Positions 1 through 64,000 of a DNA stretch of 64,000 bases are shown piece after piece. The stretch is from the NCBI GenBank assembly GCA_009746045.1, contig RPFO01000079.1, positions 5,369,968 through 5,433,967 of the forward strand. The letters are read 5' to 3'. The stretch is from Mesostigma viride (Eukaryota > Streptophyta > Mesostigmatophyceae > Mesostigmatales > Mesostigmataceae). How positions within the stretch are numbered: position 1 is the stretch's first letter; each line of letters starts with the position of its first letter. The translations under genes and the position numbers were made by a program. The notes beneath the pieces were generated by a model that was given only the letters and a program-made list of their open reading frames with translations, made no database searches and was not told the origin of the DNA.

Positions 1-379
1 GCCGCTTCATTGAACCGTAACATGAAGCAACAAAGAGGATTAAAAGTTCTGTACGATGAGCCATGGGAGAGGGAAAAAAGTACTACTGTAGCGAAGGCAG
101 AGCAACACGCCGCGAGCGCAACTAGTGACGTAAATGTCTTTGTTGCGGTAGAGTCGTGTCTTGATGTAAGATCTGTACTGCGTGTGTTATCCTACAGGCC
201 AACGATGGTGACACCAGTGGCCATCATTGAGCCGTTGGGACCGCATCCACGCCCTGTCACCAGTGCCATTCATGGGGCACTGAGACCGCATCCTATGCCG
301 TGGGTTGCAGGCCGCGCGGGATCTCCAGTCCATGACAATCCAAGCTGCCGCCTGGGGAGTGGTTGCGCTGCCAAGCCCT

Positions 380-1165
380 GGACGCTCACGCACACGCCCT
401 CACATAGGGATGCTGACCTCTCACACAGACGCCCTCACATAGGGACGCGGCCCTCTCACGCACACGCCCTCACATAGGGACGCTGGCCTCTCACGCAGAC
501 GCCCTCACATAGGGATGCTGGCCTCTCACGCACACGCCCTCACATAGGGATGCTGGCCTCTCACGCACACGCCCTCACATAGGGACGCTGGCCTCTCACG
601 CACACGCCCTCACATAGGGACGCTGGCCTCTCACGCACACGCCCTCACATAGGGACGCTGGCCTCTCACGCACACGCCCTCACATAGGGACGCTGGCCTC
701 TCACGCACACGCCCTCACATAGGGACGCTGGCCTCTCACGCACACGCCCTCACATAGGGGCGCTGGCCTCTCACGCAGACGCCCTCACATAGGGATGCTG
801 GCCTCTCACGCACACGCCCTCACATAGGGACGCTGGCCTCTCACGCACACGCCCTCACATAGGGACGCTGGCCTCTCACGCACACGCCCTCACATAGGGA
901 CGCTGGCCTCTCACGCACACGCCCTCACATAGGGACGCTGGCCTCTCACGCACACGCCCTCACATAGGGACGCTGGCCTCTCACGCAGACGCCCTCACAT
1001 AGGGACGCTGGCCTCTCACGCACACGCCCTCACATAGGGATGCTGGCCTCTCACGCACATGCCCTCACATAGGGACGCTGGCCTCGCACACACACGCCCT
1101 CACATAGGGACGCTGGCCTCTCACACACGCGGCCCTCACATAGGGATGCGGCCCTCTCACACACG
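380..1165. repeat. 35-bp minisatellite
   Basis: A tandem array with a 35-bp unit containing CCCTCACATAGGGACG and GGCCTCTCACGCACACG, about 22 copies, most nearly identical. Variants are single changes such as GACGC to GATGC or CACAC to CAGAC. It lies left of the first exon of the minus-strand carrier gene and is probably inside that gene's intron. ORFs crossing it are by-products of the repeat. Confidence 0.95.
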
Positions 1166-1947
1166 TGGCCCTCACACTGCCGTCCCATGCACGCCGGATT
1201 AAAGCACACTGCCATCGCATGCACATGACCTCACATGCAGCTGCACTCTCATGCTTCGATTCACATACACCTTAATGGTTCGTGGGCATGGGTAGGGCCG
1301 GATGCGAGTGTGTGTGGATGGTAGACTGTAGCAGGTGCAGGTGCAACGATGCCACATTACTGCTGGAGAGTCCCTTCTCTCCCACATTCTATGAACAAGG
1401 ATGTCCACCTCTGACTCTATGTTCTCTTCCAAATCGATGTTGGCCTCTCCATTTGTGCATGAGCTGGAGCTCTCTATCCATGTCCCATGTGGCGGCGCCC
1501 GCACCGCGGTGGCATTCGACAAGTGTCATCCATCTTGTGGTGCTATAATTGGTAGCGCTTTGGTCAGTTGACGCAGTCTACGCGCATTTAGCCGGTTATG
1601 CCATTGTTGGTTAAGTAATTGGTAATGGCGTTGTTTCCCGTTACAGCTACGGGGGTAATGTGTGACAAATCAGACTACCTACATATCAGGAACACCCTAG
1701 CACTGCGCTGTAGCGTAAACGTGGAAAGGGCTAACGTGGACAGGAGAGGGCTCAGGGCAGTACATAATTGAAAATGGACTCGCAATGTCACTGGCATGGC
1801 CTACGATGTAGATTACAGGATCAAAATGGTATCGGGCGGGGATGGGAAAGTCCGAAGGTGCGCGAGTACGTGTGGATTTTGCTGGCATTGTTATAAATAC
1901 ATTGCGGAGAGGCCGCATAGTAACGAAATTGCATGACGTAAACTTAC

Positions 1948-2401
1948 AAATTGGGTTTGTCGTGACGACATTCAAGGCGCCAGCAGCAGACGCCACCAAA
2001 AGTGATCCCAGGACACCGATGGAAGGCGCATCGGACGATCCAGCCGCGAGAAGATTGCGAGCTTGCCTCTGAAGTTCAAAATTGCGCAACAGCGAGTAGA
2101 AGTAATAGTACACGCCCTGCGATAAACAGGTGCCAAATAAGGCAGCCTGAATGCCTCTATACATGGAAGCGACACCCTCGGCGTGGAGAATGTGAAGAAG
2201 CATCCGCAAGGTTCCTTTCTGACGCTCTTCCACTGCATGGCCCTGCGTCTTATCCGACTTCCCAGCTCCCTCTTTTCCCTGAGGTTTTACAACCAATTGC
2301 TGCCTTGTACTGATGGTCATTAGGGGATAGGTTGCCAGCACGGCAACGACACCTCCCCCCATCCCAGCCAAGGCCTCAATTCCTGCGTTGGAAGCTGCCA
2401 T
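1948..2401 (-). CDS. Peroxisomal NAD/adenine nucleotide carrier, PXN/PMP34-like (first exon only)
   Basis: Exon 1 of a mitochondrial-carrier-family protein. The start is the ATG at 2399-2401. It encodes about 151 residues with the first carrier repeat: a small-residue N-terminal helix (EALAGMGGGVVAVLATYPL), the carrier motif with TRQQ typical of PXN/PMP34, then a loop, EGVASMYRGIQAALFGT and SQGVYYYFYSLLRN. The last residues are VVTTNPI, where relatives continue NPIW. The exon ends in phase 1 at a GTAAGT donor (complement of 1947-1941), so the next exon should supply GG to complete Trp. No continuation is recognisable between 1 and 1940, so the downstream exons are probably outside the window beyond a long intron containing the 35-bp minisatellite. 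PXN exchanges NAD and AMP across the peroxisomal membrane in plants. That role here is inferred from sequence resemblance. Confidence 0.8.
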
Positions 2402-4926
2402 TTCCTACGCCTGCCTCCCTTTCGAAGTCGAAAAGCAAGTTAAAAGCCGCAGGCTTTGTCGGTCGTGCAGGTTAATCCAAACAAGCGGTGCAAGGAGGGA
2501 CACACAACTAACTTGAGGAGCAAGACTGGCAGATCAGAGACACAATTAGCGCTAAATAATGTAACTGGGCTCCGGCCAATTTCGCTACAGCAGCGCACAA
2601 CCTCGGTTGCCATGTGTATTGCTGCATGCCTACTCCGACGTGGATTTTTGCGTCGTGCCACGGTGCCAGTCGTGACACAGGCGCTACGGGGAGGAAACAC
2701 AACGGGCGCTGCCAAAGTGACGTTTGTCCCCCATCTGACTGACGCGAGGGCACGCGCGCACGCGTCGCCACGCGTACATCGGTGCGCGCCGGCAGCATAC
2801 ATTCGGAAGTTGTACTGAAAAATCGTGGAAAGCCAAGCACCAGCAGCATGCGTATCTCAACAAGGACTGACGCGACGGGCACGGCACATTCCTGATGTTG
2901 CCTTGGTTACCTCTCCGCATGGATTACAGTATCTAGGATCATCGATGCTGATACTGTCGTTCAAGGTGAGCGTGGGAAGCTGAATGCTGATACGGCCTCC
3001 GACACAGCAGATTTGCACGTGCACCGGTGAGCACGAGCTTGACTCATCAGGGTTGCTCTGTCCACGGGGCCCGTTTTTGCGCCCCGTGTATGTATTCGAT
3101 CCCTCAGTAATCTTGATTCACAAAAATCACAGGTGATTTCGTACATCTTCCATTATCGCAATGCCAATTACTTGATAGATGCGCCATGCGATTTATTACA
3201 ACCAATAGATAATTGCCTGTGTTATTTCTTTGCGTGCATACTCGTAGCTATGGGAGCCAATCGTAAGTAGCACTGCAGACTGCGCTCGAGGGGGAGGAAG
3301 GCTTACCAATTGGTGCTTCATCATGGGTATGTGGCATTAGGCCCTCTCAGCGTTTTCTCTATGGTCGCATCAATAATCACATTGGCCTTGAGCCGTGGTG
3401 GCGTCAATATACCTAAGTGTTGGGTCTGCGAAATACGCTTTTCATGTGCCCGCTGCACTGATAGTGCTATTAATATTATATTGTGGGCTACATAAATACG
3501 AGATGTATAATTAAAAATTACGTGCACGGCGTTTTCTTGAGCAGTCCAATCTAAACATGGGTAAACAGGGCATATGATACCAAGGCAGTTGTTGCATATT
3601 GAGGCAGCCAATGGTAGCCTTCATCCTTACTGCTGAGTGGTATGTTCTTCGTTGATCTCACAACGTTTCGTGTTTGTGACCTTATTCAGCACTTGTCAAG
3701 CTTTGCCTCATTACGCGCGCCCCTAGCTAGTAACCAGCGTTACTAGCTGAAATGCGCACTGTCTTGCAATTATTTACCAATTCCCCCTACGTTTCTCCCC
3801 CACTTCGCCGTGCATGTCGAAAAGTCTACTATCAATAGTCGTCGCCTTGGCTCATGAATGAGCCACTCCGCGCTTTTCCAGCCTCGCCTTTTACAATTCA
3901 TGCGCCAATTTTTTTACTGTTCCACATCTTTAGGAAAACGTGACTATTACTGCATCTCATCACTACCTCATGCGGGTTCTTACTTAGGCTTCAACTTTGA
4001 TTCGAGGTCTTCTGGTCTTGGTAGAGTGTAGAGTCTGGCGGAACCAGTCGCAGCTTCGGCGTGCTGCCTTCATTGGGGATATAAAGGCCTTGTGTTCCGT
4101 GCACAATATTGTCGGGAGTGCAGAGCTATAGGAAGCATCTACATCCGGAGTTTTTGCTGATTATATTGATCGGGATGGGGACACCTGCATTGTGTTTTGA
4201 ATAGATTACAGGAGCAATATATTTGTGTATTCACATCCAGGGATGTGTGCAATGGCCAGCGTCGTAAGCCTTTATCTGGATCACGTGGTGGCCTGTGTGG
4301 CACCTGGCAAGTGCCCCCACGCGACCGTGATGGGAATACCACGATCCTGATGCTCCTTATGCTACCCGCTGCACCGGTGCTTATGCTACCCGGTGCACCG
4401 GTGGACTGCTGCACATGGCCTCGTGACTGTAGTTGTCGATGGATGGTGGTCGTCGATGATGGTCGGTGATGGCAGGTGGTAATGACGACGGATGGATGGT
4501 GATCGTTGGCGCCAGTGGCCATGACGACGGTGACGTCTGTGGTGTTTGTCAGGCCGGCTATGATTCCCACGATTGTCCTCAGTCCCATCATTCTTTGGCC
4601 CACGATATCCCGCAGGTTCACCTTCCCCCACTCTCTCACTAGAAGAGCTGCATAGATCAATGAGCTTACAGCCCAAGTCAGCCACCGCCAGGGCTTGCCT
4701 TGCCAAGCAGTCGTCATACCCTGACAGGCTCCCTACCCAGGCATCCGATACCCACCCGTCTGTTTACCCGGCATCACTGCCATCTTCGCTCATGCTGAGC
4801 GTGTCCTAGCTATCCTCTCCTGCCACTACTCTGCAATGCTCGCAATACCCCCCCCACACAGTTGATCTCGTACCAGAGCGGGACCAGCCAGGGGCAACCA
4901 ACGGGAGTCAGGGCGCAGCAACAGCC
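2402..4926. other. Intergenic stretch, no gene recognised
   Basis: This is the upstream side of the minus-strand carrier gene and the approach to the serine acetyltransferase. A plus-strand open stretch at 2612-2818 has an Arg-rich, targeting-peptide-like start, and a good donor (CAAG|GTGAGC) sits at about 2962. I could not link them to further exons or to any family. The minus-strand ORF at 4139-4717 is of skewed composition (CACCATCG-like repeats) and resembles nothing known to me. Confidence 0.5.
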
Positions 4927-7017
4927 ATGGATTCAACACGCGCTGTCTCCAACGCGCTCCCAAACGCCACCGGGAGTGCCAACGGGGGCTTGAACTGCCA
5001 GACGGGTCTGGAGGGCCTGGAGTTCCGGCCTGGGGGGGATAGGGACACCGTGTGGGAGGCGGTGCTGGCAGACGCGCGGGACATCGCAAACAACGAGGTG
5101 AATCCGCTATACCTGTCCCCTTCACCTGCCCTTGCTCCCTCTCCCCAATACCTGTCTCCTTCACCTGCCCTTGCTCCCTCTTCCCAATACCTGTCCCCTT
5201 CACCTTCCCTTGCTCCCTCTCCCGTAAACCTGTCCCCTTTACCCGCCCTTGCTCCCTCTCCCCAACACCTCTCCCCGTCACCTGCCCTTGCTCCCTCTCC
5301 CCAATACCTGCCCCCTTCACCTGCCCTTGCTCCCTCTCCCCTAAACCTGTCCCCTTCACCTGCCCTTGCTCCCTCTCCCCAATACCTGTCTCCTTCACCC
5401 GCCCTTGCTCCCTCTCCCCTAAACCTGGCCCCTTCACCTGCCCTTGCTCCCTCTCCCTAATACCTGTCTCCTTTACCCGCCCTTGCTCCCTCTCCCCTAA
5501 ACCTGCCCCCTTCACCTGCCCTTGCTCCCTCTCCCCTTAACCTGTCCCCTTCACCCGCCCTTGCTCCCTCTCCCCTAAACCTGCCCCCTTCACCTGCCCT
5601 TGCTCCCTCTCCCCTTAACCTGTCCCCTTCACCTGCCCTTGCTCCCTCTCCCCTAAACCTGGCCCCTTCACCTGCCCTTGCTTCCTCTCCCCAATACCTG
5701 TCTCCTTCACCCGCCCTTGCTCCCTCTCCCCTTAACCTGTCCCCTTCACCTGCCCTTGCTCCCTCTCCCCAATACCTGTCCCCTTCACCTGCCCTTGCTC
5801 CCTCTCCCCAATACCTGGCCCCTTCACCCGCCCTTGCTCCCTCTCCCCTAAACCTGTCCCCTTCACCTGCCCTTGCTCCCTCTCCCCAATACCTGGCCCC
5901 TTCACCTGCCCTTGCTCCCTCTCCCCAACACCTGCCCCCTTCACCCGCCCTTGCTCCCTCTCCCCTAAACCTGGCCCCTTCACCTGCCCTTGCTCCCTCT
6001 CCCCAACACCTGCCCCCTTCACCCGCCCTTGCTCCCTCTCCCCAACACCTGCCCCCTTCACCTGCCCTTGCTCCCTCTCCCCAATTCCTGTCCCCTTCAC
6101 CTGTTCTTGTACCCTTGCCAAACCCTGTCTCATTTCGGTGTGCGTCCGCTTGCCAACGCTCCATTCGCTCCCCCCTGCCATCGCCTGCAGCCCGCCCTCC
6201 GCAAGATGGTCGAGTGCACCATCCTGCAGCAAGCGACGCTAGAGGACGCGGTGGCCGCACGCCTCTCGTCCCGCCTGGGCGCCTCGGACGGCTGCTCGCT
6301 CGGCGTGGAGGACTGGCGGCAGCTGCTTGCAGACGCTTTCCACCACGGAGTGGACACGGAGGGCCGCCAGCTGGGCGCGTGCATGCGCATGGACCTGGAG
6401 GTGGCCCGCAGGAGAGACCCCGCTTGCCTAGGGCTGGGTTATGCGCTGCTCTATTTCAAGGTGAGGGGGCAGATGCGTGGCACATGCACATCGAAAAGAA
6501 TAGGAAACAAGCGGAGATCAAAGTAACACAGATTCAGGATTCCATTTTGTTTCTCGCGGTTGTCCCTTGCATCATCTTTGGGAGATTGACAACCTTACTA
6601 TAGCAACCTTACTATAACAACCTTACTATAAAATATGCATTCCTTGCCCATCATACCAACTGGTGGTATCCATTTGTCGGCCCACCACCGCCACCATCGC
6701 CACCGCCACCACCACCACCACCACCACCACCACCACCACCACCACCACCACCACCACCACCACCACCACCACCACCACCACCACCACCACCACCACCACC
6801 ACCACCACCACCACCACCACCACCACCACCACCACCACCACCACCACCACCACCACCACCACCACCACCACCACCACCTCCACCACCACCATCACCACCA
6901 CCACCACCACCACCACCACCACCACCACCACCACCACCACCACCACCACCACCACCACCACCACCACCACCACCACCACCACCACCACCACCACCGCCGC
7001 CGCCGCCGCCGCCGCCA

Positions 7018-7049
<32 letters not shown>

Positions 7050-8386
7050 ACCACCACCACTACGCATACAGGGTTTCCAAAGCCTGCAGGCCTACCGCGC
7101 CGCCAACATCTACTGGCACAAGGGCCGGCGGGCCCTCGCGTTAGAGATCCAGTCCGCCGTCTCCCTAACGTTCGGGTTAGACATCCACCCGGCCGCCTAC
7201 GTGGGCCACGGGGTTCTGCTGGACCACGGCACAGGCGTCGTGGTAGGGGAGACGGCGCGCATCGGCGACTTCTGCACAATCCTCCACGGGGTAACGCTAG
7301 GTGGCTCGGGCAAGGAGGTGGGCGACCGGCACCCCAAGCTGGGCAAGAACGTGCTCGTGGGTGCGGGTGTGTCTATTTTGGGGAATATCCGCATCGGTTG
7401 CTGCTCCAAGATCGGTACGTGCGTGGCGCCTGCTGTGCAGCTCTCGTGTCACTGTCAGGTTCGAGTGGATAAACGGAATGTCTGGTGCGAGCTTGTGGCG
7501 GCGATGTGGTTGAACTTCTTCCTACGTGTAGTAGCTCATCACGCACTCCAATTAATTAGGCGGCATCTTTCACCGGTATCGAAGTGGGGTATGTTGTGGT
7601 GTTCTTTGTACCCAATCTCAGCGCTGGGTAAACGTGGTGGTGGGAATGGCACGTTATTGTTGTCTCGCATTTATTCTTGTTGTATTGCATTATTATCCTT
7701 GTTGTATTGTGTTACATTCAGTATTTTTTTCTCGTGCATGTATTTGGCTGTATCATCGTGATCTCATTGGTGTCTTCTATCCAACGTGCCCCCCTTGGTT
7801 GCCTGCTGCAGGTGCTGGCTCGGTGGTCCTGCAACCCATACCAATGGGGGCTACAGCGGTGGGTGTGCCGGCCAAGGTGGTTGGCCGCGCAAAGGAGTCC
7901 AACCCCGCCGAGGACATGGACCAGACATTACAGCAGGTGAAGCTGTGCAAGGCGTTCCGGAACTTCCGCAGCATATGGGACACGGTCAAGGCGGTACGCC
8001 AGATGGGGCCGTCGCTGTCCCGGGGACCCAGTCGAACCAGTTTCGATAGCACGAGCAGTTTCAATGGCAACTTGGATGAGGTGGAGGAGGCTGGTGTCGG
8101 AGATGCTGCGACAGCAGCGGACCAAGCGACCGTGCAGGAACCAGAGAAGAAGCCCAAGTATCTGTCCCCCTGCCAGGTGTATGAGAACCTCAAGCCGCTG
8201 AACATGGATTCCTACGACATGGACAACTTGATATTTTTCCTGGACAAGAAAGGGGAGGGTCGCGTCTCGGCTCAGGAGTTGAAGGCGGCCATACCCAAGT
8301 TTGTTGCCAATGTGGGGGACCATGCGAAGCTCACGCTGCCCCCGAGAAGCGACGAGCTCGGTGCGGCGCTGTCGTGGTCATCATGA
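4927..8386 (+). CDS. Serine O-acetyltransferase with EF-hand-like C-terminal extension
   Basis: Catalyses serine plus acetyl-CoA to O-acetylserine, the first committed step of cysteine synthesis. Four exons fit by phase and homology: 4927-5097, 6191-6460, 7072-7414 and 7812-8386, giving 452 residues. All introns are GT-AG (GTGAAT, GTGAGG, GTACGT donors). The N-terminal helical domain (VWEAVLADARDIANNE, then PALRKMVECTILQQATLEDA) is followed by the left-handed beta-helix hexapeptide domain. Asp184 and His199 (DIHP ... LLDHGTG) have the same 15-residue spacing as the CysE catalytic Asp143/His158 pair, and GDRHPK is kept. After GAGSVVLQPIPMGATAVGVPAKVVG the protein continues about 165 residues beyond the usual end, including an EF-hand-like stretch near residues 395-430. 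The start may be internal, because a plastid transit peptide or an upstream exon could precede 4927. Introns 1 and 2 are filled with tandem repeats. Confidence 0.9.
5103..6110. repeat. 39-bp minisatellite in intron 1 of the serine acetyltransferase
   Basis: About 26 tandem copies of a pyrimidine-rich 39-bp unit containing CTGCCCTTGCTCCCTCTCCC. The unit varies at a few positions (CAATACC, TAAACC, TTAACC, CAACACC). The unit length is a multiple of three, so several frames on both strands stay open as 13-residue repeats. These are not coding: a GTGAAT donor at 5098 and a CTGCAG acceptor at 6190 flank the array and join conserved acetyltransferase sequence in phase. Confidence 0.95.
6690..7060. 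repeat. (CCA)n trinucleotide array in intron 2 of the serine acetyltransferase
   Basis: Roughly 370 bp of nearly pure CCA triplets, with a few CTC, ATC and CCG interruptions and a short CCG run near 6995-7015. It sits between the GTGAGG donor at 6461 and the TACAG acceptor ending at 7071. The long His, Pro, Thr, Gly or Val homopolymer ORFs in this stretch are artefacts of the repeat. Confidence 0.97.
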
Positions 8387-8469
8387 CCCAGCATAAGTTA
8401 ATGAACCGTACCCGAGTGGAGGCACTAGCTAAATGCGAGTTAAATAGTAGTACTAACTTCATGCTAGTC

Positions 8470-8526
8470 ATATACTACCAACGATTTCTGGCCTGCGCTG
8501 GTTGTCTCCTTGATATACTACCAACG
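8470..8526 (+). repeat. Micro-insertion with 14-bp target duplication
   Basis: A 29-bp insert at 8484-8512 ends in GGTTGTCTCCTTG. It is flanked by perfect 14-bp direct repeats ATATACTACCAACG at 8470-8483 and 8513-8526. It is the longest perfectly flanked member of the dispersed family described in the findings. Confidence 0.85.
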
Positions 8527-8732
8527 GGGGGTCGTAATTCATGCAGACGCTGACAACGGCACTTATTTGTTTTCGTGTTGAATATTAGTCATGAGACTGG
8601 TATAGCACTCCGTGACATGCCCTTAGGGCATGGCATGCCAGCCCTTATTTGTTCATATACTACTATAGTAGTAATTGCAGTTATGGGGACTTATTTCAGA
8701 GCATAGATACATGTAACTGTTGGCATCTTGCA

Positions 8733-9138
8733 TGCCTCCTGACGTGGGCCGGGCCCCCTGATGTTAGACGTCGCAAGGCCCGCACCTTCAAAGAACAGCT
8801 AGTAGAGGACATGGGGGGCCTAGGCCTCTCCGTGATTTGGAAGAAGATGATGGACAAGGCCAAGTGGGCCCAGGTCATAGAGGACAACGAGCCCCCCCTT
8901 GTGGGGAAGCGCCCGCGTGTGCAAACCCGAGGGAGACACGCCAGACAGCCCCCCTAGGGCATCGTGAGGCTGTCTAGATAGATGTTGTAGTTAGAATGCT
9001 GTTAGATAGATGTCGTAGGTAGCTGATGTAGATAGATTAGACCGGTAGGACTGTTTGCACCCATCCATCCATCCATCGGGGTTAATGCTCCGTTACTCCC
9101 CAACGGGAGCACGAGTCTAATTAATTAATTAATTAATC
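8733..9138 (+). mobile_element. LINE 3' fragment (RT C-terminus, 3' UTR, AATT tail)
   Basis: The plus strand encodes the last ~70 residues of a non-LTR reverse transcriptase ORF (RRRKARTFKEQLVEDMGGLG, then KMMDKAKWAQVIEDNEPP), ending at the stop at 8957. The 3' UTR follows, with CATCCATCCATC, then the stem-loop CTCC...CAACGGGAGCAC near 9085-9112, then an (AATT)n run at 9118-9136. The same 3' end recurs at 14325-14390, 32925-32995 and, inverted, 29745-29850. It is 5' truncated. Confidence 0.8.
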
Positions 9139-9429
9139 TTGCATGCACATGCCCTTTGTGCATGATCCATTGACAACTCAATCACACGGTTGGGGTTTGC
9201 TCCGTAGCTGTAGTTTCGACAATTTTGTGATCACTTGACTTAATTTTGTCCCTTCAATGGCGTTGTTGTGCTATTCGAGACAGTGGGACGATGGTCACTA
9301 TAGGTCGTGTGATCGAGTATTTTGATTGGAAACACTTGAGGGCTATCATGTTGATGGATCGATCCTGCAAAGAAAACTGCAAAGAAAACTTAAGCTGGTT
9401 GAGTATAACTTGAACCTAAATTAAAAATT

Positions 9430-10060
9430 AAATTAAACTATAGGCATGTCTCCGTGGGGAGATCATGTAGCACGTAAATATTCCCTTGCTTGTTGGATGG
9501 GGGTGAGCGAAGCCGCGAAACCTAACTAAGCTAGCTCTGAACTAATCTATAAATCCTAACTACTCTATACTCAGCAAAGCGCCCCTTCCTCCTGGGGGGG
9601 GGGGCCTTGCCCACAGGAGCTGGCGTGTGGGCCTGGACAATATAGCTCCGTACGTGGGGAGCATATGTAACACATAGCCATGAGAAAGGGGCATCTATGC
9701 CCAGGTTTTTAATACAGGCCTGGACAATGGTCTGCCACCTCTCCTCGTTTTGCATAGCAATCCAAACAAGAGAGAGGGAGGGAATGCGGTGTTCAAACTG
9801 GGCCATGGGACCACTACTAGGTCGGCCAGCAACTAATCTCTCTATAGCTCATGGCGGGTCTATACCAACCCGGCCGTCTGGGTTTGTCCTTGGGGCCAGG
9901 CCAGGTACGTCAGGATATGCCGCCCCGGCTGGCCAAGCCCGGCTGGGGACCATGGCCATGCAGCTGACCGATCGAGCTCGGTGTCTACCTGACTGGTGCG
10001 AGCAAGATGTCCTGCAAATGCTATCCTACGCTGCCTAATCTCATCCGTAATGCGAGACAT
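9430..10060 (-). mobile_element. LINE 3' fragment, second tail type
   Basis: The minus strand encodes a degraded RT C-terminal region: RRIAFAGHLARTSQVDTELD at 9860-10060, then after a break LVWIAMQNEERWQ at 9531-9806. These align with RRLLFAGHLARTDQVNTD and MIDKEKWAA of the fuller LINE at 46397-47302. The 3' UTR at 9430-9530 carries the second tail type, with GTGCTACATG followed by the CTCCCCACGGAG stem. The same tail appears at 48370-48480. Confidence 0.75.
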
Positions 10061-10277
10061 ACCAGGTTATACAAAGATCGACTATGTGTGCATGGAAAAA
10101 CCTACATTCAGGAACTGTCGGATCGAGCATCCTGTAAAACGTGCTATTCAGCTACCGGTGACCAGCTTGTCCGTGAGCGTCCATGCCTCTGCACCGCGTA
10201 GGTGAGCACCGTGAGCTAGGATCAACCAGGAGGTCCCTTGAAGAGCACTCGATTGCATGTGCATGCATGTGACAGAC

Positions 10278-11180
10278 GCGGCAAAATTTGGTGCCCAAAC
10301 GTGAAAGTTATGGGCGCGGCAGTCAGCCATGGCTATCTCGTGGGTTGATGAACGTGGATCGTGGATCGAGCTACGATGGTCTGCATGGCTCATTCGAGCA
10401 TGGAGGACCACCGCCAGGCCCAGCAATGGGAGGTCACCGACCGCGCTCGCAGTGAGTGCCAAGTGGTGCTGTGTCGTTTGACTCGTTTCCCCCAGAAGCA
10501 AGGTAAGACGTCAACCATGCACCCTTGTTGACGAGCTCTTGAAAGAACCAGCTCCTTACCCTCGTGGGCCTGGTAGGTGACTGAGGTAGAACTGCGAGGG
10601 TGCCACCGCCTTGGCCCCACTCACGGGACAAGGCGGCTCCCCCACCAGTCCTACTCATCTTCCCCTGCCCTGAGGACAAGCAGCGGTTCTGAACTCTCGT
10701 CGCAAGAGGTTGCACGACCTCACCTAGCTGGACGCTGGACGACGACCTGACCCCCGCTCAGCAGCAGCAGCGACGCGACCTGTGGCCTGAATACCTCCTC
10801 CGCGCCGGCCACAAGCAGGACCCCCAGAAGCTGAAGGTGTACTGGGGGGGCGGGGACCTGATGATCAACCACAAGATGTGGTCGGCCGTCGCCCCCTGCG
10901 GGCTCGAATAGTCCTAGCTAAGTTGAATAATTGGTAGTCACTGCTGCTATGGCAGCCATGCCTAGAATGTTTGCCTCGCCGAGCCACCATACCTAGTACG
11001 TCACGTGCCCCGCTCGTGAACGCACGGCACACAACCAGCCATAGCCTTAGCTTAGCTTTTGTACAGCCATGCTACGTCCTGGCTATATGATCAGGTTACT
11101 TGCCCACGCTCATTGTTATGATATGCTCACGTGGGTCTTGTTATTGCACCCACAGAACTTGCCGGATCGTATATCGTGTC
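10278..11180 (+). mobile_element. ORF1-only LINE-like element, 5'-truncated, 5' end inverted
   Basis: The plus strand from about 10402 encodes the C-terminal half of a LINE ORF1-like protein with breaks (EDHRQAQQWEVTDRAR, then WTLDDDLTPAQQQQRRDLWP, then GGGDLMINHKMW ending near 10911). This matches the L1 ORF1p C-terminal domain pattern and the copy at 30796-32156. The 3' UTR (10915-11180) matches, in inverse, 11370-11700. The segment 10278-10350 matches the 5' UTR of the minus-strand elements but in the opposite orientation to this ORF1, as twin priming would leave it. Confidence 0.65.
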
Positions 11181-11204
11181 CGATTGCTACTTTGGCATTA
11201 ATTC

Positions 11205-12770
11205 ATTAACTAATTAATTAATTAATTTAAACTCGTGCACCAGTTGGGGAGTCACGGAGCACCGAAGTGCTTTTAATCCCTCAGTGCATGTGCACAACCG
11301 GAAGAAAGGGCAGAGACCCCCTTTCTCCTTCATGCCAGAGGCATGCCTCAGCGGCAGTATATCGGACACGCCAATGACGCCATAGACGATCCGGCAAGTG
11401 CTGTGGGTGCAATAAGACCCATGTGAGCATATCATCAGTAACAAGCTAGCGTGGGCAAGTAAACTGATCATACCCAGGACGTAGCCTGGCTGTACAACAA
11501 GGGCTAAGCTGAGGCAATGGCTGGTGCATATGTGTACCGTACCGTGTGTTAGCGGACCGTGCACGTGACTAGGTATGGTGGCACAACTGGGCAAACATTC
11601 TATAGGCATGGCTGCCATGGCGGGCGGCGGCAGTGACTACCAATGGATACATGCAAGCTAGGGCTGTACGTTATACAAGCTATTCTAGCCGGCAGGGGGC
11701 GTCCATATCTTGTGGTTAATATCATCAGGTCCCCGCCCCTCCAGTACACCTTGGGCTTCTGGGGGTCGATCCTGCTTGTGGCGGATCGGAGGTATCCCGG
11801 CCACAGGTCGCGTCGCTGCTGCTTTATGCTGAGCGGGGGTCAGGTCGTCGTCCAGCGTCCAGGTGAGGTACGTCGTGCAACCTCTTGCAACGAGAAAGGA
11901 ACCGCCGCTTGTCCTCAGGGGAGGGGAAGGTGAGCAGGACTGGTGGGGGAGCGGCGCCTCAAGTCCCGTGAGTGGGGAAGCTAGCGGTGGCACGGGGCAC
12001 CCTCGCAGTTCTACCTCACCTAGTACCAGGCCCATCCATGCGGGTGAGAAGCTGGTCCTTCGATGAGCTCGTCGGCAAGGGTGGTTGACGTCTCACGGCT
12101 CACCTGGCTTCTGCATGGGGGAAACAACGCAGCACCACTCGGCACTCGCGGCGAGCGCGGTCGCTGGCCTCCCGTTGTTCGGCCTGGCGGTGGTCCTCCA
12201 GCTCCTAGCTGGAGCGCTTCGTGGCAATGGCGCGTCAGTGGTTGAGGCGGTCGCTGACCGCAGCAGGTGCGCATAGGAGAGGGGCCGGCGGGAGGTCGCC
12301 AGCATCCTCAGTGCCGGGGTGGCTGGGATGCGATGGTGGCCGTCTGCTCCGCTATCTTTGGGACCTGTGTGGCCAGCCTGGGCCTCGGTGTGGGCGGTGA
12401 TGGCTTCAAGCTCCTTCATGAGCACGCCGCACTTCCCCTCGATCCACCTGGTTGAGGCAGGAGAGGAGTGCAGCATGTGCCTCGGATGCCTGCGCCGTGG
12501 TCTGCAGCGCTGTGATCGAGCTGAGGTTGTAGCTTGTGTGCGACCTAGCTTGGTTTCCGTGTTGGAGACCTAGTTGGCCTCCACCGTGCATGTTGAGCGC
12601 TGTAGTCATCAATGTCATGTTCTCGGCCAGCGGCCAGGTCACGTGCTCCTCCAGCACAGTCTGCTCGGAGGTCGTCCTTGCAGAGGGAGGCAGCCGGTGA
12701 GGCTAGCTGCCGGCTGCGCAGGCCGGGCTGGGTTGCGGAGCCTCGACGGAGCGTCGAGGTCACGTGCAGT
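11205..12770 (-). mobile_element. ORF1-only LINE-like element (degraded)
   Basis: A minus-strand copy with an (AATT)n tail at 11209-11228, the stem-loop with GTGACTCCCC, a ~400-bp 3' UTR and then ORF1. The ORF1 is broken by several frameshifts. Recognisable pieces on the minus strand are DLTWTLDDDLTPAQ-like (about 11820-11890), LLRSATASTTDA (about 12220-12270) and LEEHVTWPLAE (about 12620-12660). There is no reverse transcriptase between ORF1 and the 3' tail. It lies tail-to-tail with the copy at 10278-11180. Confidence 0.7.
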
Positions 12771-12772
12771 GA

Positions 12773-13113
12773 GCTAGTGTGGCATGCCTCTGGCATGAAG
12801 GAGAAAGGGGGTCTCTGCCCTTTCTTCAGTGTGAGCTAGTACGGCAATACGGCAATACGGCAAAACCTCGGCGTATTGCGTATTTCGTGTAATACGTGTA
12901 TTATACGCGTATAATACGGCGTACTACTAGCAAAATTTCTAGTACGGCAATACGCCAAACCTCGGCGTATTGCGTATTTCGTATAATATGGCGTATAATA
13001 CGGCGTACTAGCTCACACTGCCTTTCTTCCTGTTGTGCACATGCAGGGATTAAAAGCAATCCGGTGCTCCGTGACTCCCCAACGGGAGCACGAGTGTAAT
13101 TAATTAATTAATT
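12773..13113 (+). mobile_element. ORF1-only element 3' end, split by a MITE
   Basis: Plus-strand 3' end of the same family (GGCATGCCTCTGGCATGAAG, GGATTAAAAGCA, then the stem-loop GTGACTCCCCAACGGGAGCAC and an AATT tail at 13098-13113). The 3' UTR is interrupted by the 194-bp MITE at 12827-13020. Confidence 0.75.
12827..13020. mobile_element. hAT-like MITE, 194 bp
   Basis: Perfect 17-bp terminal inverted repeats CAGTGTGAGCTAGTACG are present at both ends. The 8-bp target duplication CCTTTCTT is at 12819-12826 and 13021-13028. The interior is AT-rich, has two copies of an AATACGGC...CTCGGCGTATTGCGTATTTCG block, and has no coding capacity. The CAGTG ends and 8-bp duplication fit the hAT superfamily. 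It interrupts a LINE-type 3' UTR, so it is younger than that insertion. Confidence 0.9.
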
Positions 13114-13139
13114 CGATCTACATATTAAATTTAATTATT

Positions 13140-14057
13140 AAATTGTAACATATGTATCTCCGTTGGGAGTACATGTAGCACATATCAGTGACATATCCCT
13201 GAGAAGGGGCATATGACTAACATATATGATCAGAATATGCTGGTTGTCTCTTTGAGAATATGACTACATACATTCTGGGCTACTTCCTGCAAGGGTAGCC
13301 CTGACCAAGTTTACACCAGTGTAAACTTCACTACATTACCGGCCTGCTCTAGGTCCAGTACAAAGTGCACCTGCACCGCTACGTATTCCAGCACCTAATT
13401 AATTAATTGCAGCACCTAAGGTGCGGACATCGGGTGCAGAAGATCATCACATGTGGCAAAACAATGGCCAGGGCATGGCTTCTCAGCAGAGAGTAGCTCT
13501 CTGCGCATAGGCAGAGCTTGGCTAAATTCAATGCATCATAGATCTGTGGGGAGTCCCAATATATATTCGCACAGGCGCATAGGCGTGAGCCACGTGCTAT
13601 TGAGCTATTCTACACTAGTTACTGCTATATATTCCCTAGACTGGGGTTGCTGGGGTGGCAGGGGGCACCTGCCAGGGCTTGAGGTCGACGTGGATGACCG
13701 CCCCCCTCCATGCAGTATATACGGGTTTCACCCCTGCGGTCTGCCGGAGCTGGAGGTAGGTCGGCCATAGCTGCTGTCGCCGCTGTTGCTGTGCCAGGGT
13801 CAAGTCGCCATCCAGCGTGTAGGAAGTCCCCGAGAGCCTCTTGCGGCATGTAAGAAACAACATGCAGCTTATCCGCCATGTACTTAAAGGTGAGGAGCAG
13901 GAGAGCCGGGCCAGCCTTACTCCGCGCGCGGGGAAGACGTATAGCCGACATCCGCATGCAGCTCACCAGTGAGTTGCCATGCGGGGGGTAAGAATGTCGC
14001 TATGGCAAGAGACTCCAAACTTCCTTGAGCACCTGCCGGCGCTGGTCGAAGATATAC
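13140..14057 (-). mobile_element. ORF1-only LINE-like element, second type (degraded)
   Basis: Minus strand. The 3' tail with CTCCCAACGGAGATAC lies at 13150-13180. A 3' UTR follows, holding GGGCTACTTCCTGCAAGGGTA. A C-terminal ORF1 piece covers 13625-13966 (SKAGPALLLLTFKYMADKL, then LTLAQQQRRQQLWPTYLQLR) with frameshifts. The related copy is at 33010-33698 plus 44711-45622. A micro-insertion lies in its 3' UTR at 13240-13254. Confidence 0.65.
13232..13262 (+). repeat. Micro-insertion with 8-bp target duplication
   Basis: A 15-bp insert CTGGTTGTCTCTTTG at 13240-13254 is flanked by AGAATATG at 13232-13239 and 13255-13262. Sister copies of the host 3' UTR (near 24380 and 30220) lack it. Confidence 0.8.
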
Positions 14058-14100
14058 ATATGGTCCGGCTGCATGGTTGTCTCCTTGATATGGTCCGGCT
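14058..14100 (+). repeat. Micro-insertion with 13-bp target duplication
   Basis: A 17-bp insert GCATGGTTGTCTCCTTG at 14071-14087 is flanked by ATATGGTCCGGCT at 14058-14070 and 14088-14100, both perfect. Confidence 0.85.
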
Positions 14101-14109
14101 TTATCTCGA

Positions 14110-14395
14110 TCGATATATGATGGACAAATAATTAATAACCTGAGCCAAGTGGGCTCAGGTTATAGATGACAATGACCCCCCACAAGCAAGTGGGGAAGCC
14201 GCGTGTTTGCAATCGCGGGAATAAAGCATGCTAGGCCAGACCCCGAGCTAGGGTCTGGCTCACTCTAGATATCATAGGCAGAATAGATAGGATACACCGC
14301 TAGGATATTGTATGCACCCATCAATCCGGCCATCCATCCATCGGGGTTAATGCTCCACGTGACTCCCCGACGGGAGCACACAATTAACTCGCTAT
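14110..14395 (+). mobile_element. LINE 3' UTR fragment
   Basis: The plus strand carries the degraded end of an RT ORF (AAGTGGGCTCAGGTTATAGA, corresponding to KWAQVIE) and the 3' UTR to the stem-loop CGTGACTCCCCGACGGGAGC near 14358-14380. It is the same family as 8733-9138. Confidence 0.65.
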
Positions 14396-15555
14396 ATGAG
14401 CTTGGCTACGATGCATATACAATCCAGTTAATGACGCGCCCCCGAACGACATGCATGACATGCCCCCTGACGGCCTAGCATGATGCGCGCCGGCTGCATC
14501 CATGTGTATATCAATGGCATTGGTAAACAAGATTAAATAATCCCGGATATTGTCCAATCACCAGTATTATGAATACTGCCATAATATTTATATACATGAA
14601 GGAATAGTTGTCCAGGAATAGTTGTCTCACTGAATTTAGGTTTCTAGCCAGCGCTGGTTGCCTTGTTGTTACATTAACACTTTCTCGCCGCTGGCATCGA
14701 CCCACGGCATCTATAGTTGTCTCAATCAACCCCCCCTGGCATCTATCCACGCCATCTATCAAGAGACAACCAGCGCAGTCCTGAAATGTGGCAGGTCCAG
14801 CCCACGCCATCAATACACCCCTGGCACCCATGCCATGCCGTGCTCCCTGGGTAGAGCTCCAACACTTCAGATCGTGCTGATGGAGCCTCACGTCAAACCA
14901 CCCATAGCGCTGGGTCGCCGGACCCTCTCCCTCAACCAATGAGGTGCCAGCCGGGCAGTATCCACATTTGGTATCCACTCTCATGTCCCCTCCGATAAAG
15001 AACGTTGGGTCCCAGCCAGGGGGTGCCTTGCGGAGATAGAAACCACCCCAGAGCTGTGGCATCCAACCAGGAGTTACCATGCAAAGCAGCAGACACAGCC
15101 GGCCAGCAAGGCGTCATGGTGCCACCTGCTGGGCAGGAATGACACAGACTCAAAACCATTCCGTACCCCTGCTCCATGGTGGGGAGGAGAGCTCCCAAAC
15201 TTCCCTCTCCCTGCACCCTCCTTCCAGCCCAGGCCCTGTTTGCCCAAAACAATGCCCAAAACCATTGGCAAAACACTGCCCCAAACTACTCCCTGTCCAA
15301 CTCCTGCCTCCGCTAGATGAATTGATAGATGGATGAATGCATCTCCTCTTTCCCCACTCAGGCCCTGAGAGGGATTGGGGCGCCCTCCCTCAATCTCGTC
15401 GTGCATGAGGGGTCGACGGTAGCTTAAGTCTAGCACCCCGTGATGCAGTGCCGTCACCATATTAGTTTACGCTGGCCCCAGCCTTGCCCACAGCTTCTCG
15501 CTTCCAATGAAGGTTCCAATGAAGGTTCCAATGAAGGAGCGAGCTGTCCTCTCTC
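14396..15555. other. Gene-free stretch between LINE remnants and APH-1
   Basis: Contains two long micro-insertion family members in opposite orientation (14641-14668 plus and 14760-14787 minus) without clear flanking duplications. A 12-bp unit TTCCAATGAAGG is repeated three times at 15503-15538, just past the APH-1 stop. The ORFs here show no recognisable domain. Confidence 0.5.
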
Positions 15556-16299
15556 CTACTCAGGTTCTGGCCGTGTGAACAGCTTCTCTGTGACAATAAA
15601 GCCGTGTGCGGCCATGGCCACGGTGACGGACGAGAGGCCGAACAACACAGGGATGGAGGCTACGCATCCCTTGTCGCGGAAGTTGAGCAACGTGATCAGG
15701 CTGGCCGCCAGGTGGATGCAGGGCGTCACAGCGGATAGCAGCCAGGAGCGCCTGCTAGCCGCGTAGAAGCTGACGACGTTGCCGAAGGTGAGGAGGGTAC
15801 AGAAGTTCACGGTGGAGAGCGCGGCGACGAGGAAGAGGGACATGTTGGGACAGGTGTCGATGTAATAGGTGCCGTCACGCAGGCTGGCGGTGATCATGGA
15901 CAGAAAGAAGAGGGTCGCGTGGACGAGACCGTGGCCCAGGCCCCACGAAAACGCGATGCTGACCTTGTCCGTGGTCGACAGCGGGCCCAGCCCTCCCCTG
16001 ACTGTCCTCGTTTCGACGTAGTTTTCCGACACGCGGTAGATGCGCCAGGAGGCCAAGCGGATGGCTTCTTGCACGAAGACCGCGGTGATCAGGAGCGCGG
16101 CGTACACGCCGACCTCGGGCGATCTGGGCAGGAAAGCCTTGAAAATCAGGGCCAGGAACATGAGCGATAGTAGCCAAAAGAAGGCGCTCGCGAGGGTCAC
16201 CAGGATTAAGAAGGACCTCCGAGCCACGATTGTCAGGTACAGGGCGATGCCAGGTCCCATGCCAATTGAAAGGTAAGCTACAAACGCCAGAACACCCAT
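15556..16299 (-). CDS. APH-1, gamma-secretase multipass membrane subunit
   Basis: A single-exon ORF of 247 residues, the normal size of APH-1, with about seven hydrophobic segments. APH-1 is the scaffold of the gamma-secretase complex (presenilin, nicastrin, PEN-2), which cleaves type I membrane proteins within the membrane. Family features are the N-terminal GMGPGIALYLTIVA, ASAFFWLLSL in TM2, FVQEAIRLASWRIYR in TM3, and FSWGLGHGLVHA in TM4, corresponding to the conserved Gly-rich (GxxxG) helix. The TM6 His is present (CIHLAASLITLLN). The second functional His, in TM5 of animal APH-1 (LLHTFWG), appears replaced, since this region reads FCTLLTFGNVVSF. The start is the ATG at 16297-16299. No intron is needed. 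It faces the GT29 gene head-to-head across about 1 kb. Confidence 0.85.
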   Translation of the reverse strand: MGVLAFVAYLSIGMGPGIALYLTIVARRSFLILVTLASAFFWLLSLMFLALIFKAFLPRSPEVGVYAALLITAVFVQEAIRLASWRIYRVSENYVETRTVRGGLGPLSTTDKVSIAFSWGLGHGLVHATLFFLSMITASLRDGTYYIDTCPNMSLFLVAALSTVNFCTLLTFGNVVSFYAASRRSWLLSAVTPCIHLAASLITLLNFRDKGCVASIPVLFGLSSVTVAMAAHGFIVTEKLFTRPEPE

Positions 16300-17316
16300 G
16301 GCGTCTGGAAGTATACTCTAAGAGTCCTGGTCTAACAATCTGGGGCACAATGGAATAGCCGCTCTCACGTCAATATAGCATATGGCCAGCCGAATCGCGC
16401 ACTACATCGCATCTCCATCATTCAAAATTCGCGTTACTTGCCACTGGCCCTCGACCGACGTCAACAGGAATACGAAGCCATGGCTGTGCAGCTCGATTAC
16501 AACAATTCAGCACGGAAGCTTCCCAAGTTGCCCACAATGAGGAAATAGGCTGTCGAGGAAAAGAACTGACTTATTACACAGACAGCCTCCATCGATAGCC
16601 ATAACCTCATCCTAGCGCTCGTGAGGAAAGTTTAGATCCCTCAGCGATGGAAAACTGCAAGCTTGGTGTACTTCAACACGTACAACCGGCCAGGTAAGCG
16701 CTCATTCGGACGGTAGCCATCGCCCTTCGGGGTCGAAATTTGGGGTTTACGAGCTCGCACGGTGTCCATCCACGTAAATTGTCAGAACCTACGGATAACT
16801 ACGTGGCATTCCTTGGTTGGTATTTACTAGATACAATCCTGTTGCAGCTACTTGGCAGTCCTTCCCTGTGCGCCGCGTTGCACTGGGTGACCTGGAGACA
16901 GTAGATCATAATTGTGTCCCTGGAGAGGACGAAGCAAAATGGCGTAGCCCTGGAATTCTAGCGTAGGACAAGAAGGCATATTTGATATTTCCTCTCACAA
17001 AAGGAAATCGTAATCATCCAGGGAAATTAATATGATTTCCCTGGGTCTTGGAACAACGCTGGCAGCACCTGTGGAAAATGTGATCAGCCCGCTGTATCCA
17101 AGTTTTGCAAGTGTGGGCTATGGCATTTAGTTGAAAACTTGCATGCAGTCGAGTACAAATGCATGAGAATATGAACGGTGCGTGCTGTTGCCGTCCTGTG
17201 AAGTACATTTCAGAAGGGAAAACTTGTCTTGAGAAACCAGCGAGCGTGATAATGCGGGAAAGGCGGTGATCGATACCTTACGAGTTTAGCCACTGGTGTC
17301 AAGGAGGTCGGGCTAC
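16300..17316. other. Intergenic region between two divergent genes
   Basis: This lies between the 5' end of APH-1 (minus) and the start of the GT29 gene (plus), so it should hold both promoters. I see no coding sequence, repeat or clear TATA-type element that I would commit to. Confidence 0.5.
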
Positions 17317-20300
17317 ATGGTACCCAGGATTTTGCGTGGCGGAAGATGCATGCATCATATTGCTCTCGCACTGCTAGCAACACTTGGTAGCTTGCTGACA
17401 GAATGCGCTTCCGCTGCTGTGGCTGCCGAAAATAGAACCGGGCGACTGGTAAGTGTTTACAATCTCTTTGTGCGAAGCGGTATCAACGGCCATCCATAGG
17501 ATTTGGGACTTCTGCCAAGTTTCCATTTTATCACCGGCATATTTGAATTGCTTTTAATGCCCAACAATGTTGTTGCCGCGTCTGACACCCGCAGCTGCTG
17601 GGGAAATCCAACGTACATGAGGCCCTTTATCGAGGCAGAAGCAAGGATGACGTCATTCGGGCAACTCTCTGGCCTCCCGGTTGCACCACCTGGAAGATAG
17701 ATTTCGAGCGCATGCAGCTCGTTCCAGAAGAAGCTACGTCCGCAGGTGCGTGGCTTTACGCAGGCCTGTGAGATGACGTGGTCGCTAACCCAGGTATTCT
17801 GAGCCCAGGTCCATGCATTATGGTGAGCGCATGAACCACGGTCACCTCCACTCGGAAGGTCTCCCTCTGCCTATGATATCGTAACCAGATGTATGCTCTC
17901 CAAGCTCACAGGAGAACGCCAGCTAAACAGCCTCCCTTGCTTTAGTTGTGTGGTTTGGCAAGTGGAGACAACACTCGTGCTGCCGTGTATGGGTGAGCCA
18001 TTTTTTGTTCACAGCGAGTAGTGTGCACTGGTTGTCCCTCTTACCACTAAAACCATCTGGATTCCGATGTGGCAGAGGGGGGTCATTCTTTCTTTTGTTG
18101 CCCAGCTGCTGCCGGGATGGCCGGCTGGCCTTCCATCCTCACAGAGGGCATGACAGGCACCAAAGGGGGGAGTGCCTGTAATCCAACTACTAACGGAAAT
18201 GGCAGGCCGAAGACAACATGGCTGGACATGAGCGAGGGAGACATGGCCACTGCCACGTGGTTATTGCCAGAATGCTTTGGAGTTTCGTCTAGCACACAAT
18301 TATCAGCCAGGCTGGTCACCTTCATACATGCCATGTCGTGTGGCTGCATGGTGGGCACATGTTGCATCGCTTCCGTGTAGCAAGCGCTGTGGCCCAGGCA
18401 CTGGTTAAGGAAACGCTGTGGCCAAGGCGGTTGTCAAGGAAATGTTGTGGCCGCGGCGGTGGTCAAATAAAGCGGTCGCCAAGAAGCAAGCCCTCGCTGA
18501 TCGTGCCCATGTTGTGGTCCGTCCGTCCGTGACCCATGTGCATCCCCTGTGTGGCGGGTCTTATCACTCACGCATCAATTAGAAGCACGTAGACTGCGTC
18601 ACGTGGGTACCAATCAAGGAACCTCCAGCCCCTATACACAACGAGGAGGAAGGAGGGCGCCTTAGCTTCTCTCCCTGCTTCAAGTGGGCTGGCCACGGAG
18701 GACTCTCTCTGCATCATGGTGCAGGCCCAACTGTGGGTGCAATACAATAGGAAGCAGCAAAACCGTGCATAGCGGATGCAGTAAGGCTGCACCATCGGTC
18801 GTCCAGAGGCCACAGGTAGGCTTGGAACTCTTTGAGAGCTGCCGGTTTGGGATGATATAAAGGCCTCTCCCGGAGCCTGAGGGCTTTTAGGGGCACACCC
18901 AGGTTCACCCACAGCCCCCAATCACGCATGGCATGCAATATCTGTCCGATCTCCAGTACCACAGACGTTGGGGCCTTGGCTCCGCGACGGCCTTCACCTC
19001 CCTGCTTTGGAGGGGTCAGATTTCACCCCGTTACGAGATGGCGGACTGGTCTGAGACAGCGGTCCGCTTCGTTTCGACTATTTTCCACAGCCGGCGCCAG
19101 ATTCTCATAGCCGAGGCCGGTTGCTACTAGAGCTGTATAGTCAAGATCGTAGTTAACTAAGCTACTATTCCTTGTATATTCGCCGTGCCGGCCCTTGTAG
19201 TGGCCAGCCACCTGGCCGGATCTGCGCCGGGCACGTTCAAGTACAGCCGGATGCTTGCGGAACCTCGGTGGCAATCCGGCGGATCCAGCAGCAAACGCAG
19301 CGCTGGTCGGGGCGCTTGTCCGCGTCCTGACAAGGCGCTTGCTTCCATGGAAAGCCCTTTCGCTGCCCCTGGTACCTCATTGGCCACTGCCATCGTGCGC
19401 ATTTCCCGCGCGGACTCCCCTAGATCCCAGACGCCGTGCCGAGACATGGGCGATAGCACATGCGACGATGAGTTGATGAGCCAGCTGTAGGACTGCTCTG
19501 GTCAACTACTTGAGTGTCGTGGTCAAGTACACCCGTGCATCGTTGTACCTTAGTGTCCTGTTGCATTCAAACCCGATAGGTGCAACCAGTCCACAGGGAT
19601 TACCGCACATGCCAGCTAACCCTTTCCACGGCCCTTTCTGCTGCGTAAGCTAACCGCCGTCACCCCTCAATTCCTGGCCGCCCCCCCCCCCCCCCACCCG
19701 TCTCCCCTCCCCCCTTCTCTCGTGCGCGCCAGATGCCAGCAACAACCTGCCCGGCGCGTCCCTGCCCGTCCACCAGTTCAACCGCCGGCGCTACTCCCCC
19801 CTGCTCCACTTTGACCAGCCCTTTGATGCGCTCTCGTTCGGCCACGCGGGCCTGCACCTCGGCGGCTCCTTTGCAATCGACGTCTTTATCCAGGACACGT
19901 TCCCTTCGCGCTTGACCCGGACCCACACGCTGCTCTCGGGGCCCTTCCCGACCAAGCGCGCCACGTTTGAGCTCGCGTTAGAGACGCCAGCAGCGCCCAA
20001 GCGCGCCGGGGGGAGGGCGGGGACGGCTGCCGGCAGCGACGACACGGGGGCCACGGGTGGATACCTCTGGGCGTTGCAACGCATCGACCACCTGCGCGCC
20101 AACACGGGTGTGCGGCTAGGGGCATCTCATGCCAGGAATAATGGGGGAGCCAATGCGGCATCTGCCCCCACCGGTACGGCCAAGAAATCCGTCAACACGA
20201 GAGAAGAGAATCCCGAGTGGCTGCGGCTGACCGTGGTGGGTGACGGGGGCAAGCAGCGGTATTACGTGGACGGGCGTCCATCCGGCGAGTCGTCCCTGTT

Positions 20301-22519
20301 CCGGTTCGCCACGCTCCAGTACCTGGGCAACGGGGGCTATGAGTGGGACAGCCCCTTTGGGATAATGAGGGACCTGCGCGTTTGTGCGGGCGTCAACGTG
20401 GCGACGCAGGTCGAGGCGGAGGCGCGCCGCGTGGAGGAGCTGCGTGGAGGCTTGCAGCGGTGGCGGGAGGACACGGCCGCTTGGGTCAACGAGCTGAGGG
20501 GCAAGCGCGTCGTCTTGGTGGGCAACTCGGCCAAGCTCATCCCTGGCATTGGTACTAATCCTGCCGCACGTGACCGCGGCAGCAGTGCTGCCTCTGGGGG
20601 GGGGCAACCGTGGCAGCGGGGGCGGGGGCGGGGGCGGGGGCGGGGGCGGGGCCTATCGCAGGGCTCGGTGATCGACGGATATGATGCCGTTTTCCGGTTC
20701 AACGCGCTGCTTGGGTTCGGCGACCCATCGCTCATGGGCACCAAGGTCACGCATGACGTCATCGGGGACCTCACGCAGCTGTGTGGGTGCACCAGGTGAG
20801 GGGGGAGGGACCGCTTTGACAGGAAACCTTGACATATGGGCTTGAGTTCTGCCTTTACTAGGGAAGGGGGGGTGAGGGGGGGGGGACGCGTTGCAAGGAG
20901 GACTTAGTTGAGGGGGTTGTGTTCTTCCTTTACTAGGGAAGGGGGGGAGGGAAGGGGGGGAGGGAAGGGGGGGAGGGAAGGGGGGGAGGGAAGGGGGGGA
21001 GGGAAGGGGGGGGAGGGAAGGGGGGGAGGGAAGGGGGGGAGGGAAGGGGGGGGAGGGAAGGGGGGGAGGGAAGGGGGGGAGGGAAGGGGGGGGAGGGAAG
21101 GGGGGGGAGGGAAGGGGGGGGAGGGAAGGGGGGGGGGTGGAGGGGGGGATTCCAAGCTTCCAGGAAATGGGTCGCTATTCCATGCTGTGCAGGGTATATG
21201 CCATCTTGTTTTCTGGTTCAACGGCTTCAGTTCATTTCCTATCTGTCGTGCCATTCGTTTCCCGAGGATCTCTTTTGGGGTGATGGTGGGTGGAGCGCAG
21301 CGCGCTGCCACTTTGACGGTCAACATTTTCCAATTTCCAACACACAATCCAACGCGCAGGCCGCAGGTAGCCGCTGCTGCCATTACATGCACCATGCGGG
21401 ATGGAATGGCTACTGTCGGCGACGGCGCGTGCTTGCCTTGCATGTTTTTACCTGCTCTGCCCTGCGGCCAGCCCTGCATTGCCATCTGTGTGTTGTGACA
21501 GATTACAGCACGATGTACTCACCGTGAAGTATGTCCGCACGTGTGTTGCAAGTGCTGCTGTTGGTTGCATGGGCCAGGGTGGTGTCTGTTGCCAGGGACA
21601 CTGGCCTTATCTGCTTATGCCGTTTATCAACGAGACAACAAAGAGACATTTATGTCCGTCGGGTAAATCTTGAGGTTCATCCACATCACCATAACAGCTG
21701 TGTCCTGGCACGTTGGCTGAGGCACTTGGTCGATTTTTGGCTTTCTGACTTCTGGCTTTCCCTGGTGACAAGACTTGTGGATGCATGCACCACCTGCGCC
21801 ACCGCTACGAACACCCTGGCATCCACAGGGGCAAGTGCTGCACGGAAGATCATCTGCGCAAGGTGGTGGAGCAATACCTGCCGCGAAAACCCTGGGCGGG
21901 CCCTGCTAATGCCCGCTTGAGCGCGTCGAAATCTGGCAAGCAGGCGGGTGGGCACAAAGGACATAACCCATCACCAGACGAAAATTCCACGCCGGAGAGA
22001 CTCATCAAGCTCATTTACGCCCGTAACAACGAGATGCCGGCGGCTATGTACAATGTCACAAAACTGCTAGCATCCGTGGTGGCGTCATCCTCGCCTTCAG
22101 TACCCTCAAATCGCAAGAATGGTCAGGCGCCAAAGGGTGCCGGCGGCGCACCCGCGAGTGGCGTTGTCGCGGGCGGAGAAATCAATGTCGAGGTGTTGCA
22201 CCTGTCGATCGACAGCAAGCAAGCGGCGGGCGCATTCAACGTATGGCTGGATGACAAGCAGCGACAGCTGAAGCAGCCGCAGCAGCACCGGGCACTGCGC
22301 ACGCGCGCCTACCCGTGGTATTTGTTCCGCTCCGGTTTCCGGGTGCTCATGACTCTCCTCATCCATGGCATCGTGCCGGATCTGATTGGCTTTGATGTCG
22401 GCGAAGAGGCAAACGCTCTGTTCACTGGGCGCAAGAAGCACGACAGTGTTACGCGGTACTTGCCTGAAACGCTGCTGTTGCAAGGCCTGGCGGAAGCGGG
22501 ATTGGTCCGCCTGCTATAA
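17317..22519 (+). CDS. LamG-like domain fused to sialyltransferase-like (GT29) glycosyltransferase
   Basis: Four exons fit by phase: 17317-17448, 17595-17745, 19733-20795 and 21829-22519, giving 678 residues. Exon 1 encodes a signal or anchor peptide (HHIALALLATLGSLLTECAS). Exon 3 begins with a concanavalin/LamG-like region, about residues 100-310 (LHLGGSFAIDVFIQ, PEWLRLTVVGDGG, RYYVDGRPSGES, PFGIMRDLRVCAG). It continues into GT29 sialyl motif L (KRVVLVGNSAKLI ... DGYDAVFRFN ... GTKVTHDVIGDL). Exon 4 has motif S (RSGFRVLMTLLIHGIVPDLIGFD) and the C-terminal His/Glu motif (KKHDSVTRYLPE). GT29 enzymes act in the Golgi, and the acceptor is unknown here. A (GGGGGC)n tract inserts an Arg-Gly run inside motif L. 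The start of exon 4 is the least certain junction. Confidence 0.8.
17746..19732 (+). other. Long intron 2 of the GT29 gene
   Basis: About 2 kb from a GTGCGT donor (17746) to the GCGCGCCAG acceptor (19732), preceded by a poly-C/pyrimidine tract at 19680-19720. A 29-nt piece 17793-17821 between a CCCAG and a GTGAGC could be a micro-exon, but it does not fit the phase of the next conserved exon. No domain is recognisable in the other ORFs. Confidence 0.5.
20870..21160. repeat. G-rich polypurine array in intron 3 of the GT29 gene
   Basis: About 20 copies of a 13-14 nt unit (AGGGAAGGGGGGG with variable G-run length) lie on the plus strand directly after the GTGAGG donor at 20796. It has strong potential for G-quadruplex or triplex structure. 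Gly/Arg/Pro ORFs across it are artefacts. Confidence 0.9.
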
Positions 22520-23718
22520 ACTTGCCAGCTTCTTGGTATGCATGGTGTATCATCGATGCGTGGTATAGAACCGTGCATGGTATATCGTGAAGGCAGGCAG
22601 CAAATAAAACCAAATGCTGCCGAGTTCATGGTGTATAACCATTGTTATAGCTTATTCCTATTTATTTTTATTTATTGAATAGCTAATTTTGCCAATATCC
22701 TGTTATAATTTTAAGCTGGCGTACAGTCTGCACGCAGTTATACGACATGTACACATGAGGATCGATCTCAGGACTGTCGATCATGCAACTGGTGCTCGCG
22801 ACCGACTGCATGATCGACAACAAGGAGAAATGGCCGGGCTGTCATATGTAAGCGATCGCAGGCATCTCCCTAGCTGATCATAGGGCTTGGCCCTGTCACG
22901 ATCGCCCCACAGCCGATTGCTAGATTGATCGCAGGGTAGCCGGTTCGCGGGTAGTTCTAAGTTATTGCCTCTGAGGAATGATTTACATAAGTAGACTAGT
23001 ATATGATTGGCCCTGAGGATAGCTAGCCACACTACACTACAACCTCATCTGTGCATGCCATTACTGTGGCCGGATTGAATCGACAGCTGTCGGATCAATT
23101 CGGGGATCGACATGTCACTCCGATTATATTACCATCTTAGAATGGTTGTCTCATTGATCTAATGCAGGTAGGGTTGGGGCGATCAACAAGCCGCGGCGCC
23201 CGATCCGGCCCATGGGACTGAGTGGCAAGTTAATTGGTTGCAAGAAATGGTTGCACAAGTCTAGTTGGGTAGATTGCCATCCATTGTGTGTGCATGACTG
23301 CATGTGTATCATAATCTATATATGCACACGACCCCACAATGGGGGCCACATCAGTTATGTATTAGCAATACATTACCAGAACCTATGCTGTCCCCATTCC
23401 TTAAAACAACAGTCTAGCTACAAAAGAAATCATCGACAATCAGCGCTCAGGCATGCCAATGTGCTGGACAGGATGAGCGCAGTGGGCGTACCCGTCGGTT
23501 TTGATTGTACAAAACCACCAACTGCAGTTGGCCCAGTTGGTGCGCCCGGGTAAAAGGTCGGGTCAAAACAGCCATGCTTCTCTAAAAGCAACTTGGAACG
23601 TCCCCCCCCCCCCCCCAATAAGCAACGCAAAGCAGCCACGCTTCCGCATGACGCAAAAACTTGTCCGGCGTCAAAGGGCACTTTGATGTACACCATGTCC
23701 CATATCAGCTAGGCCCCG
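22520..23718. other. Intergenic region between convergent genes
   Basis: The 3' flanks of GT29 (plus) and SRP14 (minus). Contains a perfect 12-bp inverted repeat GTCGATCATGCA at 22776-22787 and 22807-22818, and a second palindrome near 23075-23100 around CGACAGCTGTCGG. A degenerate micro-insertion core lies at 23145-23156. A poly-C run lies at 23600-23618. No coding sequence recognised. Confidence 0.5.
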
Positions 23719-25618
23719 TCACGTCCCTTTCCCCTTCTTCTTGGCCTGCTTCTTGTCCCTCTTCTTCAGCGCGTCCATGTGTGCCTTGAGCAGCGTCGCG
23801 TAGGCCATCTGGAACCGGACCACTTCCTTGGCGGTGATCTGGCACCAGGGGGACAGCCATGGCGATATGATGGGGCATGGCACGTGGCAGCACAGGGTGA
23901 TCAGGCAGGGTGGAACAGGCAGGCACGATCAGGCAGGGCGGAATGAGGGGACAGGGGCAGGTAATCTAAAAAACAATGAAATAAAAATAAATTGATAATA
24001 TATAAATTATAATAATATAAAATGGCACGGCGGTGCCCGTGACGGTATCAGTCGGGGCTGGGTGTGCGGTAAGCTTTCAGCTGGGTGCAATTCACTGTGT
24101 CAGGCATCATGATCGCGCCACTTGGAGGCCCAGTTGGCCATTCATGCCCGTGGGCCAGGCGAAAGTATCAACACAGTTGCGCCATAGCGCAATGCCATGG
24201 TGCCCTCATGCATAGATGGCACCCCGTGTCTCCAGCTATACAGCTCAGCCCACCGACACAGAGCCAAAACCAGCATGTGTAACGTGCCAGTATGAAGCCA
24301 AGTGTGCGGTGATTGAATTGTAACATAACTCCGTTGGGAGTATATGTAGCACATAGCCCTTGAGAGGGGGCATATGGCCTATCATACATCCTAAGCTACT
24401 TCCTGCAAGGGTGGGGATGTAAAGGACCCTTGCTCTAGGTGCACCAGGGCACGTGCATCCCCATGATCTTCAAGCTATGCCCAGCGAAGGGGGAGCCTGT
24501 CATGGGGGGAGAAGTGTGCGGTGATGGCCCAAGGAAATATACCCCACAGCGGTTTGGAAAGGGGGATGACAGACTATCGAAGGGAGGGTCAGGAGGCATT
24601 ATCGAACCAGGGGGGGGGGGGGGGCTACGTGCTGGGCAGCTACCCGACAACAGAATGAGAACAACAGCATGCTGAAAGCCAACAAGCGGGCGATGGCACG
24701 GTATGACATCAACGGTGACACCAAAGAGATCACAGGTGACACAACCGTGCGCTCGGGCGCATGCTGTAGCCCCGACGCAGTCACGCGGACGTTTTGCACC
24801 AACCACAAAGGTGCATGATTCCGGCAGGGTTACCCAGCCAATATTTTGCATAATGTTGTGTTTTGTGTATCCATGTACATGTGCATACAGTTACGCAGTA
24901 ATGTGTACCACTAACATGATGACCGTATGGCTTTACGTGAGCCCACAAGCAACCAGTGTCCGGGTGGCCTGCAGTCATCCAAAACGCTGCGGACACCACG
25001 CAGCTTCCACGTGTGTGGCCGCAATCGTATATTACAGTACACTACAACGTCCATCAAAGCCCCTGAGTAGCAACTATCCATGACAGCGGGGGGGGTTAAC
25101 CGCAAGTGTTAACGCCTGAGTCGCATAACTTGATGACTCTTACACAGAACACGCGTGCGGGTGATGCAAAAGCACCAGAAAATGCGGGGGGCAGCGAGGC
25201 TTATGGGAACATACCGTGGTACTAATCTTTCGTTTCTTCCCGTCCGTTGCCCGGACCAGGCACTTTTGGTCGTCATGCGATACGTGATGGTGATGATCAG
25301 ACTTCCCCCCCTTTCCTCCACCAGATTTGCCGGTTTCTCCCATATTTTTCCTCGTGGGGTGCTTGCAGCTCGCTGTGGCGACGTACGCAAAGCGAAAATT
25401 CGCGAAAGGAGCTACAGCATTTAGCAGGCTATGTCAACTTTGCACAGCATTTATGAACAATCATCAATAGGCAAAACGAGTCACTGTGAACCTGCATCTA
25501 GATTATCACGGTGTCCTTGCTTACATCTTTTCATAGTGAGAAACACCGTGCCGGTTGTTTTTGTCTTCTCGAACAGCTTGGTCAGTTCATTGAGGAACGG
25601 ATCAGGTTCGAGGTGAAC
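23719..25618 (-). CDS. SRP14: Signal recognition particle 14 kDa subunit (SRP14)
   Basis: SRP14 pairs with SRP9 on the Alu domain of SRP RNA and slows translation during ER targeting. Three minus-strand exons fit by phase: 25525-25618 (PDPFLNELTKLFEKTKTTGT, then VFLTMKR), 25215-25372 (a Gly/His/Lys-rich loop, then DQKCLVRATDGKKRKISTT) and 23719-23838 (ITAKEVVRFQMAYATLLKAH, then a Lys-rich tail KKRDKKQAKKKGKGT and stop). Donors GTAAGC and GTATGT and acceptors CCACAG and TGCCAG are canonical. The conserved LRATDGKK loop and FQxAYxxLLKAHMxALKKR helix are clear. The initiator Met must lie upstream. An ATG at 25771-25773 followed by GTTCGT is a possible one-codon first exon, but this is weak. The last intron carries a LINE-type tail at 24300-24440. 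Confidence 0.88.
24300..24440 (-). mobile_element. LINE-type 3' tail remnant in an SRP14 intron
   Basis: Minus-strand copy of the second tail type: stem CTCCCAACGGAG near 24330, GTGCTACATATAC, then GCTACTTCCTGCAAGGGT and TCTAGGTGCACCAGGG. It matches 30160-30345 and 13150-13380. It lies sense to SRP14 in its 1.4-kb last intron. Confidence 0.7.
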
Positions 25619-27086
25619 CTGTGGCGGGAAAAACAAGAGGGCAACGGGTAATCCACAAGCACTAAGTTAAGGGCTGAATCCAACGAGATGCGGTTTAACT
25701 GCTGCGCAGACGGTCATCGCGGCCGTGGTGAACAGTAGATAATACAATAGTCAGGATGCACGTCACGAACCATTTATAGTCGTTTGCCCACAAAGCTGCT
25801 AACTGGCATGTACAGAGCTTGCTTGTTGCCGCTTTCTAATGAAAATGAATAGTTTCCCGGTTGAAGTTGCCTACCAACCGTTCCCGCTGACCGCCATGCC
25901 GTGTCAAGCGCACCAAATAATTTGCTCACATGACCTTGTCTTTGGATAGCTACACTCTAGAGAAACAGAAAACCCACGTAGCCGGACATTATTTCTGCTG
26001 TGTGTGGGCGGTTCCGCTTACGGCACTGTAACACATTATTTCTGCTGTCATTTTCCACGATACTCGGCTTGGGACCGTCACTAAAATACGTGGACGAAAA
26101 CTAATTGGCGGCACTTGCGGTACCACTTATTCCGTGGACGGTATGTGACCGGACTGGGAATGCAACACGCCAACTAGTGTGCAGCGTGGGCAACAACAAC
26201 AACAACAACAACCACGCCAACTAGGAACTGGGATCCCATGGCAAGCGAGCGCGCAAGAGACCAACCCGTAGTCCCCGGTGCGCGGTGATCGTGGCAGACT
26301 GGCAGAAATCGCGACATCGCCCTTTCTCATAAACACATAATCTAAATTTGTTTGCAGCCGTGTCACAGCTGATTATTCACAGGACTGGTGTAATTTGGTG
26401 AAGTACAGCGGAACCGTTTACAGTTTAGGAATAGGAAGTCGTATATAAACGAAAAATGGCTTGCAATGGCTGACCTAGCGAGATTACTGGGCACTTAACA
26501 TTCCAAAATCGCGGGCATTGCAACCATGCTTTAATTCTCATCACAAGCACCGTACTAAATTCCAGGGAATGCCGTACGCCGTGACCGCTAAAGCCGTTGG
26601 CTCCCTCCGGCCAAGCACAGGAAACCTGGCTAAGCCGTGCATTTTAAATGACGACGATAGCTACAGTGTTGCCTCGAGCTTCAGTGTGTCCGGCAAAGAA
26701 GTAAGTTTAGCCCCTGTTTGTTTCAAGCGCGTGTTTAAATTGCATGCCTAGGCCTGGTTCTGATTGTATTGACAGCAAGCAGCTCAAGCAGTTAGCAATA
26801 AGCTGCGGCTAATGTAGCCATGCAATTAGGTTATAAACTCTTTTCCCGTGAGTTCCACCAGCGCCACATGCGCGTCTACCTATTGTGAAGAATTTCCTTA
26901 CAACTCCTTGGCTTGATCGTGGAGCATAGGTTGTATCTCATCCGATTAGGTTAGAGGAAGGGATGCATTTATTAGATCAACAGTAAGCGGTGTCTATGCC
27001 GTATGGCCCGATGCGGTGCAGAATTTAGCTTGTGAGACACACTGTCCTCCTTTATTGTTTCCACATTCGCCTGACACAACATCCCG
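25619..27086. other. Intergenic region between divergent SRP14 and SAXO genes
   Basis: Should contain the promoters of both genes and the unresolved first exon of SRP14. A short (CAA)7 run lies at 26191-26212. No other coding sequence is recognised. The ORF at 26518-26751 resembles nothing I know. Confidence 0.5.
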
Positions 27087-29271
27087 ATGACCTTCGTGGC
27101 CGCTCGCGTTTGCGCTTGCTATGCCTGCCAGTGCATGTGCCGCATCTGCACATGCGGCATGCACCCCTGCCCCCGACACCCGAAGAAATCCCAGGCCAAA
27201 CAGCCTGAGCCTGGCTATGCCGGCTTGCAAAGCGAGTACAAGCAGCAATACCCGGGCAAGGAGGCGCGCCACGTCAGCCGTAAAGCACCAGCCGAGTACC
27301 AGCCCATGCCGGGCAACTTCATTGGGGAGGTGAGCGCGGTGGTGTCTGCCAGTAAATTAAATTGAATCTTGAGACTGCTAGGATTCATCCATTCATCTGC
27401 GCGCCTCCGGTGAGAGGGTCGTGAGGTACAGCCTGTTTCAGTTGCCGTGAAATACATTCAGCTCACATGCAGCATTTTGCATCTGGACTGTAGGCATTTG
27501 TGTCAGGGCCGTGACGTTTTCCATCGCCTTACCTCACGTATGAGACAACCTCAAACCTGTACGTTGCTATGTAAGTAAGCAGGTGCACTTGCTTGAATAA
27601 TAGGCCGCATTGTGGCCGCTCTGCCCTGCTTATTTGTCGCTATGACTGGGTAGCTATGTGCAATGCTGACTCGTGTACGGAAGCGCATCGCTACTTGAAG
27701 AGGCAGCGCGGGTCGCCGTCGTGTCTACATGCTCATATCCCCACACCACTGCACCCTTTCCTCATGCGAGCACATCTTCCCCCTTGGATGACTGTGTCTG
27801 GCCAAAGCTGTCCATGAGGTATCCCTGAGCTGATAGTCAGGTATCCCTGTAGCGGTGGTTGTACCCATTTCTTAACCGACATGGTAATCGCACCCATTAT
27901 GTGGAGAACTCAAGGACTTGCATCTGACACATCACACCCACATATCCCCCCACCATCCTTCCCTGTAGACTCTTTATCATCCCCGTCCCATGACTTCAAT
28001 CACCCCAACCATTCCCCGATGTGACGCAGTCTATGTGCTTTTCATTTTCATCCAACGCTGACGCCATACCGATGTAATCCCATTTGCCCGTACCATCCCA
28101 TTCGCCCGTACCATCCCATACGCCCGTATGTCATCGCTCATCATCCCCATCGCAGACCACCCACAACGCCGACTACGGCTGGAAGGACGCCCGCCTGAGC
28201 ACGCCCATTCGGCCAGACAGGGACGCCGGTGCCTTGGACGACCGGCCCTTTGACGGCACGTCTTCCTACGTGATCGACTACCCCGCGAAATCCATCAACC
28301 GCACAGCGCCCGCGGGGCCCAAGGTGCCCCCCCACTACATTGCAAAGTTCGACGGCACGACCCTGTACAAGCATAACTTTGACGAGAAGAGAGCAGACCG
28401 GCGACGTCCCAATCGTCCCGAACAAGGCGTGATCGAGGATAGGCCGTTTGACGGGACGAGCATGTACCGCGCGACGTACGTGCCCAGGGACGTGAGGGGC
28501 CCTGTGAGGGCCAACGGCCCCGCGCAGGCGCCGCTCCCAGACGCCCCCTTCTATGCGAACACGACGTTCAGGAATGATTTCACGCAGAAGCCGCTCGCGC
28601 CCGTGGCGCCGGTGCAGGCGGAGGCCCGATCATACGACTCGGCCCCGTTCGAGGGGTCGTCGGAGTACCGCGACAACTACCCCAGGAAGGCCGCTGCGCC
28701 GCCCGCGCGCAACCGCACCGTGGAGTGGCAGCCGAGCAACGCCCCGTTTCATGGGGCCACGACCGCTGGGGCGGACTACCAGTGGAAGGACCCCGCGGTG
28801 CAAAAGAAAGGGCCCGCGGAGCCGCGTCATTACGAATCGGCCCCGTTTGTCGCGACATCTTCGTACGCGGACACGTTCAAGGAGACGGGGGCGGCACCCC
28901 AGCGTGTCACGGGGCCGCCCGGGTGGGAGCCGACAGGGGCCAAGTTCTTCGGGCAGACGACCAACAAGGCGGATTTCACGGAGAAGGACCGGGCGCTGGC
29001 GCGGCGGGCACCGATGCGGCCAAAGGAGAAGCCGGCCGAGCGCGGCACGTTTGACATGCGGACGTCGTACCAAGGGGCATTCCAGGAGAAGAGCGCGGCG
29101 CCCGCCAAACCCGCCAAGCCGATGGAGACGCACTTGGACGGCCAGCGCCCATTTGCGGGCCAGACGCTGTACCGATCGGACTTCACGGAGAAGAAGGTGG
29201 ACATGTGCCCGGTGATCATGCGGCCACCGCCCACCAAGGAGCGGGGCGGCCACTTGTACTACGAGAGTTGA
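27087..29271 (+). CDS. Stabilizer of axonemal microtubules (SAXO/FAM154) protein
   Basis: Two exons, 27087-27329 and 28156-29271 (GTGAGC donor, CGCAG acceptor, phase 0), give 452 residues. The N-terminus has the SAXO cysteine motif (CMCRICTCGMHPCPRH) followed by a tyrosine-containing linker (GLQSEYKQQYPGKEA). Exon 2 has about ten degenerate Mn-type modules of ~30 residues. Each starts with a PFxGxTxYxxDF-like core (for example DRPFDGTSSYVIDYPAK, DAPFYANTTFRNDFTQK, RPFAGQTLYRSDFTEKK) and a Pro/Ala-rich spacer. SAXO proteins bind the microtubule lumen or wall and stabilise axonemes and basal bodies, so the organism is expected to build cilia or flagella. The protein ends with a Tyr-rich GGHLYYES tail. 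Confidence 0.88.
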
Positions 29272-29463
29272 AGAGTGACGAGAAGTGAGAACCGAGGCAC
29301 GAGAAGCGTTGTACGAGAGTTTTGTTGCGGGAAGCCATTCCGGTGCATGACTGCTGCTTGGTCTGCCTGCTCCTGATAGCGTGACATCCCTCTGGAGACG
29401 ATTATGTCGATGTTTAGATAGCGAAGCAGTAAATCATGTTTCCATAAAGAAGCGAGGTCCTAT

Positions 29464-29487
29464 CAATGAGACAACCAGCGCAGGCCA
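29464..29487 (-). repeat. Micro-insertion family member without clear target duplication
   Basis: CAATGAGACAACCAGCGCAG then GCC, the reverse complement of the family core. The flanks (GTCCTAT, ATATATC) are not clear direct repeats. Confidence 0.55.
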
Positions 29488-29744
29488 TATATCTGGAGAA
29501 TCCGGACCGTGGTAGCTCGAGCCTGCCGTTATCTTATCCGCATGTTGGAGTGGTCCAGGATGATGGACAAGACAACTATTCCTGGACGCATGGCAATCCA
29601 ACGCCGTGGAAGGATTAGGGTAGTTGTCTGAGAGGAAAGACGCAAGGACCGCGGGAGCCGCATGGCTATCTGTAGGCAGACCTGCATGGAGATGATGAAT
29701 GGCCGGAGACGGAAATGTGTAGCCATGTTGGTTGAAAATATGGC

Positions 29745-30110
29745 TTTCTAATGAATTAATTAAACATGGTCCCCCTTTGGGGAGTCACGGCCGATTATTA
29801 AGTGAGACAACGACCGATTATATAATAACCCCATGTGGATGGGTGGATGGACAAACAATTCTACCGGTTCTATTCTATCTATCTAATGCCTGAACTCTAA
29901 CAAACCAAGGGAAATGCCACGTAGCAGGCCCAGCTCTAGCGATCTCGCCAAGCGTGAACTCTGATTCCGAGGGACAAGATGACCTAGACGGTGGGGTGCA
30001 GAAACAAATCTTGCAAGCGTGATCAGGGCGTGTGTTTCGAGCCTAACGTACTGGCCGGGAGTGTCTAGGGGTGAGCATGCATGTACGTACCATTGCTGCG
30101 ATATCACTAT
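29745..30110 (-). mobile_element. LINE 3' fragment (minus)
   Basis: Minus-strand 3' UTR. An AATTAATTAA tail at 29754-29763 is followed by a diverged stem (GTGACTCCCC on the minus strand), CATCCACCCATCC, and a degraded RT tail to about 30110. A micro-insertion lies at 29791-29821. Confidence 0.6.
29791..29821 (-). repeat. Micro-insertion with 8-bp target duplication
   Basis: A 15-bp insert TAAGTGAGACAACGA at 29799-29813 is flanked by CCGATTAT at 29791-29798 and 29814-29821. The flanks extend to 12 bp with one mismatch. It lies inside a LINE 3' UTR. Confidence 0.75.
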
Positions 30111-30149
30111 ATCCAGGTCATACTAATTAATTAATTAATTACCTAATTA

Positions 30150-30365
30150 ATTAATTAGGAACATAACTCCGCTAGGAGTACATGTAGCACATATCCCTGA
30201 GAAGGGGGATATGGCTTTTAATGCATATTCTGGGAGCTACTTCCTGCAAGGGTAGGGATGTAAACTACGCCTGCTCTAGGTGCACCAAGGGCACCTGCAC
30301 CACTCAAGGGCACCTGCACCACCATGATCTCTCAGAGCGCAAGGGGGGCCTGGCATGGGGTGGAA
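30150..30365 (-). mobile_element. LINE-type 3' tail, second type
   Basis: Minus strand: AATTAATTAGG tail side, stem CTCCTAGCGGAG, GTGCTACATGTA, then GCTACTTCCTGCAAGGGTAG and a duplicated AAGGGCACCTGCACCA. It matches 24300-24440, 13150-13380 and 54345-54408. It directly adjoins the tail of the ORF1-only element at 30371. Confidence 0.7.
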
Positions 30366-30370
30366 GATCA

Positions 30371-32330
30371 TTAATTAATTAATTAATTAAACTCGTGCTC
30401 CCGTTGGGGAGTCACGGAGCACCGAAGTGCTTTTAATCCCTGTGTGTGCACTACAGGAGAAAGGGCAGAGACCCCCAGTCTCCTTCATGCCAAAGGCATG
30501 CCACAGCTGCAATCGGGCGCGGCTAGCTAAAAAGGACAGGCTAACGATCCGGCAAACTGTGGGTGCAATAAGACCCATGTGAGCATATCATAGCAAGGAG
30601 CGTGGGCAAGTAATCTGAACATAGCCAGGGCGTAGCATGGCTGTACTACCTAGGACTAGGCTAAGGCTATGGCTGGTTGTGTACCGTGCGTTGGCGGCAC
30701 GTGACTAGGTGTGTTGGCACAGCTAGGCAACATTCTAGGCATGGCTGCCTTAGCGGCAGTGACGCCAATGGTTACAAGCTAGGGCTATTGCTATTCTAGC
30801 CCGCTGGGGGCGTCCACATCTTGTGGTTGATCATCAGGTCCCCGCCCCTCCAGTACACCTTGGGCTTCTGGGGGTCCTGCTTATGGCGGAGGTATTCCGG
30901 CCACAGGTCGCGTCGCTGCTGTTGCTGAGCGGGGGTGAGGTCGTCATCCAGCGTCCAGGTGAGGTCGTGCAACCGCTTGCGACGAGAGAGGAACCGCTGC
31001 TTATCCTCAGGGGAGGGGAAGGTGAGTAGGACTGGTGGGGGGCCGCCTTGTCCCGTGAGTGGGGAAGGCGGTGGCACCCACGCAGTTCTACCTCACCTAC
31101 CAGGCCCATGAGGGTAAGAAGCTGGTTCTTGAGCTCGTCAGCAAGAGAGGTTGACGTCTCACCTGGCTTCTGGGGGAAGCGACGTAGCACCACTCGGCAC
31201 TCACGGCGAGCGCGGTCGGTGACCTCCCGTTGCTGGGCCTGGCGGTGGTCCTCCAGCTCCTGGAGCTTTGTGGCGATGGCGTCGGTGGTGGAGGCGGTCG
31301 CTGACCGCAGCAGGTCCGCGTAGGAGAGCGGCGGGAGGTCGCCAGCATCCTGCCGGGGTGGCTGGGATGCAATGGTGGCCGTCTGCTCCGCTATCTTGGG
31401 GACCTGTGTGGCCAGGGCCTCGGTGTGGGCGGTGATGGCCTCAAGCTTCTTCAGGAGCACGCCACACTTGCCCTCCACCTGGTTAAGGCGAGAGACAAGT
31501 GCAGCATGCGTTTCCGAAGCCTGCGCCGTGGTGTGTAGCGCCGTGAACTGGGGTTGTAGCTTGTGGACGACCTTGGTTTCCACGTTGGAGACCCGGGCCT
31601 CGACCTTGTTGAGCGTGGTGTTCAGCGATGTCAGCTGCTCGGCCAGCGGCCAGGTCACGTGCTCCTCCAGCACTGCGCGGATGTCATCCTTGCCGAGGGA
31701 GGAAGCCGATGGGGCTGCCGGCTGTGCGGGGGCTGGGGTGCGGAGCGTTCTGGTGATGTCGCCGAGGCGGATCTGGAATTGGCTGGTCAAGATAATCAGG
31801 CGTTGTTGTACTTCGTTCAAAGCATAGAGCCAGGACATGTCTCCATTGTAGTCGATAGCCGCCCCCTTCCTGGGCACGAAGAGCTTCCGCTCCTGTTCGA
31901 GGAACTGGAGAACCTCAATGCATTCCGGCGGCGACAACTCTTGCCACACGGTGAGGGAGAAGTCTCGGTCGCCGGGGAGGAACTGGCGCCATTTGCGATC
32001 GTGGCAGGGTTTCTTGGGCTCAGGCGAGGCGCTTGGCGAGGGTTTGGCGGGTAAGCCTGTCGGCTGAACAATGGCGAGGGCGAGAGGGTTGGGCTGGGCG
32101 CTGGGAAGCTGTGCCAGCTCCTTTTCCAGCCCTCGTTTTGCTTTGGTAGTCGTCATAGCTGGTCACGTGCGGAACTTTGTCTATACTGCGTGGCAGCCGT
32201 AACCGTTTATACTGGCAAGTGCGTCTTAGAAAGGCGCATCGAATGCAAGTGGTCTGACCGAATTTGGGGCTCAGACGCAAAAGATCTGAGCTCCGCCGTC
32301 AGCCATACCGCCGTCAGCCATTTTCGTATG
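30371..32330 (-). mobile_element. ORF1-only LINE-like element, near complete
   Basis: Minus strand, from a 5' UTR (about 32157-32330, containing GTGCGTCTTAGAAAGGCGCA) through ORF1 (32156 to about 30796) to a ~400-bp 3' UTR. It ends in the stem-loop GTGCTCCGTGACTCCCCAAC and a (TTAA)n run at 30371-30390. No endonuclease or reverse transcriptase lies between ORF1 and the tail. Two other copies (10278-11180, 11205-12770) have the same ORF1-to-tail layout. It shares its 3' end with RT-bearing LINE fragments in this window. Confidence 0.8.
30796..32156 (-). pseudogene. LINE ORF1-like RNA-binding protein, one frameshift
   Basis: ORF1 of the element above. The N-terminal ~370 residues are in one frame (start at 32156): a Pro-rich head, then a long heptad-rich region (KLQPQFTALHTTAQASETHA, EKLEAITAHTEALATQV-like) typical of an ORF1p coiled coil, then DLLRSATASTTDA and RRECRVVLRRFPQKPGETST. 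The C-terminal domain lies in another frame at 30796-31077 (PPPVLLTFPSPEDKQRFL, LTWTLDDDLTPAQQQQRRDL, GGDLMINHKMW). That pattern matches the L1 ORF1p C-terminal domain. The frames change near 31070, so this copy carries one frameshift. Function in RNA binding and chaperoning is inferred. Confidence 0.75.
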
Positions 32331-32394
32331 GCACTCTAGCAACAGTGCTGCGATCCATTTTCAGCGTAGGCTATGCTGCCGTCATGTTCGCAAT

Positions 32395-32998
32395 GAGGAC
32401 CTGTACCTCGGCATGCCGGCATATATCAAGGAGACAACCATATATCACCAGCACCATTCAGCAGCGGCGCCTGCAGCTGCAGCTAGTAGGGCACTTAGCT
32501 CGACGCACCAACCAGGTAGACACCTGACGTGGGCACCCCCCCGCGCGGGACTGCGCCCAGCTCAGCCTGGCCGGCACCTCCTTAATTACGTGGGCCGCCC
32601 CCCGTGATGCTAGACGCCGCAAGGCCCGCACCTTCAATTAAAGAACAGCTAGTAGAGGACTGATGGGGGGCCTATCTATAGGCCCCTCCGTGATTTGGAA
32701 ATTATTCGATGGACAAGGCCAAGTGGGCCCAGGTCATAGAGGACAACGAGCCCCCACCCCGCACCCGTGGGGAAGCGCGCCCGCGTGTGCAAACATACAT
32801 ACGGGAAGCACGCCACTAGCTAGACATGCAGGTCCCCTAGGGTAGAGTTGATGTTGATAGATTTTGTAGATAGATGTCAAGTAGATAGCTGTTGTAGATA
32901 GATTAGACCGTTAGTCCTGACTGTTTGCACCCATCCATCCATCCATCGGGGTTAATGCTCCGTGACTCCCCAACGGGAGCACGAGTCTATATCACTTA
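32395..32998 (+). mobile_element. LINE 3' fragment (RT C-terminus, degraded)
   Basis: The plus strand encodes LYLGMPAYI, then after a micro-insertion TSTIQQRRLQL and VGHLARRTNQVDT. It then has a degraded tail (RRRKARTF region near 32612) and the 3' UTR with CATCCATCCATCGGGG and the stem-loop to about 32990. It aligns with RRLLFAGHLARTDQVNTD of the LINE at 46397. Confidence 0.75.
32420..32446 (-). repeat. Micro-insertion interrupting a LINE reading frame
   Basis: An 11-bp insert AAGGAGACAAC at 32428-32438 is flanked by CATATATC at 32420-32427 and 32439-32446. Without the 19 bp of insert plus one duplication, the LINE coding frame is continuous across the site. This shows an insertion event rather than chance. 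Confidence 0.85.
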
Positions 32999-33009
32999 AT
33001 GGGGGGCCA

Positions 33010-33698
33010 TTATATGGGCGCACATGCGCGTAGGCCCACGTGCTAGGCTATAAGCCTGACTATAATCTACACTACTGTTATATATTCCCTAGACTGAGGG
33101 TGAGCACCAGTTGGGGTGGTAGGGGGTGCCTGCTAGGGCTTGTGTTCGACGTGGATCGATGACCGCCCCCCTACAGTATACCAGTTTCCCCCCTGCGCTC
33201 TGCCGGAGCTGAAGGTAGGTCGGCCATAGCTCGCGTCGCCGTTGTTGCTGGGCCAGGGTCAAGTCGTCGTCCAGCGTGTAGTGAGTCCGCGAGAGCTTCA
33301 CTTGCGGCATTTCAGGAACGACAGCTTATCCGCCATGTACTTAAATAGTGAGGAGCGCAGGGGAGCAGGGCCAGCCTTACCCCGCGTGCATGCGGAAAAG
33401 GCGGACATCCGACATCCGCAGCTCACCATGCAGTGCTCAAGTTGCATCATTGGGGCAAGAATGTCGCGCCTAAATGCCATGAGAAGAGTCTCCGAGGCCT
33501 CATCTGCTGCATGCCGGCTGGTCGAAGTGCTTGACGATGACATACATAATATTGTGGCTGCGCTGGGTGAGGTCGGCCTCCTCAGGGAGGTCGAGTGCTT
33601 GTTGCAATGCTTGAGCTGTGCCGCGATGCATGGTGGAGGTGGTGGAGGTTGTGTGGTGCTTCAGCAAGTCCGCCCAGGTCTGGGTGGAAGGAGCATCG
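33010..33698 (-). pseudogene. LINE ORF1-like protein, 3' half, interrupted by the gypsy element
   Basis: Minus strand: LKHHTTSTT-like region near 33630-33670, then 33543-33299 (ETLLMAFRRDILAPMMQLEH, KAGPAPLRSSLFKYMADKL). After a frame break comes 33310-33089 (HYTLDDDLTLAQQQRRRELW). This is the second ORF1 type, also seen at 13625-13966. The 5' half continues at 44711-45622 across the gypsy insertion. Confidence 0.7.
33694..33698. repeat. Target-site duplication CATCG (left)
   Basis: CATCG immediately precedes the TGTTACG of the 5' LTR. The identical CATCG at 44706-44710 follows the CGTAACA end of the 3' LTR. Confidence 0.92.
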
Positions 33699-34495
33699 TG
33701 TTACGTCGCGTAACAATTCGTTGTAGTTACGGACGTAAATTAGGTCCTTGGCCTCGGTTGTTCCTAGGTTACGTGCAGTTCTAGTTTGGACATGATTGTC
33801 CCCGTAACAGTACTGTGGTATAGTGGGTGCCTTTGGGCGCCGCGCCGCGTACTATATTAGTGGTCCTTATCCTTTTGTAGAATGTAGTGGACAGGCGTGC
33901 ATCTGTGCACCTGCTTGTGTTTCTGTGTTTCTTTTCTGCAGGCGAGGGCCAGGTCGGCCCGAGCCTGTTGGACCGTTGGTGACCATTTATGCGCGTTCCA
34001 CTCCTTGTGTGGTCACTCGGCGTGTGTTAAATGAATTAGCACATATTAGCTTGGGTCACGGCAGTTTAGTTGTGTTTCCTTCCTCTTTTCCTGGAGTAAA
34101 CGGGTTTGATTAAATGGCCTATGGCGTATTACAGTAGTACATATGTAAATGCATTGAGATCTGGTTCGTCTCGGTCGTCTTTCGCTAGGGGTGTAAATAG
34201 AAGCAGGTGGCGCTGACTCGGGCCATGGCTGACATCATGCTCCGCCGTACGCGGGCTGATTTTGCGGTGCAGCAGGGCTATTAGGTTCCTCCCGTTAGGC
34301 GTTTCCATTGGTCTTATCGTAGTATAGAGCTTTGACATGGCTCTGTATATAGGTTTATAGCTGGGCGTTTGCTTTGGTTTGAGTGATTTCACTCTGCTGT
34401 AAGTAATTATATTTTTAATAGAAGCAGCCTCACTAGTTTAGGTAGTATCAGGACAGGTAGAGGTAGAGGTGGCGGCCGAGGCTTGCGGCGTAACA
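33699..34495 (+). repeat. 5' LTR (797 bp, carries a 221-bp insertion)
   Basis: Begins with TGTTACGTCGCGTAACA, itself a 7-bp stem palindrome, and ends GCGGCGTAACA. It is identical or nearly so to the 3' LTR apart from a 5-bp difference in a CTTTT stretch near 33932-33938 and 221 extra bp at 34207-34427. Confidence 0.93.
34207..34427. mobile_element. 221-bp insertion within the 5' LTR
   Basis: Present in the 5' LTR and absent from the 3' LTR. It is bounded by an 11-bp direct repeat AATAGAAGCAG (34196-34206 and 34417-34427), a single copy of which exists at the matching place in the 3' LTR. The insert starts GTGGCGCTGAC and ends AT-rich (TTATATTTTT). A short retroposon with a target duplication is the simplest reading, but no family is recognised. 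Confidence 0.8.
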
Positions 34496-35022
34496 ATGGA
34501 CTCGGAGGTAGTTTAGATAGAGAGCGAGACGACGATCCTTTGCAACATACGTCATTGAATCAACCCTTCCGCGGCTGGGAAAAAGAAGACGACACGTACT
34601 TGACAGGTAATGGGCGGGTCGCCGTCAAGCTAGGAGGATAGTGCTGCCTGATTCAGGACACGCCCTGCCTAGACGTTAGACCTGCTCGAAGCGGAAAATC
34701 CTTTCGTATATAGCTCCTGCTCCTCGTCTTGTTTCCTTAGAAAGATGGTTTACTGCCGTAGACAGTTGCTGGTTTTGGTTCGACGATAGAGAGACGGCTA
34801 GCGTCTCGTAGATTACCCTTTTTCTGCATCGTGCCTGCTTCGTATTTAGACGACCCTTCGCCGGACGCAGAATTCTTGAAACCGGATACTTACGACCACC
34901 TGGCGCTGGAAACATCGTCCCTACGTGCGTCGTCAATCTGGTTCGGTTTCAGACACCCGAGATAAGTCGCCTTCTCCTCGTTCTCCTCATTTGACTGCTC
35001 AAGATCTACCAGGTGCGTTACC
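34496..35022 (+). other. Leader region of the gypsy element
   Basis: About 530 bp between the 5' LTR and the first ORF. It should hold the primer-binding site and packaging signal. Stops occur in all frames. No coding sequence recognised. Confidence 0.5.
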
Positions 35023-35415
35023 ATGAGCCAACGGCGATCTTTTACTGCTCCTTCCCATTCTTCTAGCGATAATAGTCTAGCTAAATATTACGTAGTGATT
35101 ACGCCTCAATGGTCCTCCATTTTCCTTTCTTGGTCCGACGCTAGGAAGATCGTTCAGAATCGTGAATATAACGTAATTAGGTATAAGAAATTTATGTCCT
35201 TTGAAGAAGCTCAGCAGTTCCTTATAGATCATAGCCAAACAGATTTAGGCCTGCATGTACGCCCTACTCCTCATGGTCGCCCTCCAGTAGAAGCTCTAGT
35301 CTTTGCTACCCCTCCTTCTTCTCCCCCTAAACGGGCTGCATCTGCATCTGCTTCAGATACTCCTCTCACTTTGGAGTTTGGTTCCCTATCCATTACTGTT
35401 GTTAAAAAGGATTGA
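35023..35415 (+). CDS. Small ORF with RNase H1 hybrid-binding (viroplasmin-like) domain
   Basis: 130 residues, lying between the 5' LTR and gag. Residues ~21-70 read AKYYVVITPQWSSIFLSWSD, then ARKIVQNREYNVIRYKKFMS and FEEAQQFL. This fits the pattern of the N-terminal hybrid-binding domain of RNase H1, also called the caulimovirus viroplasmin (Cauli_VI) domain: YYVV, a Trp in the middle, YKxF and an EEAxxFL helix. In RNase H1 this domain binds RNA/DNA hybrids. A separate protein of this kind ahead of gag is not part of the standard Ty3/gypsy plan. The C-terminal half is Pro/Ser-rich. The start is the ATG after CGTTACC. The domain call rests on pattern recognition, without a profile search. Confidence 0.7.
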   Translation: MSQRRSFTAPSHSSSDNSLAKYYVVITPQWSSIFLSWSDARKIVQNREYNVIRYKKFMSFEEAQQFLIDHSQTDLGLHVRPTPHGRPPVEALVFATPPSSPPKRAASASASDTPLTLEFGSLSITVVKKD

Positions 35416-35508
35416 TTTTAATTTTGTTCCTGCTGCAGACCTTCAAGGTTTTTCCTTTTTCTTTTGTTGCTTTCTTCTTTTGATTCCTATTCCTTTACGT
35501 AATTAAAG

Positions 35509-36870
35509 ATGGATCCAGTGGGTGGAGATATGTCGCCTATACCTACCAATAATAATAATAATACTACTACTAATAACATTAACAATAACAATACTCGTGG
35601 TAACCGACGGGACTCCTTGGAAACGGTACACCATCTCACTCCTCAAGGTATTCTGCGTACCTCACCGCCTTCTCCTGTTGCTGGTGGTCGCCGTCGTCCC
35701 TCAATTACCCCACCTACCTATGAACAACGTATTTCCCAAGTCAGATTTAGTGAGGAACCTTCTTTCGTTGTGAACCAGGCCCCTGCCCCTTCTGCAACCT
35801 TGGCTCACCCCTCCAGCAGGTCCTCACACACTAACAATGCTCCTAGGCCTCCTTCCCACCCTGTGCCTTCAATGCCTGCTATTAACACGGGTCGTACCTC
35901 GGCCCCTGTCGGCCCTTCTGGGCGCCCTAGTGCAGTCCCCTTTTTCCCACCTGCTTCCTGGTCCTACCCTGAGACGGCCTATGAGGCTGCCCAGGTTCCT
36001 ACCCGTGTGGCTGATTTAGAAGTTAATAATGATTTCAGTACCATGCCCCTAGATGATAGGAATTATGATCATTTTGCCTATTCCTCTCTTCGTGAGCAAT
36101 ATACTGTCCCCTTCTCCTATGGGCACCATCCGGAAACGGTGGCTCCCTCTAGACCCCTACCCAAGACTTTTCCTATCCCTTCCTTCTATCCCGCTTATGT
36201 AGCAGTGGAAGATAGTGGCCCTATGGGAAAAACTGATTCTTCTAATCCCCCTAAGCCTCCTGCTCTTCCCCTCTTTGCCAACCTTCCTAAGCTGGATGTC
36301 AAGTCTACCCCTCAACAGTTTTTCACCTTCATTATGTTGCTCACCCAGAACACAGAGTCCTGGCAGAACCACAATAGGTGGCGCCTCTCTGATGCTGTAC
36401 TAGTTCCTCATTATCTTACTACCTGCATTACTCCTGAACTTGCTAACCTCATCCAGTGTGAGTCTCTTGCCTCTCATGCCTACCCAAACTCTGTAGCAGA
36501 ATTGTTCAAGCGTTTAGAGAACCATTTAGTCCCTCCCGATGCAGATTGGCAGGATAGATTATCCTTTGGCACCTTGCAGCAGGGTACCAAGTCCTTCAAA
36601 GAATATATGAAAGAGTTTGATGCTCAGATGGTACGAATTAGGGATTTGTCGGGTGCAGAAGTACGTGCTCGCTTCCTTCAGGGCCTCAGTAGACCCTTAT
36701 TGCGTGAAGTCAAGCGCCAGTTCTCTGCCTACCGTTTTACTGACCTGCCCCTCAAGCATGTGCGTCAGCATCTTTTACGAGTAGCAGATTTCTTCTCCAC
36801 ACCTTCTCTTCCTACCCGTTCCCGTATTAATAATATAAGCCTTACCCCTGAGGAGGAAACTCCTATGTAG
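35509..36870 (+). CDS. Gag (capsid) protein of the gypsy element
   Basis: 453 residues. A low-complexity Asn/Thr/Pro-rich head is followed by a Gag capsid region from about residue 250 (LPKLDVKSTPQQFFTFIMLL, ADWQDRLSFGTLQQGTKSF, EYMKEFDAQMVRIRDLSGAE, VRARFLQGLSRPLLREV), the usual retrotransposon Gag helical pattern. It stops at TAG 36868-36870. The zinc-knuckle region follows at once in the -1 frame, so the nucleocapsid is either reached by frameshift or detached by a mutation. Confidence 0.85.
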   Translation: MDPVGGDMSPIPTNNNNNTTTNNINNNNTRGNRRDSLETVHHLTPQGILRTSPPSPVAGGRRRPSITPPTYEQRISQVRFSEEPSFVVNQAPAPSATLAHPSSRSSHTNNAPRPPSHPVPSMPAINTGRTSAPVGPSGRPSAVPFFPPASWSYPETAYEAAQVPTRVADLEVNNDFSTMPLDDRNYDHFAYSSLREQYTVPFSYGHHPETVAPSRPLPKTFPIPSFYPAYVAVEDSGPMGKTDSSNPPKPPALPLFANLPKLDVKSTPQQFFTFIMLLTQNTESWQNHNRWRLSDAVLVPHYLTTCITPELANLIQCESLASHAYPNSVAELFKRLENHLVPPDADWQDRLSFGTLQQGTKSFKEYMKEFDAQMVRIRDLSGAEVRARFLQGLSRPLLREVKRQFSAYRFTDLPLKHVRQHLLRVADFFSTPSLPTRSRINNISLTPEEETPM

Positions 36871-37256
36871 AAGAATTAGATATCTGTGTGACTGACCTTT
36901 CAGCTCTGGATGTCTCTCATATTACCTGCTATCATTGTAAGGAAGTAGGTCACCTTAAACGTGAATGCCCCAAGTTCCTTTCGGGTGCTCCCCCTCATCC
37001 CGACGCTCGCCCTCCTCGTACCCCTCAGCGTGCTCCTATTCGTCCCACTTCAGGACGCATTCCTTCAGCTACCCCTAGTAGGCTGAATGCTGTGCAGACA
37101 GGATCCCCAGGGTTCCCCTATGATAATCAGGCTCCCGCACCCTCTTCAATCCCTCGTGACCCTCCAGCAGTGGCTTTTCCGCCAGGGTCTTCTTCGGGGT
37201 TCGTTCCTATGGATTTGGGGGGGAGGGGGAACAGTAGGCCTGTCAGCCGGGGGTAA
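36871..37256 (+). CDS. Nucleocapsid region with CCHC zinc knuckle, shifted frame
   Basis: Open in the -1 frame relative to gag through EELDI and then TDLSALDVSHI. It holds a classic CX2CX4HX4C knuckle (CYHCKEVGHLKREC) followed by a Pro/Arg-rich tail. There is no ATG at its head, so it is probably expressed as a Gag extension. It ends at TAA 37256 and overlaps the pol frame by about 170 nt. Confidence 0.75.
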
Positions 37257-39774
37257 CCTGGACAGGTCCTTAGATAGTACCCCAGATATTAATTTTTGCT
37301 TGCCTGTTTTTATAACCTCTGTAGGAGCTGAATCATCCCTACCACTACGTGTGCGTCCTCTTATGTTCTTGAATGGTGGTTTAACCGTCCCTCACACTGT
37401 TGTAGACCCCTTCTTGCATGCTGATGAACTCTTGAATGTCTCTGTGTTGGTAGATAGCGGTGCGGCTAGCTCCTTTGTGAGCGAGGCCCTAGTTAGACGT
37501 TTAGGACTAGTCCCTACCCCTCACACCAAACCCGTTACTGTTCATTATGCTGATGGTCGCACCAGTCATTCCCCGGGTACGGTGTCCCTTCCCATGGTTA
37601 TACAAGGACGTACTGTCAACCTGACGGCCACTATAGGCCCTATCACTACCGCTGATGTATTACTAGGATTAGATTGGCACCAGGATAATAAGATTACTAT
37701 TAATTATGATACCATGGTCATTTGGTTTCCAGATAGCTCTTACTGGGTACCTGAACGTCATTATAGATTGGAAAATTTATCCTTGGTAGATATTACTCCT
37801 CCTACACCTGTTGATCCTCCTGTAAGACCTATACCTGAAGTAATAATGTCAAATGACGAATTACGTTCTGAATTAAAGCAAAATGGATACCTATTATGTA
37901 TGTTCCTTCAGTTAGAAGTACAACAGATACCTAGCACTAACAATAGTGTGGATATAGATGTAAATACAGTGGATACAATAGGAGTAGGATTTACTGAAAA
38001 TGAAATAGTAAGATACATGGCTGTGATAGATTCCTCAAAAGTATTTGAAGAAAAGACTCCTTCTTATCCTCCTCCTCGTTCTGTTTTACACCGTGTAGTT
38101 ATCAAGGACGGTGCAGTTCCTACGCACTCTCCGATGTATAGAATGGGCCCTACCGAGTTAAAGGAACTAAAACAGATTTTAGTGTCATTATTAGAAGCAG
38201 GATTGATAGAGCCTAGTAACTCCCCCTACTCAGCTGGTGTCCTGTTAGTTCCTAAGCCAAATGGCAAGTTTCGCCTAGTTACTGATTATAGGAAGTTGAA
38301 TGATATTACTGTGAAATCTAAATACCCTCTACCTCGTATTGACGATATATTTAATAAGGTTAAAGGTTCCACTTGTTTCACAGTACTGGATTGTGCGGAT
38401 GGTTTTTGGCAGTTGCGGATAGCTCCTGAGGATTGCCATAAAACCGCCTTTGCTACCCCTTTTGGTCATTACCAGTTTAGAGTAGCGGCTATGGGACTCT
38501 GTAACTCGCCTGCCTCTTTTCAAATGTTAATGAATGAAGTGCTTAGACCTGTTATGGGAAATTCTCATCTTCCTCAGGTGTCCTCTGATCTAAAGGATCC
38601 CTCCTTCTCCTCTGTTTCTTTATCTGAGCATGACCGTTCTTGTGCTCAAGCTTACTTAGATGATATTCTTATTTACTCTCCTGATTTTGAAACGCACCTA
38701 CGTGATTTAAAGAAAGTATTAGAAATAATGGCTGAAAATTCTTTGTGGGCGCGCCGTGCTAAAGTGCGTTCGGGTAGGAGTGTCCCATTTTTAGGGCACG
38801 TTCTGTCAGATGCCGGGGTCGCTACCGACCCGGATAAAACTAAGTCAATTCAGGAATGGCCTACTCCTACCGACGTTAAAGGTGTACGTAGTTTCCTAGG
38901 AATTGCTTCTTACTATAGGCGTTTTATCCCGCGTTTCGCCACTATAGCAGCCCCTATTAATCATTTATTAAAGAAGGATATCCCCTTTGTTTGGAGTAGT
39001 GAGTGTCAGTCTGCTTTTCAGTGCCTAAAATCCCTACTCCTTTCCCCTCCTGTACTCATCCTACCGGATACTACTAAACCCTTTGTTGTGGCTACAGATG
39101 CTAGTAAAGTAGCTATAGGTGGTGTCCTTCTCCAGGATCAGGGTCAGGGCTTACAGCCAATTGAATATATCTCTAGGACAATGCTCCCTGCGGAGCGTAA
39201 CTATCCCGTCCACCAGCAGGAACTCTTAGCGGTGGTGTATTGTTGCCACGCGTGGCAGCACTTCCTTAAAGGTGCTCAATTTGATGTCTGCCTGAATGAA
39301 CCCTGTGAGCTAGATCCTTATAGGTTAGTTATCCAAACGGATCATCGTCCCCTTACCCATCTTCTCTCCCAACCCAACCTTACCCCTCGGCAAGCGCGCT
39401 GGATGGAATTTTTAGCACAGTTTTCCCCTTTTAAACTTCAGTATGTCAAGGGTGTAGATAACATAGTACCAGATGCACTCTCTCGTCGTGCAGACTATTC
39501 CTTCTTCGAGGACCTTGATGTTCTCAATATTACTCTAGTTCCTACTACTATGGGTGTAACCCCTTATGGTGAACTACCTGATGATGATTCCTATGCCTAC
39601 CTCTTTCATACAGCTGTTCGCATGCCTGATCTCCTTTCTCACGTAGGACTCTCTCTCCCGTGTGAGGCCCTTCCTGTGGCCTCGGTGGGGGGGGAGGGGA
39701 AAAATAAAATTTCTATACCGCTTAGCCATATAGCGACTAGGTCAGGAAAGTCTTATGAAAACGTAGTCCCCTAG
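37087..39774 (+). CDS. Pol: aspartic protease, reverse transcriptase, RNase H
   Basis: 895-codon open frame. The functional start is probably a frameshift from the nucleocapsid frame rather than the first ATG. Domains in order: protease with LVDSGAASSFVSEALVRRLG, then DVLLGLDW. The reverse transcriptase follows, with RLVTDYRKLNDITVKSKYPL, FGHYQFRVAAMGLCNSPASF and the catalytic YLDDILIYS. RNase H follows, with VATDASKVAIGGVLLQ, YPVHQQELLAVV and LVIQTDHRPLTHLL. After RNase H the frame ends in TAG at 39772-39774, right after CCCC. The integrase continues in the -1 frame. Confidence 0.93.
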   Translation: MLCRQDPQGSPMIIRLPHPLQSLVTLQQWLFRQGLLRGSFLWIWGGGGTVGLSAGGNLDRSLDSTPDINFCLPVFITSVGAESSLPLRVRPLMFLNGGLTVPHTVVDPFLHADELLNVSVLVDSGAASSFVSEALVRRLGLVPTPHTKPVTVHYADGRTSHSPGTVSLPMVIQGRTVNLTATIGPITTADVLLGLDWHQDNKITINYDTMVIWFPDSSYWVPERHYRLENLSLVDITPPTPVDPPVRPIPEVIMSNDELRSELKQNGYLLCMFLQLEVQQIPSTNNSVDIDVNTVDTIGVGFTENEIVRYMAVIDSSKVFEEKTPSYPPPRSVLHRVVIKDGAVPTHSPMYRMGPTELKELKQILVSLLEAGLIEPSNSPYSAGVLLVPKPNGKFRLVTDYRKLNDITVKSKYPLPRIDDIFNKVKGSTCFTVLDCADGFWQLRIAPEDCHKTAFATPFGHYQFRVAAMGLCNSPASFQMLMNEVLRPVMGNSHLPQVSSDLKDPSFSSVSLSEHDRSCAQAYLDDILIYSPDFETHLRDLKKVLEIMAENSLWARRAKVRSGRSVPFLGHVLSDAGVATDPDKTKSIQEWPTPTDVKGVRSFLGIASYYRRFIPRFATIAAPINHLLKKDIPFVWSSECQSAFQCLKSLLLSPPVLILPDTTKPFVVATDASKVAIGGVLLQDQGQGLQPIEYISRTMLPAERNYPVHQQELLAVVYCCHAWQHFLKGAQFDVCLNEPCELDPYRLVIQTDHRPLTHLLSQPNLTPRQARWMEFLAQFSPFKLQYVKGVDNIVPDALSRRADYSFFEDLDVLNITLVPTTMGVTPYGELPDDDSYAYLFHTAVRMPDLLSHVGLSLPCEALPVASVGGEGKNKISIPLSHIATRSGKSYENVVP

Positions 39775-41369
39775 GACCTCCCCTTCTCTTCGGCAAGGCG
39801 GTAGGAGATCTCTTTAAACCTGTTCTGGATACTTCTGTAGCGATGCCTACCTCTGATCTTGAACGCCTTATTAGTAGATTTACGGCCACTGAGCCGGAAG
39901 CATTAGCTGCCATTGCTGCACATCCCCAACAATTAGGCAAGCACCCTTGTAAATTTGTAGGTGGGTTTTTATATGTGCAGATAGCAGATTCTCCCCCTCA
40001 ATGGCGCCTGTATGTCCCTCCTATCTGTCGCTCCTCCTTGCTCTTTGAGTTGCATGACTTAGCTGCTCACCAGGGTGGTAAACGGGTACGGGACCTAGTA
40101 GCCCGCTCTTATTACTGGCCTTCCCTTTATAAGGATGTGGATGAGTATGTTAGAACTTGTCAATCTTGCCAGGAAATGAAACCCAATAATGTAGGACAGA
40201 TAGCAGAACCTAGGACCTTGCCTGACCCTATCATGCCTTGGGATTCTATCATGATGGATTTTGTAGGACCTTTTAGAAAGAATGATAGGGGCAATGCCCA
40301 AATCCTTGTGTTCATAGATCGTTTTACTCGTATGTGCCATCTTGTGCCGTGTCCTTTAGAACTCACCGCACGTGATTGCGCACGCCTATACCTCAATAAT
40401 GTATATAGATATCATGGATTGAGTAGGCAGTTTATTAGTGATAAGGATAAATTATTTACCTCAGATTTTTGGCAGCAGTTTTTCGCTGCCATCGGTACCA
40501 AGGTTACCTACGGTACTGCCTACCACTCCTCCTCCTCTCATTTAGTAGAGCGTCTTAATAGAGTAGTAGAAGAAGCGCTTAGGCACTATGTTAATGGCTC
40601 GGGTAGTGATTGGGAGGATTATTTATGTTTGGTAGAGTTCTCCCTCAACAATTGTCCCCAAGCTGCGCATGGATATACGCCCTTCTTCTTAGATACTGGG
40701 AGACAGCCCCTTACCCCTACCTCTCTCTTAGCTAGTCCTCTACGGGACAAGGATGATGTGTCCCGAGATACTGTAGAAGGTGTACAGTCCTTACTAGATA
40801 GAATGAAAACTGCTCATGACCACGCGATCTCAGGGTATCAAAAAGCTCAGGCTAAGTACCTTGCTAGGTTGCGTGCCTCCTTAGATAGACGAGCACCTGA
40901 GATAGAAGTAGGAGATCTAGTATTAGTAGAAGGCCCCCGTGTTGGCCGTTTTGCTCATAAGTTTGAAGCAGAACTGAAGGTCAAACTTAGGCCTGCCTTC
41001 TTAGGACCCTTCCATGTGTTGTCTAGGGTAGGAAATTTCTTGTATAAGGTCGATATCCCTACCTCTTGGCAAACGCATTCAAACACCTTCCATAGGAGCC
41101 AGCTTAAACTGTACCACCCTAGTACGTTCGCTGGCAGGGAGTTAGCGCCTGCCCCTTTAGAGCATAATCCTGACACTGGGGAAGTAGAAGACGAAGTAGA
41201 AAGCATCGTGGCCCATCGAGATATCAAAAAGGGCCGCGGTACCCAGCGTCAGTATAAAGTGAAGTGGATGTATGCTCGTAGTGAAGTAGATAAGGTTTGG
41301 TATACGGAGAGTGAGCTAGATGGGTGTAGTCGCCTGCTGCAGGAATATAAAACCCTGCACAAGCTCTAG
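39775..41369 (+). CDS. Integrase with chromodomain
   Basis: Open from about 39760 in the -1 frame relative to RT, with the first ATG at 39843. It has the HHCC zinc-binding domain (HDLAAH ... CQSC), then the catalytic core with DDE residues (MMDFVGPF, FISDKDKLFTSDFW, HLVERLNRVVEEALR). The GPF-type C-terminal domain (FLGPFHVLSRVGNFLYKVDI) follows, and finally a chromodomain (ESIVAHRDIKKGRGTQRQYK, VKWMYARSEVDKVWYTESEL). The chromodomain places the element among chromoviruses, which often target heterochromatin. It ends at TAG 41369. Confidence 0.92.
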
Positions 41370-41445
41370 TCGTAGGCCTTCTCCTCTCTTATGTTATGTC
41401 TGCTGTCGACGGGTGGTTGGTTGTCCCCTCCCCTCCGCAGCCGTC

Positions 41446-43758
41446 ATGACAGAGCCTACCCCTCCGGCTGAGAGCCCGCTGCCGTCCCTGCCCCTACCGG
41501 ACCCTGAGCTGTATTTCGAGGCCCTTCCGGGCCGTTGGGTGTCGCGATCATGTTACCGGGGTGGCGTTGTGCAGCCGGCCCTTCAGGCCCAACATGCGAG
41601 CTTAGTCAGGGCGGCCCTCTTCGGGGTCACGTGGTATGGTCCTTCCCCTGATGAGCCGCACCAGCTTGTCCTGCACGGTTTCGATGATGCCGGACACTGT
41701 TTGTTGGGGTGTGGTTCCAGCTGTCCCGCCTTGGGGCAGATAGATGCGGTTCTCCGGTGTTGCCGTGTGTTCTCCTACCTCTCCACTCCTGTGGGCCGTA
41801 CCTGCCTACGGGAGGTGTTCCCGTGGCTTCCAGCTGAGGGTGATGCTGAGGTAGACGAGAACCCCTGCGACCTTTTACGGGCCGTAGAGTTCATGGAGAT
41901 AGCTGATCAGTCGGCGGGACTAGCGGTTAGTGGTCCTACCCCTTCGGGCGCCCCAGCCGAGGTACATTATACTCCAGATTATTCTGCCTCGAGCGCTGCG
42001 TCCGCCTCCTCGGTGTCTGTCCCTCCCTCTCCGGTCCCGTCGTCCCCTCGGTCGACCCGGGATGTCGCAGTGGAGCCTACCCCTTCGGGTTTGCCTGATC
42101 CTCTTTCGGCGACGGTCTCGGCTATGCAGGCTCAGATCCAGTCTTTGACCACGGCGTTTGGGGCCTTCCTTGCGGCCCAGGCGCAGGTCCCGGCCACGCC
42201 GGCTGGATCCGCGCCCCCTACCCCTTCTGTCGCCCCGGCGACTACGGCTTCGCCCGCGCCCCCGCCTGCGCCCGCGGTCGCTGTGGTTCCGGCGGCTCCT
42301 GCGACTCCTGCTGCCTCTGCGCCTGTTACCGCTCTACCTGCGCCTACGCGGGAGTCTCCTGCCCCTGTTAGCTCGCCCTCCGTCGCTGCTTCCGAGCCTC
42401 CTCCCGCTCAGGCGCAGACGTCGCGGGGTTTCTTTGGCGATACTAGCGGGCTTCCCAGACTTTGGGAGGGTGGTCCTCCGCAGAGGATTCCGGTTCCTGA
42501 CTGGGGCCTGGATGGTAGTCAATCTTATGCAGGACTGCCTGTCCCTACGGGCCCCATTTTCAACATGTGGCCTGAGGGTGCACCGGCAACGGAGACCGGC
42601 GCGCCTGCGTCGTTGGTGGGTCCGTCACGGCCCTCTCTGGCTTCAGGTCCGGCGCGACCTCCTGTTTTACCAGTGCCCCCTGCGTCGGTGTCGGCTCCTG
42701 CCCCTGCGTCAGCCCCTGCTCCGGTCCCTCCTCCTTCGGCCTCGCGGTCTTTGGCCGCGGTTGTTCGGTCCACCGGTCAGGATCCTCGCGCCACCCGCGC
42801 TGCCGATTCCCTCAGGGAGTTGTCCCAGGGTGATCGGGACAGGGCTCCTTCTGTGGTGCACGCGACGCCGGAGTCGCGTGACACGCCCATTCCGGGGTAT
42901 GGTATGTCCGCACTCGCCTGCCGACAGTGTGACCTGCCGCGCGCCTCTGCTGAGCTTGCCATCTCTCCCATGTCCTATGGGTTCTCCCAGGTGTGTCGGG
43001 CGCCCCGGGATCGTGGCCTACCCATTGAGACTGATCGGCCTCCGTTCGACATGGTTATTTTAGCTGATCCGGTGTTCGAGGGTGAGATCCTGGTCCGGCG
43101 CGTCCTGTATCGCTGGGCGAGGCGCCACAACGACTTGGACACCTACGGTGGGTTTCAGTGGGCTTACCCTCCCCCTCTGGGCATTATGGCTTCGGATGCC
43201 CTTACAGTAGAGTTTCCTGCGGTGCCGGGTGCGGCGTACACTACGGTCCTCCAGCCCATCCTTGAGTGGGATGCCCGCCGCCCGGCGCCTATCCCGGGCC
43301 AGGGTCTAGACTCCCGCGGTCACCCTCCTCCTCGTGCCAGCGACTACCTAGAGACATTCGGGTCGCGACAGTGTGTTCGTCGGTGGCGCTCCCGCGAGGT
43401 TCGGCACATCCGGTTGTGGCCGTCCAACGTGGAGCCCCTGGTGGACCTGTTCTTCCCGACGGGTCTGCGCCCTCGGATTCGGTATCATTGCCTCCTCCTG
43501 CGGGCCCTTTGCCTGATCGCGGTAGAGCCTTTCCTTCGCCTCTTTGCCTGTGGCTTTCTGGACTGGGCCCGTGGCCAGGTCGTCCTCACGCAGCATAGGT
43601 ATTACTGGGCCTTCCTGGGCCTCTTTCCTGACGGCGTGTGGGCCGATGTTTTCCTCACTGTAGATAGGCATGACAATGTTGAGGATGTGGCTCACTACCA
43701 GGCCTACCTGGAGGTCCTGCTGGCCTCTCGTGGCACTTACCAGACGGATGGCCACTAG
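41446..43758 (+). CDS. Extra 3' ORF of the gypsy element, function unknown
   Basis: 770 residues from ATG 41446 (the frame is open from 41320, overlapping integrase). The N-terminal ~190 residues look globular and Cys-rich (GHCLLGCGSSCPALG, RCCRVFSYLS). Then comes a ~350-residue Pro/Ala/Ser-rich linker, then a globular C-terminal domain of ~230 residues (PFDMVILADPVFEGEILVRR, LFFPTGLRPRIRYHCLLLRA, HRYYWAFLGLFPDGVWADVF). I recognise no family. It occupies the position of an env or accessory gene but has no obvious signal peptide or transmembrane anchor. It is clearly GC-richer than gag-pol, suggesting a separate origin. It is intact, which argues that it is under selection. Confidence 0.8.
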   Translation: MTEPTPPAESPLPSLPLPDPELYFEALPGRWVSRSCYRGGVVQPALQAQHASLVRAALFGVTWYGPSPDEPHQLVLHGFDDAGHCLLGCGSSCPALGQIDAVLRCCRVFSYLSTPVGRTCLREVFPWLPAEGDAEVDENPCDLLRAVEFMEIADQSAGLAVSGPTPSGAPAEVHYTPDYSASSAASASSVSVPPSPVPSSPRSTRDVAVEPTPSGLPDPLSATVSAMQAQIQSLTTAFGAFLAAQAQVPATPAGSAPPTPSVAPATTASPAPPPAPAVAVVPAAPATPAASAPVTALPAPTRESPAPVSSPSVAASEPPPAQAQTSRGFFGDTSGLPRLWEGGPPQRIPVPDWGLDGSQSYAGLPVPTGPIFNMWPEGAPATETGAPASLVGPSRPSLASGPARPPVLPVPPASVSAPAPASAPAPVPPPSASRSLAAVVRSTGQDPRATRAADSLRELSQGDRDRAPSVVHATPESRDTPIPGYGMSALACRQCDLPRASAELAISPMSYGFSQVCRAPRDRGLPIETDRPPFDMVILADPVFEGEILVRRVLYRWARRHNDLDTYGGFQWAYPPPLGIMASDALTVEFPAVPGAAYTTVLQPILEWDARRPAPIPGQGLDSRGHPPPRASDYLETFGSRQCVRRWRSREVRHIRLWPSNVEPLVDLFFPTGLRPRIRYHCLLLRALCLIAVEPFLRLFACGFLDWARGQVVLTQHRYYWAFLGLFPDGVWADVFLTVDRHDNVEDVAHYQAYLEVLLASRGTYQTDGH

Positions 43759-44134
43759 ATAGAGGGCCTTAGGCCCGACCTGAGGGTGTTGTCCCTCCGG
43801 TATGTAGAGTCGCCCTCATATTCTGGCCAGTTGGTTGGCTGTTCTTGGTCCTTAGCGCTGATGTGTTTACTCTGTGTGTCCTGCCCAGTGCCGTCCCCCC
43901 CGGCCAGGACTCCGTTCCAGGCAGTTAGGGGAACCTACCACCAGGCTTGGTGCTGGCTAACCCTACACCACCCGGCGTGGTGGTGGAGACCGTGTGAACT
44001 ATTGGTGCTTTGTATCTGGGATGGTCTATCGATTGTGTTGGTGTGTGCTGGGTGCGTTAGGATTATTTTCCTACCCCTCTGGTTCCCTCCTCTCTGCGTA
44101 GGGAGAGGGCTCCCTACCTTTTGTGGGGGGGAGG

Positions 44135-44705
44135 TGTTACGTCGCGTAACAATTCGTTGTAGTTACGGACGTAAATTAGGTCCTTGGCCTCGGTTGTTCC
44201 TAGGTTACGTGCAGTTCTAGTTTGGACATGATTGTCCCCGTAACAGTACTGTGGTATAGTGGGTGCCTTTGGGCGCCGCGCCGCGTACTATATTAGTGGT
44301 CCTTATCCTTTTGTAGAATGTAGTGGACAGGCGTGCATCTGTGCACCTGCTTGTGTTTCTGTGTTTCTGCAGGCGAGGGCCAGGTCGGCCCGAGCCTGTT
44401 GGACCGTTGGTGACCATTTATGCACGTTCCACTCCTTGTGTGGTCACTCGGCGTGTGTTAAATGAATTAGCACATATTAGCTTGGGTCACGGCAGTTTAG
44501 TTGTGTTTCCTTCCTCTTTTCCTGGAGTAAACGGGTTTGATTAAATGGCCTATGGCGTATTACAGTAGTACATATGTAAATGCATTGAGATCTGGTTCGT
44601 CTCGGTCGTCTTTCGCTAGGGGTGTAAATAGAAGCAGCCTCACTAGTTTAGGTAGTATCAGGACAGGTAGAGGTAGAGGTGGCGGCCGAGGCTTGCGGCG
44701 TAACA
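44135..44705 (+). repeat. 3' LTR (571 bp)
   Basis: Starts TGTTACGTCGCGTAACA and ends GCGGCGTAACA, preceded by the polypurine tract GTGGGGGGGAGG. It lacks the 221-bp insert of the 5' LTR. Confidence 0.95.
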
Positions 44706-44710
44706 CATCG
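44706..44710. repeat. Target-site duplication CATCG (right)
   Basis: The identical 5 bp follow the CGTAACA end of the 3' LTR, matching 33694-33698. Confidence 0.92.
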
Positions 44711-45900
44711 CTGGCCGGGCCAGCAGATATGCCCGCTGGGCAGCGATGTCCTTCACCGCCTGGGCGGTGAGGCCTGCGGTGTGTTGCAGGCACTCAATGG
44801 CGATGGCGATGTCCTTGAGGCGCTGGTCGATGTCGAGGATCGAGCTGGGCTTGGATGTCGGCGGTGGAGGTGGAGGCGGCAGTGGAGGTGGAGGCGAGGA
44901 GGGCATGGAGGTGGAGGCGACGGTGGCCGGTGGGAGCTGGTGAGGGAGCTGTCAGAGTACTTAGCCAGCGTGCCTCGGGACATTGCTGCCACATCTGCAG
45001 CGAGGGGCCGGGTAACGTGCTGCTGGAGGGCTTCTGTAATTAAGGATAGAGCGGAGTGTGGGTGCGGAGATGGATGGAGCCCGGTACACGTCGATCTCGC
45101 CGTCAGAGCGTGCGCATGAGAAGGGAGCAGAGGATGATGTGCTGGAGTTGGGGGCCGGCGGGCGCACCCGAACAGAAAGCTGGGTCCGCTGACCAAGGTG
45201 CCGTCGGGTTGATGAGGCGGCTGATGTCGTTGAGGTGAAGGCACAGGTCGTAAAGCGCGAGCGCATGAGAAGGGAGCAGAGGATGATGTGCTGGAGTTGG
45301 GGGCGGGCGCACCCGAACAGAAAGCTGGGTCCGCTGACCAAGGTGCCGTCGGGTTGATGAGGCGGCTGATGTACGTTGTCGAGGTGAAGGCACAGGTCGT
45401 ATAAAGCGCGAGGCGTAGTCCCCAAAGAAGAGGCAATGCATGGCAGTTGCCGGGGACATGTTGCCTGGATGCAAATTCCAGTCCAGTCGTGATCGTCGAC
45501 CTTGAATTAAAGGTTGGGCCGGGCCGAAAGCGCGGTTCTGTTGGGCGTGATTCTGCTGGCTGACTGCGTTTTGGATCTGGCGATGAGCTGAGGCCGGGCG
45601 AGGCCGCAGGAGCCGAGTGCACTACTCACGCTTGAGTATAGTAGTGGCCTCGCTGTCTGGCAGGCCGGGCGGGGTTACAGCCGGAGCTGCAGGCGAATTT
45701 TCTTGCAGCTCATGGCAGCCGCCAGGCTGCGTTGCGTAGTCGAGCGTTTGCTCGTCACAATATAATTGCGTTTTAGTGTCAAGAAAATATATCAGCGTGT
45801 GCGTCTTAGAAAGACGAAGCGATTGTGATATTCACGGCCGAATTTGGTGCCCAAACGTGAAAGTTATGAGCTTCGCCGTCAGCCATGGCTACCTCGTGGC
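44711..45900 (-). pseudogene. LINE ORF1-like protein, 5' half and 5' UTR, cut by the gypsy element
   Basis: The minus-strand continuation of 33010-33698. 45622-44753 holds a Pro/Ser-rich head and EALQQHVTRPLAADVAAMSR, parallel to VLEEHVTWPLAEQL of the other ORF1. 44906-44711 holds LKDIAIAIECLQHTAGLTAQ and VKDIAAQRAYLLARPA. The 5' UTR (about 45780-45900) shares GTGCGTCTTAGAAAG and GAATTTGG with the element at 32157-32330. A 149-bp tandem duplication lies at 45112-45409. Confidence 0.65.
45112..45409. repeat. 149-bp tandem duplication
   Basis: Two copies starting GCGCATGAGAAGGGAGCAGA at 45112 and 45261, differing by a few small indels, within the LINE ORF1-like sequence. Confidence 0.9.
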
Positions 45901-46246
45901 TCGTGGCTGGCGGCTCCGGTAAAGATCGAGGTCATATGGGGGCAGCGCATATATTAAAAATTATAATAACTTACAAGAGAGTCATGAAAGCACCCAATCA
46001 AACATGAACAAAGCCAACACTAACAAGAGATATGCCACGACAAAATAACGTTATGTACACAGCCGGCATGGGAGACTCGATCGATCCACACTGCGGAATG
46101 AAGTAAAACAGCCTAATTACCGTGCTGCGCTGCAAAGCTAGACAGCCCGCGTGCGGCGGAGCAAGATATCAGCACCATAGCCGGGGTATAAGTGTTACCG
46201 ATTCAAGGCGTTGGTGCCAGTATGACGTCCAGGTGTACACGCGCTA

Positions 46247-48100
46247 AGTAAGTAAGTAAGTACTTGCGTGTCATGCGCAAAGGCATGCCACGGAGTACTA
46301 TGCTAATCTCATTACGGCTATGCTAATCTCATTAGAAAAATAATTACACAAAAGTTTAGACAAATATCGTCTGCATCATCCCCCAACCGTTAAGCACTAG
46401 ATGGGGATGTAATCCTCATCCGAGCTGTCCTCTACTGTAATGGCAGACGAGGCGGTAGTGTAGCGGCTATCCTCAGGACCAATAACCTCCACCTGCGGAC
46501 TTCTACCCTGGCTAGCAACGGGCCGCGGGGCCCGTGGGGAGAAAACAGGAGCATACCCCTCGGGGAGGTGCTTATCGCAGATGGCAGCCCATTTCTCCTT
46601 GTCAATCATGCGGGCGCGGAGTACGGATAGTCCCAGAAGCCCTGCATCTTCAAGCAGTTGTGTCACATAGGTCCGGGTCGCGCCGCGCCGGTGCCCGGCG
46701 CGCGCAAGTTTGCCAGTGGGTTGCGATGGGACAAGGGGACCCTGCCATATGAGGAGGTGTCTACCTGGTTGGCCCGTCTTAAGCCCCCCGGCAGGGCCCA
46801 CATCGGTATTCACCTGGTCTGTGCGGGCAAGATGGCCGGCAAAGAGGAGGCGGCGGTGTCGGATGGTATGGGTGACAAGAGGGAGCTCGCAGTAGAGCTC
46901 GGCCCGGGTGCGGCGTTCTTGGTAGCGGACGCCGAGGATATGACGGAGCATTCGAGTGACGGTGCCGTCAAGCTGCTGGCTCAGCGCCTGGTCCAGGGTC
47001 CACGCCTCGCAGCCATAAAGGAGGATGCTGAGGACAAGGGCCTTGAACAGAATGCGCTTGCGTCGCTCACTCAGGTAGCGACAGGTCCAGAACCTGTCGA
47101 GGCGGCGGAGGGCCGCCCAGGCCTGGCCAATGCGGGTGTTGATGTCGTCGGCCGTGGAGGGAAGCCAGCTGCCAAGGAGCTTGAAGCGAGTCGCCGGGGG
47201 GACGGGGCTGCCGTCTAGCAAGAGGAGGGTGGGTGGGAGCCCTATCCCAGCAGGGAAGCCGATGGCCATGACCTCCGTTTTCTTGCTGATCATAAGCCCC
47301 ACCGCCCGCGCTTCCAGTGATTTATAAGCTGTCTAGCCACAGTTGGGCTGACTCTGGGTTTTCCACGAGTGTCGTGTCATCAGCGTAGATCAGATCGCTC
47401 AGGCGGTAGGGTGGGTCAACCCCGCCGTAGCTGGCGTACTCCGTGACCTCGATCCCCGGCGGGCGCCCCTCCACCCGGGCGAAGCGGGCTTGTGCACGCC
47501 GCATAATATAGTCCACCATAATGATGAATAGATATGGGGAGAGCACACAGCCCTGCCACACCCCGGTGTGCAGGGGAAACGCCGGAGTGACGCCGTCGGC
47601 GGTACGGACCTGGGCTTGGGACCCTTCATAGAACTGGCGGATGATCTCAACGATGTACGATGGGACACGGAACAGGTGAAGGACCACCCACAGGGCGTCC
47701 CATATAACCGTATCGAATGCCTTGGTGTAATCCACGAAGATCAATAGCAATGGCAAGAGGCCGGGGGCCAGGCGGCCCACTTCCTCGATCAGGCGGCGCG
47801 CGGTAATAGTGACCATAACACAATTGCGACCAACACGGAAGCCCATCTGGGACTCACCTAGGTGGGGATCGAGGCTGGCGCGCATGCGGTTCAGCAGGAG
47901 ACGCATGAAGACTTTCAGCACGCAGCTTTGGAGGCATACGCCGCGGTAGTTGCCGGTATCCGCGGCGGACCCCTTGCCCTTGTACAGCATGACCCGGACA
48001 GCGGTCTTCCAATACGTCGGCGCGCTGACCAAGGGGCCCGCTGGCCCTCCAGGTCCAGGCGGTCCTAGAGCTCCCGGAGCCGGTGCCCATCACTCCTTAA
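46247..48100 (-). mobile_element. LINE, 5'-truncated, reverse transcriptase region
   Basis: Minus strand. The 3' end carries a (TAAG)n-type tail at 46247-46265 and a GGCATGCC stem near 46285. The body encodes a non-LTR reverse transcriptase and C-terminal region. The 5' part of RT and any endonuclease are missing beyond about 48100. Confidence 0.85.
46397..48032 (-). pseudogene. Non-LTR reverse transcriptase with frameshift
   Basis: 48032-47322 covers RT blocks: WKTAVRVMLYKGKGSAADTG, NYRGVCLQSCVLKVFMRLLL, QMGFRVGRNC, FVDYTKAFDTV, VWQGCVLSPYLF and the catalytic LIYADDTTLV. 47302-46397 continues in another frame with SKKTEVMAIGF, FKLLGSWLP, SILLYGCEAWTLDQ and HRRLLFAGHLART, then a tail with KEKWAAICD. 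The break near 47310-47322 looks like a one-base insertion that creates a stop, so this copy is dead. The tail matches the fragments at 8733, 9531-10060 and 32395. Confidence 0.85.
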
Positions 48101-48364
48101 TTAAAGTAGCTGGCAGTCAGGGTCCCCATGGTCCCGAACTCCTCCAAGACAAAGGGCACCACACGGTACCAGCGCATATATTCACCTCGAATTATAAGTG
48201 GTAAGGAGTTTTCTGAGTTCGTGCACAACTCATCAGTGCTTCTAGGCTGCGTCCACTCCCGGTTTGCCGGTATTCAGTCCATGTGCGCGAGGATCGAATT
48301 TGTAGCAACAAGTTAGGTTGCTCATCACCCTGCATTGTCAATTAGACAAATTAATATTACATTA

Positions 48365-48600
48365 TTTTCGATTATACCATGACTCCGAATCGGGAGAATT
48401 CGTAGCACGTGTTCCCTTGCTTGACGGGGGTGAGCTAAGCCACGAAAGCTATTTACTAAGGTAACTAAACTAATCTATACAATTAAATCCTATCTACTCT
48501 ACGCATAGTTCTATCTACGATCTACTCACAATTATCAGCTACTACGATCTACTCACAATTATCAGCTATATATACTACTGTATATGTAGTTGTTTAGAGC
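48365..48600 (-). mobile_element. LINE 3' tail fragment, second type
   Basis: Minus-strand 3' UTR with stem CTCCCGATTCGGAG, TAGCACGTG and CAAGCAAGGGAA. It aligns with 9430-9530, including TTAGTAAATAGC-like and AGATAGGATTTAATTG-like stretches. It is truncated. Confidence 0.6.
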
Positions 48601-48864
48601 ACGCCACCTGTGTGGGGCTCGATCTTCGCATGCACTTTTCTAATTTGCGATATATAATTAACTAACGGCATACGAGTTCAGTAATCACGTAGAAGGTACG
48701 TTAATTGCGGAAGATACTATACATGAAATTTCAAGTGCTAGAAAACTACTTGAGTATCATGACTTCTGCATCGAGTACACATACTGCCGTAGCGATTTTG
48801 TTTTTTTTTTATCGTATGTATATAGGAGTACAGATTCAAGATCCGTCGCGTAAATTTCATTGGT

Positions 48865-48908
48865 ATACTTATCAAGGAGACAACCAGAGCAGGCCAGAAA
48901 ATACTTAT
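48865..48908 (-). repeat. Micro-insertion with 8-bp target duplication
   Basis: A 28-bp insert at 48873-48900 (starting CAAGGAGACAACCAGAGCAG) is flanked by ATACTTAT at 48865-48872 and 48901-48908. On the minus strand it reads as the near full-length family member ending GGTTGTCTCCTTG. Confidence 0.85.
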
Positions 48909-49154
48909 ATATACCATGTGCATCAAATGGTGCATGCACAACCATGATCGACATGCAGTACATCCAGAGGCATGCCACCTGGCCGGATTAGTGGTATACC
49001 TGGAACACTCTTCTCAAATATACTACAGTTAGTCCATTCAGCAGAGTATTCAAGGCGCACGAGGTGTCAACTAGAGTGCACGATAGCCTTGCGTACAGCC
49101 CATCACTCCCACCAATGAATCTCGTCGCATGCCCCTAAAAATTGTAACCTGGCC

Positions 49155-52100
49155 TCATAGACTGTTCCTGAAAACACTGTCGTTAAACTTGCGTAGCCCG
49201 TGCACCGCAGTCCTCAGCACCTTGAAGTGCTCCTCGTCAGGGTCCACCTGCCGAATCAGGCTCTTGGGGAACTGGGGCCCATTCAGGAACTCCCCTGCGG
49301 CGTTGCCTGCCTTGAGACCAAACACCATGGCCTTCTCCTGGGACCACGATCCATGCTCGTTGTCACGCACCCAATCCCCTGCAAAGAAAGCATTCTGCAG
49401 GCCTGCCGCGCGGGTGCCAGGGAGCCAGTCATAGCTGCCAGGAAAGAAATGGGACACGCCTTCCCGCACCCGCACCACGCCAGAGTCGATGACCTTTGCA
49501 TTGATGAACTCAGGCACTGCACGCACGAGATGCCTCCGCGCCCGCTGGACGATGTCCTCGTCGCTGCGCGCACACATGGCACCCGCGTAGTAGAAATCCA
49601 TCTCAACGACCGCCCCAGGGGCACCCTGGTCGAGCCCGTGAAGGCGCTTGACGTCAAAAAATGTCGTCCCCATGCCGTCCTCGAATCCGAAAGCGGCGTT
49701 GGCGGCACGCGGCAGGCGCACGTCACGGTCGAACCACATCTTGACCGCGAGCACGTCCACCCCCCGCAGGTTGGAGAACCCAGCAAACTGTTCGTCGCTG
49801 CCCAGACCCTGAGGGTCCGCCATCACCAGCCGCCGCATCCCCGCCATGCTCACCGCAAAGATGACCGCGTCGCACTCGTGCACCTCACCCTTGTCCGTCT
49901 CAAGGGCATAGATCGAGGGAGCAACATGGCCATCGGCCACATCGGAGCTACTGGCAGATGCGCCGCTCCCTCCCGACGATAGCGGGCGCACGTGGGCACG
50001 GGCGATGCGGGTCCCTGGCAGGAACTTGGCGTTCCCCGTGGCCTCGATCGCCTGCAGCCAGGGCGCCAGGATCTTCTTGGCGATGGGCGCCTTGGGCCAG
50101 CGAACGTCGAATGAGTCTTGGTGGCCCAGGATGAAGAAATAAGCCATCTGGCCAGTCATGCCGCAAGGGAAGCATTCCCATGGAACCCAGAACAAAACCA
50201 AATAAATAGTAAAAAACCTAGTAATTAGATACACACAAAAGTCCACCATTGGTTCCATGCCACTATCAAGAAAGCTGGAGGGAAGTCAGAAATAAGACAC
50301 ACAAGGGGCACAAACCCAGGCTACATGATAAACCCAGGTCGCCGACAAGGACATGGTGGCAACACCAGATGCATGGTACGGTACCCGCGCGTGTCCAGGC
50401 TGCCACATGGCAGGTTGGAAACCAGCATGGAAAAAGCTCAAGCTGATGGAAGCCGATTGGTGTTGTCTTCGACACGATTTACGAGCATACAAAAGCTCAA
50501 GCGATGGTGCTCTCGACCATGATTCCATACCGTGTCACGAGCGTGAGCTACCTCTGGGCTTGCATGGCTCGAAACCATACCACGGCTGCTCTTGTACATG
50601 TAACCGCTTCCACACCTATCTGGATACCGGAACCCGAAACTCACAGATGCCCTGCCAGCATATCTACCAGTCACGGAGCGATGCAACCTTACTCCTCCCA
50701 CTACCCACCTTAGCCACTGACAAACTCACTCAGCCGTGGAGCCAGCACTCACCGACATGGCTGCGGCGGCAGAGCACAGCTCCCCCGGCGCAAAGAGACC
50801 TGACAGGATCATGGGCTCGAACGCGTCCTTGTACCTGCCAGGGATCAGATGAGCCCACGTGCGCAAGCACACTTTATCAGCGTGCCTGCCAGGATACTAG
50901 CATACAATGCTCTTGAGGGGCATCTAGGCTAAAAGTCGTCATTCGAAGACATGTTGTGGATGGGAGCACGTGAATGGGTTGCGTTGACGGGGCAGCCTAC
51001 GTGGATGCATCCCAAGCAAGACACACTTTCAAACCTTCCATCCAGAAGACCAGAGTCTGTCTAGAGAGGATGCCCCGACCAACATTTGGATAAAGAGGAA
51101 ATGATGACATCTTGGCTATGGGTTACAGATGATAGGGAATGGGTGGGTGGGTGGTGAGATGAAGTAGCCTAATATGGTTTGCAGGATGGTACACCCAGAC
51201 ACCACCCGTATCAATACCATAGGGACTAGTGGCGTGAATGCCTATTTGTTTCCTCCCACACTTTAGGACCCTCATCAGAGTTACTAGGATCCAAGCTGCG
51301 ATAGCGACCCTTAAGTAGAGGAGACCAAAACACAAGGACCGCTGGCTGATTCAAGCTCCTGCGCTCAGCTCCCCCCCCCCCCCGCAAAAAAAAGCCAGTA
51401 CCACCTTATCTGGTTACCACGGCCCATGCAAGGCCTGCCATGGAAGGTAAATTTGGCCCATGCAAGGTTGCCAAAGGCAATCGGTCCCAAAGCCCACAAG
51501 TGGAGAATTGCCATTTGTGCAAAGTGAGGTCAAATACACTTGGACTAGACTCTGAAATCCACCTCGGCGCAGCCCAGCCATCAATAGGCTCAGGTGCGCC
51601 ACATGCTCCAAGCCCTGTGTGCATGCAGATGCCTGCCTGTCGCAAGGCACGCTCTTCGAACCCATTCCCAGTTACGGAACATCCTTGCACTAGAAAAGCA
51701 CAATCCAACAGGGGTGGCCTTGCAATGCCGCAACAGGAGGGTGGCATCATGGTATGCCAGTAACCATGTTACTGGCCGTACCGCTATCTATGATAAGCGC
51801 AAGGATCCTAAATATCAGCGAATTCCTTTGATTCGCTTCCCCGATATTCACAGTCTCCTTTCCCATAAAGCGAAATATGGCGCTGTTCTTAGTCACTTGC
51901 ATCGTTTTCCCCGTCTTTGTTCTTAACGTGTCGATTTCATCACGACTCTTGTTGAACTGTTGCATCGTTTGTTGGTCAAAGACTATGACCTAGACATTAT
52001 GATCCGTCAAGTCCGGTGTTTTTTGCAATGCCACCCGCATCTGTTCGGTGCTGCCCCTTGGCACAAGCTCTAACAACAGGTTGTGGACCGGCTGGATCGC

Positions 52101-54727
52101 GTAGTATCTTTGAGCATCTGAGCCCTGTGATGCCAGATCTCCTTTGTGGCCGTTCCGAGCTTGGCGATGGATTTGTTGTCCCCGCTGTCGCGTCGCTAGG
52201 GTATACATGATGTTTTCTAGCAAACGAGGGCGTTTGGTTCACGCCGCACATTTGAAAGTGATGTTCTCCGGATTTTCGCCTTGGCACTGTGTGCAGTTTT
52301 TGGACGTTTGGAAACATGGCATGGCTAACGTAATGACTGGCTAGCTAGGCCCATTCGGTGGTTTTCCCTCTTGCGGGTATTTCCTCAGATGATGGGAGAG
52401 CGATCGCAGCAATGGTGCTCACCACTAGACACTCCCGGCCAGTTAGGCTCGAAACACACGCCCTGATCATGCCACATGTTTCCGGCCCGACTGTCTAGGT
52501 CATCTAGTCGTTCTTAGCATTAGCGAGCCATAAATTCGATGCACCAGGCTACACATTGCCATCTCCATTCATATTCATCATCCTGCACGACTCGAAAACG
52601 CGGAAAAGATCATAACGGCAGGCTCGAGCTACTATGGTCCGGGTTCTCCCGATTTCTGGCCTGCGCTGGTCGTCTCCTTGATGTAAACAACGTGCGTCGG
52701 GGTATGTGTAAAGAAACTAGTACAGGCAGAGTCAATGAGACAACCAGTGCAGGCCAGAAATCTGGTATGCTCCGTTGCTGCAAGCCACATAATGCCACGA
52801 TACAGCCAGCTCGAGCCTCCGTGATCCATATTCCAGGCCTGCGCCGGCTTGTCTAATCAATAACACACCAAGACCCAAGGCCGCCACCCACTCACAAACG
52901 GCGGCTGACACCGAACCGTCGGCACATCTCCCGGAAGCTGATCTTGTCCCAACGCCGCCACGCCTCGTCGCTGTTGTCAAAGTCCGCCAGCGCGAACAGC
53001 ATCGGCCACGCGGTCGCCCGCTCATGCAGCGGTAACCGGGTGAATCGCGTCCACACAAATGACCCCAGGGGGGCCGGCAGACGGGGCAGTCCAGAGAACA
53101 CAGGCCAAGCGGCCTCGAGCCCCACCCCGCTGTACTGGTGCTGCTCCTCGTACTGGGAGAACGTCTCACCCATCGGAAGGGATAGCTCGTCCGCCAGCGC
53201 GAATATGTTGTGGTACTGCTTCCAAAAGCCGTGCATGCCAACCTCGAGCTCTCGCCCTGCGGGTGTCTCCCACCCTGCTGCCAGCCCTCCGGGGCGCGGC
53301 GCCGCGTCTGTGGCCGCATGGGCAATCAATGCAGGGACGCACGCAAATGGTGGGAAGCATGAGACCTCTGCATCAGTGCTGACTTACAAGTTGATGTATG
53401 GCCTCTGCATCGCTTCTGACTGATAAGAGAAAATAGAGCTCTGCATCAGTACTGACTAATACAGTAAACTAAAGCCTCTGCATCAAAGATGACTAGTAAG
53501 GAAACTAGAGCCCCTGCATCAAAGATGACCAATAAGGAAACTAATTACCTGCATCAATGATGGCTAATAATGGAAACCAAGGCCTCTGCATAGTGCTGAC
53601 TAGTAAGGGAAACAAACGTTAAAGGAGAGCTGTGAGGAGATGTGGAAAACGACAAAGTGTAAAGCATTCTGCCATAGGCCATTCCGGCGGTGTGTTTACA
53701 ACAAGGAAAAATCCCCATGAAATCCCCAACGGGAACGCCATGTAGGCATCTCCTACCAAGAATCCTACAATAGGTTTCCAAATACAAGTATACGCAACCT
53801 TGAACTGTGAGATCATAAGCACCAAAAATAGTGTAAGTAACAAAATAGATTGTATGGAGCAATCATGAGAATTCACTAGGCTAGGTCCCATTAGTTGAAG
53901 CCTCAGTGTAATAGTAGAATCCATGAGCGCAGACAGGTGAAATTAGACATCTTCACAGTTCATGCGGCAGGTTTTCGAGCTGTGCATAAGAAATTCTAGC
54001 AGAACTTGGAGGGAAGGCGAACAACGGCTTGCGCGGTGCTCACCGCACGTCAAATGCTTAGTAGTGAAGGTGTGAACAAAGGTGAAAAGGATAAGGCTTT
54101 CGCATTACATCTTGCACCGCATGGATTCTACGAGACATCACAACAAAGTTTTGATAGCTTATCCCAAAGACTCCCGCCGGTGAGGCGAAACATCCTACCA
54201 AGATCCGATGGCTCGAAGCATGACACGGTGACATGATTCGCAGAGTTCCGTACGGCATACCGCGTTCATTTCAAAATCAGGCTGCGCTACTGTACCATGG
54301 ACGTCCTAACCTTGTCGACATCCCTGCACATTCATCATTAATTAATTAGGAACATAACTCCGTTGGGAGTATCTGTAGCACATAGCCCTTGAGAAGGGGC
54401 ATATTCATCATGCTTACCCATTATTGTGATGGAAACAGAGGGGTCTTTGGACAGTGCATGGGCGGCAGCAAGGCCACCCCACCCCGCGCCGACGACAAGA
54501 ACCCGCTTCTTTGTCTCGTTAGCTGCGGACTGACTTCGAGCGCCGGACTGTACGTTAAGTATCCTGCGATCATGGGTGATGCGCCGCTTACTGTAACTGG
54601 TCACAAATAATACTCCGGTGTCACCTTTGAATCTTGCATGAGGTGACTGACAGCAAAGTGGACCCATGTGATCCGATAACGGAGAACGCTTATGGGTCAC
54701 GACAGTGTGCAAGTTGTGAAATTGCAT
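49155..54727 (-). CDS. FAD-dependent amine-oxidase/carotenoid-desaturase-like oxidoreductase
   Basis: Four minus-strand exons fit by phase: 54418-54727, 52896-53307, 50753-50834 and 49155-50147, giving 598 residues. Donors are GTAAGC, GTGAGT and GTGAGT. Residues ~75-95 form the FAD dinucleotide fold (RVLVVGAGWGGLAAAHALSK) after a ~70-residue Arg/Ser-rich leader that could be a plastid transit peptide. Exon 2 opens with RPGGLAAGWETPAGRELEVG and HGFWKQYHN, and exon 3 has LYKDAFEPMILSGLFAPGEL. Exon 4 holds YFFILGHQDSFDVRWPKAP, the substrate-domain region and the C-terminal FAD loop NAFFAGDWVRDNEHGSWSQE, KAMVFGLKAGN. This is the pattern of plastid/cyanobacterial phytoene-desaturase or CrtU-like flavoproteins. 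The substrate cannot be told from sequence. Introns contain retroelement debris. Confidence 0.85.
51760..52330 (+). pseudogene. Degraded retroelement-type coding remnant in an intron
   Basis: The plus strand, antisense in intron 2 of the FAD oxidoreductase gene, reads IPLIRFPDIHSLLSHKAKYG, VLSHLHRFPRLCS. After a stop it continues FITTLVELLHRLLVKDYDLD, IMIRQVRCFLQCHPHLFG and PWHKL. The pattern (RFPxxxS, K.G, HRF.R.CS, L..RGY-like) resembles the region after RT in some Penelope-like or related retroelements. Several stops are present. The family assignment is tentative. Confidence 0.4.
52652..52761. repeat. Inverted pair of micro-insertion family members
   Basis: A plus copy at 52652-52680 and a minus copy at 52733-52761, each 29 bp and differing at only a few positions, are separated by 52 bp. 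Together they form a foldback of ~110 bp. Imperfect flanking repeats TATGGTCCG and TATGCTCCG are seen at 52633-52641 and 52765-52773. Confidence 0.8.
53360..53615. repeat. Degenerate ~45-bp tandem repeat in intron 1 of the FAD gene
   Basis: Six or so diverged copies of a unit with CTCTGCATCA, AGATGACTAGTAAGG and AAACTA. Found between the exon 1 donor and exon 2. Confidence 0.75.
54345..54408 (-). mobile_element. LINE-type 3' tail next to a 5' splice site
   Basis: Minus-strand second-type tail: AATTAATTAGGAACATAA side, stem CTCCCAACGGAG, GTGCTACAG, GCCCCTTCTCAAGGG. The junction with the exon 1 donor of the FAD gene (GTAAGC at 54417-54412) is only a few bases away. 5' truncated. Confidence 0.7.
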
Positions 54728-55530
54728 CCGCTGCGTGCGTTTACATATTATCTACCTTTCAACTGTCAGGAGCCCGCAAGGCATGAGATATTGCGTCCAC
54801 TGCAGGCATTTTCTAATACAATCCAGCCGTCAACAAAGTGTGCTGTCAATATAGCTCTATCACACTTGGGTAAGGTTTTGCGAGGGATTCGGAGCACTGC
54901 CACGACGTTACCAGCTTTGGGATTTTGGCCTGTAAACGATGGCCATGCTTGACTGTCTTCGGTGCTCGCTTATAATTAAAGATGTCTTTGCCATGTGGAT
55001 ACTTGCCAGTCAGCCATGTGTAATTGTGTATGTGCTGTCCTTGTTAGCCATGCAGTGAGCCACGTCACGTTTTCTTTGGTTCTGAAGTTCGAGTCTGGTA
55101 CAGCATGTGCGGCAGCGGCTCTTCTCGTTGCTCGCAAGTCGCAGCAGTACTTCGCAAGTCGCGTCGCTCTGACATCTTGATACCCTAGGCTTAGCAGGGA
55201 TTACCTACTGGCTATATTTGGAATAAACGTACACCTATTTACCTGGAAAGTCGCGTCGCTCGCATCTGTCGCGGCCCACTCCCCACTCCCCGGCTCCCCA
55301 GCTGAGGTTCCCTGGAATTGCCAGGTCAGATTTTGCGAGTTGCAGCTCGAGTTGCGACGTTCAGTTGGGCGGGCGGCGGACGCGACCAACGCGACGTGTG
55401 GTCCCTATGAACCGCTACTGTAACGAACTGCTACAGTATGCCGCTACTGTATGAACTTTGTCTGTGGTGTCACGCTGTTCAGGGCCCTCGGCCTGCTTCC
55501 AAATCTCAGCAGCCCATGTGCGGCATGGGC

Positions 55531-55585
<55 letters not shown>

Positions 55586-57115
55586 TCTGGGGGGTCTCGT
55601 CCGTACATGATTTGGCCGTTGCTCTTCCCCGAAGTTTCGCGCGGACGTGGGATCCTGAAATGAATTCTTCGCTTGGCCCTAACAATGACACCCCCAGCCC
55701 ACTGGAAGTCTTCCATGCACTCATGGGCATGAACCAGGTCTTTACACTTATGCCGGATGACGATATATCTACAGTACACTGGCTACCTTGGTCGCAGGGC
55801 GCGCCTTATTAATGCGGGCACCCCAATTTAGGCACAACTAGGCATTTCAGGCTATTTTTGGCATACCTGGGTCACCTTAACTGTTATATGGAAATAAACT
55901 AACACCCATTTCACCGGAACTAACACCCATTTCACCGGAAAAAATTCTTCGCTTGGCCCACCTTCATTAGGATTCGCTGATACTCATTTCCCCTCTCACC
56001 TCTTTGGTCCATAATTGGCTAATAAAATATACCCATTTCCCCGAAAAAAATTCTTCGCTTGGCTGCGCGTGCACGCAGAATTCTAGAGTCTTTTTTTAAG
56101 AAAAAAATTCCAGGATTCTGACGATACCGTTTCATCTGAACAAGCGGATTCGACGTTTACTAGATATCCAGGAGATATCCTACACTGAAATAGATGTAAT
56201 AAATGTCGAATCCCTTATTTCGCCATTATGATTCGCCATTATGTTGTAGGTGGCAGAATGCATAACAAAAAAAGATATCCAGAAAAAAATATTTCACTAA
56301 TTTTATATAAATTTATTTTTAAAATTGTTTTAATTAAGATTAAAATGATATAAAAATAGGGTTTCCCACGTGGGAGGTATACTGAGCTGTAAACTTTCTA
56401 GTCAGTTCTTTCAGATGTACGGAGCGCGCTGTTTGAAATTGTGCAGTGCGCGCGTGCCCGCCCCTCGCGGCTTCCGGGAATCCGGGTAGGTACCCCATGC
56501 AGATCCTAGATCCGGCCTGGGCAGGCCGTGCGAAACTGCCTAGTTACCTTAGTATTGGGGCGATACCGGAGTTTAGGGCTATAGGCTGCCCTAATAACTG
56601 CTGGTCCTGGAAGATGTGTCCATTCGTGCGGAGCGTGGCCTCTCCCAGTTCCCACGCTTTTCTGCCACTACTCGAGATTGCTATCACCCGCATCGCGCTC
56701 CCGCCTACACGCTGCAGATAGCGTTCAGCAAAGGTGCCAAGCAGGTAAGCAGCCTAGCACACGACTTTGGGAAGCGGCGACCATAATTCAAAGAGATGTG
56801 CCTGTCTAGCTGGTAAAATTGACGACGCCGGCGAGTCCATGGTAGATCTCATGGCTGTCCGACGTAGGATGAACAGGCCGAAGGCCAAATGAGTTCATTC
56901 GAAACGCCCATGGTCGCCCTGTGTGGAGGACCCGGCGGTTAGGGGTAGTGTCTTTCGAGTGAAGGCGTTGGTTATAGTCAAGAGGGGAGAGGAGTAGTTA
57001 CGTTGTTAGGCCAGTTGGCCTGGGATTCAGCTAACGTTAGTTTCTGGCGCGTGAGGATAGCAATATAACGCAGGTAACTTTTTTAATTCCAGGGTACGCC
57101 AGTTCTGGCGTTTAG
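54728..57115. other. Intergenic region between divergent FAD and CK1 genes
   Basis: Holds a (CAA)~18 array at 55531-55583, a 21-bp tandem pair AACTAACACCCATTTCACCGG at about 55896-55937, and three copies of AATTCTTCGCTTGGC (55664, 55945, 56048). An AT-rich stretch lies at 56220-56350. A good donor (GCCAAGCAG|GTAAGC at 56745) may end an upstream exon of the kinase gene, as its phase fits exon 57116-57232, but I could not find its start. Confidence 0.5.
55531..55583. repeat. (CAA)n microsatellite
   Basis: About 18 CAA/AAC units. A similar, shorter run follows the same GTGGGCAAC-type lead at 26186-26212. Confidence 0.95.

Positions 57116-64000
<6,885 letters not shown>

Follow-up and report, generated by a model that had tools for sequence, protein, structure and literature searches.

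Short inserts with a constant 3' end in the genome of Mesostigma viride, very probably extremely 5'-truncated copies of one retroelement family

The 64-kb window of Mesostigma viride DNA (the whole stretch that was analyzed) contains six short inserts with a common 3' end, hereafter stubs, each enclosed by a direct repeat. All six had been reported in the initial annotation, and all are present together with their repeats. On the plus strand, a 29-bp stub representing the 3' end of the element described below occupies 8484..8512, with the duplication ATATACTACCAACG at 8470-8483 and 8513-8526, and a 17-bp stub occupies 14071..14087, with the duplication ATATGGTCCGGCT at 14058-14070 and 14088-14100. 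On the minus strand, a 15-bp stub with a diverged tail is located at 29799..29813 (duplication ATAATCGG, in sense orientation, at 29791-29798 and 29814-29821) and a 28-bp stub at 48873..48900 (duplication ATAAGTAT, sense, at 48865-48872 and 48901-48908). The stub at 29799 sits inside the 3' end of an L1-like LINE, three paralogues of which align on both sides without it. The minus-strand insert at 32427..32438, previously read as 11 bp beginning at 32428 with an 8-bp duplication, is real, but it measures 12 bp with the duplication ATATATG (sense; 32420-32426 and 32439-32445) if the register is fixed at ..CTTG; the duplication grows by one or two bases if the register is shifted.

The remaining insert was given as 15 bp at 13240 with an 8-bp duplication, a reading that has to be replaced. 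Four related repeats (24312, 30150, 54341 and 9633) lack approximately 45 bp at this site and are paralogous empty sites, whose flanks show that the duplication is ATATGACTA (9 bp, at 13211-13219 and 13258-13266) around a plus-strand insert of 38 bp (13220..13257); the 8-bp AGAATATG was therefore rejected as the target duplication and is a chance or secondary repeat. The first 20 bp of this insert (13220-13239) are filler, and the last 18 bp (13240-13257) belong to the element. With the register fixed after ..CTTG, ATA starts five of the six window duplications, and all six once the site at 13240 is corrected, compared with the four originally claimed and with a background ATA frequency of 0.0123.

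Regarding the seven less clear members of the initial list, four can be assigned. The positions 29464 and 52652 belong to 3' ends of long copies, 52733 belongs to a partial copy, and 14760 is a probable stub (14759..14787, minus strand) with a 10-bp flanking repeat in a locally repetitive stretch; the tandem-repeat surroundings of this repeat were judged by eye. At 14641, 21628 and 23145 no nearby exact repeat of at least 6 bp was found. A long, old parent copy lies on the plus strand at 52300..52680, with its 3' end at 52680 and its upstream edge not delimited (the query taken from it was 52395-52684, and likeness further upstream was judged by eye). A second long, old copy, on the minus strand at 29464..30110, is interrupted by a piece of the L1-like LINE, which itself carries the stub at 29799. 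The partial copy (52733..52770, minus strand) has its 3' end at 52733 and more diverged homology upstream, is possibly interrupted, and showed no target duplication when one was looked for.

The association between the core at the 3' end and the flanking repeats is far above chance. Ten core matches with at most two mismatches were observed in the window (1.49 expected), a number reached by none of 100 shuffled windows. Five of the nine matches with at most one mismatch had, directly after the core, an exact repeat of 7 bp or longer; because the rate at 20,000 random anchors was 0.016, this corresponds to P ~1e-7. As an unbiased control, 1078 heptamers with 12-30 occurrences each were ranked by how often they fell inside the 148 short-insert/direct-repeat structures of the window: the top two were both core sequence (11/21 and 8/19), and a third core heptamer (5/13) shared third place with an unrelated one (5/13). 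A chance origin of core and repeats was rejected on the basis of the shuffles, the random anchors and the heptamer control. The single match in viral_contigs showed no other similarity to the window.

In the genome (440 Mb) the 13-base core has 8517 exact matches, compared with 10 for the reversed pattern, and ATA follows it directly in 6119 of them (72%). A sample was taken from the start of one contig, comprising 99 of the 100 core places listed (3615199 was left out; for 3478043 just 406 bp of upstream sequence were available); in at least two pairs (344900/2096663 and 1922760/1962716) the flanks are alike over long distances, and the paired sites are not independent. Exact duplications of at least 7 bp were found at 35/99 matches, whereas 20 permutations averaged 2.2 and never exceeded 5; for at least 9 bp the figures were 19/99 and 0.35, and for a mismatch-tolerant test 37/99 against a mean of 2.4 (maximum 7 in 50 permutations). 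Duplication lengths ranged from 7 to 30, the latter being the upper limit of the test. ATA stood next to the core in 75/99 and AT in 88/99 cases, and neither a poly(A) nor a simple-repeat tail was present at the sampled ends. The expectation of the initial annotation that core and duplications go together genome-wide thus holds at 16 times the permuted level (35/99 vs 2.2), but not to the letter: an exact duplication reaching 7 bp is missing at 64/99 matches, equally for long copies and stubs, a lack that age or duplication-free joining may explain.

The sampled copies form a graded series in which element homology extends from 13 bp to at least 1.2 kb, with 45/99 at or below 45 bp. The duplication rate is alike at both ends of the series, i.e., 16/45 for stubs of up to 45 bp and 15/44 for copies longer than 100 bp. 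Among the 35 sites with duplications, 19 have inserts of up to 60 bp, and four of these 19 have an insert-free paralogue elsewhere in the genome; within the window, two further inserts have insert-free paralogues. These empty sites are paralogues within one genome rather than alleles of a second strain, and this count considered the best two matches per site, those with a gap equal to insert plus duplication being excluded as filled sites. Among the paralogous matches listed (best two per sampled site) there were no empty sites that keep the core while the flanks vary. Filler bases also occur at the sampled sites 1137992 and 2552745.

Copies ending at the same 3' end reach about 1.9 kb and more and encode a reverse transcriptase (RT). 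Ten long copies from ten contigs all align to the common 3' end, nine of them beginning at nine different 5' positions and the tenth exceeding the compared stretch. One copy, itself cut off at the duplication ATATAGGC, contains an open RT frame of 445 aa, which stops soon after the RT, about 580 nt short of the element 3' end. Aligned over 418 columns, this frame shares 32% identity with a homologue that carries LYWTPKLHK, IGIPMGTNCAPLLADLFLYSYE and RYIDDV. The RT motifs noted are LKLHK, IGIPMGTNCA and YIDD, which we take to be of the Penelope-like (PLE) type, and the parent element is probably Penelope-like, as judged from these motifs. Close pairs of element copies occur at C1 3374329 and in L071.

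Pfam gave no match for a 278-aa stretch of the frame or for a 98% identical Mesostigma protein, NCBIfam gave only a weak match of the 445-aa frame to group II intron RT (7.5e-5), and a profile of 22 homologues had no match among solved structures (E up to 1). No endonuclease, including GIY-YIG, was detected by Pfam in two RT stretches, which do not reach the element 5' end, and no hammerhead was matched in three genome stretches with long copies or in the window copies, from which the 5' part is missing. According to a figure legend in PMC6947507, the repeat classes found in the M. viride genome include Penelope-like elements.

The inserts are very probably extremely 5'-truncated copies of one retroelement family made by target-primed reverse transcription. 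The retroposition proposed in the initial annotation is supported by the fixed 3' end, the graded 5' ends, the variable duplications, the ATA target and the empty paralogues. Its suggestion that the inserts, shorter than any SINE, belong to no described class is not upheld, because the 3' end and the duplication rate are common to stubs and long RT-encoding copies; inserts of 11-45 bases mark the shortest extreme of a copy family that is very large. In the proposed sequence of events, an element protein would cut one strand and expose a 3' end ..TAT-OH (sense target N|ATA), and copying of the element RNA would begin at one fixed site, yielding the constant end GGTTGTCTCCTTG, and would often halt after 12-40 nt. 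A cut in the second strand, in most cases at a distance of 7-14 and rarely of 20-30 bases, and joining of the new end, to which a few filler bases are sometimes added, would then produce the target duplication. The order of the cuts, the early stop and the making of the stubs by the element's own enzyme are inferred. RNA folding of the element 3' end was no better than that of shuffles, which leaves the early stop without a demonstrated structural cause; a stalling 3' hairpin (pairing of GATAAC with GTTGTC and of GCAGGC with GCCTGC) therefore remains a guess, and a hairpin in the 5' part of a window copy likewise did no better than shuffles.

The length distribution bears on an alternative in which the same enzyme makes two products and the stubs are templated by a separate short RNA, such as a 3' fragment of about 30 nt left by processing. 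Homology lengths cluster at 28-39 bp (13/99, against 4 at 21-27 and 3 at 40-49) and form a large class at 13-16 (23/99), and two of the stubs in the window stop at 28 and 29 bp. However, the lengths continue to about 1.2 kb with an unchanged duplication rate, the 3' region of the window copies has no Rfam match, and three long-copy stretches gave two Rfam matches far below gathering scores, so that this origin appears unlikely. The exact 13-mer search hides stubs below 13 bp, so the distribution covers lengths from 13 bp upward. Repair patches, in which fill-in of breaks with overhangs is combined with end-joining capture of a piece of element cDNA, would likewise yield duplications and would accommodate the filler bases seen at 13240, 1137992 and 2552745; random capture would not yield one fixed 3' end followed by ATA in 72% of 8517 copies, and we regard such an origin as very improbable.

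Regarding the identity of the parent, the window is rich in L1-like LINEs, and fixed 3' ends are also described, in passages of PMC3747384, for LINEs of the stringent type. Descent from an L1-like LINE, or from a LINE-tailed SINE of the tRNA type, is nevertheless improbable: the L1-like copies here have differing tails ending in simple repeats, the parent frame shows no similarity beyond chance to the L1-like RT of the window, and the window yields neither a tRNA nor an Rfam match. Neither the L1-type RT nor the A-rich or repeat tail of an L1-like LINE was seen. A LINE-tail SINE was rejected on account of the differing tails, and a tRNA-head SINE, suggested when the sequence near 52403 looked weakly like an A/B box to the eye, for want of tRNA or Rfam support and in view of the RT encoded by long copies. 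Footprints or ends of a DNA transposon (hAT, as suggested by the 8-bp duplications first read at four of the six sites) or of a Helitron have a negligible probability, given that duplication lengths spread from 7 to 30 and that an RT is encoded by long copies. Because the 5' ends vary between copies, a fixed inverted end is lacking, and a hAT or other cut-and-paste transposon was rejected since neither the duplication length nor the ends on both sides are fixed. Helitrons are not known to make target duplications.

Among known systems, PLEs likewise leave 5'-truncated copies, and excerpts of PMC11167929 describe the Anolis PLE PAc as starting copying at fixed sites inside its own RNA and cutting AT-rich DNA, most often 5'-ATT-3'; the element here has a fixed 3' end and a target beginning with ATA. 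In PAc the endonuclease follows the RT (same excerpts), whereas the present frame ends soon after the RT, and the GIY-YIG endonuclease, hammerhead ribozyme and pseudo-LTR of PLEs were not seen in copies whose 5' end is not reached. The 5'-truncated LINEs share the fixed 3' end, variable 5' end and variable target duplications, but their truncated members are given as 100 to 1,000 bp in passages of PMC3747384, against 45/99 of up to 45 bp here, and the sampled ends have no poly(A) or simple-repeat tail. Tailless retropseudogenes, as portrayed in parts of PMC5322556, also lack a tail, carry flanking duplications and end at preferred positions of the template RNA, but lose the 3' side of the RNA, the reverse of the present copies, which keep a constant 3' end and miss the 5' side. 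Human class 1 templated sequence insertions (excerpts of PMC5110952) are inserts with duplications ascribed to a retroelement enzyme, but have poly(A) and many sources instead of one family and one end. Neither such stubs nor this element in Mesostigma were described among the literature matches listed (titles and starts of abstracts, few subscription journals), and the passages seen of PMC7027972, PMC6947507, PMC7650587, PMC2912911 and PMC3846280 contain no description of either.

The kind of element is itself known; what is unusual is the share of stubs, nearly half of the copies sampled. We tentatively raise the idea, which is somewhat less likely than its opposite, that the element, probably Penelope-like, begins copying at one fixed site and breaks off within a few dozen bases so frequently that it mainly produces stubs. 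If so, some 8,500 exact-core insertions would exist, by the sample nearly half of them below the size of repeat annotation, early stopping would be built in, either as low processivity or as a barrier in the RNA, 12-16 and 28-39 nt from the start, and in other genomes, too, small insertions may commonly come from such stubs without being recognized. At 12-40 bp, stubs would escape repeat annotation and pass for ordinary small insertions, and a single window would suggest a new element class where the genome shows a graded series. The insertion of Penelope-like elements is little known. The stubs would show how often copying can halt almost at its start, and thousands of them with exact ends log the start and stop of copying, the target cut and the joining of ends base by base; first-strand initiation and early termination are thus open to study from sequence alone.

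The six short inserts of the window, named here by their starts (8484, 13240 and 14071 on the plus strand; 29799, 32428 and 48873 on the minus strand), are present with their direct repeats as the initial annotation described them. Matches to the core, i.e. the 13-base constant 3' end of the element (ending ..CTTG), number 10 in the window at up to two mismatches against 1.49 expected, and five of the nine with at most one mismatch carry an exact repeat of at least 7 bp at the 3' side of the core in fixed register (background rate 0.016). When 1078 heptamers were ranked, blind to the core, by lying inside short-insert/direct-repeat structures, the top two were core heptamers, and a third core heptamer shared third place with an unrelated one.

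Mesostigma viride is a unicellular streptophyte alga. The GC content of the window is 54% and its genes are eukaryotic; the host frame at 49155-50258 (minus) shows 86% identity to an M. viride protein (next matches approximately 40%), and the retroelement frames show up to 98% identity with Mesostigma proteins. In the genome searched (439.9 Mb, 2243 contigs) the exact core occurs 8517 times (4214 + 4303) and the reversed pattern 10 times, by an exact 13-base search that is blind to stubs, i.e. inserts with only a short 3' piece of the element, of less than 13 bp. This copy number is unusual. The core is followed by ATA in 6119 cases (72%), and ATA makes up 1.2% of window positions. Of 100 matches listed, all on contig C1, 99 were read closely; the bases directly 3' of the core were ATA in 75, other AT in 13 and something else in 11.

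The pairing of core and flanking repeats held up beyond the window. An exact duplication of at least 7 bp was found at 35 of the 99 matches and not at the other 64, part of which may be due to age; reshuffling the 3' flanks among sites (20 rounds) gave 2.2 on average and never more than 5. At least two pairs of the 99 share long flanks and are non-independent. A test tolerating mismatches in longer repeats gave 37 of 99 (mean 2.4, maximum 7, 50 permutations). With the element length of each match judged by similarity to long copies, exact duplications of this size at the predicted 5' edge were carried by 10 of 28 copies holding 13-20 bp of element, 6 of 17 with 21-45 bp, 4 of 10 with 46-100 bp, 7 of 24 with 101-300 bp, 5 of 12 with 301-700 bp and 3 of 8 with more than 700 bp. 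Because duplications occur across all length classes, stubs and long copies most likely arose by one process. Two length clusters stand out among the 99 copies, one at 13-16 bp and one at 28-39 bp. Truncated LINEs are given as 100-1,000 bp in a review (PMC3747384), whereas here 45 of the 99 copies hold at most 45 bp, an unusual share of stubs. Unusually long duplications surround a 20-bp stub at C1:2802426 (stretch L053; at least 30 bp) and a 35-bp stub at C1:983156 (stretch L011; at least 20 bp).

Paralogues without the insert were found for several sites. Site 13240 lies within a repeat family, none of whose four further members in the window has the extra approximately 45 bp; read from these four, the duplicated target is ATATGACTA, which gives an insert of 38 bp, made up of 20 bp filler and 18 bp element. 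Site 29799 falls within an L1-like LINE 3' end; of six other copies of this end that were aligned, three span both sides and lack the insert, the gap exceeding insert plus duplication by a few bases, and three diverge upstream and are little informative. Of the 35 duplication-bearing sites in the genome sample, the 19 with inserts of at most 60 bp were checked against approximately 340 kb (window plus fetched loci). Empty paralogues across the join were found for four, C1 15879, 599024, 3554550 and 3599525 (best identities 79%, 91%, 87% and 81%), and no insert-free match in that sequence for the other 15. Some long sites, e.g., 2329735 and 1746047, also have empty paralogues.

The long parent sought by the initial annotation exists as copies that encode a reverse transcriptase (RT) and end in the same core. 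Window sequences 52300-52680 (plus) and 29464-30110 (minus) resemble each other over approximately 280 bp and share the core at their end; with the former as query (290 bp, 52395-52684), 1272 candidate places were found in the genome, and the 40 scored, window copy included, are all at least 89% identical over the query. Ten long copies from ten contigs, a set biased to long copies because it was chosen from the best matches to this query, share a common 3' end in alignment; the 5' starts of nine all differ, and the tenth extends beyond the stretch fetched. In the longest sampled copies the RT frame stops approximately 580 nt before the core. The copy in stretch L071 (approximately 1.9 kb, frame open over 445 residues) is bounded on both sides by ATATAGGC. 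A further copy, in L081 with L082, continues upstream with a frame resembling the start of a homologue (21/61 identical, E 3e-9), and the element is therefore longer than 1.9 kb. The initial annotation knew of no described class like the inserts, but they do not form a new one: they are the shortest members in a gradation of copies left by an element that encodes an RT. Two copies lie tail to tail in the window at 52650-52765 (3' ends 52680 plus and 52733 minus, 52 bp apart), and a closer pair at C1:3239983/3240000. AGGAATAGTTGTC, a tandem pair near 14600 (14600-14632) and single near 29570 (29570-29583), adjoins core-like sequence and is perhaps a related family with another tail.

The parent frame is 32% identical to a homologue over 418 columns. 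This homologue carries the motifs LYWTPKLHK, IGIPMGTNCAPLLADLFLYSYE and RYIDDV, which we take to be associated with Penelope-like elements (PLEs). Neither a 278-aa part of the frame nor a 98% identical Mesostigma protein has a Pfam match, and some homologues match RVT_1 weakly (best 9e-6, under the cut-off); NCBIfam gave the 445-aa frame a weak match to group II intron RT (7.5e-5). The frame shows no likeness to the L1-type RT of the window. Pfam scans of the RT stretches revealed no GIY-YIG domain, and scans of the long-copy stretches no hammerhead, the element's 5' part lying outside both. PLEs are listed among M. viride repeat classes in a figure legend of a paper on its genome (section 2.3, PMC6947507).

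Graded 5' ends, a common 3' end and duplications bear out the target-primed retroposition originally suggested. For one PLE studied in vitro, cleavage falls in AT-rich DNA, most commonly at ATT, and copying is initiated at fixed internal RNA sites without a match to the target (PMC11167929); similarly, the stubs here fit one start site and a target beginning ATA. Copying would begin from one start site at a target beginning ATA and would leave a stub on stopping early; pauses in copying would fit the two length clusters. Filler points to end joining at some 5' junctions. A predicted 3' hairpin of the element had no support against shuffles.

The window also holds an LTR element at 33698-44705, Gypsy-like by eye, with long internal frames including RT- and integrase-like sequence by eye and identical ends (33698-34206 + 34417-34495 and 44134-44637 + 44627-44705). 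Another LINE, at 46254-48089 (minus), carries an RT frame and the tail CTCCGTGGCATGCC..(TACT)n; stub 599024 on C1 sits in a similar tail. At 13389-13419, the 11-bp TTAATTAATTG has a copy of CAGCACCTAA on each side and resembles an equally tiny stub, here of the (TTAA)n-tailed LINE. Five L1-like LINE 3' ends (9029-9135, 11212-11309, 13021-13113, 30373-30464 and 32895-33004) show a hairpin GTGCTCC..GGGAGCAC, then GAG, then in most (TTAA)n. Hairpin and GAG resemble the stem plus CGAG of stringent plant L1s, as described in a review (PMC3747384); if true, this likeness would bear on the question whether strict 3' recognition is ancestral in green plants.
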